Source: Novosphingobium sp. (GTDB lineage: Bacteria; Pseudomonadota; Alphaproteobacteria; Sphingomonadales; Sphingomonadaceae). Taken from it: a stretch of DNA of 64,000 bases. The DNA is taken from the NCBI GenBank assembly GCA_016719755.1, contig JADJYM010000016.1, positions 1 through 64,000 on the forward strand, written 5' to 3'. A model generated the notes under the pieces. That model was not told the origin of the DNA. It was given only the letters and a program-made list of their open reading frames with translations, and did no database searches. Below, piece by piece: positions 1-64,000 of the stretch (positions within the stretch are counted from its first letter, which is position 1; each line of letters starts with the position of its first letter). A program made the position numbers and the translations under genes.

Positions 1-970
1 GCACCAACAATTTGCCGCCTGCTGATCCTTTGCCCCTCCCGCTGACATTTCGTGGTGATCGACGCTTTCAGCCGGGTCGTGCGACTGGGCGAAGGCCTCG
101 CCCAGACCGGCGAAACAGCGCCAGGCGGCGATGGACCGCGCGGTCGCCACGCTGCAGATCTGCGCGCCGACAAGCAAAGCGCCACCGCAACGTCCACCTG
201 GCCCGCTCGGTCGCGACCGAGGCTTGCCGCCGGGCGGAGAACGTGGCCAGGAATTCATCGCCGAATTAAAGGCCGAAACCGGCATCGCGCTCGATATCAT
301 TTCCGCCAAGGAAGGAGCGCGTCTGGCGGTGCTGGGCTGCCATCTGCTGCTGGAACAGGGCGTGGTCCGGCGATGATTTTCGATAATGGCGGCGGTTCGA
401 CCGAACTGGTGCTGGTCGACTGCGAAGGGGGCGAAGTGCCGCGTATCCATGACTGGCATTCCGTCCTGGGGCGTCGTCTCGCTGACCGAAACCTGCGGGG
501 ACGAACCGCCGGACGCCGAAGGGCGCCGCGCCTCTATGCCTGATGTGCGATACCGTGCGCGAGAAGCTGGCCTTTGCCGAGCGGATTGCCGGGCACAAGG
601 AAGCACCAATCGATGCCATGCCGCTGCGGCTGCTGGGCACCAGCGGCACGGTGACGACTCTGGCCAGCCTGCACCTGGAACTGCCGCAATACGATCGCCG
701 GGCGGTCGACGGGCTGATCGTGCCCGCCCGCTCGATGCGCGACCTGTCGCAGCGGATCGCGGGGATGGGGCCGCCCGAACGGCGCGCCCAGCCCTGCATC
801 GGACGCGAAAGATCGGATCTGGTGGTGGCGGGCTGCGCAATTCTGGAAGCGATTCTCGACCTGTGGCCCGCCGACCGGCTGGGCATGGCCGACCGCGGCA
901 TCCGCGAAGGTATCCTGCGCGGCCTGATCGCCGCCGGGGACGAGGGCGAGCGCAGCCGCTGCCGCCCTGC
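1..970 (+). CDS. Ppx/GppA exopolyphosphatase family protein, 5'-truncated and frame-disrupted
   Basis: Exopolyphosphatase/pppGpp phosphohydrolase of the actin-like ATPase fold. Joining the three forward frames gives a continuous family sequence: TNNCRLLI at the window edge, then VIDAFSRVVRLGEGL near 55, SVATEACRRAENG near 210, AETGIALDIISAKE near 270, an FDxGGGSTELVLVD phosphate-binding motif near 380, and LGTSGTVTTLASLHL near 630. The first dozen or so residues lie outside the window. At least five frame changes fall between about 100 and 545, while the C-terminal part from 543 is clean. I read these as sequence errors because residue conservation continues on each side of every break. Its place just upstream of rlmE is common in sphingomonads. 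The true stop codon is unclear because the junction with rlmE is also damaged. Confidence 0.8.
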
Positions 971-984
971 GCCGCACCCGCAGG

Positions 985-1545
985 CTCATTTCGTGAGGGC
1001 AAGGCCGAAGGCTGGCGCAGCCGGGCCGCCTTCAAACTGCTGGAACTGGATGACAAGTACCACCTGCTGAAAAACGCGCGGCGCGTGGTCGACCTTGGCA
1101 TCGCGCCGGGCGGCTGGAGCCAGGTGGTGCGGAAGCGTGCGCCCAGGGCCGCCGTGGTCGGCATCGACCTGCTCCCCACCGAGCCGATCGAGGGCGTGAC
1201 GATCTTCGAGATGGACTTCATGGCCGATGAGGCCCCGGCGGCGCTGCCGAGGCGCTCGACGGGCCGCCGGACCTGGTCATTTCCGACATGGCCGCCAATA
1301 CCGTGGGCCACAAGCAGACCGACCACCTGCGCACCATGGGCCTGGTCGAAACCGCCGCCGACTTCGCGATCCACAACCTGGCGCCCGGCGGCAACTTCAT
1401 CGCCAAGGTGCTGGCGGGGGGGACCGATACCGATCTGCTGGCGCTGCTCAAGCAGCACTTCACGACCGTGAAGCACGCCAAGCCCCCGGCGAGCCGCAAG
1501 GATTCATCCGAATGGTACGTGATCGCCCAGGGGCTTCAAGGGTGA
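985..1545 (+). CDS. rlmE: 23S rRNA (uridine-2'-O)-methyltransferase RlmE, frame-disrupted
   Basis: FtsJ/RrmJ family enzyme that 2'-O-methylates U2552 of 23S rRNA using SAM. Visible parts are AEGWRSRAAFKLLELDDKY near 1005, the SAM-binding stretch VVDLGIAPGGWSQVV near 1085, and the catalytic DMAANTVGHKQTDHLRTMGL segment from about 1282. The C-terminus SSEWYVIAQGL is typical. A frame change near 1245-1270 separates the halves. The N-terminal 30-40 residues of the family (basic stretch plus the WLERQLNDPYV-like segment) cannot be found between the ppx end and residue FVRAKAEGW, so some bases may be missing around 960-995. Function is certain from the motifs; the exact start is not recoverable here. 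Confidence 0.85.
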
Positions 1546-1561
1546 AGTAAGAGTCTTCGTT

Positions 1562-1597
1562 AGGTGCGCCAATCGCCTCCGCGATTGGCTTGCACCT
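1562..1597. repeat. Imperfect hairpin downstream of rlmE
   Basis: AGGTGC plus GCCAATCGC on the left pairs with GCGATTGGC plus GCACCT on the right across a four-base loop, with a two-base bulge. It lies 17 bp after the rlmE stop. It has no T-run, so it may stabilise the mRNA end or be part of an intergenic repeat rather than act as a terminator alone. Confidence 0.6.
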
Positions 1598-1604
1598 CTC
1601 AGCC

Positions 1605-1657
1605 CTCCCCCGGCCCGACCCAAAGGGTGCCATAAATGGGTGGTCGGGCCGGGGGAG
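1605..1657. repeat. Perfect 16-bp inverted repeat, 21-nt loop
   Basis: CTCCCCCGGCCCGACC at 1605-1620 is exactly complementary to 1642-1657. Such long GC-rich palindromes between convergent genes are typical dispersed intergenic repeats in sphingomonads. It sits between convergent rlmE and the cytochrome gene. Confidence 0.7.
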
Positions 1658-1735
1658 CGGGCTGGTGCTGCAAGGGTTTTCCGGACGGGCTTCCCGCACC
1701 GCCGTCAGGCGGACACAAGAATCCCCGGAACCAGC

Positions 1736-1767
1736 AAAAGGCGGAGCCTTGCGCCCCCGCCTTTTTT
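1736..1767. terminator. Bidirectional rho-independent terminator
   Basis: AAAAGGCGG, a 12-base loop, then CCGCCTTTTTT. The stem is flanked by A's on the left and T's on the right, so it can end transcripts from rlmE (plus strand) and from the cytochrome gene (minus strand), which converge here. Confidence 0.75.
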
Positions 1768-1796
1768 GGTTTTCGAGGCCTTCCCGCCCCTGCCGC

Positions 1797-2682
1797 TTAC
1801 TTGGTCTTCATGTAGGCGATCAGGTTGGCGCGTTCCTGCGGGTTGCTGCTGCCGGCATAGCTCATCTTGGTGCCAGCCGCGAAAGCGCTGGGCTTGGCGA
1901 GCCAGGCGTCGAGCGTGGCGTCATCCCAGGTGCCGCCCTTGGCCTTCAGCGCATCGGAGAAGGCAAAGCCGCCGCGGCCCGTGGCCACCGCTTCGCCATA
2001 GATCCCCGCCAGGTTCGGCCCCACGCCATTGGCGCCGCCCGCGTCGATCGTGTGGCAGGCCTTGCACTTGGCAAAGGCCTTTTCGCCCGCAGCGGCATCG
2101 CCCACCAGCGCGGCCGTTTCCGGCGCGGCGCCCTCAGCACCCGCAGCGGGAGCCGCCGGAGCGGCGGGCAGCGGCAGGTTGGAGCCCTGGCTGTTGAGAT
2201 AGACGATCAGGTTCGCGCGCTCGGCCGCGTCAGGCAGGCCCGCGAAGCTCATCTTGTTGCCTTCGGCAAACTTCTTGGGGTTGTGGAGCCACTCGTTCAT
2301 CGAGGCGAAGTCCCTTGCCGCCCTTGGCCTTGAGCGCGTCCGAATAGGCGAAGCCGGTGCTGGCCACGGCCCGGCCCAGCACGGCGTTCAGATTGGGGCC
2401 GATCCCGGCCGCGCCGCCCGCGTTGATCGTGTGGCAGCTGGTGCACTTCTTGAAAGTCGCCGCCCTTTGGCGGCATCGGCGCTGGCGAGCAGCGTTTCGA
2501 ACGGCACTTCATCCTTGCCGCCGCCGCCTTCACCTTCGCCGCCCCTCGATGGCGTAGCCGGGCTTTTCCGGGGCATGGGTCTTGCCCGCTTCGAAGTAGC
2601 GATAGCTGAGGCTGGAAAGGGCCAGTGCAACCATGCCCGAACCCAGCACCCAGCCGGCGATCGTATTGAAACGGTTTTCCAT
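1797..2682 (-). CDS. Membrane-anchored diheme cytochrome c, frame-disrupted
   Basis: Two tandem class I cytochrome c domains behind an N-terminal anchor. Reading from ATG at 2682 gives MENRFNTIAGWVLGSGMVAL, a signal-anchor-like segment, then an acidic/glycine linker, a first heme site CTSCHT near 2440, a proline/alanine linker, and a second heme site CKACHT near 2055 followed by the methionine-ligand region TKMSYAG. Two frame changes, near 2300 and 2460-2540, break the gene; heme sites and domain order survive, so sequence error is likely. Proteins of this type sit near the respiratory chain as periplasmic electron carriers to a terminal oxidase. The 3' end meets the bidirectional terminator at 1736-1767. 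Confidence 0.8.
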
Positions 2683-2847
2683 CGATTATGCCCCGTGGGA
2701 GATGCTTGAGCGCTTTGCGCGCCGCTCTAGTGTCGGTCCAAGCGGAGCGCAAGGGGACTGCGGCGGCTGCAAATGGGCCTTAGCCACTGCCCACAGGTTT
2801 TCCCCGCTTCTGCCGGGCGAAGGGCCGCAAACCACGGTGGGAACGGG

Positions 2848-4369
2848 ATGAGCTGGAAGAACGAAGTCGCGGAATTGCGCCGCCGCCGCAAGCTGGCCGA
2901 ACAGATGGGCGGCGCGGAAAAGGTCGCGCGCCAGCACGCACGGGGCAAGCTGGACGCCCGGGCGCGAATCAAGGGACTGGTCGATCCCGGATCGTTCCGC
3001 GAAATCGGCAAGATCGCGGGCAAGGGCAGCTATGGCCCGGACGGCGAACTGCTGGACCTGGCGCCGTCCAACCTGGTGTTCGGCCGCGCCAACATCGAGG
3101 GCCGCCCGGTGGTGGCAAGCGCCGACGATTTCACCGTGCGCGGCGGGGCGGCGGATGCGGCGATCCACCGCAAGTTCGTGGCCTGCGAGCAGATGGCCCA
3201 CACCCTGAAGATCCCGCTGATCCGGATGATCGACGGCACTGGCGGGGGAGGATCGGTCAAGACGCTGGAAGAGATCGGCGCCACCTATGTTCCCGCCACT
3301 CCCGGCTGGGGTGAGATCGTGAAGATCTCAGATCCGTGCCGGTAGTCGCCCTGGCGCTGGGGCCGACTGCCGGGCTGGGCGCGGCGCGGGTTGTCGCCAG
3401 CCACTATTCGATCATGGTCAAGGGCCTCAGCCAGCTGTTCGCCGCCGGTCCCGCCGTGGTCGAGGCGATCGGCGAGGCGAGCGACAAGGAATCGCTGGGC
3501 GGCAGCGTGATCCACACCCGCAACGGCGTGGTCGACGAGGAAGTGGCAAGCGAGGCCGAGGCCTTTGCCCGCGCCCGCCGCTTCCTGTCCTATCTGCCCA
3601 GCCATGTCGGCCAGCATGCCCCGCGCACGGCCTGCGCCGATCCCGTCGACCGCCGCGATCCGGCGCTGGTCGACCTCGTCCCGCGCGAGGCGAAGCAGGT
3701 CTATTCGATGCGCCGCCTGCTGGGCATGGTGTTCGATGAAGGGTCGGTGTTCGAAATGGGCCGGATGTGGGGCCGCGCGCTGATCACCGCCTTTGCCCGG
3801 CTGGACGGGCGGGTCGTGGCGGTGATGGCCAGCGACCCAAGCTTTCTGGGCGGATCGTGGGAAGCGCGCAGCAGCGAAAGGCGGAGCGCTTCATCAAGCT
3901 GGCCGACCAGTTCCGCCTGCCGGTGGTCCACCTGGTCGACAATCCCGGCTTCATGATCGGGCGCGAGGCGGAAATGGCGGGCACGATCCGCTATGGCGTG
4001 CAGGCGATGAACGCGATCTACAAGGCCACCGTGCCGCTGTGCTGCGTGGTGATCCGCCGCGCCTATGGCATCGCAGGCTCCGCGATGAGCAATGCCGAGG
4101 CATTCCAGTACCGCTTCGCCTGGCCATCAGGCGATTGGGGCAGCTTGCCGATCGAGGGCGGAATCGAGGTGGCCTACAAAAGCGAGATCGAGGCGGCAGC
4201 GGACCCGCTCGCCCACCTTGAGGCGATTCGCGCCCGGCTCAACCTGGTGCGCAGCCCGTTCCGCACGGCGGAGAAGTTCGGGATCGAGGACATCATCGAC
4301 CCGCGCGAGACGCGGCCCCTGCTGTGCGAATTCGCGGACCTCGCCTGGCGGGCGCTGGGATCGGACTGA
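2848..4369 (+). CDS. Biotin-dependent acyl-CoA carboxylase, carboxyltransferase subunit, frame-disrupted
   Basis: Carboxyltransferase subunit of the propionyl-CoA/methylcrotonyl-CoA carboxylase family, crotonase fold. Start ATG 2848 gives MSWKNEVAELRRRRKLAEQM. Pieces continue across three frames: LDARARIKGLVDPGSF, IRMIDGTGGGGSV near 3225, LGPTAGLGAARVVASHYSIM near 3360, then VHLVDNPGFMIGREAE near 3925 and AYGIAGSAMSN near 4060, the second oxyanion region. The joined length of about 507 residues is normal. Frame changes lie near 3330 and 3860-3890. The acyl-CoA substrate cannot be told from sequence. No biotin carboxylase subunit is adjacent, so the partner must be elsewhere. Convergent with glpD. 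Confidence 0.85.
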
Positions 4370-4391
4370 CCTCGTCCCGCGCCCCGCCGTT

Positions 4392-4412
4392 GTCCCGGAT
4401 CAGGTCCGGGAC
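4392..4412. repeat. Palindromic element overlapping the glpD stop
   Basis: GTCCCGGA, TCAGG loop, TCCGGGAC. This core (GTCCCGGAxxxGATCCGGGAC-like) is common in alphaproteobacterial intergenic repeats. Here the right arm supplies the last codons of glpD (SSRT and stop). Confidence 0.6.
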
Positions 4413-5863
4413 GACCCCATATAGGCTTCGATCTCAGCCACCTGCGCCGCGTCCAGCCGCAGGCCCAGCTTGGTGCGCCGCCAGACCACATCCTGGGCGC
4501 TGACCGCCCATTCCTGCGCCATCAGGTAATCAACCTCGGCCTGGCATAGCCCGGCGCCGAATTCGCGGCCGCGTGGGCGATCGAGCCAGCGCCGGGCGCG
4601 GGTGCCATAGGCCCGGGCGATCCGGTCCGCATCGGCGGGGGCAAGCACGGGGTACTCTGCCGCCAGTTCGGCGATCAGCGCGGGCAGCCCCTCCACCGCA
4701 AAGTCGCCGCCGGGCAGCGGTGCGCTGGTGGTCCAGGCCGGACCGGTGAGCGCGGGGAGCCGCGCGGCGAGCCGGTCCACCGCTTCCTCCGCAAGGTGAC
4801 GATAGGTGGTGATCTTGCCGCCATAGACCGACAGCAGCGGCGCGCCCTCGCCCTCTTCCGACAGGTCGAGCCGGTAGCCGCGCGTCGCCGCCTCGGGCCG
4901 GCCCGAGCCATCGTCGATCAGCGGACGCACCCCGGAAAAGGTCCAGACCACGTCGGCCGGAGTGACGGGCCGCGCGAAATAGCGGCTCGCGCCCTCGCAC
5001 AGATAGGCGATTTCCTCGTCGCTGGCCCTGACCGGATCGCCGGGCTGCTGATCGGCATCGGTCGTGCCGATCAGGGTGAAGTCCCGCTCATAGGGAATGG
5101 CGAAGAAGATCCGCCCGTCCGGCAACTGGAAGAAATAGGCGTAGGCGTGATCGAACAGGCGCTTCACCACGATATGGCTGCCGCGCACCAGCCGCATCGC
5201 CTGGGCGGGCTGTTCGCCGATCAGCCCTTCGACTTCCAGCACCGCGGGGCCAGCCGCATTGACCAGCGCCGCGGCGTGGAAAGTGCCCGCCGGAGTTTCG
5301 ATCCGCCAGCCGCCGTTATCGCGCCGCGCGGCAGTCACCGGTGTGCGGGTCAGCACCGTGGCCCCGTGCTCTGCCGCATCGCGGGCATTGAGCACCACCA
5401 GCCGGGCATCATCGACCCAGCCGTCGGAATATTCGAAGCCGGTGCGCAAGCCGGGGACCAGCGGCGTTCCCGCCGGATGGCGGCGCAGGTCCACGGTGCG
5501 CGTCGTCGGCAGCAGGCGGCGCCCGCCGATGTGATCGTACAGCAGCAGCCCCAGCCGCAGCAGCCAGCGCGGGCGCAGCCCCTTCACGTGGGGCAGCACG
5601 AAGCGCAGAGGGTGGATGATGTGCGGGGCGATTCTCCACAGCGCCTCGCGCTCGGACAGCGATTCGCGCACCAGGGCGAATTCGTAGTGCTCCAGATAGC
5701 GCAGGCCGCCGTGGATCAGCTTGGTCGAGGCCGAAGAGGTTCCCTGCGCCAGATCGCCGCGTTCCAGCAGCAGCACCCGCGCGCCGCGCCCCGCCGCATC
5801 ACGCGCGATCCCCGCGCCGTTGACGCCCCCGCCGATCACCGCCAGGTCGAAGCGCTGCTCCAT
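4400..5863 (-). CDS. glpD: Aerobic glycerol-3-phosphate dehydrogenase GlpD
   Basis: FAD-dependent oxidation of sn-glycerol 3-phosphate to dihydroxyacetone phosphate, passing electrons to quinone at the inner face of the membrane. The 487-residue protein has the dinucleotide fold GGGVNGAGIARDAAGRG at residues 11-27, the GTSSASTKLIHGGLRYLE signature near 41-58, GTTDADQQPGD near 267, and a C-terminal helical domain, all normal for GlpD. It is complete and flanked by genes on both strands; no glpF or glpK is adjacent. The C-terminus ends inside a palindromic element (4392-4412), so the last few residues probably differ from relatives. Confidence 0.93.
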   Translation of the reverse strand: MEQRFDLAVIGGGVNGAGIARDAAGRGARVLLLERGDLAQGTSSASTKLIHGGLRYLEHYEFALVRESLSEREALWRIAPHIIHPLRFVLPHVKGLRPRWLLRLGLLLYDHIGGRRLLPTTRTVDLRRHPAGTPLVPGLRTGFEYSDGWVDDARLVVLNARDAAEHGATVLTRTPVTAARRDNGGWRIETPAGTFHAAALVNAAGPAVLEVEGLIGEQPAQAMRLVRGSHIVVKRLFDHAYAYFFQLPDGRIFFAIPYERDFTLIGTTDADQQPGDPVRASDEEIAYLCEGASRYFARPVTPADVVWTFSGVRPLIDDGSGRPEAATRGYRLDLSEEGEGAPLLSVYGGKITTYRHLAEEAVDRLAARLPALTGPAWTTSAPLPGGDFAVEGLPALIAELAAEYPVLAPADADRIARAYGTRARRWLDRPRGREFGAGLCQAEVDYLMAQEWAVSAQDVVWRRTKLGLRLDAAQVAEIEAYMGSSRT

Positions 5864-5882
5864 GGTTTCCTTGCCTCTGGCC

Positions 5883-7163
5883 CTACCGCAGACCTGGATC
5901 GGGGTTCTGCCTTGCCTGGCCGGGCGGAATCAAGCGCCGGAACAGCCGCCCGCGCTCGCTGTAGAGCACCAGCAGCAGCGCCGACAGGCCGCAGCCCAGC
6001 AGCCCCAGCGCCAGCGGCCGCGCACTGCCATCGAAGGCATGGCCGATCCACGCCCCGATCAGCGCGCCCAGCGCCATGCGGCTGAAGGCCTGGAACGATG
6101 CCGCCGCCCCCGCCATCCGCGCGAAGGGCTGAAGCGCGATCGAACCGAAATTGGCACCGGTGAACCCGATCAGGCAGATGTTGGCCGCCATCAGCGGCAG
6201 GAACTGCCACAACGTCTCGCCCGGCTGGAATGCCTGCCAGACCTGCACCGCGCTGACCGCGATGAACAAGAGCAGCGCGGTGTGCGATACCCGCCGCGCG
6301 CCGAACCGCTCGACGATCCGCGAATTGGAGAAATTGGCGATTGCCATGCCGCCCGCCATGGCCGCAAAAATCAGCGGGAAGGTATCCCCAGCGCCAAAAT
6401 GCTCGGCCACCAGCTGCTGCGAGGAATTGATATAGCCGAACATCGCCCCGGTCAGCATCGCGCCGCCGATCATGTAGCCCAGCGCCTGACGGTTGCTGGC
6501 CGCCAGCCACATGTTGCCCGCGATTGTGGCCGGGCGAATCTCCTGCCGGAATTCGGGGCGTAGCGTTTCGGGCAGGCGCAACCAGACCCACAGCGCGGCG
6601 ACCAGTGCCATCACGGCCATGCCGCCGAAGATCCAGCGCCAACTGGCAATCTGCATCACCGCCTGGCCATAGGAAGGCGCGATCATCGGCACGATCATGA
6701 AGACCACGGTGATGGTCGACATCATCCGTGCCATGCGGTCACCTTCGAACCGGTCGCGGATGATTGCGCCGGGCAGAACGGCCAGCCCGGCGGAGGAAAT
6801 CGCCTGAATCACCCGGCAGGCCAGCAGCGCGGTAAAATCCTGCACCAGCGCGCTGGCCACGGCCATGGCGATATAGCAGGCCAGACTGACAAGCAGCACC
6901 GGGCGGCGGCCATAGCGGTCGGCCAGGGCGCCGGGCAGCAGCGAACCAATGCCCGAACCCAACAGGAACAGCCCGACCACCAACTGCCGGTCATTGGGAT
7001 CGCTGACCTTCAGGTCCGCCGCAATCTCGCCCAGCGCGGGCAGCATGGCATCAATGCTGAGCGCCTGGAGCGACATCAGCATGGCCATAAGCGCGATGAA
7101 TTCGCGCGGGCCGATCCGCTCTGGCGCGGCCTGGTTGAAGGGATTGGGCATTCCCTGTTCCAT
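5883..7163 (-). CDS. MFS transporter, Bcr/CflA drug-resistance type
   Basis: Twelve-TM major facilitator, about 426 residues from ATG 7163 (MEQGMPNPFNQAAPERIG). The core begins at FIALMAMLMSLQALSIDAMLPALGEIAADL, the hallmark of Bcr/CflA efflux proteins, and the loop 2-3 motif LADRYGRRPVLL is present. A start at 7151 (MPNPF) is also possible. The longer ORF to 7313 would overlap the dinB promoter and lacks similarity, so I rejected it. Likely a drug:H+ antiporter; substrate unknown. It ends 19 bp before glpD and may share its orientation by chance. Confidence 0.85.
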   Translation of the reverse strand: MEQGMPNPFNQAAPERIGPREFIALMAMLMSLQALSIDAMLPALGEIAADLKVSDPNDRQLVVGLFLLGSGIGSLLPGALADRYGRRPVLLVSLACYIAMAVASALVQDFTALLACRVIQAISSAGLAVLPGAIIRDRFEGDRMARMMSTITVVFMIVPMIAPSYGQAVMQIASWRWIFGGMAVMALVAALWVWLRLPETLRPEFRQEIRPATIAGNMWLAASNRQALGYMIGGAMLTGAMFGYINSSQQLVAEHFGAGDTFPLIFAAMAGGMAIANFSNSRIVERFGARRVSHTALLLFIAVSAVQVWQAFQPGETLWQFLPLMAANICLIGFTGANFGSIALQPFARMAGAAASFQAFSRMALGALIGAWIGHAFDGSARPLALGLLGCGLSALLLVLYSERGRLFRRLIPPGQARQNPDPGLR

Positions 7164-7236
7164 GGCCGCTGATGGCGCCGCTGGCCATACCTTTTGCATC
7201 TGTTTCGCAATTGGGCGGCGCTGTAGGATGCCCCGC

Positions 7237-8367
7237 ATGAGCGAACAGGCTGGCGGCAATGACGAAGACGACGACCGCGCGCCCGGCCTGCGCAAGATCA
7301 TCCATGTCGACATGGACGCCTTCTACGCCAGCGTCGAGCAGCGCGACGAACCCGAATTGCGCGGCAAGCCCGTTGCGGTGGGCGGGGATGGCCCGCGCGG
7401 CGTGCTGTCCACCTGCAGCTACGAGGCGCGGGCCTTCGGCTGCCGTTCGGCCATGCCGTCGATCACTGCCCGCCGGCTGTGTCCGCAGCTGATTTTCCGC
7501 CGCCCGCGCTTTGCCGTCTACACCCAGGTGTCGCGCCAGATCCGCGCCATCTTCCGCGACTACACCCCGCACGTCGAGCCATTGAGCCTGGACGAGGCCT
7601 ATCTCGACGTGACCGAGGACCTGCGCGGGATCGGTTCGGCCACCCGCATCGCGGAGCTGATCCGGGCGCGGATCAAGGCCGAAACCGGCCTGACCGCCAG
7701 CGCCGGGGTATCCTACAACAAGTTCCTCGCCAAGCTGGCGAGCGATCAGAACAAGCCCGACGGGCTCTGCGTGATCCGCCCTGGCGATGGCGCGCAGTTC
7801 GTAGCCGGCCTGCCAGTGCGGCGCTTCTTCGGGATCGGCCCGCGCGGCGCGGAGAAAATGGCATCGCTGGGGATCGAGACCGGCGCCGACCTTGCCGCAA
7901 AGGACATCGCCTTTCTGCGGGAACATTTCGGATCGCAGGCCGATTACCTCTACCGTGCGGCGCGGGGGATCGACCTGCGCCGGGTCAAGGCCAACCGGGC
8001 GCGCAAGTCGGTGGGGGCGGAACGCACGCTGGAAAAGGACATCTCGTCCGGCCCCGCTTTACGCGAAGTGCTGGACCGCATCGTCCAGCTGACCTGGGAC
8101 CGGATCGAGCGCAGCGAGGCGCAGGGCCGCACCGTGACGCTGAAGCTCAAGCACGATGATTTCAGCGGCCTCACCCGCGCCCGCACGCTGGACGAACCCA
8201 TCCGGAATGGCGCCATGCTCGCGGCGGTCGGCCATGCCCTGCTCGATGAAGTGCTCCCCCTTGCCCGCCCGGTGCGGCTGGTCGGGCTGACGCTGTCGCA
8301 CCTTGACGGCGAAGAGGCGGTCAGTCCTCCGCCCGCGGGCAGGGACGCGCAGCTTTCGCTGCTGTAA
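7237..8367 (+). CDS. dinB: DNA polymerase IV
   Basis: Y-family translesion polymerase. Motif I IIHVDMDAFYASVEQRDEP near residue 19, YEARAFGCRSAMP near 60, SLDEAYLDVT near 113 with the catalytic acidic pair, and a helix-hairpin-helix stretch RFFGIGPRGAEKM near 192. The 376-residue length and the short C-terminal stretch ending DAQLSLL (a beta-clamp binding motif, QLSLL) are typical. ATG 7228 would add only three residues. Convergent with the NUDIX gene, which it overlaps by 47 bp. No LexA box was recognised upstream. Confidence 0.95.
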   Translation: MSEQAGGNDEDDDRAPGLRKIIHVDMDAFYASVEQRDEPELRGKPVAVGGDGPRGVLSTCSYEARAFGCRSAMPSITARRLCPQLIFRRPRFAVYTQVSRQIRAIFRDYTPHVEPLSLDEAYLDVTEDLRGIGSATRIAELIRARIKAETGLTASAGVSYNKFLAKLASDQNKPDGLCVIRPGDGAQFVAGLPVRRFFGIGPRGAEKMASLGIETGADLAAKDIAFLREHFGSQADYLYRAARGIDLRRVKANRARKSVGAERTLEKDISSGPALREVLDRIVQLTWDRIERSEAQGRTVTLKLKHDDFSGLTRARTLDEPIRNGAMLAAVGHALLDEVLPLARPVRLVGLTLSHLDGEEAVSPPPAGRDAQLSLL

Positions 8368-8821
8368 GCCAGCCGGGCAGGCCCGCGGCAAGGGCGGGCG
8401 AAAGGTTGGCAGGCAGCGCCGCTTCGCCAAAGAACGCCGCCTCGATCACTTCGCGCCCGTCCGGTGAGAGCGGGCCAGAGGCCGTGCCGGTGACGAGGTG
8501 CACCCGGTTGACCGTGCCGGACAGCGGCTCGTCCGCTACCGCGAAGAGGCGCGGATCATCCAGCGTGCAGCCGGTTTCCTCCAGCAGTTCGCGGCAGGCG
8601 GCGGCAAGCGGCTGCTCGCCCCGGGCGATCCCGCCGCCGGGCAGCATCCACCGCCCGCTGCCATAGGAATGGCGGATCAGCAGCACCCGCCCTTGCCCGT
8701 CAAAGGCCAGCACCCGGCAGCCCAGCAGCAGCGGCTGGCGCAGCCGCCACCACTGCTTGCGCAGCGCATGAGCGAAACGCAGCCCCGCGCGGTGGAGCGG
8801 CGCGGGAAGGAGGCGGATCAT
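8321..8821 (-). CDS. NUDIX hydrolase
   Basis: 166-residue hydrolase of nucleoside diphosphates linked to another moiety. The NUDIX box GGIARGEQPLAAACRELLEETG matches Gx5Ex7REUxEExGU. The basic, aromatic N-terminus (WWRLRQPLLLGCRVLAFD) is typical of a sphingomonad subfamily. Start ATG 8821 overlaps the stop of the upstream membrane-protein gene by 4 bp, so the two are translationally coupled. Its 3' end overlaps the dinB end on the opposite strand. Substrate unknown. Confidence 0.88.
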   Translation of the reverse strand: MIRLLPAPLHRAGLRFAHALRKQWWRLRQPLLLGCRVLAFDGQGRVLLIRHSYGSGRWMLPGGGIARGEQPLAAACRELLEETGCTLDDPRLFAVADEPLSGTVNRVHLVTGTASGPLSPDGREVIEAAFFGEAALPANLSPALAAGLPGWLTAAKAARPCPRAED

Positions 8822-9375
8822 ATCCGGCCCATCGCCCGCAGCGCCAGTGCGATGCCAACCAGCAGCATCGCCGCGCCCAGCGCGCGCCGCAGTCCCTTGA
8901 AGCTGCGCGCCGCGAGCGCCTCGCCCGCCATCCAGCCCGCCGCCACCAGCGCCATCGAGGCCAGCGCCCCGCCCACGCCCGCCGCGATCGGGGCGCGGGT
9001 GGCCAGCGCAATGGCAAGGATCAGAAACCGCGCCGCGTCGGTCAGCTGCTGGGCCAGCAGCACGATCAGGAAGGCGCCCAGCGAATGGGTCGGTTCGGCC
9101 GGAGGCCTGGGCGCGCGGGCGAAGATCAGTTCCAGCGCGGCAAAGCCGCAGGCCAAACCGGCGAAGAACAGCCGGGCATTGCCGTTCATCTGCGCGGTCA
9201 GGGCCAGCGCGGCCCAGGCGGCCAGCGCCGAGGTTGCCGCCGCGCTGCCCAGCGCCAGCACCAGCGCCGCCGGATGGCGCCCCTGCCGCGCCGCCAGCTG
9301 CGCCACCAGCACCTGATCGCGCCCGCCGATCCCGGCGGCCAGCACGGCCAGCAAGGCAAAGATCATCCCGGACAT
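8818..9375 (-). CDS. Six-TM membrane protein, distant UPF0016/GDT1-like
   Basis: 185 residues, almost all hydrophobic, in two similar halves. The first half has AGIGGRDQVLVAQLAARQG and the second LAQQLTDAARFLILAIALATR. These positions match the two ExGD(K/R)(T/S) motifs of UPF0016/GDT1 (TMEM165-type manganese/calcium exporters), but the acidic and basic residues are mostly replaced. So the fold is plausible and the transport function is doubtful. It is coupled to the NUDIX gene by a 4-bp overlap. Upstream, 9376-9532 is a 157-bp divergent region shared with ligK. Confidence 0.55.
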   Translation of the reverse strand: MSGMIFALLAVLAAGIGGRDQVLVAQLAARQGRHPAALVLALGSAAATSALAAWAALALTAQMNGNARLFFAGLACGFAALELIFARAPRPPAEPTHSLGAFLIVLLAQQLTDAARFLILAIALATRAPIAAGVGGALASMALVAAGWMAGEALAARSFKGLRRALGAAMLLVGIALALRAMGRI

Positions 9376-9439
9376 TCAGCACCCCGCATGGCCCTAGCTG
9401 CACAGGCGCGGCGCGCGAGGTCAAGCGCGATCCGCTTAG

Positions 9440-12164
<2,725 letters not shown>

Positions 12165-12176
12165 GCCAAAGCCCGC

Positions 12177-12601
12177 TCAGCCCAGCCCGTCGACCAGCCG
12201 GCGCATGGCCGCCATGAAGGCGGCCTGCTCTGCGGGCGGGACGGGCGCCATGATGTCCTGCTGCACCAGACGGACAATGGGGAGCAGCGCAGCGTGGACG
12301 CGGCTGCCCTCGTCCGTCAGCCGCACCTCGCGGGCGCGGCGGTCAGCCGCGCTGATCGTGCGCTCGACCAGCCCTTGCCTTCCAGCCGGTCGACCACCCC
12401 GCCGATTGTCGCGCGGTCATAGGCGATAAGCTGTGCCAGGGTTGCCTGGTCGATCCCCGGCCGGGCGGCCAGCGCATCCATCGCCGCGAACTGCACCGGG
12501 GTGATGTCGAACCCCGCCTCGCGCATCCGGGCGGCGAAAACCTGGGTCGATTGCTGCTGGAGCCGCCGGATCAGGTGGCCGGGCATCCCGTATATGTCCA
12601 T
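12177..12601 (-). CDS. MarR-family regulator, MobR-like, frame-disrupted
   Basis: Winged-helix repressor. ATG 12601 gives MDIYGMPGHLIRRLQQQSTQ; the DNA-binding part reads ITPVQFAAMDALAARPGIDQ, then ATLAQLIAYDRATIGGVVDRLEGKG. One frame change near 12375 interrupts the wing; downstream it resumes RTISAADRRAREVRLTDEG and ends LVDGLG. It is divergent from a 3-hydroxybenzoate 4-monooxygenase-like gene, the same arrangement as mobR/mobA in Comamonas testosteroni, where the MarR protein responds to 3-hydroxybenzoate. The inverted repeat at 12679-12715 is the likely operator. Role inferred from context. Confidence 0.8.
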
Positions 12602-12678
12602 GCGCCGCCATCCTTTTCCAAGCCCGCGGGAAGCCCGCTCCGCCGCGATCCTAGTCCATTCCGGCAACAATAGAAAGT

Positions 12679-12715
12679 ATACTTACTTTTCCCGTTGACC
12701 GGATATAGTAAGTAT
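12679..12715. promoter_or_regulatory. Candidate MarR operator and mobA promoter
   Basis: ATACTTACT at 12679-12687 and its exact complement AGTAAGTAT at 12707-12715 form a 9-bp inverted repeat with a 19-bp spacer. A -35-like TTGACC (12695-12700) lies between the arms, so a bound dimer would cover the promoter of the monooxygenase. The region is AT-rich against a GC-rich background. Confidence 0.65.
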
Positions 12716-12777
12716 GCAAATCAATTTGCGGGACGGGCCGCGACTCCTCTCGCGCGCGCCGCATTGGAGAGTGACGG

Positions 12778-14682
12778 ATGCAGTTTCACCTCAACGGTTT
12801 TCGCGCCGGCGATCCTGACGTGCAGGCCGCCGCCCCCTGGCGCGCTGCCGGCGCCGCGCTTCCCGCCGAAGTGGACGTGCTGATCGCGGGCTGCGGCCCG
12901 GCGGGGTTGTGCCTTGCCGCGCAGCTGGCGCAGGTCCCCTCGATCCGGGCGATGATCGTCGAGCCCAAGCTGGCGCCGATGGAAAAGGGCCAGGCCGACG
13001 GGATCAACCTGCGCTCGATGGAGATGTTCCAGGCCTTCGGCTTTGCGGACAAGGTGAAGCGCGAATCCGTGTGGATCAACGAAACCACCTTCTGGACCCC
13101 CGACCCGGCCAATCCGGGCAGCATCCATCGCATCGGCCGGGTCCAGGACGTGGCCGACGGGCTCAGCGAGATGCCGCACGTGCTGATCAACCAGGCTCGC
13201 ATCCATGACATGTTCCTGGATCTGATGCGCAACGCGCCGAGCCGGATGGAGCCGGATTACGGCTGGGGCGTACAGGATCTCAGCGTCGATCCGCTCGCCG
13301 CCGACTATCCCGTTACCGTCACCCTTGCCAGCACCCGCCCGGGCGAGGAAGGCCGCACCGCCGTGGTCCGCGCCCGCTATGTCGTGGGTTGCGACGGCGC
13401 CCGCTCGTCGGTGCGCAACGCGATCGGCGGCGCGCTCCACGGCGATGCCGCGCACCAGGCCTGGGGCGTGATGGACGTGCTGGCGGTGACCGACTTCCCC
13501 GACATCCGGATGAAGGCGATCATCCAGTCTGCCGGGGAAGGCACGATCCTGCTGCTCCCGCGTGAGGGCGGCTATCTGGTGCGGCTCTATGTCGAGCTGG
13601 ACCAGCTGGGCGAGGATGAACGCGTGGCCGACCGGGGCATGGGGGTGGACGATATCATCGCTAGGGCGCAGCGCATCCTCCAGCCGCACAATTTCGACGT
13701 CAAGGAGGTCGTCTGGTGGTCGATCTACGAGATCGGGCACCGCCTGACCGACACCTTCGACGACGTTCCCGCAGGCCAGCAGGCCAGCCGCACGCCGCGC
13801 GTCATGCTGGCCGGGGACGCCTGCCACACCCACAGCCCCAAGGCCGGGCAGGGCATGAACGTGTCGATGGGCGATACGTTCAATCTCGGCTGGAAGCTGA
13901 TCGCGGTCCTGACCGGGCGGACCGCGCCCGATCTGCTCCACAGCTATACCGCCGAGCGCCGCGCCGCCGCCAAGGCGCTGGTCGATTTCGATCATCGCTG
14001 GTCGCGGGTGGTCGGCACGCTCGACGATCAGGTCGATGCGGCCATGCCAAAGGTCCAGCGCGAATTCATCGCCAATGGCGAGTTCACGGCAGGCCTGACC
14101 GTGCGCTACGAACCCTCCGCCCTGACCGGGCCGGATAGCTGGCAAGCGCTCGCCACCGGCTTCGATCTCGGCAAGCGGTTCCACTCCGCCCCGGTGATCC
14201 GCCTGGCGGACGCCAAGCCCATGCAGCTGGGCCACGCGATCCTGGCCGACAACCGCTGGCGGATCTTCGCGTTCGCGCCCACGGGCGACCACGGCCAGCA
14301 CGGCGGCAGGATCCATGCGCTGTGCGATTTCCTGGAAAGCGGCGCGAAATCACCCGTGCGCCGCCACACCCGCGCGGGCGAAGACTTCGACGCGGTGCTC
14401 GATCTGCGCGCCGTGTTCCAGCAGCACTTCCGCGATCTGGATTACGGCGCGATGCCTTCCGCTTTGCGTCCGCACAAGGGCACCTACGGCCTGTGCGACT
14501 ATGAAAAAGTGTTCTGCGCCGACATCAAGAGCGGGGAAGACATTTTCGCGATGCGCGGGATCGACCGGGCGCAGGGCTGCATGGTGGTGGTCCGCCCGGA
14601 CCAGTACGTGGCGCAGGTCCTGCCGCTCGATGCCCACGCCGAGCTCGCGGATTTCTTCGCGGGTTTCCTCCTTCCTGCCTGA
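12778..14682 (+). CDS. mobA: FAD-dependent aromatic hydroxylase, 3-hydroxybenzoate 4-monooxygenase type
   Basis: Class A flavoprotein monooxygenase that would hydroxylate 3-hydroxybenzoate to protocatechuate with NAD(P)H. 634 residues, the size of MobA and phenol 2-monooxygenase. It has the FAD fold DVLIAGCGPAGLCLAAQLAQ near residue 34, the NAD(P)H/FAD motif YVVGCDGARSSVRNAIG near 200, GDACHTHSPKAGQGMNVSMGD near 343, and a C-terminal thioredoxin-like domain ending DAHAELADFFAGFLLPA. Product protocatechuate would feed the neighbouring lig genes, which supports MobA over phenol hydroxylase. The symbol here means this hydroxylase, not the molybdenum cofactor enzyme at 57158. Confidence 0.8.
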   Translation: MQFHLNGFRAGDPDVQAAAPWRAAGAALPAEVDVLIAGCGPAGLCLAAQLAQVPSIRAMIVEPKLAPMEKGQADGINLRSMEMFQAFGFADKVKRESVWINETTFWTPDPANPGSIHRIGRVQDVADGLSEMPHVLINQARIHDMFLDLMRNAPSRMEPDYGWGVQDLSVDPLAADYPVTVTLASTRPGEEGRTAVVRARYVVGCDGARSSVRNAIGGALHGDAAHQAWGVMDVLAVTDFPDIRMKAIIQSAGEGTILLLPREGGYLVRLYVELDQLGEDERVADRGMGVDDIIARAQRILQPHNFDVKEVVWWSIYEIGHRLTDTFDDVPAGQQASRTPRVMLAGDACHTHSPKAGQGMNVSMGDTFNLGWKLIAVLTGRTAPDLLHSYTAERRAAAKALVDFDHRWSRVVGTLDDQVDAAMPKVQREFIANGEFTAGLTVRYEPSALTGPDSWQALATGFDLGKRFHSAPVIRLADAKPMQLGHAILADNRWRIFAFAPTGDHGQHGGRIHALCDFLESGAKSPVRRHTRAGEDFDAVLDLRAVFQQHFRDLDYGAMPSALRPHKGTYGLCDYEKVFCADIKSGEDIFAMRGIDRAQGCMVVVRPDQYVAQVLPLDAHAELADFFAGFLLPA

Positions 14683-14722
14683 TCGTCCGACACTCTATTT
14701 TCCCTTTTTACGAGGGATCGAG

Positions 14723-14762
14723 TTGACAGTCCCGGTCCTTCATGGAAGGATTGTTCGACAAT
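14723..14762 (+). promoter_or_regulatory. Promoter with GntR-type operator (site a) before DoxX operon
   Basis: A -35-like TTGACA at 14723-14728 is followed by ATTGTTCGACAAT at 14750-14762, a near-perfect palindrome of the ATTGTCnGACAAT class found at several promoters in this window. The DoxX gene starts 13 bp later. Confidence 0.65.
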
Positions 14763-14775
14763 TAAATTCGGGAGA

Positions 14776-15426
14776 ATGGTGGTGGTTGGCAACAGCGAGG
14801 CCGGTAAAGGCTTCACGCGGCTGTGCTATGCGGCGCAGTTCTTCTTCGGCGGCTGGTTCCTGGCCCACGGGCTCAACCACTGGCTTGAATTCTTCCCCCG
14901 CCCGAGCGGCTCCTCGCCAATCAGCAAGGAACTGATCGGGGCGCTCAACCATTCGGGCATCTTCGTGATCGTCAAGGCGCTGGAAGTGGTAACCGGGGCG
15001 ATGCTGCTGGCCAACCGGGCCGTGCCGCTGGCCGCCGTGCTGGCCATGCCGGTGACGCTGTCGGTCGCGCATCTCAACATCGTCGCCAATGCCGATACCT
15101 TCGGGATGGTGGTGGGGGTGATTGCCATCGGCCTCAACGGACTGGTGCTGCTGGGCCATCTCGACCGGTTTCTCCCCATGCTGGCGATCCGCCACGGCGA
15201 TCCTTCCGGCGCGGGTCTTGCCGCACTGCGTCAGGGCTGGCCCAATGCCGAACGCGGCCCGGCGCTGAAGGGCATGACCCACCTGATCGCCATTGTGGTG
15301 GGCATTGCCGCGCCCATCGCGGTCACTTTCTGGTCGGTCCGCGATGGCGGCTTCCGCAGCAAGGAGCACTACGCGCAGGTGCCTGCACCCGCATCGCAGG
15401 CTACCCCGGCGGGAGAGCACCCATGA
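14776..15426 (+). CDS. DoxX-family membrane protein, long type
   Basis: 216 residues with four central TM helices. The first helix has FFFGGWFLAHGLNHWLEFFP near residue 23, and a KALEVVTGAMLLANRAVPLA stretch follows, both DoxX-like. DoxX proteins are quinone-linked or transport-related membrane proteins of mostly unknown role. A C-terminal TM (MTHLIAIVVGIAAPIAVTFW) is extra to the minimal fold. It is a close paralogue of the protein at 32268-32933. It opens an operon with overlapping codons at its 3' end, behind a candidate GntR operator. The precise start may be the second Val/Met; ATG 14776 has GGGAGA 8 bp upstream. Confidence 0.75.
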   Translation: MVVVGNSEAGKGFTRLCYAAQFFFGGWFLAHGLNHWLEFFPRPSGSSPISKELIGALNHSGIFVIVKALEVVTGAMLLANRAVPLAAVLAMPVTLSVAHLNIVANADTFGMVVGVIAIGLNGLVLLGHLDRFLPMLAIRHGDPSGAGLAALRQGWPNAERGPALKGMTHLIAIVVGIAAPIAVTFWSVRDGGFRSKEHYAQVPAPASQATPAGEHP

Positions 15427-15923
15427 GCCTGGACCGCTTCCTGACCCTGTCGGTCCCCGCCGTGCGCTGGCTGCTGGGAATCCAGTGCCTGCTTTCTGGG
15501 CTGAACTGGTGGTTCAAGATCCTGCCCTTTCCGAACCTGTTCGATCCACCCGGGATGCCGGTAAAATCGGCCATCGTCGGGGTGATGATCCAGTCCGGCT
15601 GGATGTTCACCGCGGCCAAGGCGGTTGAGGTGCTGCTGGGCCTGTCGCTGATCTTCAACAGGTACGTGCCGCTGATGCTGGTGGTTTCGTTCCCGGTGAT
15701 CTTCATGACCTTCATCCTCGACGCGCTGATCGGGCCGACGCTGCTGGCCTGGCTGCAGGGCACCGCGCCGATCCAGCACGTCTGGTCGAAACTGCTCGAC
15801 GCAACCTTCTTCGGCGGGGCGGTGATCGTGATGCAGGGCTACCTGATTCTGGCCTATTTCGACAGCTACCGCCCGATGCTGCGCGCCCGGGCACAACCCA
15901 CCGACTGGGAGCGCCAGCCATGA
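15423..15923 (+). CDS. DoxX-like membrane protein, short type
   Basis: 166 residues with about four TM helices: RWLLGIQCLLSGLNWWFKILPFP near residue 13, AVEVLLGLSLIFNRYVPLMLVV near 66, and a C-terminal VIVMQGYLILAYFDSYRPML. The GLNWW motif and the EVLLG helix match the DoxX-like proteins at 21194 and 37751. It overlaps the upstream DoxX gene by 4 bp (ATGA) and the downstream 52-residue gene by 4 bp, so the three are translated together. Function unknown. Confidence 0.72.
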   Translation: MSLDRFLTLSVPAVRWLLGIQCLLSGLNWWFKILPFPNLFDPPGMPVKSAIVGVMIQSGWMFTAAKAVEVLLGLSLIFNRYVPLMLVVSFPVIFMTFILDALIGPTLLAWLQGTAPIQHVWSKLLDATFFGGAVIVMQGYLILAYFDSYRPMLRARAQPTDWERQP

Positions 15924-16078
15924 AGCGCAAGGCCATGGCGGTGCTGGCCGCCGCCGCGATCCTGCTGGGAATTGCCTCGACCGGGTGGATGCTCGCCGTG
16001 GTCAACCAGTGGCTGCTGCCATGGAGCACGTTCAAGATCTTCCTGCCGGACCCCGGCTACCTCAAACCCAACCGCTGA
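15920..16078 (+). CDS. 52-residue single-TM protein coupled to DoxX
   Basis: Translates as MKRKAMAVLAAAAILLGIAS, then a WMLAVVNQWLLPW stretch, and ends DPGYLKPNR. One N-terminal membrane segment (residues 5-28) follows a short basic start, so the tail should be periplasmic. The start codon overlaps the DoxX-like stop (ATGA), and GGAGCGCC lies upstream, which supports real translation. No homology recognised. A second tiny protein follows another DoxX gene at 21661, so a small-subunit role is possible. Confidence 0.6.
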   Translation: MKRKAMAVLAAAAILLGIASTGWMLAVVNQWLLPWSTFKIFLPDPGYLKPNR

Positions 16079-16097
16079 CCCCCTGGAGGAACACGAG

Positions 16098-16664
16098 ATG
16101 AGCGACGGCCCTCTGACCATGAACCGGCGCGCCCTTGCCGCCGCAGGCCTGGGCCTGACCCTGGCGGCAAGCCAGCCCGCGCTGGCCGCCAGGCAGGCAA
16201 GGCCCGCGCGCCTGACGGCCGAGGACCGCATCGCCATCGAGGACCTGTTCGCCAACTACGTCTGGGCCTACGATTGCACCGACGCGGACGAGTTCATTTC
16301 CCTGTTCACCGCCGATGCCCTCGTGGTCGGGCGGGGCAAGCTCTACAACGACCGCGCGGCGATCCTCGGCTGGTTCAAGTACCTGATCGACATGCGCGAG
16401 GCCGAAGGCGACGATATCTGGATGCACGAGGCCGGCCAGTTCCGGATCGAGCCTCAGGGCCCGGGCCGCGCCATCGTCTATGCCTATGCCACCCATTTCA
16501 ACGGCAAGACCACCACCACTGCGCGCGGCGTGCGGAGCCTGGGCTATTTCGTGTGCGAATGCGTGAAGGAACGGGGCGGCTGGAAGTTCCGCCGCTTCAG
16601 CATCACCACCTGGGATCGCAAGGTGCTGCCGTGGAAGAAACCGCTTCCCTGGGCGGCCAGTTGA
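16098..16664 (+). CDS. Secreted NTF2/SnoaL-like protein
   Basis: 188 residues. The N-terminus MNRRALAAAGLGLTLAASQPALAA looks like a Tat or Sec signal with a twin-arginine pair. The mature part is a SnoaL-like domain: LTAEDRIAIEDLFANYVWAYDC, DEFISLFTADALVV and the final beta strands GGWKFRRFSITTWDRKVLPW. This fold binds or converts small hydrophobic ligands; some members are isomerases or dehydratases. GGAGGA precedes ATG 16098. It lies in the same operon as the DoxX genes. Another NTF2-like protein is at 31773. No catalytic residues can be assigned. Confidence 0.7.
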   Translation: MSDGPLTMNRRALAAAGLGLTLAASQPALAARQARPARLTAEDRIAIEDLFANYVWAYDCTDADEFISLFTADALVVGRGKLYNDRAAILGWFKYLIDMREAEGDDIWMHEAGQFRIEPQGPGRAIVYAYATHFNGKTTTTARGVRSLGYFVCECVKERGGWKFRRFSITTWDRKVLPWKKPLPWAAS

Positions 16665-16677
16665 TCCGCCCGCGCCG

Positions 16678-17391
16678 ATGATGCGCCCCGCCCCGCTCCG
16701 GCTGGTTGCCGCACTGCTCGCCGCATGGGCGCTGACCGCAGCCGTGCCGCTTGCCGCCCATGCCGTTGGCGGCAGCGACGCGGCCTTTGTCGCGGCGACG
16801 CGCGGACCGGCGCCGGGGCCGTTCCTCTACCTTGGTGCCAAGCACATGGTCACCGGGCTTGATCACCTGCTGTTCCTGCTGGGGGTGATCTTCTTCCTGT
16901 GGCGCGCGCGCGACATCCTGATCTACACCGCGCTGTTCTCGCTGGGGCACAGCCTGACCCTGCTGCTGGGCGTGGGGCTGGGGATCGGGCTCAATTCCTG
17001 GCTGGTGGATGCCGCGATCGGCCTGTCGGTGGTCTACAAGGCGTTCGACAACCTGTCCGGCTTTCCCGCGCTCGGCCTGCCGCGGCCCGATCCGAAACTG
17101 GCGGTGCTGGGCTTCGGGCTGGTCCACGGGGCGGGGCTGGCAACGCGGATCATCGACCTTGGCCTCAACCCCGATGGCAGAATTGCCAACCTGCTGGCCT
17201 TCAACGTGGGAGTGGAGCTGGGGCAGGCAACCGCGCTGGCGCTGGTGCTGGGACCGCTGCTGCTGTGGCGGCGGCATCGCTCGTTCCTGCGCTTCGCTGG
17301 GGCGGCCAATTTCGCGATGATGACGGCTGGTTTCGTGCTGATCGCACAGAACCTGGCCGGATACTGGCTGACAACGGGAACAGGCGCATGA
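16678..17391 (+). CDS. HupE/UreJ-like membrane protein
   Basis: 237 residues with a signal-like start and about six TM helices. Three histidine-bearing segments typical of the HupE/UreJ_2 family are present: VTGLDHLLFLLGVIFF near residue 57, FSLGHSLTLLLG near 83, and GFGLVHGAGLATR near 142. HupE/UreJ relatives move nickel, cobalt or copper, or assist metalloprotein assembly; here the metal is unknown. It overlaps the next gene by 4 bp. Its pairing with a membrane-anchored protein just downstream is seen in other bacteria, where function is also unassigned. Confidence 0.72.
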   Translation: MMRPAPLRLVAALLAAWALTAAVPLAAHAVGGSDAAFVAATRGPAPGPFLYLGAKHMVTGLDHLLFLLGVIFFLWRARDILIYTALFSLGHSLTLLLGVGLGIGLNSWLVDAAIGLSVVYKAFDNLSGFPALGLPRPDPKLAVLGFGLVHGAGLATRIIDLGLNPDGRIANLLAFNVGVELGQATALALVLGPLLLWRRHRSFLRFAGAANFAMMTAGFVLIAQNLAGYWLTTGTGA

Positions 17392-18017
17392 CGGACGAAA
17401 GACAGGCCATGAGCGCGCAGCGGATGGCCGCTTTGCTGGGCGGTGCCGCAGCGCTTGCCGCGCTGATCGTGGTGGGGGCGGTCCTTCCGGCGGAATTCAA
17501 CCGCGATCCGCTGGGGATCGGCAGGGCGACCGGCATTGCCGCGCTGTGGGCACCGGACGAGGTCAGGATCGATCCCGCGGCCGGTCAGTTGCCCCCCGCC
17601 TCAGTCCAGCGCGGCGCGATCCGCACACTGGAGATCGAAATTCCGCTTGGGGCCGGCGGCGATCCCGCCGGCAAGGACCAGCTGGAATACAAGGTCCGCC
17701 TGCCGCGCGGCGGCGCCATGCTCTATTCGTGGCAGGCCGAAGGCGCCAAGGCAGCGGACGAGTTCTATGCCGAATTCCACGGCCACACCCTGGCCGAGGG
17801 CGACAAGATGACCGTTGCCGAATACCGCAAGGAGTCCGAGACCGCGAACAGCGGCGCCCTGACCGCGGCGTTTGACGGGATCCATGGCTGGTACTTCCTC
17901 AACACCTCCGAACGGCCGGTGAAGGTGCGCCTGAAGGTAACCGGCTTCTTCGAACCGGTCCCGCCGGGCGCGCCCGGAAACGAGGCCGGCCTCACCGCAC
18001 GGCTCGGCAGTTTCTAG
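17388..18017 (+). CDS. Membrane-anchored periplasmic protein beside HupE-like gene
   Basis: 209 residues. An N-terminal TM (AALLGGAAALAALIVVGAVL, about 12-31) anchors a beta-rich periplasmic domain with IRTLEIEIPLGAGG, DQLEYKVRLPRGGAMLYSW and GIHGWYFLNTSERPVKVRLKV. These match proteins usually labelled transmembrane anchor protein next to HupE/UreJ genes. No catalytic motif is visible. ATG 17388 overlaps the HupE-like stop. It converges with the cytochrome gene and the two stop codons overlap by 4 bp. Confidence 0.62.
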   Translation: MTDERQAMSAQRMAALLGGAAALAALIVVGAVLPAEFNRDPLGIGRATGIAALWAPDEVRIDPAAGQLPPASVQRGAIRTLEIEIPLGAGGDPAGKDQLEYKVRLPRGGAMLYSWQAEGAKAADEFYAEFHGHTLAEGDKMTVAEYRKESETANSGALTAAFDGIHGWYFLNTSERPVKVRLKVTGFFEPVPPGAPGNEAGLTARLGSF

Positions 18018-18748
18018 AAGTCGAGGCTGGCGGCCCTGCCGTAGACGTAGATGCTGACATCGGCGATCTGCCGGTCGCTCAGCGTGCCGGTAAAGGCCGG
18101 CATCGCCGCCGCGCGGCCTTGCGCGATGCTGGCGCGGATTGCCGCGCGGTCCGTGCCGTAAAGCCAGGTCTGCGGGCGGGTAAGATCCGGCGCACCGATC
18201 GAATTGTCGCCCTTGCCGTCGCTGGCGTGGCAATCGAAGCAGGTCGCCTTGCCGCCATAGAGATGCTGGCCGCGCAGCGCGGCGGCGCGGTCAACCGGCT
18301 GCCCGGCCAGATGCAGGACATATTCGGTCACGTCATCAAGCGCCCGTTCGTCCAGGCCTTCGGACTTGGCGGCAATCGCGCTCCAGGCGGGCATGACAGA
18401 GGCCATCCGCGCCTGGGCATGGCCGCTGCGGATGCCGAAGCGGACGCTGGCTTCAACGTCGCTGGGCCGCATCCGGAAGCTTTCCATATCCTCGCCGCCG
18501 AATCGCCAGTAATCATCGGTAAGGTCGGGAACCTGCAATCCGGAGGCCCCCTTCAGGTCCGCGCCGTGGCAACTGGCGCAGTTGGCCGCGTAAACCTGCG
18601 CGCCCCGCGCCTCGGCGGCGGCGCGCAGGGCGCCGTCGGCCAGGACCTCGTCGCTGGTCGGCCCCGGCCCCGCATCGGCCACGGCGAGCGTGACACCGAA
18701 TACGGCGCTGGCAAGGCCGGTCAGCAGCGCGATGCGGGCATTCGCCAT
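18014..18748 (-). CDS. Periplasmic diheme cytochrome c, CcoP-like
   Basis: From ATG 18748 (MANARIALLTGLASAVFG, signal peptide to ADA) about 244 residues with two heme sites, CASCHG near 76 and CFDCHA near 183. Segments such as LTDDYWRFGGEDMES, HLYGGKATCFDC, PDLTRPQTWLYGTDRAAI and MPAFTGTLSDRQIADVSIYVY strongly resemble the CcoP subunit of cbb3 oxidase. No CcoN or CcoO is nearby, so it is probably a soluble electron carrier. It is last in a minus-strand set with DUF6644- and DUF6152-like genes, suggesting electrons flow from those membrane proteins through it. Confidence 0.85.
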   Translation of the reverse strand: MANARIALLTGLASAVFGVTLAVADAGPGPTSDEVLADGALRAAAEARGAQVYAANCASCHGADLKGASGLQVPDLTDDYWRFGGEDMESFRMRPSDVEASVRFGIRSGHAQARMASVMPAWSAIAAKSEGLDERALDDVTEYVLHLAGQPVDRAAALRGQHLYGGKATCFDCHASDGKGDNSIGAPDLTRPQTWLYGTDRAAIRASIAQGRAAAMPAFTGTLSDRQIADVSIYVYGRAASLDF

Positions 18749-18764
18749 GGTCGGCACTCCCTTC

Positions 18765-19271
18765 TCAGCTCGCGGTTTCGAAGATCTCGGGATAGGCAAT
18801 CAGACGCCCCGCGAAGATCGTCAGCGTCCACAGTGCGATCGACAGCGCGGCCGAAATCCGCGCGGCGGTGGGCGGGGTCACATCCCGGTCCCAAAGGTGC
18901 ATCCCGTTCGACACCCGGAACGTGAAGAACAGCATATTAACCCCCGCGACCGCGATCAGCGCGATCTTGGCGATGAAGATCGGGCTGTTGATCGTGTCGA
19001 TGGCATAGGCCGCGAACAGGCTGAGCCCCGACAGCACGATCAGCGCAAAGCCGATCCAGGTCGCCCGCAACAGGTAGCCTCCGGACAGGGCACCGGCGGG
19101 GATGTGCCGCGCGATGCCGATAAAGCGCAGGTCGGCCAGCAGGATCGATCCGAACAGCAGGGTGATGCCAAACAGGTGAACGGTTTCACCGATCGGATAG
19201 CCCCATAGGGAATCCCGCATCATCTCGGCGTAGGACGTGTTGTAGAGCCAGTCCAGAATATTGTAAAACAT
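18765..19271 (-). CDS. DUF6644-like four-TM membrane protein (A)
   Basis: 168 residues with four TM helices. Histidines at the membrane face, H32 in GETVHLFGITLLFG and H56 in FIGIARHIPAG, correspond to the positions of histidines in the next protein and could ligate heme, but this is inference. WIGFALIVLSGLSLF and the C-terminal LWTLTIFAGRLIAYPE repeat family features. Sits between the cytochrome and its paralogue, 12 bp from the latter. DUF6644 proteins have no assigned role. Confidence 0.65.
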   Translation of the reverse strand: MFYNILDWLYNTSYAEMMRDSLWGYPIGETVHLFGITLLFGSILLADLRFIGIARHIPAGALSGGYLLRATWIGFALIVLSGLSLFAAYAIDTINSPIFIAKIALIAVAGVNMLFFTFRVSNGMHLWDRDVTPPTAARISAALSIALWTLTIFAGRLIAYPEIFETAS

Positions 19272-19283
19272 GGGAAAAGCTCC

Positions 19284-19775
19284 TCAGTCCTTGCCGCCGA
19301 TATAGGCCAGCAGCTTGCCCAGGGTGATGATCGTCAGCAGCACCGCGATGCCCAGCGCGGCCCATTTGCGCGCGGCTGCCGGATCGGGCGGACTGATCGC
19401 CCAGGGCGCGCCACCCGCGCCGGCGAGGCCGCGCTGGAGGATCACCGCGTTGGCGAGCGCGAGCAGGATGAAGCCCAGCTTGACCTGCATCACGGTGCTG
19501 ACCGCGAAAACCTCGAGAAAACTGGCCGCCATGTTCACGCCCGTCAGCACGATCATGGCCAGGCCGATCCAGGCCACGCGCATGGCATGGCGGCCCAGGT
19601 CGACCAACGGCACTGCCGAGCCAAGACCGGCGACGCGGACATTGACCAGCGCAACCCCGCCCGCGAACATCGCAAGACCCGTAATGTGGACGCACTGCAT
19701 CAGCGGATAGATGTACTGCGATTCCCGGATATGGGCCGCATAGGCGGAATTGTGGATCACCTCGACCAGTGACAT
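19284..19775 (-). CDS. DUF6644-like four-TM membrane protein (B)
   Basis: 163 residues, paralogue of the downstream gene. It has H30 in PLMQCVHITGLAMFAGG and H63 in DLGRHAMRVAWIGLAMIVLTG, and the C-terminal LLTIITLGKLLAYIGGKD. The pair may form a heterodimer. The short N-terminal region HIRESQYIYPLMQ matches NTSYAEMMRDSLWGYPIG in the partner. Upstream 19776-19844 has no gene and no recognised promoter, so transcription probably comes from 21080 or nearby. Confidence 0.65.
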   Translation of the reverse strand: MSLVEVIHNSAYAAHIRESQYIYPLMQCVHITGLAMFAGGVALVNVRVAGLGSAVPLVDLGRHAMRVAWIGLAMIVLTGVNMAASFLEVFAVSTVMQVKLGFILLALANAVILQRGLAGAGGAPWAISPPDPAAARKWAALGIAVLLTIITLGKLLAYIGGKD

Positions 19776-19844
19776 CGGCTTGCTCTCCCTGTTGATTGAC
19801 GGCGGCGGCGCGATCCGATGGGGCCACGCCGCCGCCGACCGTGC

Positions 19845-20234
19845 CTAGTCGAGCACGTTGTCGTTGCCGCCCTTGTCGCCAAAGCGGGTGCCATCGGAAA
19901 ACACGATCTCGCGCAGGTAGATGTCGTTGGGCACGGTCTTGTTGGGGTGGCCGATGAAGGTGCCGGTCACGCCCGGCTTCACCTTGGCAAACACCCAGCC
20001 ACGGCGGCGCAGCAGGTTGGCCGCGCTGGTTTCGACCTGCCAGGTCTGGATCTTGCCGCGCGCATCCTTGACCTGGACGACGACATGGCCGTGCGGGTTG
20101 CGGAAGAACGCGGTCTGGACCGCACCCTGGATCTGGACGCGCTTGGTGGTGTCGTAGCTGGCCGGGGAGTGGTGGGCCGAGGCCGGAATTGCAAGAGCCG
20201 CCAGCGGCAGGGCGATGAGTGCCAGTTTCTTCAT
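19845..20234 (-). CDS. DUF6152-type periplasmic protein
   Basis: 129 residues. Clear Sec signal MKKLALIALPLAALAIPASA, then HHSPASYDTTKRVQIQGAV, a beta-rich domain with NPHGHVVVQVKDARGK, WQVETSAANLLRRRGW and TVPNDIYLREIVFSDGTRF. The HHS start of the mature chain and these strands match DUF6152 proteins, which often lie beside DUF6644 genes. An N-terminal histidine could bind copper (inference). No catalytic function known. Confidence 0.7.
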   Translation of the reverse strand: MKKLALIALPLAALAIPASAHHSPASYDTTKRVQIQGAVQTAFFRNPHGHVVVQVKDARGKIQTWQVETSAANLLRRRGWVFAKVKPGVTGTFIGHPNKTVPNDIYLREIVFSDGTRFGDKGGNDNVLD

Positions 20235-20285
20235 GTCAGTGACCTTTCGTGGGTTGGATGGTGCTGCAAGTTGAGCCGGGGCGGC

Positions 20286-21080
20286 TCATTCCTCGATCTT
20301 GAGTTCGGCCTTGCGAACCGCGATGTGGTCGTCCCACAGCGAGCTGCTGCAATTGTAGCCGCCGGGCACGACACCCGGCGCAGAGCGTTTGTAGACCTGG
20401 TGTGCGCGGGCCGGTCCGACGAAGATTTCCGGATCCTCGACCGTGATGTCGACTTCCAGGACCTGGCCGAATTCGGGATGCTGGCCCAGCTGCCAGCGTT
20501 CGGTGATTTTCGCCTCCTCGGTGCGCTGCATCACGCCGAAGGTATTGAGCACGGGCAGGCCCGTGGTTTCGACCACCAGCGTCTGGCCCTCCCATCGCCC
20601 GGTCGACCAGCCGCTGGGCGAAGGGCCGAAGTCATCGGGCTTCGCGGTCCCGTCGAGCCGGATCTGGCGGAACTGGTCATAGAGTTCGAACACCATGAAG
20701 ATCCGGTCGGGATACTGGACGATTTCGGTGGGATAGTTCCGCGCCCGGCCCAGCATGGTCCAGGGCATGCCCTTGATCAGGCAGACCTTGGCGGGATCGT
20801 CGCGCACCGGATCGGCCAGCTTGCGGAACAGGTCGGCGCGGGCCTGCGCCTCGGGCGTCATTTTGCCCGCCACTTCGGGCAGAACGACCAGTTCAAGCTT
20901 TGCCGTTTCCCACACGCCGGAAAAATCGACCGGCCCGGCGTTCAGCATATTGGCGCGCAGCTGGCTGGCCGGGGCTGGTGCGGCAGCGGGGACGGGATCG
21001 GCCGCCGCAGCCAGAGCGGGCGCCGCGAGAACCGCCGAAAGGGCTCCAATTATTGTCCAACAAAAATTCGTTCGAATCAC
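20286..21080 (-). CDS. Secreted PDFxGVW-type protein (A)
   Basis: About 264 residues from GTG 21080, chosen because GAGGAG lies 8 bp upstream; the GTG at 21089 is too close to that site. Signal peptide MIRTNFCWTIIGALSAVLAA to APALA. The mature chain contains VDFSGVWETAKLELVVLPE, CLIKGMPWTMLGRARNYPTE, IVQYPDRIFMVFELYDQFRQ and a cysteine-bearing GGYNCSSSLWDDH end. It is a paralogue of the lipoprotein at 23259. The family is widespread in sphingomonads and soil bacteria with unknown function. First gene of a minus-strand set running to the cytochrome. Confidence 0.65.
   Translation of the reverse strand: MIRTNFCWTIIGALSAVLAAPALAAAADPVPAAAPAPASQLRANMLNAGPVDFSGVWETAKLELVVLPEVAGKMTPEAQARADLFRKLADPVRDDPAKVCLIKGMPWTMLGRARNYPTEIVQYPDRIFMVFELYDQFRQIRLDGTAKPDDFGPSPSGWSTGRWEGQTLVVETTGLPVLNTFGVMQRTEEAKITERWQLGQHPEFGQVLEVDITVEDPEIFVGPARAHQVYKRSAPGVVPGGYNCSSSLWDDHIAVRKAELKIEE
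21052..21064. promoter_or_regulatory. Possible GntR-type operator (site b) inside a coding start
   Basis: ATTGTCCAACAAA matches the palindrome at 11 of 12 informative positions if the central G-to-A change seen also at 27942 is allowed. It lies in codons 6-10 of the minus-strand gene, so it could be chance. Confidence 0.35.
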
Positions 21081-21193
21081 AGATAACACTCCTCAGCTCT
21101 CGACAAGCTTTAATTCATTGGCGTAGGAACCCGGATGGAACCGGAGCCTGGCGCACAGCCCAGATCCGGCCCCAAGGATGGGAGACAAGGGTT

Positions 21194-21664
21194 ATGCGGT
21201 ACGTGATGCTCTGGATTCAGATGGCCTTCGGGATGCACTCGCTGATCTCCGGCTTGAATTATTTCCTTGAATTTCTGCTACTTCCTAGGGTGATGCACCC
21301 GATTGCCGGCCCGTTCGTCGATTCCATGACGGCCATGGGGCTGTTCGATCTGGTCAAGCTCGTCGAAGTGCTGGTCGGCTTCGCATTGATCTTCAACCGC
21401 TTCGTCCCCCTTGCCCTGATCGCGGAATTGCCGACCTCGATCACCATTTCCTGGATGAGCGTGATTGTCGTACATTCTCCGCGCGCTGTCTATACCGGAC
21501 TGAAGGAGATCCTGTTCAACCTGATCCTGCTGGCCTGGTTTGCCGGCTGGTTCACGCCGCTGCTGCGGCCCCGGCTGGATGGCCGCCCGCTGTGGAGCGA
21601 ATGGCGCGGCATGCTCGCCGCGCTGACCGGCACCGACACCCGGAATGGAGCAACCAAGCCATGA
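21194..21664 (+). CDS. DoxX-like membrane protein, short type
   Basis: 156 residues, four TM helices: MLWIQMAFGMHSLISGLNYFLEFLLLP, LVKLVEVLVGFALIFNRFVPLALIAELP, and a C-terminal LKEILFNLILLAWFAGWFTPLL. The GLNYF motif and EVLVG helix match the DoxX-like proteins at 15423 and 37751. GGAGACAAGG precedes ATG 21194. It is divergent from the secreted protein at 20286-21080 and is followed by a coupled 30-residue gene. Function unknown. Confidence 0.7.
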   Translation: MRYVMLWIQMAFGMHSLISGLNYFLEFLLLPRVMHPIAGPFVDSMTAMGLFDLVKLVEVLVGFALIFNRFVPLALIAELPTSITISWMSVIVVHSPRAVYTGLKEILFNLILLAWFAGWFTPLLRPRLDGRPLWSEWRGMLAALTGTDTRNGATKP

Positions 21665-21753
21665 GCACTTATGACTACATCCCGTTCGGCTTTGCGACGC
21701 TGGTGGTCCTGATCGCGTGGCTGCGTGATCGCCGCCGGTCCGGGCAGGACTGA
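21661..21753 (+). CDS. 30-residue single-TM protein coupled to DoxX
   Basis: Reads MSTYDYIPFGFATLVVLIAW and ends LRDRRRSGQD. One TM helix (about 8-22) and a basic cytoplasmic tail, the reverse charge pattern to the tiny protein at 15920. ATG overlaps the DoxX stop (ATGA). Too small for gene finders but the coupling and TM pattern make it credible. The next 230 bp, to the regulator start, contain no gene I can support. Confidence 0.5.
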   Translation: MSTYDYIPFGFATLVVLIAWLRDRRRSGQD

Positions 21754-22001
21754 AACGCCGTGGGCGCGGCCTGAGCGCAGCGCGCGCACGCCGCCCGGCA
21801 GGCCGACCGGGGAGGGCAACAATCGCGGAGATCAGGCAGGCGCGGTTCAAGATCGTATCTCCCGGTAGGCCTGCATGGGCCGGTCCGGTCCGCGCGCCTT
21901 GAAGCGTCATGGCCGGGGTTGCGCCGCTGAGTGCGCGCGCCGCCCGCGGAACGCTTGTTAATTACGGTTCCCGGGCGCGTTACACGATGTTAAAAGCGCC
22001 C

Positions 22002-23171
22002 ATGAGCGGGATCCAACGCGAGGCCAGACGGCTATTGGAGAGCGGCGTACTCGGTCGCTCGCCCCAGCTTGTCGAACTGTTCGAATATCTGGTCACCGCC
22101 TCGGAGCGGAACCGCTCGCCCAAGGAAGCGGAAATCGCCCACGACGTGTTCGGGCGCGATGCGGCATTCGAACCGGCACAGGATGCGCTGGTCCGGGTCC
22201 ATGTCCACCGCCTGCGGACCAAGCTGGAACGCTTCTACGCCGACCATCCCGCACCGGACGGGGAGCGTCTCGCGATCCCCAAGGGCGAATACCGGCTGGT
22301 GCTGGAAACGCCCACTGCCCCCATCGCGGTTCCTGGCGAATCCGGCCCGGCGCGCCGGGGTGTGCCGTGGCGCGGCGTGGCGATCGCCCTGCTGGCGGCC
22401 TGTATCGCGCTGGCCGGGGTCCTCGTTGCTGGCATCGCGGGCCGCCAGCAGGCAGAGACGGAACCCTCCCCGATGTGGGATCGTTACCGCCACGACAGCC
22501 GGACCGCACTGATCATCGCCGGAGATCGTGTGCATGACACGGCCGCTTCTCTGCCCGCACCTGTCCCCGGCCAGGCGCGCAGGCCGGACGTGGAATCGAC
22601 CGATCTGCCGGTCGGTGTCGCGACCGCGCTGCGCCACGTGATTCCCGCGCTGATCGCCGGCAACCCGGGGCGGCAACGGTTGCGGCTGCTGCCGATGTCG
22701 CAGGTGACGCCCGACATGATGCGGGCGGCCAACATTGTCTATGTGGGGCAGTTCGGCGACATTGCGATGATCGGCGAGCCGCTGTTTTCCGCCGCGCGGA
22801 TCGTGCCTTCCGCGGATGGGCGCGGCCTGGTCGACCGCGCGACCGGCAAGGAGATCGCCCGCGCGCCGGACGAGCGCAGCAGCGATCCGCAGCGGCAGAG
22901 CGACTTCGGCTATATCGCCAGCTTTCGCGGGCCAAGCGGCAACCGCATCACGATCATCGCCGGAGGCGGCAATGCCGGGCTGATGCAGGCCGCCGAAGTT
23001 GCGGCTGCCGAAGAACGGATCAGTCAGGTGATCGCGGCAAGCGGCGGCAAGGGCGATTTCGAGGCGGTTCTGACCGTGACCAGCCTGCATGACATGAACA
23101 TGGGTTCGCGCCTTGCCATCGCCGCGCCGCTTGATGCCACCGCAATCTGGCGCGAGGGGACGATCAACTGA
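22002..23171 (+). CDS. Membrane-bound ToxR/CadC-like transcription regulator
   Basis: 389 residues from ATG 22002 (MSGIQREARRLLESG); ATG 21987 is also possible. Residues 10-105 form an OmpR-type winged helix: SPQLVELFEYLVTASERNRS, KEAEIAHDVFGRD, VRVHVHRLRTKLERFYAD and LAIPKGEYRLVLE. A TM segment (about 124-147) follows, then a 240-residue periplasmic domain with no family match. This architecture is that of ToxR/CadC one-component sensors that bind DNA from the membrane. No GntR operator is seen upstream. Its place between DoxX and the lipoprotein suggests it senses a periplasmic signal for this cluster. Confidence 0.75.
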   Translation: MSGIQREARRLLESGVLGRSPQLVELFEYLVTASERNRSPKEAEIAHDVFGRDAAFEPAQDALVRVHVHRLRTKLERFYADHPAPDGERLAIPKGEYRLVLETPTAPIAVPGESGPARRGVPWRGVAIALLAACIALAGVLVAGIAGRQQAETEPSPMWDRYRHDSRTALIIAGDRVHDTAASLPAPVPGQARRPDVESTDLPVGVATALRHVIPALIAGNPGRQRLRLLPMSQVTPDMMRAANIVYVGQFGDIAMIGEPLFSAARIVPSADGRGLVDRATGKEIARAPDERSSDPQRQSDFGYIASFRGPSGNRITIIAGGGNAGLMQAAEVAAAEERISQVIAASGGKGDFEAVLTVTSLHDMNMGSRLAIAAPLDATAIWREGTIN

Positions 23172-23219
23172 TTTTCGGGCGCTGACCCTGCCAATTGGCG
23201 ATTGCCCGCCGCCCACAGG

Positions 23220-23232
23220 ATTGTTAGACAAT
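23220..23232. promoter_or_regulatory. GntR-type operator (site c)
   Basis: ATTGTTAGACAAT, palindromic except for the center, 26 bp before the start of the lipoprotein gene. Its flanks (AGG before, T after) match those of site a at 14750. Confidence 0.68.
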
Positions 23233-23258
23233 TGCATCGAAACTGGGAGCAGTACCTG

Positions 23259-24050
23259 ATGCAATATCTCGTCCGAACCACCCTGGCCCTGTCGCTGCTG
23301 ACCGCCTGCACGACCGCACAGGGCCAGCAGCCAGCGCAGAATTTCGCGCCTGTTGCCGCTCAATCCGTGCCCGAGGTGCCTCGCAAGAACGACAAGCCGG
23401 ACTTCAACGGCGTTTGGGTCATGGCGTCCTACGATCTGGTCTGGCTGCCGCAGGAGCACGATCCACCCTACACCCCCGAGATCAAGGCGGAAATGGAGCG
23501 CTTCCGCACCCGGTTCGATCCCAAGGTGGACGATCCGGCCCAGCTGTGCGTCCGCATGGGCATGCCCTGGCGGATGCTCAACCGCGCGCGCGACTATCCG
23601 GTGGAGATCTACCAGAACCCCGACCGGATCATCATGCTGTTCGAAGGGCACGACGATTATCGCAGCATCCGGCTTGACCGCACCACCGTGCCGGAAAACC
23701 TGCCGGCGCTGGGCAACGGCTGGTCGAACGCGAAGTGGGATGGCGACACCCTGGTCATCACCACGTCGAACCTCACCGGGCGCAGCACCATCAACCCGCT
23801 GCAGCGCTCCGAATCGGCGGAAATCACCGAACGCTGGACGCTGAAGAAGCATCCGGAGTTCGGCGATGTGGTCGATATCGACATCACGATGACTGACCCG
23901 GAGCGCTACACTGCCCCGATCAAGGCCCGCAACGTCTACAAGCGCGCCGCGCCCGGGATCGAGGTTGGCGGCTATAACTGCGCCGACGCGCTCTGGGAGG
24001 AATACCTGGTCAAGCGCGAGGCGGAAATCGCCGCGAAGAAGCACAAGTAG
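23259..24050 (+). CDS. PDFxGVW-type lipoprotein (B)
   Basis: 263 residues from ATG 23259 with GGGAG upstream. N-terminus MQYLVRTTLALSLLTACTTA has an LTAC lipobox, so lipidated at Cys17. Mature chain contains DKPDFNGVWVMASYDLVWLP, RMGMPWRMLNRARDYPVEIY, NPDRIIMLFEGHDDYRSIRL and GGYNCADALWEEYLV. Clear paralogue of 20286-21080, including the shared cysteine. Directly under site c and ended by a strong terminator, so a monocistronic, probably GntR-controlled gene. Function unknown; localization at the outer or inner membrane is likely. Confidence 0.68.
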   Translation: MQYLVRTTLALSLLTACTTAQGQQPAQNFAPVAAQSVPEVPRKNDKPDFNGVWVMASYDLVWLPQEHDPPYTPEIKAEMERFRTRFDPKVDDPAQLCVRMGMPWRMLNRARDYPVEIYQNPDRIIMLFEGHDDYRSIRLDRTTVPENLPALGNGWSNAKWDGDTLVITTSNLTGRSTINPLQRSESAEITERWTLKKHPEFGDVVDIDITMTDPERYTAPIKARNVYKRAAPGIEVGGYNCADALWEEYLVKREAEIAAKKHK

Positions 24051-24078
24051 AACGAGGCCGCCAAGGTCGAACGAGAGG

Positions 24079-24110
24079 GGGGGGCAGGGCTGGTCTGCCC
24101 CCCTTTTTTT
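24079..24110 (+). terminator. Rho-independent terminator after lipoprotein gene
   Basis: GGGGGGCAG (24079-24087) pairs with CTGCCCCCC (24095-24103) and is followed by seven T's. Confidence 0.85.
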
Positions 24111-24131
24111 CATGCCTCCATCCTGCAAACG

Positions 24132-24162
24132 AAAAGGCCCGGGGATCGCTCCCCGGGCCTTT
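24132..24162 (-). terminator. Rho-independent terminator for TonB receptor gene
   Basis: On the minus strand AAAGGCCCGGGG, a six-base loop, and CCCCGGGCCTTTT, 18 bp after the TonB receptor stop at 24180. Confidence 0.8.
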
Positions 24163-24179
24163 CTGTGCGATCGTCGGGA

Positions 24180-26651
24180 TCAGAAGCTGTAGCTGACTTC
24201 CACCCCGAATTCGCGCGGGCGGCCGATGTCGAGCATCGTGAAGCCGAACACGCGGTCATGCGGCACGCCGGTGACGCCCGGAGTCGGCTTGCTGGTCGGA
24301 CCGCCCGGATCGAACCCGCCGGTCAGGTAGTATTCGTTGGTCAGGTTGTTGCCGAACACCGAAACCTTGAGCTTGTCGTTCGAGGTCAGGGTGATGCGCC
24401 CGTTGAGCAGGCCATAGGACGGCAGGATCACCATGTTGGTGGGGTTGGGATAGCTCGCCTGGCTGTCCTTCCAGCCATAGTTGAGATCGAAGCCCAGGCT
24501 GGAGCTGTCCGATACCTTCAGTTCGTAGCTCGCGCCCAGCGAATAGGACCACTTCGGGCTGCGGAAGAAGGGCACGTCCGGCGTCAGCGCGATCTTGCCC
24601 GACAGGCCGTTGTAATTGCCATCGTACTTGGCATCGACATAGCCCAGGTTGGCGCGCAGGACGAGGCCATCGACCGGGGCGGCGAGGAATTCGGCCTCGA
24701 TGCCCTTGACGGTGGAATCGCCGTTGATGGTGTACTGCAGCGGCGGCGGACCGACATCGATCAGCTGGATCTGCTGGTCCTTGTACTTGGTCAGGAAGCC
24801 GGTGACGTTGAAGCGGACACGGCGATCGAACAGATCGGTGCGGATGCCCGCTTCATAGGTCCACAGGTTCTCTTCCTGGAATTCGGCCAGGCCGCAGTTG
24901 GCGAACGGCGAGCGATAGCAGCGGGTCTGGACCGTGTCGTTGAAACCGCCGCCCTTGTAGCCCTTGGCCGCCGAGATGTAGGTCATGATCTCGGGCGACC
25001 AGCGATAGTCGATGCCGATGCGCGGCGAGAGGTTGGACCAGCTGCCGCTGACCCCCTGGCGCCGCGCGGTCGAAACCGAGCCTGCCGGGCAGGAGGCCGG
25101 GGTGCCGACCGCCGCAACCACCGCACCGCCAGCAACGCATTCCTGGCCGCGCCCGTCGCGCAGCGAGGAGAAGTCTTTGGTATCCTTCGACCAGCGCAGA
25201 CCCAGCGTCACGCTGAGTGCGTCGGTAACGCTGTAGGTGCCCTGGGCAAAGGCCGCGTAGCTCTTGGTCACGATGTTCTTGTTTTCGAGCGTACCAAGCC
25301 CGAAATCGCCCAGGATCGCACTGTCGGCGCCCGCCGAGGGATCGAAGCGGCGGCGATCGTCGTTGGCGCTGTCCCAGTAATAGAACAGGCCGGCCACCCA
25401 CTTCAGGCGGTCGTTGAAGGCCGTCCCGCTGAGCTGGAATTCCTGGGTGAAGTATTCGATGTCGATCTGTTCGTTGAGCTGGACCAGGGGGATCGGGGTG
25501 CGATCCCAGTCCTGGGCCTGGAACTGGCTCATGTCGCGGTAGCCGGTCAGCGATTTCAGCGTGATGTCGTCGGTCAGATCGAACGCGATCGTGCCCGACA
25601 GGCCATAGCTCTTGAAGCGGTTGATGTCCGGCACCAGGCCGCCGTAGACCTCGTAGCGACCGGAGATCTGGTTGGTGTAAAAGGCGAAGTCCTGCGCGGC
25701 GTTGGTGTAGCCGGAGACTGAAACCGACGCCGGCGCGAGCTTGCGCATGCCATTGTAGGCAGTGGGGCTGGCCGGCGGATCGCCAGCGACCGCCACTCCA
25801 TAGAGTGCGGCCGTATAGAGATCGTTGGGCGAGAAATTGACCGCGAGGGTCGGCTGGCCGTTATCCGAGGTGCGGATCAGGTCGGCGGTCAGGTTCACTT
25901 CCAGCCGGTCTGTCGCCTGCCAGCGCAGCTGCCCGCGAAGAGTGGTCGAATCCCCGCCGCCGACATTGGTATCGTCGATGATCCGGTGGATGTAGCCATC
26001 GCGGCTCTTCTTCGCGGCGGAAAGGCGCACAGCGATCGTATCGGTCACCGGAATGTTGAGCACGCCGGAAATTTCATAGCGGTCGCGCGAGCCGCCCAGC
26101 GCCTTGACCGAGCCTTCGAACCGGTCGACCGGCTGCTTGGAAACATAGCGGATCGCGCCGCCCGCGGTGTTGCGGCCGAACAGCGTACCCTGCGGACCGC
26201 GCAGCACTTCCACGCGCTGGACATCGAGCAGGTCGAGCAGCGCGCCGTTGGGGCGGGCGAACAGGATGTCGTCGACATAGATGCCGACGGCGCTTTCCTG
26301 GGTGATGAAGCCCGAGGGCGCGCCGCCGATGCCGCGGATCGCGAAGTTGGCGATGGCGCTGCCCTGACCGGCGGTTCCGCCGATCGAGACGTTGGGAATG
26401 AAGGTGTCGAAGCTGCCGAGGCTGTCAGTGCCCTGCGCGGCAAGCTGGCCCGCATCAACCGCAACGATCGACAGCGGCGTATCCTGCAGGTTCTGCTCAT
26501 AGCGCTGCGCGGTAACGGTGATGTCCTGGATGCCGCCCTGATCTTCCTGCGAAGCGGCGTCCTGGGCCTGGGCTGCGGAGGCCAGCCCGGCGAGGGCCAG
26601 CGCGGCGGCGCTCAGCCCGTGGCGGATGGCGCTGCGGTTAGAGTATGACAT
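24180..26651 (-). CDS. TonB-dependent outer membrane receptor
   Basis: 823 residues from ATG 26651 (MSYSNRSAIRHGLSAAALAL), preferred because GGGAGG lies 8 bp upstream; the ATG two codons earlier is too close. Signal peptide ends at AQAQ. Plug domain reads ITVTAQRYEQNLQDTPLSIV, SIGGTAGQGSAIANFAIRGIGG, VEVLRGPQGTLFGRNTAGGAI; the barrel ends FGFTMLDIGRPREFGVEVSYSF with terminal Phe. This is the usual sphingomonad receptor for hydrophobic or aromatic compounds, not a siderophore type with a clear signature. Two GntR-type operators sit in its promoter, so it is probably the induced uptake route for the substrate of this cluster. Confidence 0.92.
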   Translation of the reverse strand: MSYSNRSAIRHGLSAAALALAGLASAAQAQDAASQEDQGGIQDITVTAQRYEQNLQDTPLSIVAVDAGQLAAQGTDSLGSFDTFIPNVSIGGTAGQGSAIANFAIRGIGGAPSGFITQESAVGIYVDDILFARPNGALLDLLDVQRVEVLRGPQGTLFGRNTAGGAIRYVSKQPVDRFEGSVKALGGSRDRYEISGVLNIPVTDTIAVRLSAAKKSRDGYIHRIIDDTNVGGGDSTTLRGQLRWQATDRLEVNLTADLIRTSDNGQPTLAVNFSPNDLYTAALYGVAVAGDPPASPTAYNGMRKLAPASVSVSGYTNAAQDFAFYTNQISGRYEVYGGLVPDINRFKSYGLSGTIAFDLTDDITLKSLTGYRDMSQFQAQDWDRTPIPLVQLNEQIDIEYFTQEFQLSGTAFNDRLKWVAGLFYYWDSANDDRRRFDPSAGADSAILGDFGLGTLENKNIVTKSYAAFAQGTYSVTDALSVTLGLRWSKDTKDFSSLRDGRGQECVAGGAVVAAVGTPASCPAGSVSTARRQGVSGSWSNLSPRIGIDYRWSPEIMTYISAAKGYKGGGFNDTVQTRCYRSPFANCGLAEFQEENLWTYEAGIRTDLFDRRVRFNVTGFLTKYKDQQIQLIDVGPPPLQYTINGDSTVKGIEAEFLAAPVDGLVLRANLGYVDAKYDGNYNGLSGKIALTPDVPFFRSPKWSYSLGASYELKVSDSSSLGFDLNYGWKDSQASYPNPTNMVILPSYGLLNGRITLTSNDKLKVSVFGNNLTNEYYLTGGFDPGGPTSKPTPGVTGVPHDRVFGFTMLDIGRPREFGVEVSYSF

Positions 26652-26788
26652 TGACATTTCCTCCCTCGATCCCTGCTTGGTTCTGCGGCTGGTTCGGGTG
26701 CCGGAAACCGGCAAAATGACCTGCCCGGCTTTCACCGGGCCTCCGGCATGGATCTGCCGGACTTGTCCCCACCCAACCTGACAGAACG

Positions 26789-26847
26789 TTTGTCAGACGA
26801 TTTGCTCTCTTGAGACACCAATATCGTCCGACGATCCTGTTCGTCAA
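26789..26847 (-). promoter_or_regulatory. TonB receptor promoter with two GntR-type operators (d1, d2)
   Basis: Minus-strand -35 TTGACG (26842-26847), 18-bp spacer, -10 TATTGG (26818-26823). Operator d2, ATCGTCCGACGAT at 26823-26835, fills the spacer and -10. Operator d1, TTTGTCAGACGAT at 26789-26801, lies 34 bp downstream center to center. The same geometry occurs at 35574-35631. Confidence 0.7.
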
Positions 26848-26957
26848 TCCCGAAAATGCGCCCAGCACCCTTCCTTGCGGCCCAGCGGTTTGGCTGATTT
26901 ATATCGTTTGTTTTCCATATTTTATTGATTCTAGATTGCCTTTTCAGAGGTGAATTC

Positions 26958-26970
26958 ACTGTCTGACATT
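26958..26970. promoter_or_regulatory. Weak GntR-type site (site e)
   Basis: ACTGTCTGACATT, two mismatches to the consensus, in the 363-bp gap (26652-27014) between the TonB gene and the amidohydrolase stop. The gap holds no supported gene; it is AT-rich around 26890-26990 and carries the operators and promoter described separately. Confidence 0.4.
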
Positions 26971-27014
26971 AAGCGCGTTACGACTCACCATCTTTGATTG
27001 ACAATCATGCAGGC

Positions 27015-27896
27015 CTAGCGCGGCACGCGGCCACCATAGAGTCGCGCGGCATTGTCGTGGAGCAAGGCCTGACGGGCCTGGGCATCAAGCTTCGCAACTC
27101 CGGCCCGCGCCAGATCCCACATATGGGCATAGCTGGCCCGCGACTGGCCGATGTCCGATCCCCAAATCAGGCGCTCGGTCCCGAAAATGCCGGCAATCCG
27201 CTGGACGAAGGCCGCCGGATCGGGCGACCCCTCAAGATTGATGTCGGAGAATTTCATCACCACGCCGGGATAGTCCGCCAGCCGCAGGGCCGGCGCATAG
27301 TCCTCCGCGCCGGGCGCGCGCCCCTGGCTTTCCAGCCAGCGCTGCTCGACCGTGGCCGCATGGGCGCCGCCGACATGATCAACCACCACTGTTGCCCCTG
27401 GCAGCGCGGCGATCTGGCGCTCCAGCGCGGGCAGCACCGCCTCGCGCTGGACGTGCAGCACGTGGATGCAGATCGGCAGGCCAAGCTCGGCCGCCGCCCG
27501 CCAGGCCGCGCCCGCCGCATCGGCAGCGATCCAGTCCAGCGGGGCCTGCGGGAAGCCGGGCGAGCTGTAGCGCACCCCCGCGATCCCGCGTTCGTCAACC
27601 AGCCGCCGAAGCTCGCCCGGGGTCGCGGGATCGAGCGGATCGAGCACCACGACCGTGCGGAACCGGTCCGGAAAGCGCGCCGCGCTGTCGAGCGTGTAGC
27701 TGTTGTCATAGCCGTAGACATGGGCGCGCTGCACCGCGCAGGCGCGGGCCACGCCCTGCTCGTCCATCAGCGCGACAAGCCGTTCCACGGTCATCGGATC
27801 ATCGAATTCGCCGGGCGTCAGTTCGCCGCGCAGCGGGCGCGGCGGATAGGCTTCGCGGTCAGCGCAGACGATATGGGCGTGGCTATCGAAAAACAT
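27015..27896 (-). CDS. Amidohydrolase-superfamily hydrolase, LigI-like
   Basis: 293-residue TIM-barrel hydrolase. ATG 27896 (MFFDSHAHIVCADREAYPPR) has GGAGGGAG upstream. H6 and H8 of SHAHI, ICIHVLHVQREAV near 139, VVVDHVGGAHA near 168 and the ERLIWGSDIGQSRASY end match the amidohydrolase_2 family that includes 2-pyrone-4,6-dicarboxylate lactonase and LigY-type C-C hydrolases. In this cluster it could hydrolyse a lactone or ring-cleavage product. Site f lies 46 bp upstream. Sequence alone does not fix the substrate. Confidence 0.75.
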   Translation of the reverse strand: MFFDSHAHIVCADREAYPPRPLRGELTPGEFDDPMTVERLVALMDEQGVARACAVQRAHVYGYDNSYTLDSAARFPDRFRTVVVLDPLDPATPGELRRLVDERGIAGVRYSSPGFPQAPLDWIAADAAGAAWRAAAELGLPICIHVLHVQREAVLPALERQIAALPGATVVVDHVGGAHAATVEQRWLESQGRAPGAEDYAPALRLADYPGVVMKFSDINLEGSPDPAAFVQRIAGIFGTERLIWGSDIGQSRASYAHMWDLARAGVAKLDAQARQALLHDNAARLYGGRVPR

Positions 27897-27941
27897 GCGG
27901 ACTCCCTCCAGGCGCTTTTCAACTAGACAACGGCGTGAAGG

Positions 27942-27954
27942 ATTGTCAAACAAT
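27942..27954. promoter_or_regulatory. GntR-type operator (site f)
   Basis: ATTGTCAAACAAT, one departure from the palindrome, upstream of the amidohydrolase and in the divergent region shared with gntR. On the minus strand a TTGACA -35-like hexamer overlaps the site. Confidence 0.65.
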
Positions 27955-28046
27955 ATGGCGAACGGAAAGCCTGGCAGTTCTCCACAGCAAGCAGCGGAGA
28001 CGGACGAGCGATCTGCCAAATCCGCCGAAATCGGCCCTTTCATTTC

Positions 28047-28076
28047 TTGACCTGACCCGATTTCCTGTCCTACGAT
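28047..28076 (+). promoter_or_regulatory. gntR promoter with possible autoregulatory site
   Basis: TTGACC (28047-28052), 18-bp spacer, TACGAT (28071-28076). CCTGTCCTACGAT at 28064-28076 keeps the GTC and AC-AT core of the operator and overlaps the -10. Weaker than the other sites. Confidence 0.45.
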
Positions 28077-28117
28077 CCCGCAAACGCAGTTCCAGCGACA
28101 GGATCAAGAACCCAACG

Positions 28118-28879
28118 ATGCCGCAGCGCCCGACCCCCGAACTGGAAAGCGAACTGGCCAAGCGCTCGGTCGCGAGCCTCGCCTATGACGCCATTTCCGA
28201 ACGCATCGCCTCGGGCGAATTCGGCTCGAACGAGCGCCTTACCGAGGCGCAGCTGGTCGCCGAACTCCAGGTCAGCCGCGGCGCAGTGCGCGAAGCGATG
28301 AGCAAGCTCGCCGCCGACGGGCTGATCCAGATCGAGCTCAACAAGGGCGCCGTGGTGCGCCCGATCACCCGCAAGGACATGGCCGACTTCCTGCAGGTCC
28401 GCGCCCTGTTCGAAGGTTTCGCCGCGCGCCGGGCGGCCGAACGGATCGCCGAACCCGGCATCCGCGAGGCGATCCACGAAGTGATCGAGCAGTGCAACGA
28501 ACTGGAAGCCAATCCCAGCGCCGCAGGCATGATCGACAACGATACCGCGTTCCATTCCGCGATCATGGACATGTCGGGCAATTCGATCATGGCCGCCGAA
28601 TGGCGCCGCCTGCGCCGCTCGCGCTATCGCCTCAACTTCCTGCGCTCGCTGTCGCCCGAGGAGGTTGCGGTTTCGGCGCAGCAGCACCGCGAGACGCTCT
28701 ATGCCATTCTCGATGGCGACCCGGAACTCGCCAGCGGCTTTGCCGCCAAGCACGTGCGGCTGACCAACAGTCGCATCCAGCGCCTTTCGAACGAGGAATT
28801 CGACGCGATTTTCAACCCGCCGGGCCGCAAGCGCACCGGCGAGACCAAGCCCAGGCGGAGCAGCAAGAAGCCCGCCTGA
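28118..28879 (+). CDS. GntR-family regulator, FCD (FadR) subfamily
   Basis: 253 residues. Winged helix at about 15-83 with LTEAQLVAELQVSRGAVREA and MSKLAADGLIQIELNKGAVV. The C-terminal FCD all-helical domain has the metal/ligand set D142, H146 (NDTAFHSAI), H190 (QQHRETLY) and H212 (AKHVRL). FCD regulators usually respond to organic acids and bind TnGTnnnACnA-type palindromes, which is exactly the core of the motif repeated in this window. I infer it is the main repressor or activator of the 14.7-38.7 kb set. Confidence 0.9.
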   Translation: MPQRPTPELESELAKRSVASLAYDAISERIASGEFGSNERLTEAQLVAELQVSRGAVREAMSKLAADGLIQIELNKGAVVRPITRKDMADFLQVRALFEGFAARRAAERIAEPGIREAIHEVIEQCNELEANPSAAGMIDNDTAFHSAIMDMSGNSIMAAEWRRLRRSRYRLNFLRSLSPEEVAVSAQQHRETLYAILDGDPELASGFAAKHVRLTNSRIQRLSNEEFDAIFNPPGRKRTGETKPRRSSKKPA

Positions 28880-28957
28880 CCAACCGGGCCGGATCAACGG
28901 CGATTTAGAGGCAGCGTGCAGCGGCATTGGCGCTGCGCGCGAGGAGAGGTGTGTCCC

Positions 28958-29857
28958 ATGCAGGCAAGTGACAGTGCGGTAAGGCAACTCGGCTATCTGG
29001 TATTCGAATGCGCGCCCGGCGTGCTTGAGGCGATGACCGTGGTCTACGGCGAGATCATCGGCGCGGCGGTGGAGCCGCAGGAGGGCGGCGCGGTCCACGT
29101 CCGGCTCGATGGACGGCCCTTTCGCCTCAGGCTTGAACCGGGCGAAACCAGCCGCCTCGCCGCGATCGGCTGGGAAGTTCCCGCACCAGGCTTCGACGCA
29201 CTGGTTGCCAGGGTTGCCGCAACCGGCGCGGCGCTGAGCGATCCCGGTGCCGAAGTGGCCGCCGCGCGCGGTGCGGCGCGGATCATGAGGATGAGCGATG
29301 CCGACGGCTTCGTCCACGAATTCCACGTCGACCTGCCCTTTGCCGAGGACGCCGCGCTCAAGGAAAAATTCGTCTGCGGGGATGAGGCGAACGGCACCTT
29401 TGGCCTTGGCCATATCGTCCAGATCGTCGGCGATCTGCCAGGCGCGACTGCGTTCTATACCGATGTGCTGGGCTTTGATCTCAGCGACCGGATCACCTGG
29501 CCGGCCGCCGACCTGTTCTTCCTGCATTGCAACCAGCGTCACCACACGGTCGCGCTGTCGGCCCCGGCCTTCGGGATGCCACCCGGCGCGGTGCATCACC
29601 TGATGTTCGAGGCGAAATCGCGGGATCAGGTCGATGCCGCCTATGCGAAGCTGGGCGCGCTGGGCTTTCCGGTAATCATGACCATTGGCCAGCACACCAA
29701 TGACGAGGTCTATTCGTTCTACATGGGCGCGCCCGCAGGCTACGCCATCGAATTCGGCTTTGGCGGCAAGGTGGTCGATCGCGCCAACTGGGAATACAAG
29801 ACCTTCGACGCTCCCAGCAGCTGGGGCCACGAACTGCAACTGGCGCCCCAGCCGTGA
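28958..29857 (+). CDS. Type I extradiol ring-cleavage dioxygenase (VOC family)
   Basis: 299 residues, two VOC domains as in BphC/HsaC. The C-terminal domain has the Fe(II) ligands H152 (LGHIVQIVGDLPGA), H214 (VHHLMFEAK) and E265 (YAIEFGFGG), and the catalytic H195/H196 pair in CNQRHHTVAL. So it should open a catechol-type ring next to a hydroxyl with O2. The N-terminal domain is diverged, as usual. GGAGAGG precedes ATG 28958. It begins a three-gene run with FAH and lactonase genes, overlapping the next by 4 bp. The ring substrate is unknown. Confidence 0.9.
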   Translation: MQASDSAVRQLGYLVFECAPGVLEAMTVVYGEIIGAAVEPQEGGAVHVRLDGRPFRLRLEPGETSRLAAIGWEVPAPGFDALVARVAATGAALSDPGAEVAAARGAARIMRMSDADGFVHEFHVDLPFAEDAALKEKFVCGDEANGTFGLGHIVQIVGDLPGATAFYTDVLGFDLSDRITWPAADLFFLHCNQRHHTVALSAPAFGMPPGAVHHLMFEAKSRDQVDAAYAKLGALGFPVIMTIGQHTNDEVYSFYMGAPAGYAIEFGFGGKVVDRANWEYKTFDAPSSWGHELQLAPQP

Positions 29858-30684
29858 AGCTGGTCCGGTTCGATGCGGGCACCGGCCCGCGCTGCGGCGT
29901 GATCGATGCAGCGGGCGTGCGCGAAGTGCTCTCTCCCGCCCATCCCGCCGGGGACATGGCGGCGCTGCTGGCCGCCGGGCTGGACGGGATCACGCTGACG
30001 GATGAGCGCCATGCGGAGAGCGCGGTGCGGCTGCTCGCCCCGATCGCCAATCCGCCCAAGATCCTGTGCGCCTGGGTCAATTACCCCAACCCGGCAATGG
30101 CATCGATGCCGCAGGTGCCGATCTTCTTTTCCAAGTACGCCAGCGCGATCATCGGCCCCGGTGACGCGATCGAGCTGCCCCGGATCGGGGACGAGATCGT
30201 GGTCGAGCCCGAAATCGCCGCGGTAATCGGCAAGGGCGGCAAGCACATTGCCGAAGCCGAGGCGCTGGATCATGTCGCGGGCTATACCATCGTCAACGAT
30301 GTTACCGCCTTCAGCCACCGCTTGCAGATCCTGCTCGGCTCGCAAGGCCCCTACATGATGGCAAAAAGCTTTGACACCTTCGCGCCGATGGGGCCGTGCA
30401 TTGCCACCGCCGACGAAGTGTCCGATCCGCAGGCCCTAGGCCAGCGCCACTGGGTCAACGGCCAGCTTGAAACCGACGCCCATTCCAGCGCGATGGTCTA
30501 TCCGCTGGCAAAGCTGATCTCCTATGCCTCGGACTTTTTCAGGCTCCAGCCGGGGGACGTGATCCTGTGCGGATCGCCCTTCCCGCTGGCCGGCAAACCC
30601 GGCTTCCTCCAGAGCGGCGACAGGGTGGAGATCGAGATCGAGGGCATCGGCCGGCTGGTCAACCCGGTGGTGGCGGAAGGCTGA
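29854..30684 (+). CDS. Fumarylacetoacetate hydrolase-family enzyme
   Basis: 276 residues from a GTG start that overlaps the dioxygenase stop (GTGA). FAH fold with KILCAWVNYPNPAMASMPQV, the metal-binding IVVEPEIAAVIGKGG (acidic pair), GYTIVNDVTAFSHR, and FRLQPGDVILCGSPFPLAGKPG. Members hydrate 2-hydroxypentadienoates, hydrolyse acylpyruvates or decarboxylate oxo acids. After a C-C hydrolase, hydratase of the dienoate product is the most likely job, but acylpyruvate hydrolysis is possible. Confidence 0.87.
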   Translation: MKLVRFDAGTGPRCGVIDAAGVREVLSPAHPAGDMAALLAAGLDGITLTDERHAESAVRLLAPIANPPKILCAWVNYPNPAMASMPQVPIFFSKYASAIIGPGDAIELPRIGDEIVVEPEIAAVIGKGGKHIAEAEALDHVAGYTIVNDVTAFSHRLQILLGSQGPYMMAKSFDTFAPMGPCIATADEVSDPQALGQRHWVNGQLETDAHSSAMVYPLAKLISYASDFFRLQPGDVILCGSPFPLAGKPGFLQSGDRVEIEIEGIGRLVNPVVAEG

Positions 30685-31736
30685 TGCGGGTCGCGGTCGG
30701 CACCTTTACCGACGGGTTCATGGGCGGCGCGCCGGGCGGCGGCGTCCACCTGTTCGAGCTGGACCCGGCGGAGCCTTCCGTACGCGAAGTGCAGGTGGTG
30801 GGCGGGCTCAACAGCCCGTCCTATCTGGCGCGCCACCCCCGCCTGCCGCTGCTCTATGCAGCGGAGCGCGCATGGTCGGCGCAGGACAAGTCGGAAGGCG
30901 CACTGGCGAGGCTGGCCATCGGACCTGACGGCACCTTGTCCCTGCTGGACCGCCGCCGCGCGGGCGGGGCGTTCAGCGCCCATATCGCGGTTTCGCCCGA
31001 TGGCGGCCTGTGCGCCCTTGCCAATCCGCTGGGGCCGAACATGGCGGTGTTTCCGCTTTCGGCAGAGGGCCTGCCGGGTGATCCCGCCTGCTTCGGCTTT
31101 GCCGGACAGGGCGCGCGTCCGCGCCAGTCCGCGCCGTGGCCGCACTCCTGCTGGTTCGATGCGGCGGGCAGGCGGATGTTCGTCTGCGACCTCGGGCTTG
31201 ACCGGATTTCGATCTATGACGTGGCGGCCGATGGACGCGGCGTGGCGCCCGCCGCCTTTGCCCAGGCCCAGGTCAGCTCCGGCGCGGGCGCCCGGCACAT
31301 GGCGCTGCGCGGCGACGGGCGCTTCGCCTATGTCGCCAACGAGCTGGACGGGACGATCAGCGTCTTCGCGATCGATGACGAACGCGGCACCCTGACCATC
31401 GTCCAGACAATCCCCTGCGCAGCTCAGGCCAGCCAGCCGTGCGAGATCGTCTGCGATGGGGCCGGGCGATTTCTCTACGTCACCCTGCGCGGGCCGGAAG
31501 CTGTGGCGGTCTTCGCCATCGACGCACAGGACGGCACGCTCACCCCCCGGCAGATGGCATCGTGCCTGGGCGACACTCCGCGCCACATCGCGCTGTCGCC
31601 CGATGGGCGCCTGGCCCTGGTCAGCAACCAGCTGTCGGGGCAGGTGATGGGCTTCGCGGTGGATGCAACCGGCGCACTCGCGCCGACCGGACTGGTGATC
31701 CCGGTCCCTAGCCCTGCCTGCGTGGTGTTTCTCTAG
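30684..31736 (+). CDS. Seven-bladed beta-propeller lactonase (YbhE/Pgl type)
   Basis: 350 residues starting at ATG 30684, which shares one base with the upstream stop. Beta-propeller repeats include GFMGGAPGGGVHLFELDPAE, AHIAVSPDGGLCALANPLGP, ARHMALRGDGRFAYVANELD and PRHIALSPDGRLALVSNQLS, typical of 6-phosphogluconolactonase-like and cis-cis-muconate lactonizing propellers. In this operon it may act on a lactone formed from a ring-cleavage product. No signal peptide, so cytoplasmic. Confidence 0.8.
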   Translation: MRVAVGTFTDGFMGGAPGGGVHLFELDPAEPSVREVQVVGGLNSPSYLARHPRLPLLYAAERAWSAQDKSEGALARLAIGPDGTLSLLDRRRAGGAFSAHIAVSPDGGLCALANPLGPNMAVFPLSAEGLPGDPACFGFAGQGARPRQSAPWPHSCWFDAAGRRMFVCDLGLDRISIYDVAADGRGVAPAAFAQAQVSSGAGARHMALRGDGRFAYVANELDGTISVFAIDDERGTLTIVQTIPCAAQASQPCEIVCDGAGRFLYVTLRGPEAVAVFAIDAQDGTLTPRQMASCLGDTPRHIALSPDGRLALVSNQLSGQVMGFAVDATGALAPTGLVIPVPSPACVVFL

Positions 31737-31772
31737 CTTGGGGCCGGGCAGCAGTTCTGCCATCCGGGCAGG

Positions 31773-32264
31773 TCACTTGCCCAGGGGATTGCCTTCCACC
31801 GCCTGGAGATTGCCCCAGTGCTCTTTCAGGCGGCCCTTTTCGACCCGGTAGATATTCACGATGCTGAGCCCCGGATCGCCCTCGAAGCGTTCCTGATGGA
31901 CCTGGCCGACCACGAAATCGCCGTCCGCAACAATGCGCAGGATCGTCAGCCGGGGGCGGGGCCAGAGACCGCGCATCTGCCGCACGAAGCTCTTCACACC
32001 CTCCGGACCGGGCTGCGCCAGCTTGCTGTGCTGGACAAAATCGGGCGCAAGGAACCGGTCCACCGGCTCCGGATCCAGCGGCCCGAGCACGGTCTCGTAC
32101 CAGCGGCGAAGCAAGGCGGCGTTGGCGGCTTCCGTGGCCGTCCGCGCGCTTGCCGCTTCCGGAGTCGGGGCCTGGGTTGCGGCGCGGGCGTTGCCCGCCG
32201 CCGCACCCAGCACGAGCCCGGCAACCACCAGGCCCAGCGCCTTGTAAGCTGAAGGCATGACCAT
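31773..32264 (-). CDS. Secreted NTF2/SnoaL-like protein
   Basis: 163 residues. Signal peptide to ARAA, then a SnoaL-like domain: AANAALLRRWYETVLGPLDP, VDRFLAPDFVQHSKLAQPGP, FVVGQVHQERFEGDPGLSIV, VEKGRLKEHWGNLQ. The Asp/His positions typical of SnoaL are present but no reaction can be assigned. ATG 32264 or the next ATG at 32258 are both possible. It lies 3 bp after the DoxX gene on the same strand, like the DoxX/NTF2 order at 14776-16664. Confidence 0.68.
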   Translation of the reverse strand: MVMPSAYKALGLVVAGLVLGAAAGNARAATQAPTPEAASARTATEAANAALLRRWYETVLGPLDPEPVDRFLAPDFVQHSKLAQPGPEGVKSFVRQMRGLWPRPRLTILRIVADGDFVVGQVHQERFEGDPGLSIVNIYRVEKGRLKEHWGNLQAVEGNPLGK

Positions 32265-32267
32265 TCG

Positions 32268-32933
32268 CTACGGCTGCGCCGGCTGCTCGACCGGCGCGGC
32301 GCCGGGCTCGCCCGGCTCGGGCAGGGTCGAGAGCGTCAGGTAAACCGGCAATGCGATGCCCAGGAAAATCCCGGCAAGGTGCGCCAGCAGGCCCAGCGGC
32401 GCGCGGGCGCTCGCAGAAAAGGCCCCCTCGTCCTGAGTTGCCGCCTCGGCATAAGCCTTGGTGCTGAACTTCAGCCCGGCGCGCAGGCCGACCAGGTTCG
32501 GCGCGATGTTGCCCGCCGCGAACAGCGGCAAAATCCGGTCGAGATGCCCGGCCGCGATGATCGCGTTCAGCCCCAGCACGCCGAAGAACACGAACAGCGC
32601 GTTGGCATCGCTTTCCACCGCGATGTTGAGATAGCCGATCACGATCGAGATCGGGAACGAGGCGATTGCCGCCAGCGGCACGAAGCGATTAGCCAACAGC
32701 GCAATGCCCGCCACCACTTCCACCGCCTTGACCCAGTCGAACAGCCCGCTCTTGATCAGCGCGCTGATCAGCTGGCTCGACACGCTGGCCGATCCCGGCG
32801 GCTGCGGGAAGAAATGGAACCAGTGGTTGAGCCCGTGGAACAGGAACCAGCCCCCGAAGAAGAACTGCGCACTATAGACCGTCAGCGTCCACAGACGCGC
32901 CGACGATCCCGCTTGTCCGGCATCAGACATCAA
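32268..32933 (-). CDS. DoxX-family membrane protein, long type
   Basis: 221 residues, close paralogue of 14776-15426. FFFGGWFLFHGLNHWFHFFP near residue 24, KAVEVVAGIALLANRFVPLA near 69, a C-terminal LLAHLAGIFLGIALPVYLTL helix. The downstream partner is an NTF2-like secreted protein, repeating the first cluster's order. Function unknown. Confidence 0.73.
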   Translation of the reverse strand: MMSDAGQAGSSARLWTLTVYSAQFFFGGWFLFHGLNHWFHFFPQPPGSASVSSQLISALIKSGLFDWVKAVEVVAGIALLANRFVPLAAIASFPISIVIGYLNIAVESDANALFVFFGVLGLNAIIAAGHLDRILPLFAAGNIAPNLVGLRAGLKFSTKAYAEAATQDEGAFSASARAPLGLLAHLAGIFLGIALPVYLTLSTLPEPGEPGAAPVEQPAQP

Positions 32934-32959
32934 ATCTACCCTCCCGGTAACCGCCGCGC

Positions 32960-34087
32960 TTACGCGACTGGTAGCGCCTCTTCGGGCGAACCATAGCCCA
33001 TGCCGACGATCAGCGTATCGTGCGTCGGCTTGCCGATGGCGGGCAGACCGCTGGCGATCTTCTGCCAGCTTTCGCCCTTGTCGGCGCTGACGAACACCTC
33101 GCCCTCGGTTGTGCCGGCAAAGATTTCATACCCGCCGGGGAAGGCGCAGATGGTCAGCGCCTCGACATTGGCGCGCGATTCCGGAAAGCCGCCAGCGGGC
33201 GCCCGCCAGGTCTGGCCGCCGTCCTCGCTGATCATCACCGTGCCCTTGGCGGTCTTCTGCTCGACCCAGAAATTGGGGGTGGCAAAGCCGCCGGCCACGA
33301 ACATCCGCTGCGCGTCATCGGGGGCATAGACCAGCTGGTCGGGATAGCCGATGCGGAAGCTGCTGTCGGTCAGCTGGGTCCAGCTCTCGCCCGCGTCCGC
33401 GCTGCGGAAGATGCCAAGCCCCGTGGTGATCACCACCTCGTCCGGGTTGCCGGGGCGCAGGGTGACCTGGTGGATGTCCTTGTAGACGAAGTGATCGTAA
33501 TCGACGAACTGGTCGAGATCGCGCCAGGTCTGACCGCCATCGGTGGTCTTGAGCAGCGCGCCCTGCTCCACCCCGGCATAGACCACGGCGGCATCGCGCG
33601 GATCGACCGTCAGGGTCTTGAGGTGCGGATCGTGGTCGGGCGAGGGGAACTGCCAGCGTTCATGCATCGGCGCGGTGCGCACCGCGGCCAGATCGGTCCA
33701 GCTCTGCCCGCCATCCTCGCTGCGATAGAGGCCGACCGGTTCGGTGCCGAGGTACAGCACGGTCTTGCCGCCGACAGCGAAGCCGCGCAGCGAATAGGTC
33801 GACGGCTCGGCAACGCCTGGAGAGGAATCCTGCCAGCTCTCGCCGCCATCGGTGCTGCGCACCAGGCCGCCGGGAATGCGGGCGGCAAGCAGGGTGCCGG
33901 TCGCGGCATCGAAGTGCAGCGCCGAGATGTGATCGCCATCCAGCGCATGGCGCGAAACGCTCCAGGTGCCCGCCGCGCCGCGCGCCAGGGTGGCGACGCC
34001 GCTGACCGTGGCGATATGCAGCACCTGGGGCGCGGCGGCCAGGCTGAAGGTGTTGGTGGCATTGGTGGAAAGACAGGCGGTGGTCAC
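32960..34087 (-). CDS. Asp-box (BNR) beta-propeller protein
   Basis: 375 residues from GTG 34087, preferred because GAAAGGA lies about 9 bp upstream. At least six Asp-box repeats, such as STDGGESW, SEDGGQSW, TTDGGQTW, SADAGESW, SEDGGQTW and SADKGESW, define a VPS10/sortilin-like propeller. There is no signal peptide, unlike most BNR glycosidases and photosystem II assembly factors, so it is probably cytoplasmic or exported by another route. Role unknown; it lies between a DoxX gene and the hydroxylase gene. Confidence 0.72.
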   Translation of the reverse strand: MTTACLSTNATNTFSLAAAPQVLHIATVSGVATLARGAAGTWSVSRHALDGDHISALHFDAATGTLLAARIPGGLVRSTDGGESWQDSSPGVAEPSTYSLRGFAVGGKTVLYLGTEPVGLYRSEDGGQSWTDLAAVRTAPMHERWQFPSPDHDPHLKTLTVDPRDAAVVYAGVEQGALLKTTDGGQTWRDLDQFVDYDHFVYKDIHQVTLRPGNPDEVVITTGLGIFRSADAGESWTQLTDSSFRIGYPDQLVYAPDDAQRMFVAGGFATPNFWVEQKTAKGTVMISEDGGQTWRAPAGGFPESRANVEALTICAFPGGYEIFAGTTEGEVFVSADKGESWQKIASGLPAIGKPTHDTLIVGMGYGSPEEALPVA

Positions 34088-34183
34088 GGGGGCAATCCTT
34101 TCAGGGCTCCGGACAGGGCGGCACATGGGCCGCAGAAACTAGCGCGGGACCGGCCCGGTTCAGGGGCCGGCCCGCGCCGCAGA

Positions 34184-35410
34184 TCAGACGAAGGTGTTGG
34201 TCTTGGCGGGCGGCAGGCCGAGCATCGCCCTGCCATAGTTCGGGGCCGAAAGATCATCGGTGAAGGCATAGTGCGCCGCGCCCGAATTCACGTCGCGCAT
34301 CATCCGGGCAAGCGGGCTCTTTTCATAGATGCCGCTGCCGCCCGCCGCCTCGAACAGCGAGTTGGCGGCGCCGCGCGCCTGCTGCGGCGCGGCGGCGAGG
34401 TCGCGGCGGAAGCGGGCGTGATCGAGCGGGGTCATCTCGCCAAAGCGGCCCTCGTCGATCCGGCGCGCATCGGCCAGGATCAGCCCGGTGGCCTGCTCGA
34501 TATCGAGCGCGGCATGGCTGAGACGGCCGAAGGCCTGGGCGCGACCGGCCACGATCTCGTCGTCGCAGCCCTTGAGCTTGCCCTTCATGCTCTCGATGCT
34601 GAGGTCGATCATCCCGCGCGCCACGCCCAGCGGCGCGCCGACGATGGCGAACGGCGCGAGCGCGAAATAGGGCCATTCGTAGAACGCGGCCTCCTCGGCG
34701 GCGGGGCCGACCGGCGGGCCGCCCAGATCCATCGCCAGGCTGATGCGGGCTTCTTCCACGAACAGGCCCTCGATCACGATCGAGCGGCTCTGGGTGCCGC
34801 GCATGCCCAGCACGTTCCAGTCATCAAGCTTCTCGACGCGGTCCTGCTCGATCATCGCGAAGGCCATCTGCCCGGCGTGCGGGCCGCCATCGATCACCAC
34901 GTTGATGCCGATCCACTTGGCATAGTCCACGCCGCTGCAGAACCGCCCGGCGCCGCCGGTGATGATGTAGCCGCCCTCGGTGGGCGTTGCAGTCCAGGCG
35001 TCGGACAGGCGGAACACCACCGACACGTGGTTGCGCGGATCGCCGAGGATGTCTTCCTGCACTTCGACCGGATAGCGGGTGAGCATGTGGTTGTGCCCGG
35101 TCAGCACACCGAACACCCAGGCGGTCGACCCGCAGACAGTGCCGATCTCGTTGACCACCGAGAAGAACGCCTCCCAGCCGAGCGCCGAGCCGCCATAGGC
35201 CCTGGGCGTCAGCACGCCAAACAGGCCGGCGTCTTCCAGTTCCCGGATCGATTCCGCCGCGACATTGCCCGTCCGGTCGGTTTCTGCGGCGCGCGCGGCA
35301 ATTGCGGGCAGCAGTGCCCGGACGGCGCTGACCGCTTCTTCCTTGCTGGCAAGCACCGGATAGCTGCGCGAGGCGGCGGTTTCCGCGACGACGGCATTGG
35401 CAAGACCCAC
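34184..35410 (-). CDS. Flavin-dependent hydroxylase, HsaA/acyl-CoA-dehydrogenase fold
   Basis: Oxygenase part of a two-component system using FMNH2 or FADH2. 408 residues from GTG 35410 (GAAAGGGG 7 bp upstream). Acyl-CoA dehydrogenase fold: DAGLFGVLTPRAYGGSALGW, TVCGSTAWVFGVLTGHN, WTATPTEGGYIITGGAGRFC, VLGMRGTQSRSIVIEG, and the end AHYAFTDDLSAPNYGRAML. This matches HsaA and p-hydroxyphenylacetate hydroxylase C2. It should place a hydroxyl ortho to a phenol, making the catechol for the extradiol dioxygenase. The likely flavin reductase is at 38209. Two GntR-type sites and a good promoter precede it. Confidence 0.87.
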   Translation of the reverse strand: MGLANAVVAETAASRSYPVLASKEEAVSAVRALLPAIAARAAETDRTGNVAAESIRELEDAGLFGVLTPRAYGGSALGWEAFFSVVNEIGTVCGSTAWVFGVLTGHNHMLTRYPVEVQEDILGDPRNHVSVVFRLSDAWTATPTEGGYIITGGAGRFCSGVDYAKWIGINVVIDGGPHAGQMAFAMIEQDRVEKLDDWNVLGMRGTQSRSIVIEGLFVEEARISLAMDLGGPPVGPAAEEAAFYEWPYFALAPFAIVGAPLGVARGMIDLSIESMKGKLKGCDDEIVAGRAQAFGRLSHAALDIEQATGLILADARRIDEGRFGEMTPLDHARFRRDLAAAPQQARGAANSLFEAAGGSGIYEKSPLARMMRDVNSGAAHYAFTDDLSAPNYGRAMLGLPPAKTNTFV

Positions 35411-35432
35411 GATCAATCCCCTTTCCGCATAC

Positions 35433-35495
35433 AATGGCAGACAATCGCCACTCATTTTGTCGGACGATTTACGGAGAGATTCGCCAGCTTGTCAA
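35433..35495 (-). promoter_or_regulatory. Hydroxylase promoter with GntR-type sites (g1, g2)
   Basis: Minus-strand -35 TTGACA (35490-35495), 17-bp spacer, -10 GTAAAT (35467-35472). Site g2, plus-strand TTTGTCGGACGAT at 35456-35468, touches the -10; g1, AATGGCAGACAAT at 35433-35445, is a weaker copy closer to the gene. Confidence 0.68.
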
Positions 35496-35573
35496 GCGCT
35501 CACCCCCAACATCGCCGTAAACACGCCCCAAAGTGCGTATTTACGTGCGCTTCCGAGCATGAGGCTTTTCCCG

Positions 35574-35631
35574 TTGACAGACCCTCGTGTCGGACGATAA
35601 CCGAAAAGCGATCCCAATATCGTCGGACAAA
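35574..35631 (+). promoter_or_regulatory. C-C hydrolase promoter with two GntR-type operators (h1, h2)
   Basis: -35 TTGACA (35574-35579), 16-bp spacer, -10 GATAAC (35596-35601). h1, CGTGTCGGACGAT at 35586-35598, lies in the spacer and -10; h2, ATCGTCGGACAAA at 35619-35631, lies 33 bp downstream and reaches almost to the start codon at 35637, covering the RBS. This region is divergent with the hydroxylase promoter. Confidence 0.7.
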
Positions 35632-35636
35632 ATTTC

Positions 35637-36461
35637 ATGACCAGCTTGCCAAGCCAATTCGTCGAAACCTGCGGCTACCGCACCCATTATATCGAGATGG
35701 GGGAAGGCAAGCCCTTGCTGCTGATCCACGGCGGCGGCGCCGGGGCCGATTCGCGCGGCAACTGGGAAAAGCTCGCCATGCCGCTGTTTGCGCGGCACCG
35801 CCGGGTCATCGCGGTCGACATGGTCGGCTTCGGCGGCTCCGACGCCCCCTCGCCCGACGCGTTCGACTATGGCCCGGAAAGCCGCGTCGACCAGCTGGTC
35901 GCCTTTATCGAGGCGATGCGGCTTGGCCCGGTGGAGATCATCGGCAATTCGATGGGCGGGCGCACCACGCTGGCCACCGCGATCCGCCGCCCGGACCTGG
36001 TTGGCGATTTCGTGCTGATGGGCAGCGCCGGGGTGGACCGCTCGATGGGCGGCGCGCTGGCCGCGCTGACCGAGTACGATTTCACCTATGCCGGCATGGA
36101 GCGGATCGTCCGCGCGCTGACCAACGATCACTTCGCCCCCGATCCCGCCATGATCCAGTACCGCCTGGAATTGTCGCAGCAGCCGGAAAAGGCCAAGGCT
36201 TTCGGCGCGACGATGAAGGCGCTCAAAGCGCGGTCGGGGCTGTGGATCGAGGACACGGAGATCGCCTCGTGCAAGCACCGCATCCTGGTGGTCAACGGCA
36301 AGGACGACAAGGTCGTGCCGCCCGAACACGCCTACAAGTTCCTGTCACTGCTGGAAAACTCCACCGGCGTAATCCTGCCGCACTGCGGCCACTGGGCGAT
36401 GATTGAGCACCCGGAAAAGTTCGCCGGGATCGTCGAGACCTTCTTCGACGGCAAGCTGTAA
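35637..36461 (+). CDS. meta-Cleavage product C-C hydrolase, BphD/HsaD type
   Basis: Alpha/beta hydrolase, 274 residues, that cuts a carbon-carbon bond in the ring-opened product. Oxyanion motif HGGGAGADSRGNW near 31-43, nucleophile S105 in GNSMGG, acid D224 in GKDDKVVP and base H252 in PHCGHWAMIEHPEKF, all standard for MCP hydrolases such as HsaD, BphD and MhpC. It leads an operon with the Rieske oxygenase and a DoxX gene under strong GntR-type sites. Confidence 0.9.
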   Translation: MTSLPSQFVETCGYRTHYIEMGEGKPLLLIHGGGAGADSRGNWEKLAMPLFARHRRVIAVDMVGFGGSDAPSPDAFDYGPESRVDQLVAFIEAMRLGPVEIIGNSMGGRTTLATAIRRPDLVGDFVLMGSAGVDRSMGGALAALTEYDFTYAGMERIVRALTNDHFAPDPAMIQYRLELSQQPEKAKAFGATMKALKARSGLWIEDTEIASCKHRILVVNGKDDKVVPPEHAYKFLSLLENSTGVILPHCGHWAMIEHPEKFAGIVETFFDGKL

Positions 36462-36482
36462 GCTGCAAGCTGGGAGCGGATA

Positions 36483-37715
36483 ATGAGGAACGAACGCTAT
36501 AACCTGATCGCCCAAACCGGCCGCGACACGCCGATGGGCAAGCTGATGCGGCGCTACTGGTTGCCGGTCGCGCTGTCTTCGCAGGTGGCCGAGCCCGATG
36601 GCAAGCCGCTGCTGACCTGGCTGCTGGGCGAACGGCTGGTGGTGTTCCGCAATACCCAGGGCGTGGTCGGCGTGCTGGATGACCACTGCCTCCACCGCGG
36701 CGTGTCGCTCAGCCTTGGCCGCAACGAGGATTGCGGGCTGCGCTGCCTCTACCACGGCTGGAAGTTCGCGGTGGACGGCACGATCATGGAAACGCCCAAC
36801 GACACCAACCCCGCGCTGCGCGCCAACCGCAAGGCCAGGGCCTATCCGGTTCGCGAGCAGTCGGGCCTGATTTGGACCTACCTCGGCCCGGCCGAGCTGG
36901 AGCCGCCATTCCGCCGGTTCGACTTCGACGACGCGCCCGAAGGCCAGCGTCACGCGTTCCGCGCCAATGCCCGCGCCAACTATCTTGCGCTGTGGGAAGG
37001 CGGGGTCGACAGCTCGCACGTCGGCATGCTCCACACCAACGACGTGCGGCCCAGCTGGGCGGCGAAGCAGCGCGGCGAGGACGTTCCCGCCTCCGCCTGG
37101 GACAGCCTCGCGCCGTCCTACGAGGTTGACGATACCGACTATGGCTACCGCTATGTCGCGTTCCGCGCGATCCCCGGCCGCGATGACGCGCGCCATGCCC
37201 GCCAGGTGCCGGCGATCCTGCCGTGCATGCGTTTCATCCCGGGCCATTCGGACTTTGCCATCGCGCTGATGGATGTGCCGATGACCGACACCGAAACCGC
37301 GACCTACCAGATCGCCTACAGCCACAACGAGCCGATCACCCGCGAGTGGGCGCGCGCCTTCCTGGGCTTCAACGGCGAGCGCTTCAACGAGGAAACCTGC
37401 ACGGTCGACATGACCTGGCCGCACGACATGGGCCAGGACCGCGAGGCGATGAAGAACGGCAGCTGGAGCGGGTTCGCCGCGATCGAGTTCGAGGACGTGG
37501 CCATGGCCATGTCGCTGAACGATCCCTACGACCGCAGCAGCGAAACCCTGGTCGCCGCCGACATCGCGGTGACCCGTCTGCGCCAGACGCTTTACAAGGC
37601 GGTTCAGGCGCACGAGGCCGACGGCACGGCGCCGGGCGCCGGGCGCGAGGACATGACAGGCGTCATCGCCTATGACCGCGTCGTGCTGAACAGCGAAGAC
37701 TGGAAGACCGTCTGA
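36483..37715 (+). CDS. Rieske non-heme iron oxygenase, large subunit
   Basis: 410 residues, phthalate-dioxygenase/VanA/LigXa type. Rieske [2Fe-2S] ligands C69, H71, C88, H91 (DDHCLHRG and CLYHGWKF). Mononuclear iron site D176, H179, H184 in WEGGVDSSHVGMLH. Such enzymes O-demethylate methoxy-aromatics or hydroxylate rings. No ferredoxin or reductase gene is present in the window, so electrons must come from a partner elsewhere. Release of formaldehyde by demethylation would fit the frmA-frmB-fds genes at 53 kb (inference). Confidence 0.9.
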   Translation: MRNERYNLIAQTGRDTPMGKLMRRYWLPVALSSQVAEPDGKPLLTWLLGERLVVFRNTQGVVGVLDDHCLHRGVSLSLGRNEDCGLRCLYHGWKFAVDGTIMETPNDTNPALRANRKARAYPVREQSGLIWTYLGPAELEPPFRRFDFDDAPEGQRHAFRANARANYLALWEGGVDSSHVGMLHTNDVRPSWAAKQRGEDVPASAWDSLAPSYEVDDTDYGYRYVAFRAIPGRDDARHARQVPAILPCMRFIPGHSDFAIALMDVPMTDTETATYQIAYSHNEPITREWARAFLGFNGERFNEETCTVDMTWPHDMGQDREAMKNGSWSGFAAIEFEDVAMAMSLNDPYDRSSETLVAADIAVTRLRQTLYKAVQAHEADGTAPGAGREDMTGVIAYDRVVLNSEDWKTV

Positions 37716-37750
37716 GCCGCAAGGCCGGACCGCCTGGGGAGAATCTGGCG

Positions 37751-38185
37751 ATGAAGATCGTGCTTGCCGTTGCCCGGATTTTCCTGGGCCTGTTCCTGCT
37801 CGCCAACGGGCTGAACTTCTGGTTCCACTGGCTGCCGATCACGCCGCCGGATTCCGAAGCCGCGACCCGGCTGATGGACGGGCTGGTGTTCTCCGGCCTG
37901 TTCGGCGTGGTCAAATATGTCGAGGTTCTCAGCGGCGTGCTGCTGCTCGCCAATCGCTTCGTGCCGCTATCGCTGGCGCTGATGCTGCCGCTGTCGGTGG
38001 TGATCGGCTATGTCGACTTCGTCCTGATCGGCACGCGCGAGGCTTCGACTTTCGCCCTCCTGCTGCTGGTGCCCCAGGCCCTGCTGATGGTGGCGAACCT
38101 GCGCAGCTATCTGCCGCTGCTGGCGATGCGCGGGCCAGAAGGGATTCCCTCCATCGCGGAAATTCGCGCAGCCATCACCGGCTGA
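37751..38185 (+). CDS. DoxX-like membrane protein, short type
   Basis: 144 residues, four TM helices: ARIFLGLFLLANGLNFWFHW, YVEVLSGVLLLANRFVPLSL, LPLSVVIGYVDFVLIG, and TFALLLLVPQALLMVANLRSYL. The GLNFWFHWLP motif links it to the proteins at 15423 and 21194. It sits between the Rieske oxygenase and the flavin reductase, which suggests a direct link to the oxygenase pathway. Function unknown. Confidence 0.72.
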   Translation: MKIVLAVARIFLGLFLLANGLNFWFHWLPITPPDSEAATRLMDGLVFSGLFGVVKYVEVLSGVLLLANRFVPLSLALMLPLSVVIGYVDFVLIGTREASTFALLLLVPQALLMVANLRSYLPLLAMRGPEGIPSIAEIRAAITG

Positions 38186-38208
38186 GCGGCGCGCACGGCG
38201 GCGGCACC

Positions 38209-38688
38209 ATGGCCACGATCGATCCCCGCGCCCTGCGCGATGCCGCCGGGTGTTTTGCCACCGGTGTCACTATCGTGACCACGCGCGACCAGGGCGGCGC
38301 CCCGGTCGGCCTAACCGCCAACAGCTTCTCGTCCGTCTCGCTCGATCCGCCGCTGGTGCTGTGGAGCCTGGCCAAAACCTCGCGCGCGGCAGCGGCCTTC
38401 ACCGCCGCCAGCCACTTCGCGATTCACGTGCTGGGGGGCGGTCAGCAGGACCTGGCCCAGCGCTTCGCCTCCGCCGTGCCCGACCGGTTCGCGGGCCTCG
38501 GGCAGAGCGAGGGCGCAGGCGGAGTGCCTGTCCTCCCCGGCTGCGCCGTCCGCCTTGAATGCGGCACCTGGCAAGTGATCGACGGCGGCGATCACCACGT
38601 CTTTATCGGCCAGGTCCTGGCGATCGACGCGCCCGATGAACCACGCGGCAGCCTGGTGTTCCTGAAGGGCCGGTTCCACGAGCTGTAG
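38209..38688 (+). CDS. Flavin reductase, HsaB/HpaC type
   Basis: 159 residues. DAAGCFATGVTIVTT, VGLTANSFSSVSLDPPLVLW, FAIHVLGGGQQDLAQRFAS and HHVFIGQVLAID are the flavin reductase signature; the protein should supply reduced FMN or FAD to the hydroxylase at 34184. It follows the DoxX gene by 23 bp and ends the catabolic run before the convergent P450 operon. Confidence 0.9.
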   Translation: MATIDPRALRDAAGCFATGVTIVTTRDQGGAPVGLTANSFSSVSLDPPLVLWSLAKTSRAAAAFTAASHFAIHVLGGGQQDLAQRFASAVPDRFAGLGQSEGAGGVPVLPGCAVRLECGTWQVIDGGDHHVFIGQVLAIDAPDEPRGSLVFLKGRFHEL

Positions 38689-38745
38689 GCGCGCTGCTGT
38701 CCGGCCAGTGCGGAATCCCTTTGCCAGCCCGGGTCTGACGCAGTG

Positions 38746-39957
38746 TCAGGCCCTGCGGAAGTCCAGCGGCAGGCGGGCAATGCCGTTGGGGTGCCAGAAT
38801 TCGTGCTGTGCTTGCGCTGCGGGGCCAAAGCTGGCCGTGGCCGCCAGCAGTTCCTCCAGCACCACACGCAGTTCCTGCCGGGCCAGGACATTGCCAAGGC
38901 AGCGGTGGATCCCGCTGCCGAACGAAAGGTGGCGATTGAGCTTGCGGTGCAAGTCGAACTCGCTCGCCCGCTCGAACATCGTCTCATCAAGGTTGCCCGA
39001 AGCATAGACCAGCAGGACCGCATCGCCTTCGGCCAGATCGCGCCCGGCAAGGCAGGTGTCGGCCATCACCGTCCGGGGCATCTGCAGAACCGGCGTGCGC
39101 AGGCGCAGCATTTCCTCGATAGCGGCGGGGATCAGCTTCGGCTCCGCCCGCAGCCGGGTTTGCAGCGCGGCATTCGCCGCCACGAATTCGATGCACATCC
39201 CCATCGCGCTGGTGGTGGAATCATGCCCGGCGGCAAGCAACAGCCTGACCACACCCTCGATCAGCCGCACGGTGATTTCCGGGTGCCGCGCCGTGGCCGC
39301 CAGCATCGCGGAAACCGGATCATCGCCTGGCGACGCCTGCCGGGCGGCAACCACCTTGCGCGCATAGTCCCACAGGAATTCCTCACCCGCGGCGAACCTG
39401 GCCCGGTCTTGCGGATCGGGCGAGCCCTGGAAATAGGCTGCCTCGCTCGCCTGCTTGACCGCTTCCCAGTCCGACGGCGGCTGGCCCATCCAGCGCAGCA
39501 GAACCTGCGGCGGAAGCGGCCGGGCGATGGCATGGGCGGCATCCCCCGCACCGTCGTGCACCAGGGGTTCGATCAGGCCGCGCGCCAGCGAGCGGGTGAA
39601 AGGCTCGATTGCGGCCATTGCCCGCGTCACGAAGAACGGCTGCAGCGTCTGGCGCCACAGGTGATGCTCCGGCGGATTGGATTCCAGCGGAGGGCGGCGC
39701 TGCTCCGCGAAGCGGACCGATTGCCCGAAAGTCTGCGGATCGCCCGCCGCGCTGACGATATCGTCATAACGGGTCACCAGCCAGGCCGAACGGTTGGCGC
39801 CGGTGCCTGCCGATCCCTGCTGGAGCGCCACCGGACACCGCGCCCGCAGTTCGGCATAGCGCCCGGCGGGATTGCGGGCCTCGGTGGTGAAGCCGGAGCG
39901 AACATCCGGCTGCCGGGTCTTGAGCGCATGTGGCGGCTGCCCCTGCCTGGCTTCCAT
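38746..39957 (-). CDS. Cytochrome P450
   Basis: 403 residues, soluble bacterial class I P450. I-helix AAGHDSTTSA near 242-251, ExxR E282-R285 in AIEEMLRLR, heme loop LSFGSGIHRCLGN with ligand C353. Electrons would come from a ferredoxin and reductase not found here. Start ATG 39957 shares one base with the stop of the reductase-like gene upstream, so it is the last gene of the operon. Substrate unknown. Confidence 0.93.
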   Translation of the reverse strand: MEARQGQPPHALKTRQPDVRSGFTTEARNPAGRYAELRARCPVALQQGSAGTGANRSAWLVTRYDDIVSAAGDPQTFGQSVRFAEQRRPPLESNPPEHHLWRQTLQPFFVTRAMAAIEPFTRSLARGLIEPLVHDGAGDAAHAIARPLPPQVLLRWMGQPPSDWEAVKQASEAAYFQGSPDPQDRARFAAGEEFLWDYARKVVAARQASPGDDPVSAMLAATARHPEITVRLIEGVVRLLLAAGHDSTTSAMGMCIEFVAANAALQTRLRAEPKLIPAAIEEMLRLRTPVLQMPRTVMADTCLAGRDLAEGDAVLLVYASGNLDETMFERASEFDLHRKLNRHLSFGSGIHRCLGNVLARQELRVVLEELLAATASFGPAAQAQHEFWHPNGIARLPLDFRRA

Positions 39958-40913
39958 CACCCTGCGCCTTCCGCGGTGCGGCACACCTTGCCGGCGCGGA
40001 CATGGGCAAGCGCGCACAGCAGATCGAAGGCCGGGGTCGCTATGCCGCGGTGCCGGGCAATGGCCCCGGGCGCATCGAGCAGCGCGGCGGTTTCGGCAGG
40101 CCGCCCGGCCCGCGCATCCTGCAGCATCGAACTGTAGTGCCCCGGCGCGGGCGGTGCCCGTGCGGCATCCACCTCCAGCCCCTCGGCCCGGGCGACGGCG
40201 GCCAGCTCTTCGGCAATGATCGCGCCGGCGGGACCGAGATGCGGATCGTCAAACGTCTCGCGCGAGGTGCGTTCGGCAAGGAAGGACAGGACGGAAACCG
40301 ACGCGTTGCCGATCAGCTTCTTCCAGATCGCGCGCCGCAGATCGGGCTCTGCCGGGGATTCGATCCCCGCCTCGGTCAGCATCCGCCGCAATTCCCCGAC
40401 CCGGGCCTCGCTTGCGGGTTCGACCGCGCCGAGGACAAGCCGGTTGCGCTGCGGCGAGGTGTTGTGGATCACGCCGGGCGCAAGCCTGGCATTGGCCGAA
40501 TAGACGACCGCCCCCACGCTGCGGCGGCGGCCCACGGTGCGTTCGACCGTGCCGCCCGGATCGAGCAGCGCCTGCAAGTCGTGACCGGGATACCACCAGG
40601 GGATGCCGTTTTGCGCGAAGATCACCAGCGTGCGCGGGCCGAGCAGCGCGGGTGCCTGCGCTGCGAACCCCGGCAACTGGTGCGCCTTCACCGCGACGAT
40701 GACGAGGTCCTGCGGGCCCAGTTCATCCGCCTTGCCGCTTGCCCGCACAGGCGCTTCCAGCACGGTATCGCCCGCCTGGACCCGCAGCCCCCCGCTCCGG
40801 ATCGCGGCCAGCGCGTCTCCCCGCGCCAGAACCGAAACCTGATGCCCGGCAAGAGCCAGACGGACCGCCAGATTGCCGCCCACCGCACCCGCGCCGAAGA
40901 CACAGATCCGCAT
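39957..40913 (-). CDS. Ketopantoate reductase-like dehydrogenase
   Basis: 318 residues, ApbA/PanE family. NADP-binding MRICVFGAGAVGGNLAVRLA at the start, NGIPWWYPGHDLQAL near 103, conserved lysine in WKKLIGNASVSVLS near 190, and the C-terminal catalytic domain. PanE reduces 2-oxo acids such as ketopantoate; in this operon a 2-oxo or 2-hydroxy acid from the catabolic pathway is more likely. Starts 14 bp after the MarR gene stop. Confidence 0.85.
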   Translation of the reverse strand: MRICVFGAGAVGGNLAVRLALAGHQVSVLARGDALAAIRSGGLRVQAGDTVLEAPVRASGKADELGPQDLVIVAVKAHQLPGFAAQAPALLGPRTLVIFAQNGIPWWYPGHDLQALLDPGGTVERTVGRRRSVGAVVYSANARLAPGVIHNTSPQRNRLVLGAVEPASEARVGELRRMLTEAGIESPAEPDLRRAIWKKLIGNASVSVLSFLAERTSRETFDDPHLGPAGAIIAEELAAVARAEGLEVDAARAPPAPGHYSSMLQDARAGRPAETAALLDAPGAIARHRGIATPAFDLLCALAHVRAGKVCRTAEGAG

Positions 40914-40926
40914 CCCGGCCACCGGG

Positions 40927-41433
40927 CTAAAGCAGCTTGCGGTAGATGCGGTCCAGCCAGATGCGGAACACTTCCAGCTCTTCGGGAGACAGCGCCTCGC
41001 GGGCTTCGCGTTCGTTCTCGATCGCCGCTGCGGTGAGCACCGCCAGCGCCTCGCGCCCGGCATCGGTGATCTGGACCTGGTGGCGCCGCCGGTCGGCCGG
41101 ATCGCGCGTGCGGGTGGTCCAGCCCTTGCTTTCCATGTCGTCGATGATGCCGACCAGCGCGGTCTGGTCGTAACCGGCGAAGCGCGCCAGATCGATCTGG
41201 GCGATCCCGGGATTGGCGTCGATCAGCGCCAGAATGCTGAAGGCACCGGCCCGCTGCCCCATCTTCAGCGTTTCACGCCGGTATTTCTCCGTCAGGCAGT
41301 TGCGAATGCGGCGCATCCGGAAGTTGAGCAACTCGTCGAGCACCCCCATCGAGAATTGCCCTGCCATCCCCCGCACGGAGGCGCCCGGCGGGGCTGGTTC
41401 GGCATAAAGATCCTTGGGGGTGCGACGGCTCAT
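40927..41433 (-). CDS. MarR-family transcriptional regulator
   Basis: 168 residues with winged-helix region RAGAFSILALIDANPGIAQI, ARFAGYDQTALVGIIDDMES and wing RTRDPADRRRHQVQITDAG. Its start overlaps the stop of the dehydratase-like gene by 4 bp, so the regulator is translated as part of the catabolic operon and probably controls it. AT-rich repeats upstream of the TonB receptor and between the CoA-transferase and MFS genes are candidate targets. Confidence 0.87.
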   Translation of the reverse strand: MSRRTPKDLYAEPAPPGASVRGMAGQFSMGVLDELLNFRMRRIRNCLTEKYRRETLKMGQRAGAFSILALIDANPGIAQIDLARFAGYDQTALVGIIDDMESKGWTTRTRDPADRRRHQVQITDAGREALAVLTAAAIENEREAREALSPEELEVFRIWLDRIYRKLL

Positions 41434-42710
41434 CTGATCACTCTGTCTTCCAGAAACTGGCCGACCTTAGCAATCATTGCGTCGTTGTCCCACAGTCTGG
41501 CATCGACCATGCTGGCGGTCAGGGTGAGGACCGGGATGCCCGCCTGCTCCAGCGCCATGGCGCACAGCCTGGTGCCGAACGAGGCCATCCGGTCGCCGAC
41601 CGGGACCAGCATCACCGCCGCATCGCACTGGTAATCGCGCGCTTGCTGGATGATCCATTCCGCCATCCAGCCCGGCAGGTGGAGCTGCTCGTTCATCGAG
41701 ATGTGCCGCGCCGCCAATGCGCGCAGCGGATCCTCGTCCTCGCCAAAATACTTGCGGTAGCCGTCCGAGAAGAAGTTCGAATACATCGACCAGACGAAAA
41801 CCGCCCCGTACTTCTGCTCGAACTCGCGGTAGAACCCGGTGTTGAACCACAGTCCGTTGTTGACCCACAGCAGGCGCAGCCGCTCGTTCGGGCAGGCGGC
41901 GACTCCCTTCGCCGCGCGGTCTTCAAGCTCGTCGCAATAGGCCTGGAGGTGGTCGATCGACCACTGGCTGCCGCGCGACCAGGTGGCGGCCATGATGTTG
42001 GTCAGCTGTTCGGGGAGGGACACCGGCGCAGGGCGCGTGCGGGCAATGATCTGCTTGGCCTTGTCGACCAGTTCACCCGCGCGGTTCACGCGGTGCATCA
42101 CCGCGCGAAACTCCGCCATGTCGAGCGTGCGGTGCGACAGCGTTTCGGTGACCGCGATCAGGTTGCGCAACTGTTCGACCTGAAAATCGAGCCGCGGGGT
42201 CTCGTACAGCTCTTCCCAGTCGTGCTGCGAACGCTTGAACCAGTCGGGCCGCAGTTCGCTGACCGAAGACGAATCGAGCGCGACCAGCGGCGCGCCGCCG
42301 AAGGCGCGGGCCCACTGCTCGCCGATCTTCTGCCCGACATCGCCGCGCAGCCGCTCGAGGATCAGCATCGGCTTGGGCAGCCCGCCATAGGGGGCACGGT
42401 CCGGATCGGCGTCCAGCGTGGTCATGAACGGCAGGCTGCCATAACGCGGCAGGCCATCGTGATAACCCAGCCGGTCCATCAGGTCGAAATAGTAGGGCGA
42501 AAGCCGCTTGGCCGCGATCACCGCCGAATACCAGGCGAGCGAGATCACCGGGATGTCGAGCGTGTGGAAGATCTCGTGCGGGGTAACCGCATCGGCGATG
42601 ACGTAATCGCCGCCGCCCTCGATCACTTCGGTCCGGAAGCGGGCCTGGGTTTCCTTCTGGTGCGCCTGCGCGGCCAGCGTGGCGGCCATCTTGTCCTGCG
42701 GCGCGGTCAT
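41430..42710 (-). CDS. 2-Hydroxyacyl-CoA dehydratase-like subunit, HgdB-type, lacking Cys ligands
   Basis: 426 residues from ATG 42710 (MTAPQDKMAATLAAQAHQ). The fold of the 2-hydroxyglutaryl-CoA dehydratase/benzoyl-CoA reductase D-component is recognisable: VIADAVTPHEIFHTLDIPVI, LAWYSAVIAAKRLSPYYFDL, and the C-terminal QCDAAVMLVPVGDRMASFGT stretch. Normal members carry three cysteines for a [4Fe-4S] cluster. Here the first region reads GSLPFMTTLDADPDRAP, the second LERLRGDVGQK, the third VPVGDR, none with Cys. So oxygen-sensitive dehydration by the usual mechanism is unlikely. Overlaps its partner and the MarR gene by 4 bp each. Confidence 0.72.
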   Translation of the reverse strand: MTAPQDKMAATLAAQAHQKETQARFRTEVIEGGGDYVIADAVTPHEIFHTLDIPVISLAWYSAVIAAKRLSPYYFDLMDRLGYHDGLPRYGSLPFMTTLDADPDRAPYGGLPKPMLILERLRGDVGQKIGEQWARAFGGAPLVALDSSSVSELRPDWFKRSQHDWEELYETPRLDFQVEQLRNLIAVTETLSHRTLDMAEFRAVMHRVNRAGELVDKAKQIIARTRPAPVSLPEQLTNIMAATWSRGSQWSIDHLQAYCDELEDRAAKGVAACPNERLRLLWVNNGLWFNTGFYREFEQKYGAVFVWSMYSNFFSDGYRKYFGEDEDPLRALAARHISMNEQLHLPGWMAEWIIQQARDYQCDAAVMLVPVGDRMASFGTRLCAMALEQAGIPVLTLTASMVDARLWDNDAMIAKVGQFLEDRVIR

Positions 42711-43852
42711 GCCCCGGCCCTCCCCAGTGTGGCGATGAAAGCGGTGACAGCCTCTCGCTGGAGCTCTTCGGGCGGATCGAACCACGGCTGGCGCTTGAGG
42801 AACAGCACCGGGATCCCGTGCTCGTCGAGCAGCCGCTTCTGGTCGGGGAATTCCCAGCCCAGCGTATCGTCCCATTCATCGTGGATGATGATCACCCCGT
42901 CGACCGCCGCAGCATTGGCGAGCTTGAGGAAGCGCTGATCCTCGCGCGCTTGCGGATAGGCGCGCGGCCCCGGAATTTCGCGCTGGTAATGGTGCACCAG
43001 GGCTTCCCACGGATCGCCTTCCTCGCTCACCGGGCGTTCAAAGGTGCGGTCGCCCCCAAGGTGATCGTGGGCGACCACGCGGGCGCCGCAGCTTTCGACC
43101 AGTTCGGTGAAGCGCGTGTCGTGCTGCGGGCTGCCCTTGATCAGCAGGCGCGGCCCGGCGGCGCAAAGCGGAGGCGGGGGATTTGCCACCAGGGCCTCGA
43201 TCAGCGCGGTAGCTTGCTCCGTTCCAAGCACGCCCGCCGCGCCGATCACCCGCAAGGCATCGGCTCCGCTGAGCCGGGGTTCATCGCCGCGCCAAAGCGG
43301 GGCGGCGGCGCAAAGCGCGGCGCGCAGGCGGTTCGCGGTCCGGATCGCCGCGGCCAGCCGGGCATTGTCGACCGCCTCGCCCCCCGCCTCGCCCAGCCGA
43401 TCGGCCAGCGCGCGCATCCGGCCCAGATCATAGCGGGCGGTGGTGTAGGACGGGGTCTGAAGCAGGTCGAACAGCACCGTCGGCGGCAGCGCGGCCTGCG
43501 GTTCCCAGCGCGGGATCTCGCGGATCAGATAGTAGAGCTGAAGATAGACCTCGCTCGGGCGCGGCACGACCAGCAGGTCGAGCAGCGCGTAACGGCCGTC
43601 CAGCAGCGCCTCGAAGATCGCCCGGACTTCCCCGTCGAAGTACTCCTCCATGTAGCGATCCGCGCGCACCGGGCGGTCGGCTGGTTCGCCGCGCAGCCGG
43701 ATCGGATCGAGTCCCGCCGCGAGGATCAGTTCGACCGGCACCGAATTGAGGAAATAGCCCACCAGCCGCTCGCCAGCGGCCTTGCGGCGCGCGGCAACGG
43801 CGAACTGCCCGGCATAGGCGGCACTCAGGACGGCCAGCGGCGCCTTATCCAT
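42707..43852 (-). CDS. 2-Hydroxyacyl-CoA dehydratase-like subunit, HgdC/BcrB-type, lacking Cys ligands
   Basis: 381 residues. RLVGYFLNSVPVELILAAGL near residue 31 matches the GYFCSYVPEELIhAAG start of this family, and the C-terminal IIIHDEWDDTLGWEFPDQKRL matches its normal cysteine-containing end. Cysteines at the expected cluster positions are replaced: EEYFDGEVRAIF for the C-P-F region, VVPRPSEVYLQ for the CD region, HDEWD for HCDP. It is paired with 41430-42710 by a 4-bp overlap, so the two probably form a heterodimer. Confidence 0.7.
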   Translation of the reverse strand: MDKAPLAVLSAAYAGQFAVAARRKAAGERLVGYFLNSVPVELILAAGLDPIRLRGEPADRPVRADRYMEEYFDGEVRAIFEALLDGRYALLDLLVVPRPSEVYLQLYYLIREIPRWEPQAALPPTVLFDLLQTPSYTTARYDLGRMRALADRLGEAGGEAVDNARLAAAIRTANRLRAALCAAAPLWRGDEPRLSGADALRVIGAAGVLGTEQATALIEALVANPPPPLCAAGPRLLIKGSPQHDTRFTELVESCGARVVAHDHLGGDRTFERPVSEEGDPWEALVHHYQREIPGPRAYPQAREDQRFLKLANAAAVDGVIIIHDEWDDTLGWEFPDQKRLLDEHGIPVLFLKRQPWFDPPEELQREAVTAFIATLGRAGA

Positions 43853-44858
43853 CGGCCTGCCCCCCCACCCGCACGACCAGCTTGCCCAGCGCGCCGCGCC
43901 CCGCGATCAGGGCAATGGCGTCGGGCGCATCGGCGAAATCGAACACTCGGGAAACCCGCGGCCGGATCCTGCCCTCATCGTACAACCGCAGCAGCGCCGC
44001 GATATTGGCTTCGGCGACTTCAGGCTCGTTGGCCACCAGCCCGCCGTTGAACACGCCGAGCACATCGCAGCCCTTGAGCAGGGGCAGATTGAACGGCAAT
44101 CGCGGAATTCCTGCCGTAAAGCCGACGATCAGGTAGCGCCCCTGCCATGCCATCGAACGGAGCGCGGGTTCGGCATAATCGCCGCCGACCGGATCATAGA
44201 CGATGTCGATCCCGTGGTCCCCGCCGAACTCCTTGAAGGCCGCGCCAAGCGCCCGGCCGGCGTCACGGTCAAGCGGGCCAGGGGGATAGACGATCGTGCT
44301 GTCTGCCCCGCAATCGCGCGCGAAGGCCGCCTTCTCCTCGCTCGATACGGCGGCGCAGACCGTCGCGCCGAAGGCCTTGGCAATCTCGATCGCGGCAATC
44401 CCGGTTCCGCCAGCCGCGCCGAGTACCAGCACCCGGTCCCCGGCGGCAATCCGCCCGCGCTGGACCAGCGCGTGATAGGAAGTGCCATAGGTGAACAGCA
44501 GCGCGGAGCCTTCGATGAAGTCCATTGCCGCAGGCATCCGGGCGCACTTCGCCGCCGGCACCGCAACCCGCGCGCCCAGCCCGCCCCACGCCGTGCGGGC
44601 GATCACCCGGTCGCCGGGTGCCAGTCCGGCAACGCCCGCACCAATCGCAAGCACGGTTCCCGCGATTTCGCCGCCCGGCGCGAACGGGCGCGGCGGCTTG
44701 GTCTGATAGAGGTCCTGGATAATCAGGCTGTCGGGAAAATTGATCCCGCAGGCCTCGATGGCGACAACCACTTCTCCCGCGCTCGCCACCGGTTCCGGCA
44801 GGTCGCCAAGCACAAGCGTTTCGGGACCGCCAGGCTCGGCGCTAATCCAGGCCTTCAT
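43845..44858 (-). CDS. Zinc-free MDR-family quinone oxidoreductase-like enzyme
   Basis: 337 residues. MKAWISAEPGGPETLVLGDL start, GDRVIARTAWGGLGARVAVP, the cofactor-binding VLVLGAAGGTGIAAIEIAKA near 145, and a C-terminal RVFDFADAPDAIALIAGRGA. No zinc-binding cysteines, as in NADPH:quinone oxidoreductases and 2-enoyl reductases. It may reduce an enoyl or quinone intermediate. Overlaps both neighbours (8 bp with the HgdC-like gene, 1 bp with the hydrolase). Confidence 0.85.
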   Translation of the reverse strand: MKAWISAEPGGPETLVLGDLPEPVASAGEVVVAIEACGINFPDSLIIQDLYQTKPPRPFAPGGEIAGTVLAIGAGVAGLAPGDRVIARTAWGGLGARVAVPAAKCARMPAAMDFIEGSALLFTYGTSYHALVQRGRIAAGDRVLVLGAAGGTGIAAIEIAKAFGATVCAAVSSEEKAAFARDCGADSTIVYPPGPLDRDAGRALGAAFKEFGGDHGIDIVYDPVGGDYAEPALRSMAWQGRYLIVGFTAGIPRLPFNLPLLKGCDVLGVFNGGLVANEPEVAEANIAALLRLYDEGRIRPRVSRVFDFADAPDAIALIAGRGALGKLVVRVGGQADG

Positions 44859-45781
44859 CAGTGCTTCTCCAGTTCTGCAATACCCGCCGCAAGGGCGGTG
44901 ACCAGCGCCTGCGGCTGATCGACCATGACATGGTGCCGGGCGCCCGCCACTTCGGTGACAAAGCGGCAATCGGGCAGCCGTGTCGCCATCGCCGCAAGAT
45001 GATCGCGCGAGACGAGCGCGGAATCCTCGCCCCGGATCAGGCCCAGCGGGACCCGGGCTTGCTCGACAAACCGGTCCGCCGCGCTGCGATCGACCGTGGC
45101 CCACATGCGCGGATCGAAGCACCAGGCCCACTCGCCGCTGGCCGGGTCCTGCCGGACCGAGCGCCGCGCCAGGAAATCGACGATGTCGGGATGATCGCTG
45201 TCCTGCGGCGGCGCGAACCGATAGCGCATGACGATCTCCGCCTCGCTGGCGTAGCGCGGCGGCGGCCGCCCGGATACGACCCAGCCCGGCGTCTTGCGTT
45301 CGGGCGGGGGAACAAAGCTGTCGACCAGAACCCCGCCGCCGATCCGGTCGGCATGGTGCGCCGCGGCGTGGATCAGCGGAATGCCCCCAAAGCTGTGGGC
45401 GATAACCAACGGAGCACCAGCCTCCGCAAGCCCTGCCGCGGCGATCGCGCCCAGCAGTTCGTCGGCATAGCGCTCGACCGAATAGGCCTCGCGCCAGCCG
45501 GACCGGCCCATGCCCGACCAGGAAATCGCCGCGCAGCGCCGGTCCCGCGCGAAGTGGGGGACGATGAAGCTCCACCAGTCGGCATGACCGCCGTTGCCGT
45601 GCAGGAACAGCAGCCCGGGCAGACCGCGCTTCCCCCAGGTCAGCAGTTCTATCCCGGCGCCGACGCAGTCGAAACTGCCGCGCTCCGGCACATTGGCCAG
45701 GGCAGACTCCAGCCAGGGCGAACGCGGCGGAGAAGACCCGCCGTACCGCGCCAGCGGGTAGTCTGCCCGCGCCTCTCCCAT
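44858..45781 (-). CDS. Alpha/beta hydrolase
   Basis: 307 residues. Oxyanion region FLHGNGGHADWWSF, nucleophile elbow IAHSFGGIPLIHAAAH (Ser), GEDSALVSRDHL for the acid and HHVMVDQPQALVTALAAGI for the base. No signal peptide. The acyl or ester substrate is unknown; position after the TonB receptor suggests it acts early on the imported compound. One-base overlap with the receptor gene. Confidence 0.83.
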   Translation of the reverse strand: MGEARADYPLARYGGSSPPRSPWLESALANVPERGSFDCVGAGIELLTWGKRGLPGLLFLHGNGGHADWWSFIVPHFARDRRCAAISWSGMGRSGWREAYSVERYADELLGAIAAAGLAEAGAPLVIAHSFGGIPLIHAAAHHADRIGGGVLVDSFVPPPERKTPGWVVSGRPPPRYASEAEIVMRYRFAPPQDSDHPDIVDFLARRSVRQDPASGEWAWCFDPRMWATVDRSAADRFVEQARVPLGLIRGEDSALVSRDHLAAMATRLPDCRFVTEVAGARHHVMVDQPQALVTALAAGIAELEKH

Positions 45782-48453
45782 CAGAACTTCTTGGTCAGGG
45801 TGAACGCCACCAGGCGGCCGAGCGCGCTGGCCTGCCCCGGATCCCAGCCGCCGGCATTGTTGACGAAGGGCGGGTCGCTATCGAACAGGTTGGTCACCGA
45901 AAGGCCGATTGCCAGCCCGCTCAGCATGCCGCGATCCTTGAATTCATAGCTGATGTCGAAATCGACCGGGTTCCAGCTCGAAACCTCCTGCTGCGGGGTG
46001 ACCAGCGTGTTGGTGTAGCCGCCGACATGATTGAGGATGGCGTTGACCGACAGCCCGCCCGAGCGCCACCCGGCATAGGCCCGGCCCCGGAACTTGACCG
46101 GAAAGCCAAGATTTCCGGCCCGGTCCACCGGTGTCGCGATCTGGGTGACGGCGAAGTCGTAGCTCATGGTGTAGGTGCCGTTGACGCCCAGCGTCAGTTC
46201 CCCGCCGCCCGCATCGAAGGCATAGCTGGCGTCGAAGTCGATCCCGTCGGTGTGGATAGAGCCCAGGTTCTGCGCCGAACCATCATACAGGAAGGCGATG
46301 ACCGGCGGGACCACGCCCTGCAGGGTCAGGCCCTTGCTGGTGATCGCGGCAATCTGCGCCGCCGTCGGGTTGCGGGTAACGGCGAAGGCGTAGTTCGGAT
46401 CGAGCAGGCTGCTGGTGGTGCGCGGCGGGAAGCCGATCAGGTCCTTGTAGAGCAGGTTGAAGTAGGTTGCGGACAGCCGCAGCCCCTGGACCGGGGTCAG
46501 TTCCGCCGAAAGCGACCAGGTTTCGGCCTGTTCCGGCCTGAGGTTGGGGTTGCCGGCGTTGAGCTGAAGGCCAACGCTGGTCCCGGTGGACGAAAGCGGA
46601 TCGGTCCAGGTGGCGACGGTCAGCCCCGCACCGGTGCGCAGCAGCGGCAGGTCCTGAAGGCCAGGCGCGCGGAACGAAGTGCCGTAACTGCCCTTGAACA
46701 GCAGCCCGCGTACCGGCGACCAGTTGAGCCCGAACTTGGGATTGGTGGTGCTGCCGACGTCGCTGTAGTCGTCATAGCGGATCGCCGCCGACAGATCGAG
46801 CCGTTCGAACCCGCCCACGGCATTGGCGCTGCCGAAGATCGGCACATAAAGTTCCGCAAAGGCGGATTTCTGGTTGCGCGCCAGCTTGGGATTGACCGTC
46901 AGCGTGGGCGCGGCCTGGGCGCCCTGGGCGTTGCCGGTATCGGAAGTATAGCGCAGGTATTCCGCACCCACGGCCAGGCGCACGTCGCCGCCGCCGATGG
47001 CGAACAGGCTGCCGTCCGCCTGAAGCGATCCGCCCCGGGTGCGGCTGGTGGCAAAGGGATTGAACACGCCCGAGTAGATCGCATCCAGCACGCCCTGGCT
47101 GTTCGCTCCGCCGAACGGATTGAAAGCCTGGGTGGGATCAGCGCTGCGCAGCCGCGCGGTCAGCACGGTCGAATCGATCCGGCGGGTGATCTGGGCGCTG
47201 CGGTCTTCACTGTAGACGCCGTCGAGCGACACCTTCCAGTTGTCGTCGACATTCCAGGCCAGCCCGCCGGTCACGAAGATCGTGTCGGTATAGCCGGTCT
47301 GGTTGATCGTCCCCAACAGCGGCGTGAAATCGTATTCCACGGTCACCTGCGTCGCCGTGCTGCCGACCGGGCGGACGAAGAACGGGTTGGTGTTGGGCAC
47401 CGACAGATTGACAATGTTCGACGTGGATCCCTGCTGGATCGCCTGGGCGGTGAAATCGCGCATCGAATAGATGCCCTGGATGTGCAGGCGCAGGCTGTCG
47501 CCGATCTCCTGGTAGGCATAACCATAGAATTTGTGCCGTTCCTCCTTGGGCAGGATGTCGGCGGTGCTCAGGTTTTCGCAGAGGTTGCGGCTCCCTGCGG
47601 TCAGCAGGCTGGCCGTCGCGGGGGTTACCCCCGACTGCGGGATGGCATAGGACTGTCCGCCGACGACGATATTGCCGGGCGAACACTGGCCGTTGCGATA
47701 GTCGCGCCCGCCGCGCGCGCGCAGATCGTAGAGCACGTAGTCCCGCTCGTTGCCCTGCAGATTGTCGTTGCGCGAATATTCGTAGGCGAAGACCGCCCCG
47801 CCCGATCCCCAACCGGTCCCCGCCAGCAGGCTGCCCTGCGCCAGCCAGTACCCGTCCGCAAAACCGTAACGGCCGCGCAGCTGGACGCCCTCGTAATTCT
47901 TGCGCAGGATGAAGTTGACCACCCCCGCGACCGCATCCGAGCCATAGACCGCCGAAGCGCCATCGGGGACGATCTCGATCCGCTCAACCGCGACCGAGGG
48001 GATGGCATTGACATCGACATAGTTCGACGAGACCCCGGAAAAGCTCATCCGCTGCCCGTCGACCAGCGTCAGGGTTGCCGACGGCCCCACGCCGCGCAGA
48101 TTGATCGAGCTGCCACGGGTGGTGTTGGTGCCGCCCTGCCCGCCACTGACCACCGCGCTCGATGCATCGACGCCGAAACCCTGGATCTGCGGGACCTTGC
48201 GCAGGAATTCGCCGAGGGTCGCGGTGGGCTGGGCCGCGATGTCGGCCGCGCCGACCGACACCACGTTGGAGCCGACCGGCCCGGTGCCGCGAATGCGGCT
48301 GCCGGTCACGACGATGGCGTCGTCGGCTGCTTCCGGCACCGCATCTGCGCTGCCCTGGGGCCGTTCGCCGGAACCGGTCTGCGGCGCGGTCTGCGCCAGG
48401 GCGGGCATGCTCGCAGCCAGCGCCAATACGGATACCGTGATAGCTAGTTTCAT
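45781..48453 (-). CDS. TonB-dependent outer membrane receptor
   Basis: 890 residues. Signal peptide MKLAITVSVLALAASMPALA, plug motifs DDAIVVTGSRIRGTGPVGSN, LGEFLRKVPQIQGFGVDASS, INLRGVGPSATLTLVDGQRM, VERIEIVPDGASAVYGSDAV, and a barrel ending GQASALGRLVAFTLTKKF with terminal Phe. First gene of the P450 operon; substrate probably the hydrophobic compound degraded by it. Belongs to the large class of sphingomonad receptors without siderophore signature. Confidence 0.92.
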   Translation of the reverse strand: MKLAITVSVLALAASMPALAQTAPQTGSGERPQGSADAVPEAADDAIVVTGSRIRGTGPVGSNVVSVGAADIAAQPTATLGEFLRKVPQIQGFGVDASSAVVSGGQGGTNTTRGSSINLRGVGPSATLTLVDGQRMSFSGVSSNYVDVNAIPSVAVERIEIVPDGASAVYGSDAVAGVVNFILRKNYEGVQLRGRYGFADGYWLAQGSLLAGTGWGSGGAVFAYEYSRNDNLQGNERDYVLYDLRARGGRDYRNGQCSPGNIVVGGQSYAIPQSGVTPATASLLTAGSRNLCENLSTADILPKEERHKFYGYAYQEIGDSLRLHIQGIYSMRDFTAQAIQQGSTSNIVNLSVPNTNPFFVRPVGSTATQVTVEYDFTPLLGTINQTGYTDTIFVTGGLAWNVDDNWKVSLDGVYSEDRSAQITRRIDSTVLTARLRSADPTQAFNPFGGANSQGVLDAIYSGVFNPFATSRTRGGSLQADGSLFAIGGGDVRLAVGAEYLRYTSDTGNAQGAQAAPTLTVNPKLARNQKSAFAELYVPIFGSANAVGGFERLDLSAAIRYDDYSDVGSTTNPKFGLNWSPVRGLLFKGSYGTSFRAPGLQDLPLLRTGAGLTVATWTDPLSSTGTSVGLQLNAGNPNLRPEQAETWSLSAELTPVQGLRLSATYFNLLYKDLIGFPPRTTSSLLDPNYAFAVTRNPTAAQIAAITSKGLTLQGVVPPVIAFLYDGSAQNLGSIHTDGIDFDASYAFDAGGGELTLGVNGTYTMSYDFAVTQIATPVDRAGNLGFPVKFRGRAYAGWRSGGLSVNAILNHVGGYTNTLVTPQQEVSSWNPVDFDISYEFKDRGMLSGLAIGLSVTNLFDSDPPFVNNAGGWDPGQASALGRLVAFTLTKKF

Positions 48454-48570
48454 GGCCTCTCTCCCTTTGTCGCGACGTTCGCACGCGCGCCGTGAACCTC
48501 ACTTCCAGATCGGTCGATTACTATGGTTTGACCAATCATCGCATTTATCAATCATTATTCAGTTTAATCG
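48454..48570. promoter_or_regulatory. AT-rich promoter region of the TonB/P450 operon
   Basis: Between the CoA-transferase stop and the receptor start. It contains AATCATCGCAT and CAATCATTAT stretches with related TGATTG repeats on the minus strand. A -35-like TTGATA is visible but no convincing -10. Likely target of the operon's MarR protein. Confidence 0.35.
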
Positions 48571-49800
48571 CTATGCCGCTTCGCGCGGTCGCACCGCAGC
48601 CAGTACTTCCGGATCGAGCTCGAGCTCCGCCAGGACCTCCTCGGTGTGTTCGCCAAGGCGCGGCACCGCCCCCGCGGTGAACCGGCCGCTGCCCAGCTGG
48701 AACCCCGGCCCAACCGTTTTCAATGGCCGCTCGGTTCCGGGAAGCTCCGCCTCAAGGAAGATGTCCCGCTCCTTGAAGTGCGGATGTTCGAGCACCTGTC
48801 CGAGGTTGCGGACATAGGCGACCGGGACATGGCGGGCCGCCAGTTGCGGCTCGATCTCCTCGCCCTTCAGGGCGCCGAAGATCCCGGTCAGCGCGGCCCG
48901 CAGCGCCTCGTGGTTGAGCACCCGCTGCTGATGGGTCGCAAAGCGCGCGTCCTGCAGCAGCCATTCACAACCCAGCACCTCGCACATCGCCTCGATCTGG
49001 TGCTGGTGGTTGGCACCGATCGAGATGTAACCGTCCGCAGTCGGATAGGTTTCCGATGTTGCGACCAGCCGGTATCCGCGATTGCCCGTCCTCGCCCGCA
49101 CCTCGCCGGTCTGGAAATAGATCGGAATCGCCGCTCCCATCAGGTTGAACGCGCTGTCGAGCATGGCCACGTCGACGAAATCGCCCTGCCCGGTCTGGTC
49201 CCGCCGGTGCAGCGCCGCCAGCAATCCGATCACCGCCATATAGCCGCTGAACGTGTCGATGATCGGGAAGCCCACTTTCAGCGGATCGTCATCGGGATCG
49301 CCGTTCATCCACATGATTCCGGACATCGCCTGGACGATGTGATCATAGGCGGTCCAGTCGCGCAGCGTACCGGTCTGCCCGAAGCCGCTGATCGAAGCAT
49401 AGACCAGCGCCGGGTTGATCGCCCTGAGCGAGGGCCAGTCCAGCCCCAGCTTGGCCGCCACCCCTGGCCGGAAGTTCTCGACCAGCAGATCGCTGCGCCG
49501 GACAAGCGCATGGATCACCTTGATGGCGGCCGGCTGCGTAAGATCTAGGGTAATGGAGCGCTTGCCCGCATTGGCAGCGGCAAACGGAAGGCTCATGCCC
49601 GGCAGGCCGGCGTGTTCGGTGTAATGACGAAAGTCGTCGCCCACGCCCGGCCGTTCGACCTTTACGACATCCGCGCCAAGCAGCGCCAGCAGGCTGGTGC
49701 AGGTGGGGCCAGACAAGGCGTGACTGAGATCCAGCACCCGCACACCCTCCAGCGGACGGGCAACAGGCCGATCAACCGGTGCATTCATCTCAATCCTCAT
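48571..49800 (-). CDS. Type III CoA-transferase (CaiB/BaiF family)
   Basis: 409 residues (a start at 49788, MNAPV, is also possible). PLEGVRVLDLSHALSGPTCT, ADVVKVERPGVGDDFR, NAGKRSITLDLTQ, and the catalytic D182 in GFPIIDTFSGYMAVIGLLAA, typical of formyl-CoA transferase relatives. It would activate an acid as its CoA thioester at the expense of another acyl-CoA, supplying the CoA substrate expected by dehydratase-like and MDR enzymes in the same region. Confidence 0.9.
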   Translation of the reverse strand: MRIEMNAPVDRPVARPLEGVRVLDLSHALSGPTCTSLLALLGADVVKVERPGVGDDFRHYTEHAGLPGMSLPFAAANAGKRSITLDLTQPAAIKVIHALVRRSDLLVENFRPGVAAKLGLDWPSLRAINPALVYASISGFGQTGTLRDWTAYDHIVQAMSGIMWMNGDPDDDPLKVGFPIIDTFSGYMAVIGLLAALHRRDQTGQGDFVDVAMLDSAFNLMGAAIPIYFQTGEVRARTGNRGYRLVATSETYPTADGYISIGANHQHQIEAMCEVLGCEWLLQDARFATHQQRVLNHEALRAALTGIFGALKGEEIEPQLAARHVPVAYVRNLGQVLEHPHFKERDIFLEAELPGTERPLKTVGPGFQLGSGRFTAGAVPRLGEHTEEVLAELELDPEVLAAVRPREAA

Positions 49801-49904
49801 TCATCGTGATTTACAATGATTATGCGATTCGTATGGATATGTCACTTGACTTTCAACCTCCCCCCCACGCAGCCCTCGATCACTGGAGCAGGAGAGGAAG
49901 CCGG
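49801..49904. promoter_or_regulatory. Divergent promoter region between CoA-transferase and MFS genes
   Basis: Short AT-rich gap with GATTTACAATGATTATGCGA and related ATCG/CATT words shared with 48454-48570. A MarR target is possible; no single clean palindrome is visible. Confidence 0.3.
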
Positions 49905-51353
49905 ATGAGCGACCGCGCAGAGGACGTTGCACGGGACGAACCTGTCACGATCAGCGCGGTGGACCATCGCGCCCCGCTGTTCCGTCGCTTCCGGATCTGG
50001 ACCCCGATGCAGATCTGGGTCCTGTTCCTGCTCGCCCTGGTGAACATCTCGAACTACCTCGACCGCGGGGTGCTCTCGATTCTTCAGGAACCCATCAAGG
50101 AGGAGCTTCTGCTGGCCGACTGGCAGCTTGGCCTGATCAGCGGACCGGCCTTCGCGCTGCTCTATTCGATCTCCGGAATTCCCGCCGCCCGGATCGCGGA
50201 CCGTTTTGACCGGATCACGGTCCTGTCGATCGCGATCACGATCTGGTCCGGCATGACCGCACTGTGCGGCGCTGCCACCAGCTTCGCGCAACTTGCCCTG
50301 GCGCGCATCGGGGTCGGCGCGGGCGAAGGGGCCTGCACCCCGGTCAGCCACTCGTTGATCTCGGACCACTTTCCCCCGCGCCAGCGCGGCATGGCCTTGT
50401 CGATCCTCACCACCAGCATCCCGATGGCGCAGCTCGTGGCGCCGCTGATCGGGGGCGTCATCGCGATGCAGTACGGCTGGCGCACCGCATTTGTCGTGGT
50501 CGGACTGCCCGGGATCGCCGTTGCGCTGCTGCTGAGGCTCACCCTCAAGGAGCCCCGCAATGATGCCGCCAACCAGATGGCAGCCCCGGCCCGCAAGGAT
50601 GCCGGCCGGTTTCGGGACGATCTGCGACTGCTGTTCGGCAATCGCGCCTTTGTCTGGCACTGGCTTGGCGCAACCTTTCTGGGCCAGGCCATCGGCGCCA
50701 CGAACATGTTCACCGCCTCGTATTTCCTGCGCCAGTACGATCTGACCCTGGCCGAAGTGGGCGCGATCATCGCGGCTGGTCTGGGCGCTGCGGGACTGGT
50801 CGGGACCTTTCTCGGCGGGTGGCTGTCGGACCGGTTCGCGGGCGAGTACGGCCGCTCCTATCCGTGGGTCTGCGCGATCGCGGCGACGGGCGCGGGGCTG
50901 ATGTTCACCGGGGTCTTCACCAGCGCCAGCTGGCAGATCGCGCTAGGGTTCCTGCTCATCGCCAATATCATGAACGACCTGAAGAACGGCCCGGTCTACG
51001 CCGCTGTCCAGAACATGGCGCCGACGCATATGCGCAGCACGGCGACAGCGATTGTCCTGGTGGGAGCCATCGCGCTCGGGACCGGCATGGGCCCGATGAT
51101 CGTCGGGGTGGTCAGCGATCTTGCCGCAGCCGGCCACCTGCCCGATGCGCTGGGCGCCTATTCCCGGGTCTGCCCCGGCGGAAAACCCCTGCCGGAACTG
51201 GCCGCGCAACTTGGAACCGCCTGCGCTGAGGCGTCAGCTGCGGGAATTCGTTCGGGCCTGCTGGCCGCCTGCCTGACCTATGCCCTTGCCGCGCCGTGCT
51301 TCGCCATGGCGGCCCTTAAAATCAGGCAACCCCTCGAAGGCCCCCGCGGCTGA
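49905..51353 (+). CDS. MFS transporter, aromatic acid or related
   Basis: 482 residues from ATG 49905 (MSDRAEDVARDEPV), chosen because GGAGAGGAAG lies 5 bp upstream. Twelve TM, with NISNYLDRGVLSILQEPIKE in TM1, IADRFDRITVL in loop 2-3, and ARIGVGAGEGACTPVSHSLI in TM4. The sequence resembles spinster-like and anion:cation-symporter MFS proteins common in aromatic degraders. It probably moves an acid intermediate or substrate across the inner membrane for the P450 operon. Confidence 0.85.
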   Translation: MSDRAEDVARDEPVTISAVDHRAPLFRRFRIWTPMQIWVLFLLALVNISNYLDRGVLSILQEPIKEELLLADWQLGLISGPAFALLYSISGIPAARIADRFDRITVLSIAITIWSGMTALCGAATSFAQLALARIGVGAGEGACTPVSHSLISDHFPPRQRGMALSILTTSIPMAQLVAPLIGGVIAMQYGWRTAFVVVGLPGIAVALLLRLTLKEPRNDAANQMAAPARKDAGRFRDDLRLLFGNRAFVWHWLGATFLGQAIGATNMFTASYFLRQYDLTLAEVGAIIAAGLGAAGLVGTFLGGWLSDRFAGEYGRSYPWVCAIAATGAGLMFTGVFTSASWQIALGFLLIANIMNDLKNGPVYAAVQNMAPTHMRSTATAIVLVGAIALGTGMGPMIVGVVSDLAAAGHLPDALGAYSRVCPGGKPLPELAAQLGTACAEASAAGIRSGLLAACLTYALAAPCFAMAALKIRQPLEGPRG

Positions 51354-51439
51354 GGCCAGGCCCGTTCAAACCATCAGCCCCCGTGCACCATGGCAATGGC
51401 AAGAAGACTTTGTGATCAGAAACTTACGAGAAGAAATGG

Positions 51440-51512
51440 TGCCGCTTACGTGACTCGAACACGTGACCCCATCATTACGAATGATGTGCTCTACCGACTG
51501 AGCTAAAGCGGC
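51440..51512 (-). tRNA. tRNA-Thr (CGT anticodon)
   Basis: 73-nt cloverleaf: acceptor GCCGCTT/AAGCGGC with discriminator A, D arm GCTC/GAGC, anticodon stem CATCA/TGATG with loop TTCGTAA (anticodon CGT), T arm ACGTG/CACGT with TTCGAGT loop. CCA is not encoded. Confidence 0.95.
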
Positions 51513-51528
51513 TTACCATCTTCAAATG

Positions 51529-51602
51529 TGGAGGCCCGAGCCGGAATCGAACCGGCGTAAACGGATTTGCAGTCCGGTGCGTAACCACTCCGCCATCGGG
51601 CC
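51529..51602 (-). tRNA. tRNA-Cys (GCA anticodon)
   Basis: Acceptor GGCCCGA/TCGGGCC, discriminator T and encoded CCA. Anticodon loop CTGCAAA (anticodon GCA). T arm with TTCGATT. Lies 16 bp from tRNA-Thr; the two were probably transcribed together. Confidence 0.95.
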
Positions 51603-51672
51603 ATCCCCCTTTGCGGGCAAGCCCGCGCAGGAACGGCGCCACTAGCTTAGGGGAAGGCGGCGTGCAACCGAT

Positions 51673-53058
51673 TCATGCGGTGTGTTTGAAGGCCAGGGTG
51701 CGGCGGGCCGGATCGGCGCTTTCCAGGCGCACCCGCACGGCCGCGCCGGGGATCGTACCGTTCGCCGCGACGCGCGCGACGACCGGCAGGTCGCAGAGCT
51801 GGATCCGCGCGCCGGTTTCGCCCAGATCGGTGACCACTGCGTCGAATTCCTCACCGGTGCGGTGCGCGAGAATCGCGGTTTCAGCCAGGTCGATCGCGGC
51901 GCGCTCGATCTGGCCTGAGCGGGCCTCGGCCTTGTCCATCACGGCAGGCAGGCGCTCGAAGGCGGCGCGGACCGCCTCTGGCACCTCCTGCCCGCTGGCC
52001 ACCGCCAGCGCGGCGCGGACCACATAGCGATCAGCCAGGCGGCGCAGCGGCGCGGTGGCGTGGGCGTAGGTCGCGGCCATCGCCGCGTGCCACGGGGTCT
52101 GCCCGGCGCGCCAGGGGACATAGCTGGCCCCCTGCCCGGCGCGGCGCACCGCCAGCATGAAGGCGCCGTGGCGCGGATCGAGCGGATCGAGCGTCTTTTC
52201 GAACTGGGCAAGCGGCGCGGCGGCGGGCCAGTCCATGCCGAACGCCTTCGCGGTCAGGCGCAGGCGCGCCTCGGCGCGGGGCTCGGGCGCGGCCATGACC
52301 CGGAACAGGCCGGTGCGATTGGCCTGGAGCAGATCGGCAACCGCCATGTTCGTGGCCAGCGACAGCGCGGCGTTGCGCTTTTCGGACGGGAGCAGCGGGC
52401 GGAAGCGCAGTTCGAAGCGGCCTTGTGCATCGCGCTCCACTTCCTGCTCGGGCGGGTCGACACGCGCCGCGCCGCGATGGTCTTCGGCGGCGGCGATCCG
52501 CCGGGCAATCTCAACAAAGCCCGGCGGCAGATCATCGTCCGCGACGGTTTCATAGGCGAGCTTCGCGCGGCTGCGGATCACCGCGCGCTGGACACCCGCC
52601 AAAACCGCGCCGCCATCGGGAGCAATGCGGGTAGTGAACACCACGGCCGCGCGCGGACCATCGGGCAGCAGGCTGGCGGCGCCTTCGGCGAGGACCGGGG
52701 GATAGAGCCCGGCCTTGCCATCGGGGAGGTAGGTGGTGACGCCGCGCGCCCAGGCCTCGCGGTCCAGCGGGCCATCATCGTCGACGAACCAGGCGACATC
52801 CGCGATGGCATAGTGGAGCAGGTAATCCACCCCCGCTGGCTCGATCGCGAAGGCCTGGTCAAGATCGGTGGCCCCGGCCGGATCGAGCGTGACGAAAGGG
52901 CGCCCCGTCCAGTCGGCATGGGCGGACGGCGCGCGCCGGGCGGCCTCCTGCGCGGCAGCCTGGACTTCGGGCGGAAAGGCGGGCGGAACGCGGTACTGCG
53001 CGCGGATTGCGGCCAGGCCATCGGCCAGCAAGCGGTCGGGATCGCGCAGTGCCTTCAT
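51673..53058 (-). CDS. RNB-family 3'-5' exoribonuclease
   Basis: 461 residues from ATG 53058 (MKALRDPDRLLADG). RNB catalytic domain: FVTLDPAGATDLDQAFAIEP with the metal-binding acidic residues, HYAIADVAWFVDDDGPLD, TYLPDGKAGLYPPVLAEGAA and YAHATAPLRRLADRYVVRAA. It is much shorter than RNase R (no cold-shock and long S1 modules) and resembles the small RNB proteins of alphaproteobacteria. Degrades RNA in the cytoplasm. The longer ORF to 53094 only adds an unconserved N-terminus. Confidence 0.88.
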   Translation of the reverse strand: MKALRDPDRLLADGLAAIRAQYRVPPAFPPEVQAAAQEAARRAPSAHADWTGRPFVTLDPAGATDLDQAFAIEPAGVDYLLHYAIADVAWFVDDDGPLDREAWARGVTTYLPDGKAGLYPPVLAEGAASLLPDGPRAAVVFTTRIAPDGGAVLAGVQRAVIRSRAKLAYETVADDDLPPGFVEIARRIAAAEDHRGAARVDPPEQEVERDAQGRFELRFRPLLPSEKRNAALSLATNMAVADLLQANRTGLFRVMAAPEPRAEARLRLTAKAFGMDWPAAAPLAQFEKTLDPLDPRHGAFMLAVRRAGQGASYVPWRAGQTPWHAAMAATYAHATAPLRRLADRYVVRAALAVASGQEVPEAVRAAFERLPAVMDKAEARSGQIERAAIDLAETAILAHRTGEEFDAVVTDLGETGARIQLCDLPVVARVAANGTIPGAAVRVRLESADPARRTLAFKHTA

Positions 53059-53197
53059 AGGCCTTGGGCTAGCCGCTGCATCCGGTCTTGCCAAGGCGGC
53101 GCGGGAGGCGTTTAGAAGCGGCGCGGCATTGACGCCGCCGCCAGCGCCTTAGTAAGCGTTGCATACAAAATTCGCTTCCCCAAGGAGAGCCCCGCCC

Positions 53198-54310
53198 ATG
53201 AAAACCCGCGCCGCCGTGGCTTTTGCACCCAAGCAGCCGCTCGAGATCGTCGAGCTTGATCTCGAAGGCCCCAGGGCCGGTGAAGTGCTGGTCGAGATCA
53301 TGGCGACCGGCGTGTGCCACACCGATGCCTATACGCTGGACGGGCTGGACAGCGAGGGGATCTTCCCCAGCGTGCTGGGCCACGAAGGCGCCGGGATCGT
53401 GCGCGAGGTGGGCGCCGGGGTTACATCCGTGAAGCCGGGCGATCACGTGATCCCGCTCTACACCCCCGAATGCCGCCAGTGCAAAAGCTGCCTTTCCGGC
53501 AAGACCAACCTGTGCACCGCGATCCGCGCGACGCAGGGGCAGGGCCTGATGCCGGACGGGACCAGCCGGTTCAGCTACAAGGGGCAGACGATCTTCCACT
53601 ACATGGGCTGCTCGACGTTCAGCAACTTCACCGTGCTGCCCGAGATTGCCGTGGCGAAGATCCGCGAGGACGCGCCGTTCCAGACCAGCTGCTACATCGG
53701 CTGCGGGGTGACCACTGGCGTCGGCGCGGTGATCAACACCGCCAAGGTCCAGGTGGGCGACAACGTGGTGGTGTTCGGCCTTGGCGGGATCGGGCTCAAC
53801 GTCATCCAGGGTGCGCGGCTGGCGGGTGCGGGCAGGATCATCGGCGTCGACATCAACCCGGACAGGGAAGAGTGGGGCCGCCGCTTCGGCATGACCGCGT
53901 TTCTCAACAGCAAGGGCATGAGCCGCGAGGAGGTGGTGGCCCAGATCGTCGCCATGACCGACGGCGGGGCGGACTATACCTTCGACGCCACCGGCAACAC
54001 CGAAGTGATGCGCACCGCGCTGGAAGCCTGCCATCGCGGCTGGGGCACCAGCGTGATCATCGGCGTGGCCGAGGCCGGCAAGGAAATTGCCACCCGCCCG
54101 TTCCAGTTGGTGACGGGGCGTAACTGGCGCGGCACCGCATTCGGCGGGGCCAAGGGCCGCACCGATGTGCCAAAGATCGTCGACATGTACATGACCGGCA
54201 AGATCGAGATCGATCCGATGATCACCCACGTGATGGGGCTGGAGGAAATCAACACGGCCTTCGACCTGATGCACGCGGGCAAATCGATCCGATCGGTCGT
54301 GGTGTTCTGA
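53198..54310 (+). CDS. frmA: S-(hydroxymethyl)glutathione dehydrogenase (class III ADH)
   Basis: 370 residues with [20 protein letters not shown], catalytic zinc ligand region [13 protein letters not shown] and GHEGAGIV, structural zinc cysteines [17 protein letters not shown], and the NAD-binding [18 protein letters not shown]. It oxidises S-hydroxymethylglutathione, formed from formaldehyde, to S-formylglutathione. RBS AAGGAGAG precedes ATG 53198. First gene of a six- or seven-gene route from formaldehyde to CO2. Confidence 0.96.
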
Positions 54311-54321
54311 CCCGCCTTTCA

Positions 54322-54386
54322 CCGTTCGTGTCGAGCGAAGTCGAGACACGGGCGCGCGGCATCTCGACTTCGCTCGATGCGAACGG
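54322..54386. repeat. 25-bp inverted repeat between frmA and frmB
   Basis: Left arm 54322-54346 (begins CCGTTCGTGTCGAGCGAAG) pairs with 54362-54386 across a 15-base loop, apart from a mismatch or two. The words TCGAGCGAAGTCGAGA are a well-known dispersed palindrome of sphingomonads. It may attenuate or stabilise the mRNA within the operon. Confidence 0.75.
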
Positions 54387-54394
54387 GGAATGGA

Positions 54395-55228
54395 ATGGAA
54401 ACAGTTGCTACCAGCCGCAGCCACGGCGGCACCCAGGGCGTCTATACCCACCAGAGCGCCGAAACCGGCACGCCGATGACCTTTTCGGTCTTTGTGCCGG
54501 ATCATGCGCCGGGGGCGAAACTACCGGTGCTGTGGTATCTGTCCGGGCTGACCTGCACCCATGCCAATGTGACCGAAAAGGGTGAATATCGCGCGGCCTG
54601 CGCCGAGGCCGGAATCGTCTTCGTCGCCCCCGATACCTCTCCGCGTGGGCCAGTGGTGCCGGACGACGATGGCTATGATTTCGGCCAGGGCGCGGGCTTC
54701 TATGTCGATGCCGTGCAGGCGCCGTGGGCCAGCCATTACCGGATGCGCAGCTATATCGAGCGGGAACTGCCCGAGCTGATCGCACAGCACTTCCCCGCCG
54801 ACATGGGCCGCCAAGGGATCACCGGCCATTCGATGGGCGGCCACGGCGCGCTGACCATGGCCTTGCGCAATCCCGGGCGGTTCCGCTCGGTCAGCGCCTT
54901 TTCGCCGATTGTCAGCCCGATGAACTGCCCGTGGGGCGAGAAGGCGCTGGACGGCTACCTTGGCCCCGACAAGGCCACCTGGCGCGAATATGACGCCTGC
55001 ACGCTGATTGAGGACGGCGCGCGCCTGCCCGCGCTGCTGGTCGATCAGGGCGATGCCGACACCTTCCTGCACGAACAGCTCAAGACCGGACTGCTGGTGA
55101 TGGCGGCCCGCAAGGCAGGCATTCCGGCGACGATCCGGATGCAGCCGGGCTATGACCATTCCTATTACTTCATTTCCAGCTTCATGGCCGATCACGTGGC
55201 GTGGCACGCCGAAAGGCTGAACGCGTGA
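54395..55228 (+). CDS. frmB: S-formylglutathione hydrolase
   Basis: 277 residues from ATG 54395 (METVATSRSHGGTQGVY). Esterase D family: PVLWYLSGLTCTHANVTEKG, nucleophile GHSMGGHGALTMAL, ALLVDQGDADTFL for the acid, GYDHSYYFISSFMADH for the base. Releases formate from S-formylglutathione. The ATG at 54377 lies within the palindrome and is unlikely to be used. Its stop overlaps the fdsG start (GTGA). Confidence 0.95.
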   Translation: METVATSRSHGGTQGVYTHQSAETGTPMTFSVFVPDHAPGAKLPVLWYLSGLTCTHANVTEKGEYRAACAEAGIVFVAPDTSPRGPVVPDDDGYDFGQGAGFYVDAVQAPWASHYRMRSYIERELPELIAQHFPADMGRQGITGHSMGGHGALTMALRNPGRFRSVSAFSPIVSPMNCPWGEKALDGYLGPDKATWREYDACTLIEDGARLPALLVDQGDADTFLHEQLKTGLLVMAARKAGIPATIRMQPGYDHSYYFISSFMADHVAWHAERLNA

Positions 55229-55647
55229 GCAGGCCCAGCCTGACCGCGATCCTGGCGGACTTCGCGCCGGAGCAGGCCGCGCTGCTGCCGATCCTTCACG
55301 AGGTCCAGGCCGCATTCGGCTGCGTCGATGCGCAGGCAGAGGCGGCGATTGCCGCCCATCTCAACCTCAGCCGCGCCGAAGTGCACGGGGTGGTCAGCTT
55401 CTACCACGATTTCACAGCCACCGCCGATCCGCGCCCCTGCGTGGAACTGTGCCGGGCCGAGGCCTGCCAGGCGCGCGGGGTGGAGGCACTGGTCGCCGCA
55501 GCCGAGGCGGCGGCCGGCAGCCGGGTGCGGGTGAAGACGGTCTACTGCCTGGGGCTGTGCAGCAGCGGCCCGGCAGCACGGACGGGAGACACGCTCCACG
55601 CCCGGCTCGACGAAGCCGCGCTGACCGCGCTGGTGACTTCGCTATGA
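55225..55647 (+). CDS. fdsG: Formate dehydrogenase gamma subunit
   Basis: 140 residues from GTG 55225. NuoE-like: PILHEVQAAFGCVD, SFYHDFTATADPRPCVELCR and VYCLGLCSSGP supply the [2Fe-2S] cysteines. Part of the NAD+-dependent, molybdenum-containing formate dehydrogenase FdsGBAD, which oxidises formate to CO2 in the cytoplasm. Overlaps fdsB by 4 bp. Confidence 0.93.
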   Translation: MSRPSLTAILADFAPEQAALLPILHEVQAAFGCVDAQAEAAIAAHLNLSRAEVHGVVSFYHDFTATADPRPCVELCRAEACQARGVEALVAAAEAAAGSRVRVKTVYCLGLCSSGPAARTGDTLHARLDEAALTALVTSL

Positions 55648-57161
55648 CCACGGTGCGGATTTCCGACGATGCCCTGGCCCTGGCCTGCGGCGCCGATGCG
55701 GTCGCGGCAGCCTTTGCGGCGGCGGGCTGCACGGTGGAGCGCGTGTCCAGCTGGGGGATGCACTGGCTGGAACCGCTGGTCGAGATCGATGGGCTGGGCT
55801 TTGGTCCGGCCGTCCCGGGGGACGTTGCGGCTATCCTGTCGGGCACCAGCGACAAGGCGATTGGTCCGATCGAAGACCACCCGTTCCTCAAAGGGCAGCA
55901 GCGTCTGACCTTTGCCCGCGCCGGACGGACCCGGCCCTTGAGCCTTGAGGATTACGCCGCGAGCGGCGGCTGGGCCGCGCTGACCCGCGCGCGCGGCATG
56001 GCGCCCGCCGATGTGGTGGCCAAAGTGCTGCAATCGGGCCTGCGCGGGCGCGGCGGGGCGGGGTTCCCGGCGGGGATCAAGTGGCAAACCGTCGCCCAGG
56101 CCAAGGCCCCCCGCAAGTTCGTGGTCTGCAATGCCGACGAGGGTGATAGCGGCACTTTTGCCGACCGGATGCTGATGGAGGGCGACCCGTTTCAGCTGAT
56201 CGAGGGCATGGCCATCGCCGCCCACGCGGTGGGCGCGGAGCGCGGCTATATCTACGTGCGCAGCGAATATCCCCACGCCATCGCCAAGCTGAATGCGGCC
56301 ATCGCCCTGGCGGCGGAGCACGTCGCCCCCTTCGCGCTGGAGCTCCGCGTCGGCGCGGGCGCCTATGTCTGCGGCGAGGAGACCTCGCTGCTCAATTCCA
56401 TCGAGGGCAAGCGCGGCGAGGTTCGCGCCAAGCCGCCGCTGCCCGCGCTGGAGGGCCTGCTGGGCTGCCCCACCGTGGTCAACAACGTGCTGACCCTTGC
56501 CGCCATCCCCCACATCCTGATCCCCGGCGGGGCGAGCCTTTACGACAGCCTTGGGATCGACCGCTCGAAGGGCACCATGCCGATCCAGCTCGCCGGGAAC
56601 GTGAAGCACGGCGGGCTGTACGAAACGGCCTTCGGCATCAGCCTTGACCGCCTCGTCAACGAAATCGGCGGCGGCACGGCTTCGGGCCGCCCGGTCAAGG
56701 CGGTGCAGGTGGGCGGGCCTCTGGGGGCCTATATTCCCCCAGCGCAGTTCCACCTGCCGTTTGATTACGAAGCCTATGCCGGGGCTGACGCCCTGATCGG
56801 CCACGGCGGCATCACCGTGTTCGATGACCGCGCCGACATGGGCGCGCTGGCGCGCTTTGCCTTCCAGTTCTGCGCGGCGGAAAGCTGCGGCAAATGCACC
56901 CCCTGCCGGATCGGATCGACCCGGGGCGTGGAACTGATCGACCGAATCCGGATGGGCGGAAAGGCCGACGCCGACGCGGTGGAAGCGCTCCCCCAGATGC
57001 ACAACGCCCGCAAAGCGCCGCGCAGCCGCGCCGAAGACCTCCATCTGCTGGAAGACCTGTGCGAGACGATGCAGCTGGGCTCGCTCTGCGCGCTGGGCGG
57101 GTTCACCCCCTATCCGGTGCGTTCGGCGCTGAAGCACTGGCCGGAGGATTTCGAGCGATGA
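55644..57161 (+). CDS. fdsB: Formate dehydrogenase beta subunit
   Basis: 505 residues. N-terminal thioredoxin-like part, NuoF-like core with [19 protein letters not shown] (NADH site), NADEGDSGTFADRMLMEGDP (FMN site), GAYVCGEETSLLNSIEGKRG, and the [4Fe-4S] cysteines in ESCGKCTPCRIG plus a later C in GSLCALGG. Passes electrons to NAD+. Overlaps fdsG and mobA by 4 bp at each end. Confidence 0.95.
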   Translation: MTTVRISDDALALACGADAVAAAFAAAGCTVERVSSWGMHWLEPLVEIDGLGFGPAVPGDVAAILSGTSDKAIGPIEDHPFLKGQQRLTFARAGRTRPLSLEDYAASGGWAALTRARGMAPADVVAKVLQSGLRGRGGAGFPAGIKWQTVAQAKAPRKFVVCNADEGDSGTFADRMLMEGDPFQLIEGMAIAAHAVGAERGYIYVRSEYPHAIAKLNAAIALAAEHVAPFALELRVGAGAYVCGEETSLLNSIEGKRGEVRAKPPLPALEGLLGCPTVVNNVLTLAAIPHILIPGGASLYDSLGIDRSKGTMPIQLAGNVKHGGLYETAFGISLDRLVNEIGGGTASGRPVKAVQVGGPLGAYIPPAQFHLPFDYEAYAGADALIGHGGITVFDDRADMGALARFAFQFCAAESCGKCTPCRIGSTRGVELIDRIRMGGKADADAVEALPQMHNARKAPRSRAEDLHLLEDLCETMQLGSLCALGGFTPYPVRSALKHWPEDFER

Positions 57162-57703
57162 TCCTCGGCGCGGTTCTGGCCGGCGGGCAATCGAGCCGCT
57201 TCGGCAGCGACAAGGCGCTGGCCGAGCTGGATGGCGCGACCCTGCTGGCCCGCGCGGTGGATAGCCTCTCCGCCTGGTGCGATCATGTGGTGGTGGTCGG
57301 CCGCGAGGAAGCCCCCGCCCCCACCCTGCCCGACTGGCCGTGCGCGGGCATGGGCCCGCTGGGCGGGATCGCCGCCGCGCTGCGCTTCGCTCGCGACGAA
57401 GGGTATGAAGCCGTGTTGACGCTGGGCGTGGACGCCGCCGGCCTGCCGGACGATCTGCCCGCGCTGCTGGCCCCCGCTCCCGCCTATGTCGCCTCGCAGC
57501 CGGTTATCGGCCTGTGGCCCGCCAGCGCGGCAGACGCGGTTGCGGCGATCCTGCGTGGCAGCGGCAAGCACTCGCTGCGCGCGCTCGCCGAAGCAACCGG
57601 CGCAAGGGCGGTGCGGCTGGGGCGCGAACCTGCTAACATCAACACCGAGGCCGATCTTGCCGCGCTGCGCGGCCAGGCCGGGGAGAACCATGATGGGTTA
57701 TGA
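57158..57703 (+). CDS. mobA: Molybdenum cofactor guanylyltransferase, inside the fds operon
   Basis: 181 residues. GAVLAGGQSSRFGSDKALAEL is the nucleotidyltransferase signature, PLGGIAAALRFARDEGYEAV and TLGVDAAGLPDDL follow, and NINTEADLAAL closes the family pattern. It attaches GMP to molybdopterin, making the bis-MGD needed by formate dehydrogenase. It is encoded between fdsB and fdsA with overlaps on both sides (4 and 14 bp), so cofactor supply is tied to subunit synthesis. Not related to the hydroxylase at 12778. Confidence 0.92.
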   Translation: MILGAVLAGGQSSRFGSDKALAELDGATLLARAVDSLSAWCDHVVVVGREEAPAPTLPDWPCAGMGPLGGIAAALRFARDEGYEAVLTLGVDAAGLPDDLPALLAPAPAYVASQPVIGLWPASAADAVAAILRGSGKHSLRALAEATGARAVRLGREPANINTEADLAALRGQAGENHDGL

Positions 57704-60569
57704 CCGGCAGGCCGATTTCGGCACGCCCGAGGTCCGCTCGGACACGACTGTCACGCTCAGCATCGACGGGCGGAGCGTCACCGTGCCTGCGGGAACCAGC
57801 GTGATGCGCGCGGCGGCAACCTGCGGCGGATCGATCCCCAGCCTCTGCGCGACAGACAGCGTCAAGGCCTTCGGATCGTGCCGGATGTGCCTGGTTGAGA
57901 TCGAGGGCGCGCGGGGCCTGCCCGCCAGCTGCACCACGCCCGTGGCCGAAGGCATGGTGGTGCACACTCAGACCGAGCGGCTCGCCCGGGTGCGCAAGGG
58001 GGTGATGGAGCTTTATATCTCCGACCACCCGCTCGACTGTCTGACTTGCAGCGCGAACAACGATTGCGAACTGCAGGACACCGCCGCCGAAGTGGGCCTG
58101 CGCGACGTCCGCTATGGCTATGGCGGAGACAACCACCTTGGCGCGCCGACCGATGGCTCCAACCCCTATTTCGATTTCGATCCCAGCAAATGCATCGTCT
58201 GCTCGCGCTGCGTGCGCGCCTGCGACGAGGTGCAGGGCACCCTTGCCCTGACGATCGACGGGCGCGGCTTTGCCAGCGTGGTCAGCGCGGGCCAGGCGGG
58301 CGACGATTTCCTGTCATCCGAATGCGTCTCCTGCGGGGCCTGCGTCGCGGCCTGCCCGACCGCGACCTTGCAGGAAAAGGCGGTGAAGGAGATCGGCAAG
58401 CCCGAACGCGCGGTGATTACCACCTGCGCCTATTGCGGGGTCGGCTGCACTTTCCGCGCGGAAATGCGGGGCGAGCAATTGGTGCGGATGGTGCCGTGGA
58501 AGGATGGCAAGGCCAATCGCGGCCATTCCTGCGTCAAGGGCCGCTTTGCCTGGGGCTATGCGAACCACCAGGACCGCATCACCCGGCCGATGATCCGCGA
58601 GAGCATCGACCAGCCATGGCGCGAAGTCAGCTGGGAAGAGGCGCTGGGTCATACCGCCGCACGGCTGAACGCGATCAAGGCGCGGCACGGCGCGCGGGCG
58701 CTGGGCGGGATCACGTCCAGCCGCTGCACCAATGAAGAGGTCTGGCTGGTTCAGAAGCTGGTCCGGTCCGGCTTTGGCAGCAACAATGTCGATACCTGCG
58801 CCCGGGTCTGCCATTCGCCCACAGGCTATGGCCTGTCGAAGACCTATGGCACCAGCGCGGGAACGCAGGATTTCGACAGTGTGATGGACGCTGACGTGGT
58901 GCTGGTGATCGGCGCCAACCCCACCGATGGGCACCCGGTCTTCGCAAGCAGGCTGAAGCGACGCCTGCGACAGGGCGCGAAGCTGATCGTCATCGACCCG
59001 CGCCGGATCGACCTGGTCCGTTCGCCCCATATCGAGGCGGCGCATCACCTGGCGCTCCAGCCGGGCACAAACGTCGCGGTGCTGACCGCGTTTGCTCACG
59101 TGATCGTCACCGAAGGGCTGGCGGACGAGGCCTTCATCCGCGAACGCTGTGACTGGGACGAATACCAGGACTGGGCGCGGTTCGTGGCGGACGAGCGCCA
59201 CAGCCCGGAACGGCTGGAAAGCGTGACCCGCGTGCCCGCGCATGACCTGCGGGAAGCCGCGCGGCTCTATGCCACCGGCGGCCCCGGCTGGGCCTCGGCC
59301 CAGAGAAACAAGCCAAACGCGGCGATCTATTACGGGCTTGGCGTGACCGAACACAGCCAGGGTTCCTCCACCGTCATGGCGATCGCCAACCTTGCCATGG
59401 CGACTGGCAACATCGGCCGCCGGGGCGTGGGCGTGAACCCCTTGCGCGGGCAGAACAACGTACAAGGCAGCTGCGACATGGGCAGCTTCCCGCATGAGCT
59501 GCCGGGATACCGCCACATCTCAAACGCCGGAGTGCGGGCAAACTTCGAGGCGGACTGGGGGGCAGCCCTCGATCCCGAACCGGGGCTGCGGATCAACAAC
59601 ATGCTGGATGCCGCGATCGACGGCAGCTTCCGGGCGATCTACATCCAGGGCGAGGACATCCTCCAGTCCGATCCCAACACCCACCATGTCGCCGCCGGGC
59701 TGAAGGCGATGGAGCTGGTCATCGTCCACGACCTTTTCCTCAACGAAACCGCGAACTACGCCCACGTCTTCCTGCCGGGCAGCACCTTCCTGGAAAAGAC
59801 CGGCACGTTCACCAATGCCGAGCGCCGCGTGCAGATGGTGCGCAAGGTGATGGAACCGGCCAACGGATACGAGGACTGGCAGGTAACGCAGGAACTGGCG
59901 AAGGCGATGGGCCTGGGCTGGGACTATACCGATTCGGGCCAGATCATGGACGAGATCGCCCGCCTGACGCCGACATTCGCGGGCCTGTCCCACGCCCGGC
60001 TCGATGCCGAAGGGTCGCTGCAATGGCCGGTCAACGCGGCCCATCCCGATGGCAGCCCGATCATGCACGTGGACGGCTTCGTGCGGGGCAAGGGCAAGTT
60101 CATCGTCACCGACTATGTGCCGACGGACGAGAAGACCGGCCCGCGCTTTCCGCTGCTGCTGACCACCGGCCGCATCCTCAGCCAGTACAATGTCGGCGCG
60201 CAGACCCGGCGCACGGCCAATACCGTGTGGCACGCCGAGGATCTGCTCGAAATCCACCCGCTCGATGCCGAGAACCGCGGGATCAACGAGGGCGACTGGG
60301 TGCGCCTGGCCAGCCGCACCGGGGAAACCACCCTGCGCGCCACCGTGACCGACCGGGTCGCGCCCGGCGTGGTCTACACCACGTTTCACCACCCCGCGAC
60401 CCAGGCCAATGTCGTCACCACCGAGTTTTCCGACTGGGCCACCAATTGCCCGGAATACAAGGTGACCGCCGTGCAGGTGCTGCCCAGCAACGGCCCCAGC
60501 GACTGGCAGGAGAGCTATGCCAGCTGGTCCGAAAAGAGCCGCCGCATCGCGGTGGAACCGGCGGAGTAG
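57690..60569 (+). CDS. fdsA: Formate dehydrogenase alpha subunit, Cys-type
   Basis: 959 residues from ATG 57690 (or 57693). N-terminal NuoG-like part: [2Fe-2S] C53, C64, C67, C81; HxxxCxxC-type C117, C120, C126; two [4Fe-4S] sites with C168, C171, C174, C178 and C212, C215, C218, C222. Mo part has [4Fe-4S] C246, C249, C253, C281. The Mo ligand is C374 in NVDTCARVCHSPTGY, Cys where E. coli FdhF has selenocysteine. C-terminal bis-MGD binding domain ends ATNCPEYKVTAVQVLPSN. Catalyses formate oxidation. Overlaps mobA. Confidence 0.97.
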   Translation: MMGYDRQADFGTPEVRSDTTVTLSIDGRSVTVPAGTSVMRAAATCGGSIPSLCATDSVKAFGSCRMCLVEIEGARGLPASCTTPVAEGMVVHTQTERLARVRKGVMELYISDHPLDCLTCSANNDCELQDTAAEVGLRDVRYGYGGDNHLGAPTDGSNPYFDFDPSKCIVCSRCVRACDEVQGTLALTIDGRGFASVVSAGQAGDDFLSSECVSCGACVAACPTATLQEKAVKEIGKPERAVITTCAYCGVGCTFRAEMRGEQLVRMVPWKDGKANRGHSCVKGRFAWGYANHQDRITRPMIRESIDQPWREVSWEEALGHTAARLNAIKARHGARALGGITSSRCTNEEVWLVQKLVRSGFGSNNVDTCARVCHSPTGYGLSKTYGTSAGTQDFDSVMDADVVLVIGANPTDGHPVFASRLKRRLRQGAKLIVIDPRRIDLVRSPHIEAAHHLALQPGTNVAVLTAFAHVIVTEGLADEAFIRERCDWDEYQDWARFVADERHSPERLESVTRVPAHDLREAARLYATGGPGWASAQRNKPNAAIYYGLGVTEHSQGSSTVMAIANLAMATGNIGRRGVGVNPLRGQNNVQGSCDMGSFPHELPGYRHISNAGVRANFEADWGAALDPEPGLRINNMLDAAIDGSFRAIYIQGEDILQSDPNTHHVAAGLKAMELVIVHDLFLNETANYAHVFLPGSTFLEKTGTFTNAERRVQMVRKVMEPANGYEDWQVTQELAKAMGLGWDYTDSGQIMDEIARLTPTFAGLSHARLDAEGSLQWPVNAAHPDGSPIMHVDGFVRGKGKFIVTDYVPTDEKTGPRFPLLLTTGRILSQYNVGAQTRRTANTVWHAEDLLEIHPLDAENRGINEGDWVRLASRTGETTLRATVTDRVAPGVVYTTFHHPATQANVVTTEFSDWATNCPEYKVTAVQVLPSNGPSDWQESYASWSEKSRRIAVEPAE

Positions 60570-60574
60570 CGCGC

Positions 60575-60781
60575 GTGGAGCTAGGCCGCCTGACCTATAT
60601 GGCCAACCAGATCGCCCGCAACCTTGCCCCGCAGGGCGAGGCGGCGGTGGAACTGACCTGCCAGCACCTGCGCGATTTCTGGGATCCGCGGATGAAGGCG
60701 GCGATCATCGGCGGTGACCGCGCGGGCCTCGATCCGATTGCCCGCGCGGCGGTGGAGCGGCTGGCTAGTCCCGTCGGCTGA
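60575..60781 (+). CDS. fdsD: Formate dehydrogenase delta subunit
   Basis: 68 residues from GTG 60575, five bp after the fdsA stop, with GGAG upstream. LGRLTYMANQIARNLAPQGE, HLRDFWDPRMKAAIIG and LDPIARAAVERL match the FdsD family (DUF2840-like name not needed). A small soluble protein required for assembly or activity. Its 3' end overlaps the minus-strand YeeE gene by 17 bp. Confidence 0.9.
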   Translation: MELGRLTYMANQIARNLAPQGEAAVELTCQHLRDFWDPRMKAAIIGGDRAGLDPIARAAVERLASPVG

Positions 60782-61166
60782 GCAGCAGCCCGCCCAGCAT
60801 CGCCGCGCAGAACACCCCTGCGGCAAGCGGCTGGACCGCCAGATCGAGCAGGGCCGGCCCCGGACACAACCCGGCGATCCCCCAGCCGATCCCGAACAGC
60901 GCCGCGCCGCCCAGCAGCCGCGCATCGATCGCGCGCTCCCCCGGCTCGCCCAGCGCATCGCCGCACAGCGCGGTGCCACGCCGCGCCGCCAGCCAGTAGA
61001 ACGGCATGGCCACCACCAGGCCGCCGCCCATCACGAAAGCCAGGCTGGGGTCCCAGCGGCCGGTCAGGTCCAGGAATCCGATCACCTTGTCAGGGCTCGC
61101 CATGCCCGACAGGGCGAGGCCGATCCCGAAGATCAGGCCGGACAGCAGCGCGATGGCGATCCTCAC
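60765..61166 (-). CDS. YeeE/YedE-family membrane protein (half)
   Basis: 133 residues, four TM helices. GLIFGIGLALSGMASPDKVI and GIGWGIAGLCPGPALLDLA carry the GxxPGP and Cys features of the second half of the YeeE/YedE (TsuA-like) thiosulfate/sulfur transporter fold. It overlaps its partner by 4 bp, forming a two-gene version of the full transporter. Confidence 0.85.
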   Translation of the reverse strand: MRIAIALLSGLIFGIGLALSGMASPDKVIGFLDLTGRWDPSLAFVMGGGLVVAMPFYWLAARRGTALCGDALGEPGERAIDARLLGGAALFGIGWGIAGLCPGPALLDLAVQPLAAGVFCAAMLGGLLLSRRD

Positions 61167-61591
61167 AGCCAGCCGCCCAGACGGCGGATCAGCACTGTCA
61201 GAAACGCCATTCCCATGAAGACCGCGACCGCCGCCAGCGACCGCTTCGAGAAGCGTGCAAGCCCGCAGATGCCGTGGCCGCTGGTGCAGCCATTGCCAAG
61301 GCCGGTGCCGATCCCGACCAGCAGTCCGCCAACGACAAGCGCTGTAAGGGAGGCCTTTTCCAGCCCGGCGGCAAGGCGCGGCCCGGCCTGCGCGGCTGCC
61401 GCCAGTCCGGCCAGCAGCAGCCCGGCAAGGAACGCCACCTGCCAGCCCCGGTCCGGCCCGCGTACGCCGAGGCGCAGGATGCCGCTGATCCCGGCAATAT
61501 GCCCGGTGCCCAGCCGCAGCAATCCGGCGGCCAGCCCGATCAGCGCGCCCCCCGCAAGCGGCTCGACCAGCGAGAACGGTGCCACTTCCAT
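61163..61591 (-). CDS. YeeE/YedE-family membrane protein (half)
   Basis: 142 residues. GGALIGLAAGLLRLGTGHIA and VGIGTGLGNGCTSGHGICGL with the conserved Cys pair identify the first half of the YeeE/YedE fold. With the downstream gene it likely takes up thiosulfate or another reduced sulfur species. No sulfur-oxidation gene is adjacent. It ends 3 bp from the FadL-type gene. Confidence 0.87.
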   Translation of the reverse strand: MEVAPFSLVEPLAGGALIGLAAGLLRLGTGHIAGISGILRLGVRGPDRGWQVAFLAGLLLAGLAAAAQAGPRLAAGLEKASLTALVVGGLLVGIGTGLGNGCTSGHGICGLARFSKRSLAAVAVFMGMAFLTVLIRRLGGWL

Positions 61592-61594
61592 GGC

Positions 61595-62860
61595 CTAGAA
61601 CTTCACCCCGGCCGACAGGCCGAACGAGGTTTCGCCAAGCCGGATATCAGCTTCGCCGCCGCCGTAAGGCGCCGGGATCGAACCGCTGCCGCGCACCGTC
61701 TGGCCGGGCGCGTGCATCGCGAAGGCGGTCAGCTCAAGCCCGGACGGCGTGGTATAGGTCGCGCCGGCGGTGATGTGGTGGGTAACCACGCCCGGAGCGA
61801 GCACGTTGAACAGCGTTTCGGAGGCCGGGACCGGATTCTGCGAATGGCCATAGCCCGCGCGCAGCGTCCAGCTGGGGCTGGCGGCATAGGTCGCGCCCAG
61901 TTTCCACACGGTGATGTCGCGCCAGCCAAAGCCGGGGCCATTGTCCGCCCCCAGCGGCTTGCCGGTGAACAGCACGGACAGCGGATTGCCGACCGAGGCG
62001 ATGTCCGAATACTCGATCCGCTTGACGTCGGCGGCGATCGTCAGCGCCGCAACCGGCTTGACCGCGATCCCCGCGCCGTAGGAGGCCGGAACGTCGAACC
62101 CGCCCTGCCCGGCAAACAACCCGGCATACTTGTCGAACCGCCCGGTCCAGATCCGCGACTGGTAGAACGCCCCCAGGCTGAAGCTGTCGCTCAGCTTGCC
62201 GAGATAGCCAACCCGCACGCCCGCGCCCGCCGACCAGTCGGTGCCGCGATTGGTGAAGGCTCCCGGCGCCTGCGAGGCGGCCGAGAACGGCTGGATGCCG
62301 CGCGCCTGGAACCCCTGGACCACCACGACCGGCGAAACGCCCAGGCTGTGCCCCGGCGCGACGCGCACGGCGATGGTCGGGGTGATGAAGATCTGCTTGA
62401 GATCGACCCCCGCCGGGCCGGTGCCCCCGAAAGCCGCAAAGGGATTGGCCTTGTAGGTCGTGTTCATCCCGCCATTGCCATAGATCGCCAGGCCAACGGC
62501 GACGTTATCGGACAGCGGGCGGACATAGCCGATTTCGGGCAGGACGAAGGGATTGGCGCCGTTGCCGTTGTAGCTGCCGTTCAGCCCCGCGCCATTGCCC
62601 CGGATCGACGCTCCGCGATCGGGAACGAAGACCTCGAACCCGGCATCGAGCCGGTGCCCGACCTCGATCGCGGCGGCGGGATTGGCGGCGACCGACAACG
62701 CGTCCTGCGGCTGGGCAATGCCCGCACCGGCCGATCCCTTGGCCTTGGCGCCATAGCCATTCAGGAAATAGCCGTCGGTGGCGTGGGCCGGGGTGGCGCT
62801 CAGCAGGGTCGCCAGCACGGGGGCGAACGCGGCGGCAAGCGAAGGGACGATACGGGTCAT
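61595..62860 (-). CDS. FadL/OmpP1-type outer membrane porin
   Basis: 421 residues. Signal peptide to AHA, then TDGYFLNGYGAKAKGSAGAG and AQPQDALSVAANPAAAIEVG, the N-terminal hatch pattern of FadL/TodX proteins. The barrel ends GETSFGLSAGVKF with terminal Phe. Members import long-chain fatty acids or hydrophobic aromatics such as toluene. The following 245 bp (62861-63105) has no supported gene. Confidence 0.88.
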   Translation of the reverse strand: MTRIVPSLAAAFAPVLATLLSATPAHATDGYFLNGYGAKAKGSAGAGIAQPQDALSVAANPAAAIEVGHRLDAGFEVFVPDRGASIRGNGAGLNGSYNGNGANPFVLPEIGYVRPLSDNVAVGLAIYGNGGMNTTYKANPFAAFGGTGPAGVDLKQIFITPTIAVRVAPGHSLGVSPVVVVQGFQARGIQPFSAASQAPGAFTNRGTDWSAGAGVRVGYLGKLSDSFSLGAFYQSRIWTGRFDKYAGLFAGQGGFDVPASYGAGIAVKPVAALTIAADVKRIEYSDIASVGNPLSVLFTGKPLGADNGPGFGWRDITVWKLGATYAASPSWTLRAGYGHSQNPVPASETLFNVLAPGVVTHHITAGATYTTPSGLELTAFAMHAPGQTVRGSGSIPAPYGGGEADIRLGETSFGLSAGVKF

Positions 62861-63105
62861 GGATGCTCTCTCGAACGGACGGACAAAGGAACGACGGGCA
62901 TCCTTGGCAAAGGTAGCGCATCAACGATCTCGGCAGGCGCGGTGCGCCCGCCCGGGCTGGGGGGACAGGACGTCGGGAATCCCTGCCGCCTCTGCATGAG
63001 CGGCGTCTAATGAATGGAGGCAGGCAGGGTCAACGGCGCAAACCGGACCGCAGGGGTAGAATTTCTGGGGTGCGGGAAAGCTGGGTTTTGCCCCGCTGCC
63101 GGGGG

Positions 63106-63810
63106 TCAGCGATAGACTGCCATCAGCATCGGCTGATCGAAGGCATAGTCGCCCGCAGCGGTCTGTCCCGCCTCGAACAGGGCGCGCACCTCTGCGGTTT
63201 CGACCCGGTCGCGGGTGATGGAATTGAAGGTCTGGCCGGTGACCCGGCTGACCATCGCCGCGAAATCGGGATAGCGCACGTACTGGACCCAGCGATAGTG
63301 CCGCGCGCTGGCGAACAGCTTTGCCGCGGTGCGCGCCAGGGCCGCCTGCGCGGCATTGCGGACCACGGTTTCATCGTGGAACGGGCGCATCACCGGAAAA
63401 TGGGTGCCCTCCATCCCCGGCTCCACCACGCACAGGGTGCCACCCGGCTTCAGCACGCGCGCGGCCTCTGCCAGGGCGGCGTCCATCGCCGGAACCGGCA
63501 CATGATGCAGCGAGCGGAAGAAGAACACCGCGTCCAGCGATCCCGGTTCGACCGGCAGGCATTCAGCGCGCGCCTCGGCAAAGCTGAGGCCGGGGAACGG
63601 CTCGGCGGCACGATTCTTTTCCGCCTGGATAGGATCGGGTTCGATCCCCAGCACCTGCGCCCCGGCCCGGGCCAGCTCGCGCGAGATCAGGCCGGGACCG
63701 CAGCCGACATCGGCCACCCGCAAACCGTCCAGCGCCAGCACACCCCGGACCGCGCCGACGTCGCTGGATTCCCCAAGGTCGGTGACGGTTTCCGGCGCGG
63801 CGTCAGTCAA
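63106..63810 (-). CDS. Class I SAM-dependent methyltransferase
   Basis: 234 residues. SAM motif I VADVGCGPGLISRELARAGA, VLGIEPDPIQ, CLPVEPGSLDAVFFFRSLHH (motif II), LKPGGTLCVVEPG (motif III). The start appears to be TTG 63810, which overlaps the preceding enoyl-CoA hydratase stop; no better ATG lies nearby. The methyl acceptor is unknown. Confidence 0.82.
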   Translation of the reverse strand: MTDAAPETVTDLGESSDVGAVRGVLALDGLRVADVGCGPGLISRELARAGAQVLGIEPDPIQAEKNRAAEPFPGLSFAEARAECLPVEPGSLDAVFFFRSLHHVPVPAMDAALAEAARVLKPGGTLCVVEPGMEGTHFPVMRPFHDETVVRNAAQAALARTAAKLFASARHYRWVQYVRYPDFAAMVSRVTGQTFNSITRDRVETAEVRALFEAGQTAAGDYAFDQPMLMAVYR

Positions 63811-64000
63811 CGAAAGTGGCTTTGCGCTTTTCCATCTGGCTCATCACAGCCTCGATCTGGTTGCGGGTGCCCATCAGCTTCTGCTGCTCGATGCTTTCAG
63901 CCATCAGGATCTCGTCGGTCGAGGCTTCGAGATAGCGGTTGAACAGGCGCTTGGCGGCGCGCTGGGCATCGGGATTGCGGTTCGCGATTTCCGCCGCGAT
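63803..64000 (-). CDS. Enoyl-CoA hydratase/isomerase family protein, C-terminal part
   Basis: Last 65 codons on the minus strand; the gene continues past the window edge. The visible end includes AAKRLFNRYLEAST, AESIEQQKLMGTRNQIEAVM and MEKRKATFVD, the typical C-terminus of crotonase-fold enzymes (…ESIEQQ…). Overlaps the methyltransferase start by 8 bp. Confidence 0.8.
   Translation of the reverse strand: MAAEIANRNPDAQRAAKRLFNRYLEASTDEILMAESIEQQKLMGTRNQIEAVMSQMEKRKATFVD

Follow-up and report, generated by a model that had tools for sequence, protein, structure and literature searches.

A palindromic candidate operator at eight promoters around a GntR/FCD regulator gene in a Novosphingobium catabolic cluster

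The DNA analysed here, called the window, is a stretch of 64,000 nucleotides from a Novosphingobium sp. genome. It carries the following genes:

14776..15426, plus strand: DoxX-like protein, first gene of its operon (Pfam, below the curated cut-off)
20286..21089, minus strand: PDFxGVW protein (Pfam and pairwise comparison)
23259..24050, plus strand: PDFxGVW protein, 44% identical to that at 20286
24180..26657, minus strand: TonB-dependent receptor, translated from either 26657 or 26651
27015..27896, minus strand: amidohydrolase 2 family enzyme, start ATG at 27896
28118..28879, plus strand: gntR, regulator of 253 aa with GntR winged helix and FCD domain (Pfam, RW1 homology)
28961..29857, plus strand: extradiol dioxygenase downstream of gntR, 60% identical to RW1 DbfB
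29854..30684, plus strand: fumarylacetoacetate hydrolase family protein, in the same gene run as gntR
30567..31736, plus strand: 7-bladed lactonase family protein, probably beginning further downstream
34184..35416, minus strand: HsaA-like flavin monooxygenase of the acyl-CoA dehydrogenase family (HsaA model below cut-off)
35637..36461, plus strand: C-C hydrolase for meta-cleavage products, with 79% identity to RW1 Swit_4895 (DxnB in the literature)
36483..37715, plus strand: Rieske oxygenase with LigXa C-terminal domain (domain search)
37751..38185, plus strand: DoxX-like membrane protein (below the curated cut-off)
38209..38688, plus strand: flavin reductase family protein (NCBIfam models below their cut-offs)

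On the minus strand the PDFxGVW gene at 20286 is followed by a DUF6152 gene, a frame without Pfam match, a DUF6644 gene and a cytochrome c gene. A MarR-family gene (12317-12670), absent from an earlier sequence-only reading of this DNA, lies at the edge of the cluster.

The GntR protein contains an N-terminal winged helix (PF00392, 6.6e-15) and an FCD effector domain (PF07729, 1.7e-20), both above cut-off, and its C-terminal part is helical in a single-sequence structure model (mean pLDDT 76.7). It has D142, H146, H190 and H212, and the three histidines align with histidines of 3SXY. Twenty NCBIfam models match the protein, none of them at the curated cut-off.

The sequence-only reading had listed twelve copies of a 13-bp palindrome, assigned them to eight promoters and proposed a single regulon under the GntR/FCD protein. 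All twelve positions carry the sequences described. They are given below as candidate operators together with two sites absent from that list, 14682 and 26993. Conservation refers to a relative, a MAG with about 86% identical DNA.

14682..14694: upstream site of the DoxX-like operon; conserved at 11 of the 12 non-centre positions, flank at 76%
14750..14762: DoxX-like operon, at -10/+1 (strict scan, conservation, promoter register)
21052..21064: within the first codons of the minus-strand PDFxGVW gene; 13 of 13 bases identical in the MAG, flank 80%
23220..23232: preceding the plus-strand PDFxGVW gene (strict scan, conservation)
26789..26801: TonB promoter, operator 2 (strict scan, conservation, promoter register)
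26823..26835: operator 1 of the TonB promoter, lying in the -35/-10 spacer; the MAG differs at the centre base only
26958..26970: upstream site of the TonB gene; all 12 non-centre positions conserved, with a flank of 27% identity
26993..27005: weaker upstream site of the TonB gene, 35 bp from 26958; conserved at 11 of the 12 non-centre positions, flank at 47%
27942..27954: amidohydrolase, ATTGTCAAACAAT, overlapping a -35-like TTGACA (strict scan, conservation, register)
28064..28076: CCTGTCCTACGAT in the gntR promoter, beginning 17 nt downstream of where the -35 box starts
35433..35445: HsaA-like monooxygenase, operator 2, weaker; 12 of 12 non-centre bases kept, with a flank that is also kept at 92%
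35456..35468: HsaA-like monooxygenase, operator 1, at -10/+1 (strict scan, conservation, register)
35586..35598: C-C hydrolase operon, operator 1, between -35 and -10 (conservation, register)
35619..35631: C-C hydrolase operon, operator 2 (strict scan, conservation, register)

The position of 21052 inside a coding start, as claimed, was found again. The weaker site 35433 lies upstream of its gene, as had been stated, provided that the TTG at 35416, an ATG in the relative, is the start codon. A further match with up to two mismatches at 21464 was dropped; it lies inside what reads as a DoxX-like frame and is probably a chance occurrence.

The motif is far more frequent in the window than expected by chance. 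At up to two mismatches to the ATTGTCnGACAAT-type motif 12 copies were found, compared with 0.915 expected and a maximum of 5 in 200 Markov simulations, and at up to one mismatch 3 copies were present (0.075 expected from the simulations). With up to three mismatches to ATTGTCNGACAAT the window contains 21 matches, a number reached by none of 100 dinucleotide shuffles (mean 10.1), and this search recovered 11 of the 12 listed sites, the exception being 28064. Intergenic DNA tends to be AT-richer, and the edges of the motif are AT-rich, as would fit repeats that are a functionless by-product of such DNA. The excess over both shuffles and simulations argues against this explanation, as do two further results given below, the conservation of the sites above the intergenic background and the different behavior of permuted matrices made of the same columns, so that we regard it as extremely improbable.

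The genome scan proposed by the earlier reading showed that the motif is not evenly spread. Strict palindromes of the form WTYGTYNRACRAW occur 14 times in the 3.7 Mb genome, and 8 of these 14 copies are concentrated within 21 kb of the cluster; likewise, four of the five genomic copies of TYGTCNGACRA are located in the window. The six remaining strict copies all lie inside open frames, and none was kept as part of a wider regulon: two are in a single TonB-dependent receptor gene, one is in a frame of 259 aa that matches no Pfam family and three are on C12, where the frames measure 587, 322 and 94 aa. Judged by eye, transposase and integrase genes abound in this stretch of C12, and its copy at C12:574754, which overlaps the first codons of the 94-aa frame, may have a role there. 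A match at C16:378806 falls within a gene for a Clp-type ATPase. One-mismatch copies are frequent genome-wide (131 places, 56 for the reversed control). The loose consensus TNGTNNNACNA showed no enrichment in the genome, with 199 places compared with 1082 for its control, and was dropped as useless for filtering.

Comparison with the MAG revealed a clear footprint. In total, 95.4% of 151 operator bases are kept, compared with 68.0% of 798 other intergenic bases, and none of 948 shifted sets of positions matches the conservation of the operators. The eight promoters named in the earlier title hold up, and at six of them a TTGAC-type core promoter is overlapped by an operator. Measured from the start of the -35 box, the operator begins after 12 nt at the hydrolase and TonB promoters, after 17 nt at the gntR promoter and after 27 nt at the DoxX and HsaA-like promoters.

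This register bears on the direction of control. The GntR protein might bind the sites and mainly activate, or activate some promoters and repress others; the GntR regulators of biphenyl genes are reported to be a repressor in KKS102 and an activator in KF707. The operator at 27942, which spans roughly -41 to -29, would suit an activator as well, and 26958 and 26993 lie far upstream of the TonB gene. A -35 box can be recognised at six promoters, however, and at five of these an operator covers the spacer, the -10 box or the inferred start point, which favours blocking. We therefore consider activation, in full or in part, unlikely and prefer repression.

The site at the gntR gene itself is weak by sequence, with four mismatches and a score of 10.4 bits, no better than the best matches elsewhere in the window. 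TGTCCTACGAT is found at the same place of the gntR promoter in three genomes, the window, the MAG and Rhizorhabdus wittichii RW1, and the assignment of 28064 as an operator thus rests on this conservation. In the FadR/FCD subfamily a site at the regulator's own gene is frequent, though no requirement. The same comparison bears on the possibility that it is the MarR-family regulator at the cluster edge that binds the palindromes. MarR proteins likewise bind short palindromes, and the frame of this gene is open in the relative. The copy in the window, however, carries a one-base frameshift and the operators are kept nonetheless; no motif copy with up to three mismatches precedes the gene, the nearest being 14682; and the RW1 stretch retains the gntR operator while no MarR protein is named among its 34 annotated features. 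The form of the motif speaks against MarR as well. In a matrix of 11 sites GT and AC are invariant and 3 nt apart, which fits the GT-N3-AC palindrome of FadR-type regulators (consensus TKGT-N3-ACMA), as the earlier reading had proposed for an FCD-type protein. A MarR regulon is thus very unlikely.

Assignment to the FCD class was further examined at 19 distant FCD loci other than the window's own, for which the best palindrome-matrix match per locus was compared with 400 permuted matrices. The best match lay upstream of gntR in 8 of the 19 loci (permuted mean 2.9; 6 of 400 reached 8) and elsewhere in 11. Matches of at least 14 bits upstream of gntR were found in 5 of the 19 (permuted mean 0.24; 0 of 400), and three of the eight upstream matches are weak (6.9-11.0 bits). 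L017, the nearest of the scanned distant homologues (36%), lacks a site in front of the regulator gene; the Pseudooceanicola FCD match L046 shows 27% identity. At the hydrolase loci L054-L057 no matrix match exceeded 10.9 bits. The genome of the window contains five FCD matches, and another FCD paralogue, or an unlinked regulator, could in principle bind the sites. The four paralogue loci contain no matrix match above 12.1 bits and the sites are grouped about the gntR at 28118-28879, which makes such a regulator highly improbable. The single regulon under the FCD-type GntR is the best-supported reading, and it is very likely that the candidate operator is where the GntR of the cluster docks.

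Taken together, the locus is best explained as an autoregulated, single-locus catabolic repressor regulon with an aromatic intermediate as inducer, a reading to which we assign a probability of roughly 0.8. The computed support consists of the excess of sites and their concentration at one locus, their conservation, their register with the promoters, the FCD-type form of the motif and the gntR operator kept in three genomes. We infer binding, repression and the identity of the inducer as follows. The 28118-28879 protein would bind as a dimer to the 13-bp WTYGTC-N-GACRAW palindrome at eight promoters, its own included. In the absence of substrate it would block RNA polymerase, because the operators overlap the core promoter, often with a second copy 23-35 bp away. 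The inducer would be an aromatic intermediate; the most likely candidate is what the DbfB-like enzyme encoded beside gntR makes by ring cleavage, and a meta-cleavage product is suggested by analogy with BphS/AphS. Binding of the inducer to the FCD domain would release the repressor and switch on uptake by the TonB receptor, hydroxylation, ring cleavage and C-C hydrolysis together. Uncharacterised DoxX-like, PDFxGVW, DUF6152, DUF6644 and TonB receptor genes would thereby become one testable catabolic unit, because they have the operator in common with the ring-cleavage enzymes.

Regulators of this kind are already known. The GntR protein shares the domain pair and the TKGT-N3-ACMA operator form with FadR-subfamily (FCD) regulators and differs in that it reaches no NCBIfam model at the curated cut-off. 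With BphS and AphS, which control biphenyl and phenol genes, it would have in common the action of a GntR-family repressor on its own cluster through multiple operators; the signal of BphS from KKS102 is reported to be HOPD, a biphenyl intermediate. Compared by motif, the BphS/AphS operator AAATmTCGAkATTT is an even palindrome, unlike ATTGTCnGACAAT of the window. In the CarR system of sphingomonad carbazole genes, GntR genes are likewise neighbours of genes for an oxygenase, a meta-cleavage enzyme and a hydrolase, and the carR-carAa gap of KA1 contains no strong matrix match (best 4.2 bits).

The closest comparison is RW1, whose Swit_4901 on pSWIT02 is 67% identical to the GntR protein over 223 aa. 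The gene order gntR-dbfB is kept, and so are the operator at the gntR promoter and its place. Homologues of DbfB (60%) and DxnB (79%) of the dibenzofuran/dioxin upper pathway are present in the window. In contrast to RW1, where the angular dioxygenase genes dxnA1A2 lie near Swit_4901 with transposase genes between, a DxnA1 query revealed no close DxnA1 in the genome of the window (best match 34% over residues 34-214 of 435). A one-mismatch operator copy lies upstream of RW1 dxnA1; counted by eye, the offsets from the -35 start are 13 for dxnA1 and 17 for gntR. The RW1 stretch as a whole has no excess of matches to ATTGTCNGACAAT (11, with 10.2 expected). The genome taken to be that of RW1 has six strict copies, five chromosomal and one at pSWIT02:84511 between parB-like and hypothetical genes, and for these six no tie to the dxn genes was found. 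According to published expression data, RW1 gntR is up 3.9/7.5-fold and dbfB 2.8/7.6-fold with dibenzo-p-dioxin/dibenzofuran; the dxn genes showed no significant difference in one RNA-seq study, and published accounts disagree on the inducibility of dxnA1. In the literature searched we found no description of an operator of Swit_4901. At somewhat short of even odds, we suggest a so far undescribed FCD repressor clade that controls biaryl (dibenzofuran/dioxin-like) upper pathways of sphingomonads through a single operator; this operator could be the missing switch of gntR-dbfB and dxnA1A2 in RW1, partly disconnected there by inserted IS elements. The main value of the analysis is a testable candidate operator for the regulator beside the RW1 dioxin/dibenzofuran genes.

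The 13-bp palindrome ATTGTCNGACAAT, which the sequence-only reading had proposed as a repeated operator, was counted in the 64-kb window. At up to three mismatches 21 matches were found; 100 shuffles averaged 10.1, and this number was never reached. In 200 Markov simulations of the window 0.915 matches were expected at up to two mismatches (maximum 5; observed 12) and 0.075 at up to one mismatch (observed 3). When the window was ranked with a symmetrised matrix, which was built from 11 sites and is hence not independent of them, the top 14 positions were all located between 14682 and 35619. The listed copy at 28064 does not stand out by its score, since its 10.4 bits are comparable with the top scores in the rest of the window. 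Position 21464 is also among the top 14; it lies within a DoxX-like reading frame, is probably a chance match and was rejected as an operator.

The whole genome (3,706,358 bases) contains 14 exact matches to WTYGTYNRACRAW. Eight of these are located in the window (14750-35631), which argues against a motif that is equally common elsewhere. The remaining six are all within open frames, and a single TonB-dependent receptor gene holds two of these. Against such a concentration, the pattern becomes frequent throughout the genome when one mismatch is allowed (131 places versus 56 for the reversed control), and the generic TNGTNNNACNA showed no enrichment in the genome (199 versus 1082 for the control). 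TNGTCNGACNA was found at 27 genomic places, five of which fit TYGTCNGACRA, four in the window and the fifth in a Clp-type ATPase gene. In one region of this genome (G000:C12, 553000-590000) transposase- and integrase-like frames are abundant by eye, and three strict motif matches there are apparently background. Because the genome search pattern was picked after the sites had been seen, the conservation test carries more weight.

For this test we used a relative, G522, matched to the MAG contig JAKPAG010000051; its contig aligns with 12073-37916 of the window, the DNA being about 86% identical. With the centre base excluded, 95.4% of the 151 operator bases located in five intergenic stretches were kept, versus 68.0% of 798 other bases, and none of 948 circular shifts matched this value. 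Among 15 tabulated sites, including 21464, the centre base was changed in four and the other bases at 7 of 180 positions, none of the seven in a GT or AC pair. Sites 26958 and 26993 are conserved amid poorly kept flanks (27% and 47% identity, respectively). The flanks of 21052, 23220, 26789, 35433, 35456 and 35619 are also well kept (80-92%), so that these sites contribute less evidence. The palindromes are thus real, are concentrated at this one locus and, as judged by conservation, are under selection.

Features of the cluster and its surroundings
12317-12670 (-), on the edge of the cluster, a MarR-family gene that is one base out of frame in the window and open in the 86%-identical relative (either sequencing error or decay)
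14776-15923, ~21200-21664, 32268-32933 and 37751-38185, small membrane proteins of the DoxX-like type, five in 24 kb (four by weak Pfam scores below cut-off, one near 21200 by eye), a multiplicity unusual for one catabolic cluster
18014-21089 (-), PDFxGVW, DUF6152, DUF6644 and cytochrome c genes in one run under a predicted operator
24080-24165, two GC-rich hairpins between convergent genes, one followed by a T-run, terminator-like by eye
28118-28879 (+), gntR, with GntR and FCD domains

The cluster encodes a biphenyl-diol-type extradiol dioxygenase, a C-C hydrolase, an HsaA-like monooxygenase, a flavin reductase, a LigXa-type Rieske oxygenase, an amidohydrolase and a TonB receptor. This gene content suggests a pathway in which an aromatic compound of biaryl or polycyclic type would be hydroxylated on the ring and meta-cleaved. 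The NCBIfam equivalog models for the enzymes match below their cut-offs and the exact reactions are therefore left unassigned. Eight promoters had been claimed, and the sites belong to eight transcription units: the DoxX-like operon, two PDFxGVW genes that share 44% identity, the TonB receptor, the amidohydrolase, gntR, the HsaA-like monooxygenase and the C-C hydrolase.

Operator positions relative to the start of the TTGAC-type -35 box
C-C hydrolase, +12 and +45
TonB receptor, +12 and +46
gntR, +17
DoxX-like operon, +27
HsaA-like monooxygenase, +27 and +50
amidohydrolase (27942), -5, corresponding to -41 to -29 from the assumed start point

With a start point assumed 36 nt past the beginning of the -35 box, the operators cover -24 to -12, -19 to -7 or -9 to +3, and the second copies are located at about +9 to +26. 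The predicted -10 boxes match TATAAT poorly. No clear -35 box was found upstream of either PDFxGVW gene in the window, and site 21052 lies within the first codons of one of them. As judged from these predicted promoters, the layout favours steric repression, with 27942 as the exception.

The GntR/FCD protein contains residues D142, H146, H190 and H212, a set of the kind that forms a metal site in FCD proteins. That the palindrome is of the FCD type agrees with the fit of the window matrix to the FadR-subfamily consensus, described as TKGT/ACMA boxes with GT and AC 3 nt apart in most groups (PMC4494728) or as TNGTNNNACNA (PMC2230225). To see whether the motif goes with this class of protein, we scanned all 19 distant homologue loci obtained from other genomes (27-36% identical; the match served to estimate the gene starts), which are related to one another and thus not fully independent. 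The best match of the locus was upstream of gntR in eight, versus 1.66 expected by length, and elsewhere in 11; three of the eight were weak (6.9-11.0 bits). With 400 position-permuted palindromic matrices as control, a mean of 2.9 of 19 was obtained and six matrices reached eight. Matches of at least 14 bits were present upstream of gntR in five loci, versus a mean of 0.24 for the permuted matrices, none of which reached five. At locus L018 a Rieske oxygenase gene and gntR are transcribed divergently, and the gap (2152-2307) beside this distant FCD regulator contains three TTGTnCGACA-type copies (2183, 2224, 2288). The matrix scan of L017, the nearest of the distant homologues, revealed no site upstream of gntR. 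We conclude, as a prediction, that the palindromes at this locus are most probably operators of the GntR/FCD protein.

Protein searches covered 61 relatives as well as genome sets drawn from the order (396), the genus (195) and the family (397); the sets overlap, and in the latter three the best 6-13 candidates per genome were scored. Among these a close GntR was present in three genomes: the window's own, G522 (96% identical) and G675, taken as Rhizorhabdus wittichii RW1. The protein of G043 is more distant (36%). When 72,556 plasmid records were searched by tblastn, a single record exceeded 60% identity, that of the RW1 plasmid pSWIT02 with Swit_4901 (67% over 223 residues). This gene adjoins dbfB (Swit_4902; 60% identity to window 28961-29857) and is near dxnB (Swit_4895; 79% to 35637-36461; gene names from PMC3425912). 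No close DxnA1 was found when the window's own genome was searched. At the gntR promoter TGTCCTACGAT is identical in the window, the MAG and RW1, in all three 14 nt past TTGAC, and ATCGTCCGACGTT is located about 100 bp upstream of RW1 dxnA1 behind TTGACA. The RW1 stretch (L047) overall showed no excess of ATTGTCNGACAAT (11 versus 10.2 expected); a looser pattern gave a modest one (42 versus 30.8; 2 of 100 shuffles as many), and all of pSWIT02 has 17 places at up to one mismatch versus 6 for the reversed control. Three IS4-family transposase genes lie between dxnA1 and gntR-dbfB (L047, 12500-16100), with an operator-like site on each side.

With dibenzo-p-dioxin/dibenzofuran, RW1 gntR was increased 3.9-/7.5-fold and dbfB 2.8-/7.6-fold, but no significant difference is reported for the dxn genes (PMC4911050). 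Another study reports higher levels for the plasmid-borne dxn genes in dibenzofuran cultures than in SAL and PHE cultures (PMC3425912, which tabulates 4.41 for dbfB and 2.93 for dxnA1 under a heading outside the accessible text, and cites conflicting earlier reports on dxnA1). Expression reports and sites together support co-regulation of gntR and dbfB in RW1 and leave dxnA1 either way.

The open-access literature, as far as accessible, yielded no paper describing the window operator. In KKS102 BphS keeps the biphenyl genes repressed as long as HOPD is absent (PMC10282184), and its motif AAATmTCGAkATTT is unlike the window operator (PMC6449761). The regulator of the carbazole genes, CarR, belongs to the GntR family (PMC2848856); the carR-carAa gap of KA1 is without the motif in our matrix scan. 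In another sphingomonad a GntR gene is reported to lie next to biphenyl genes (PMC5527002).
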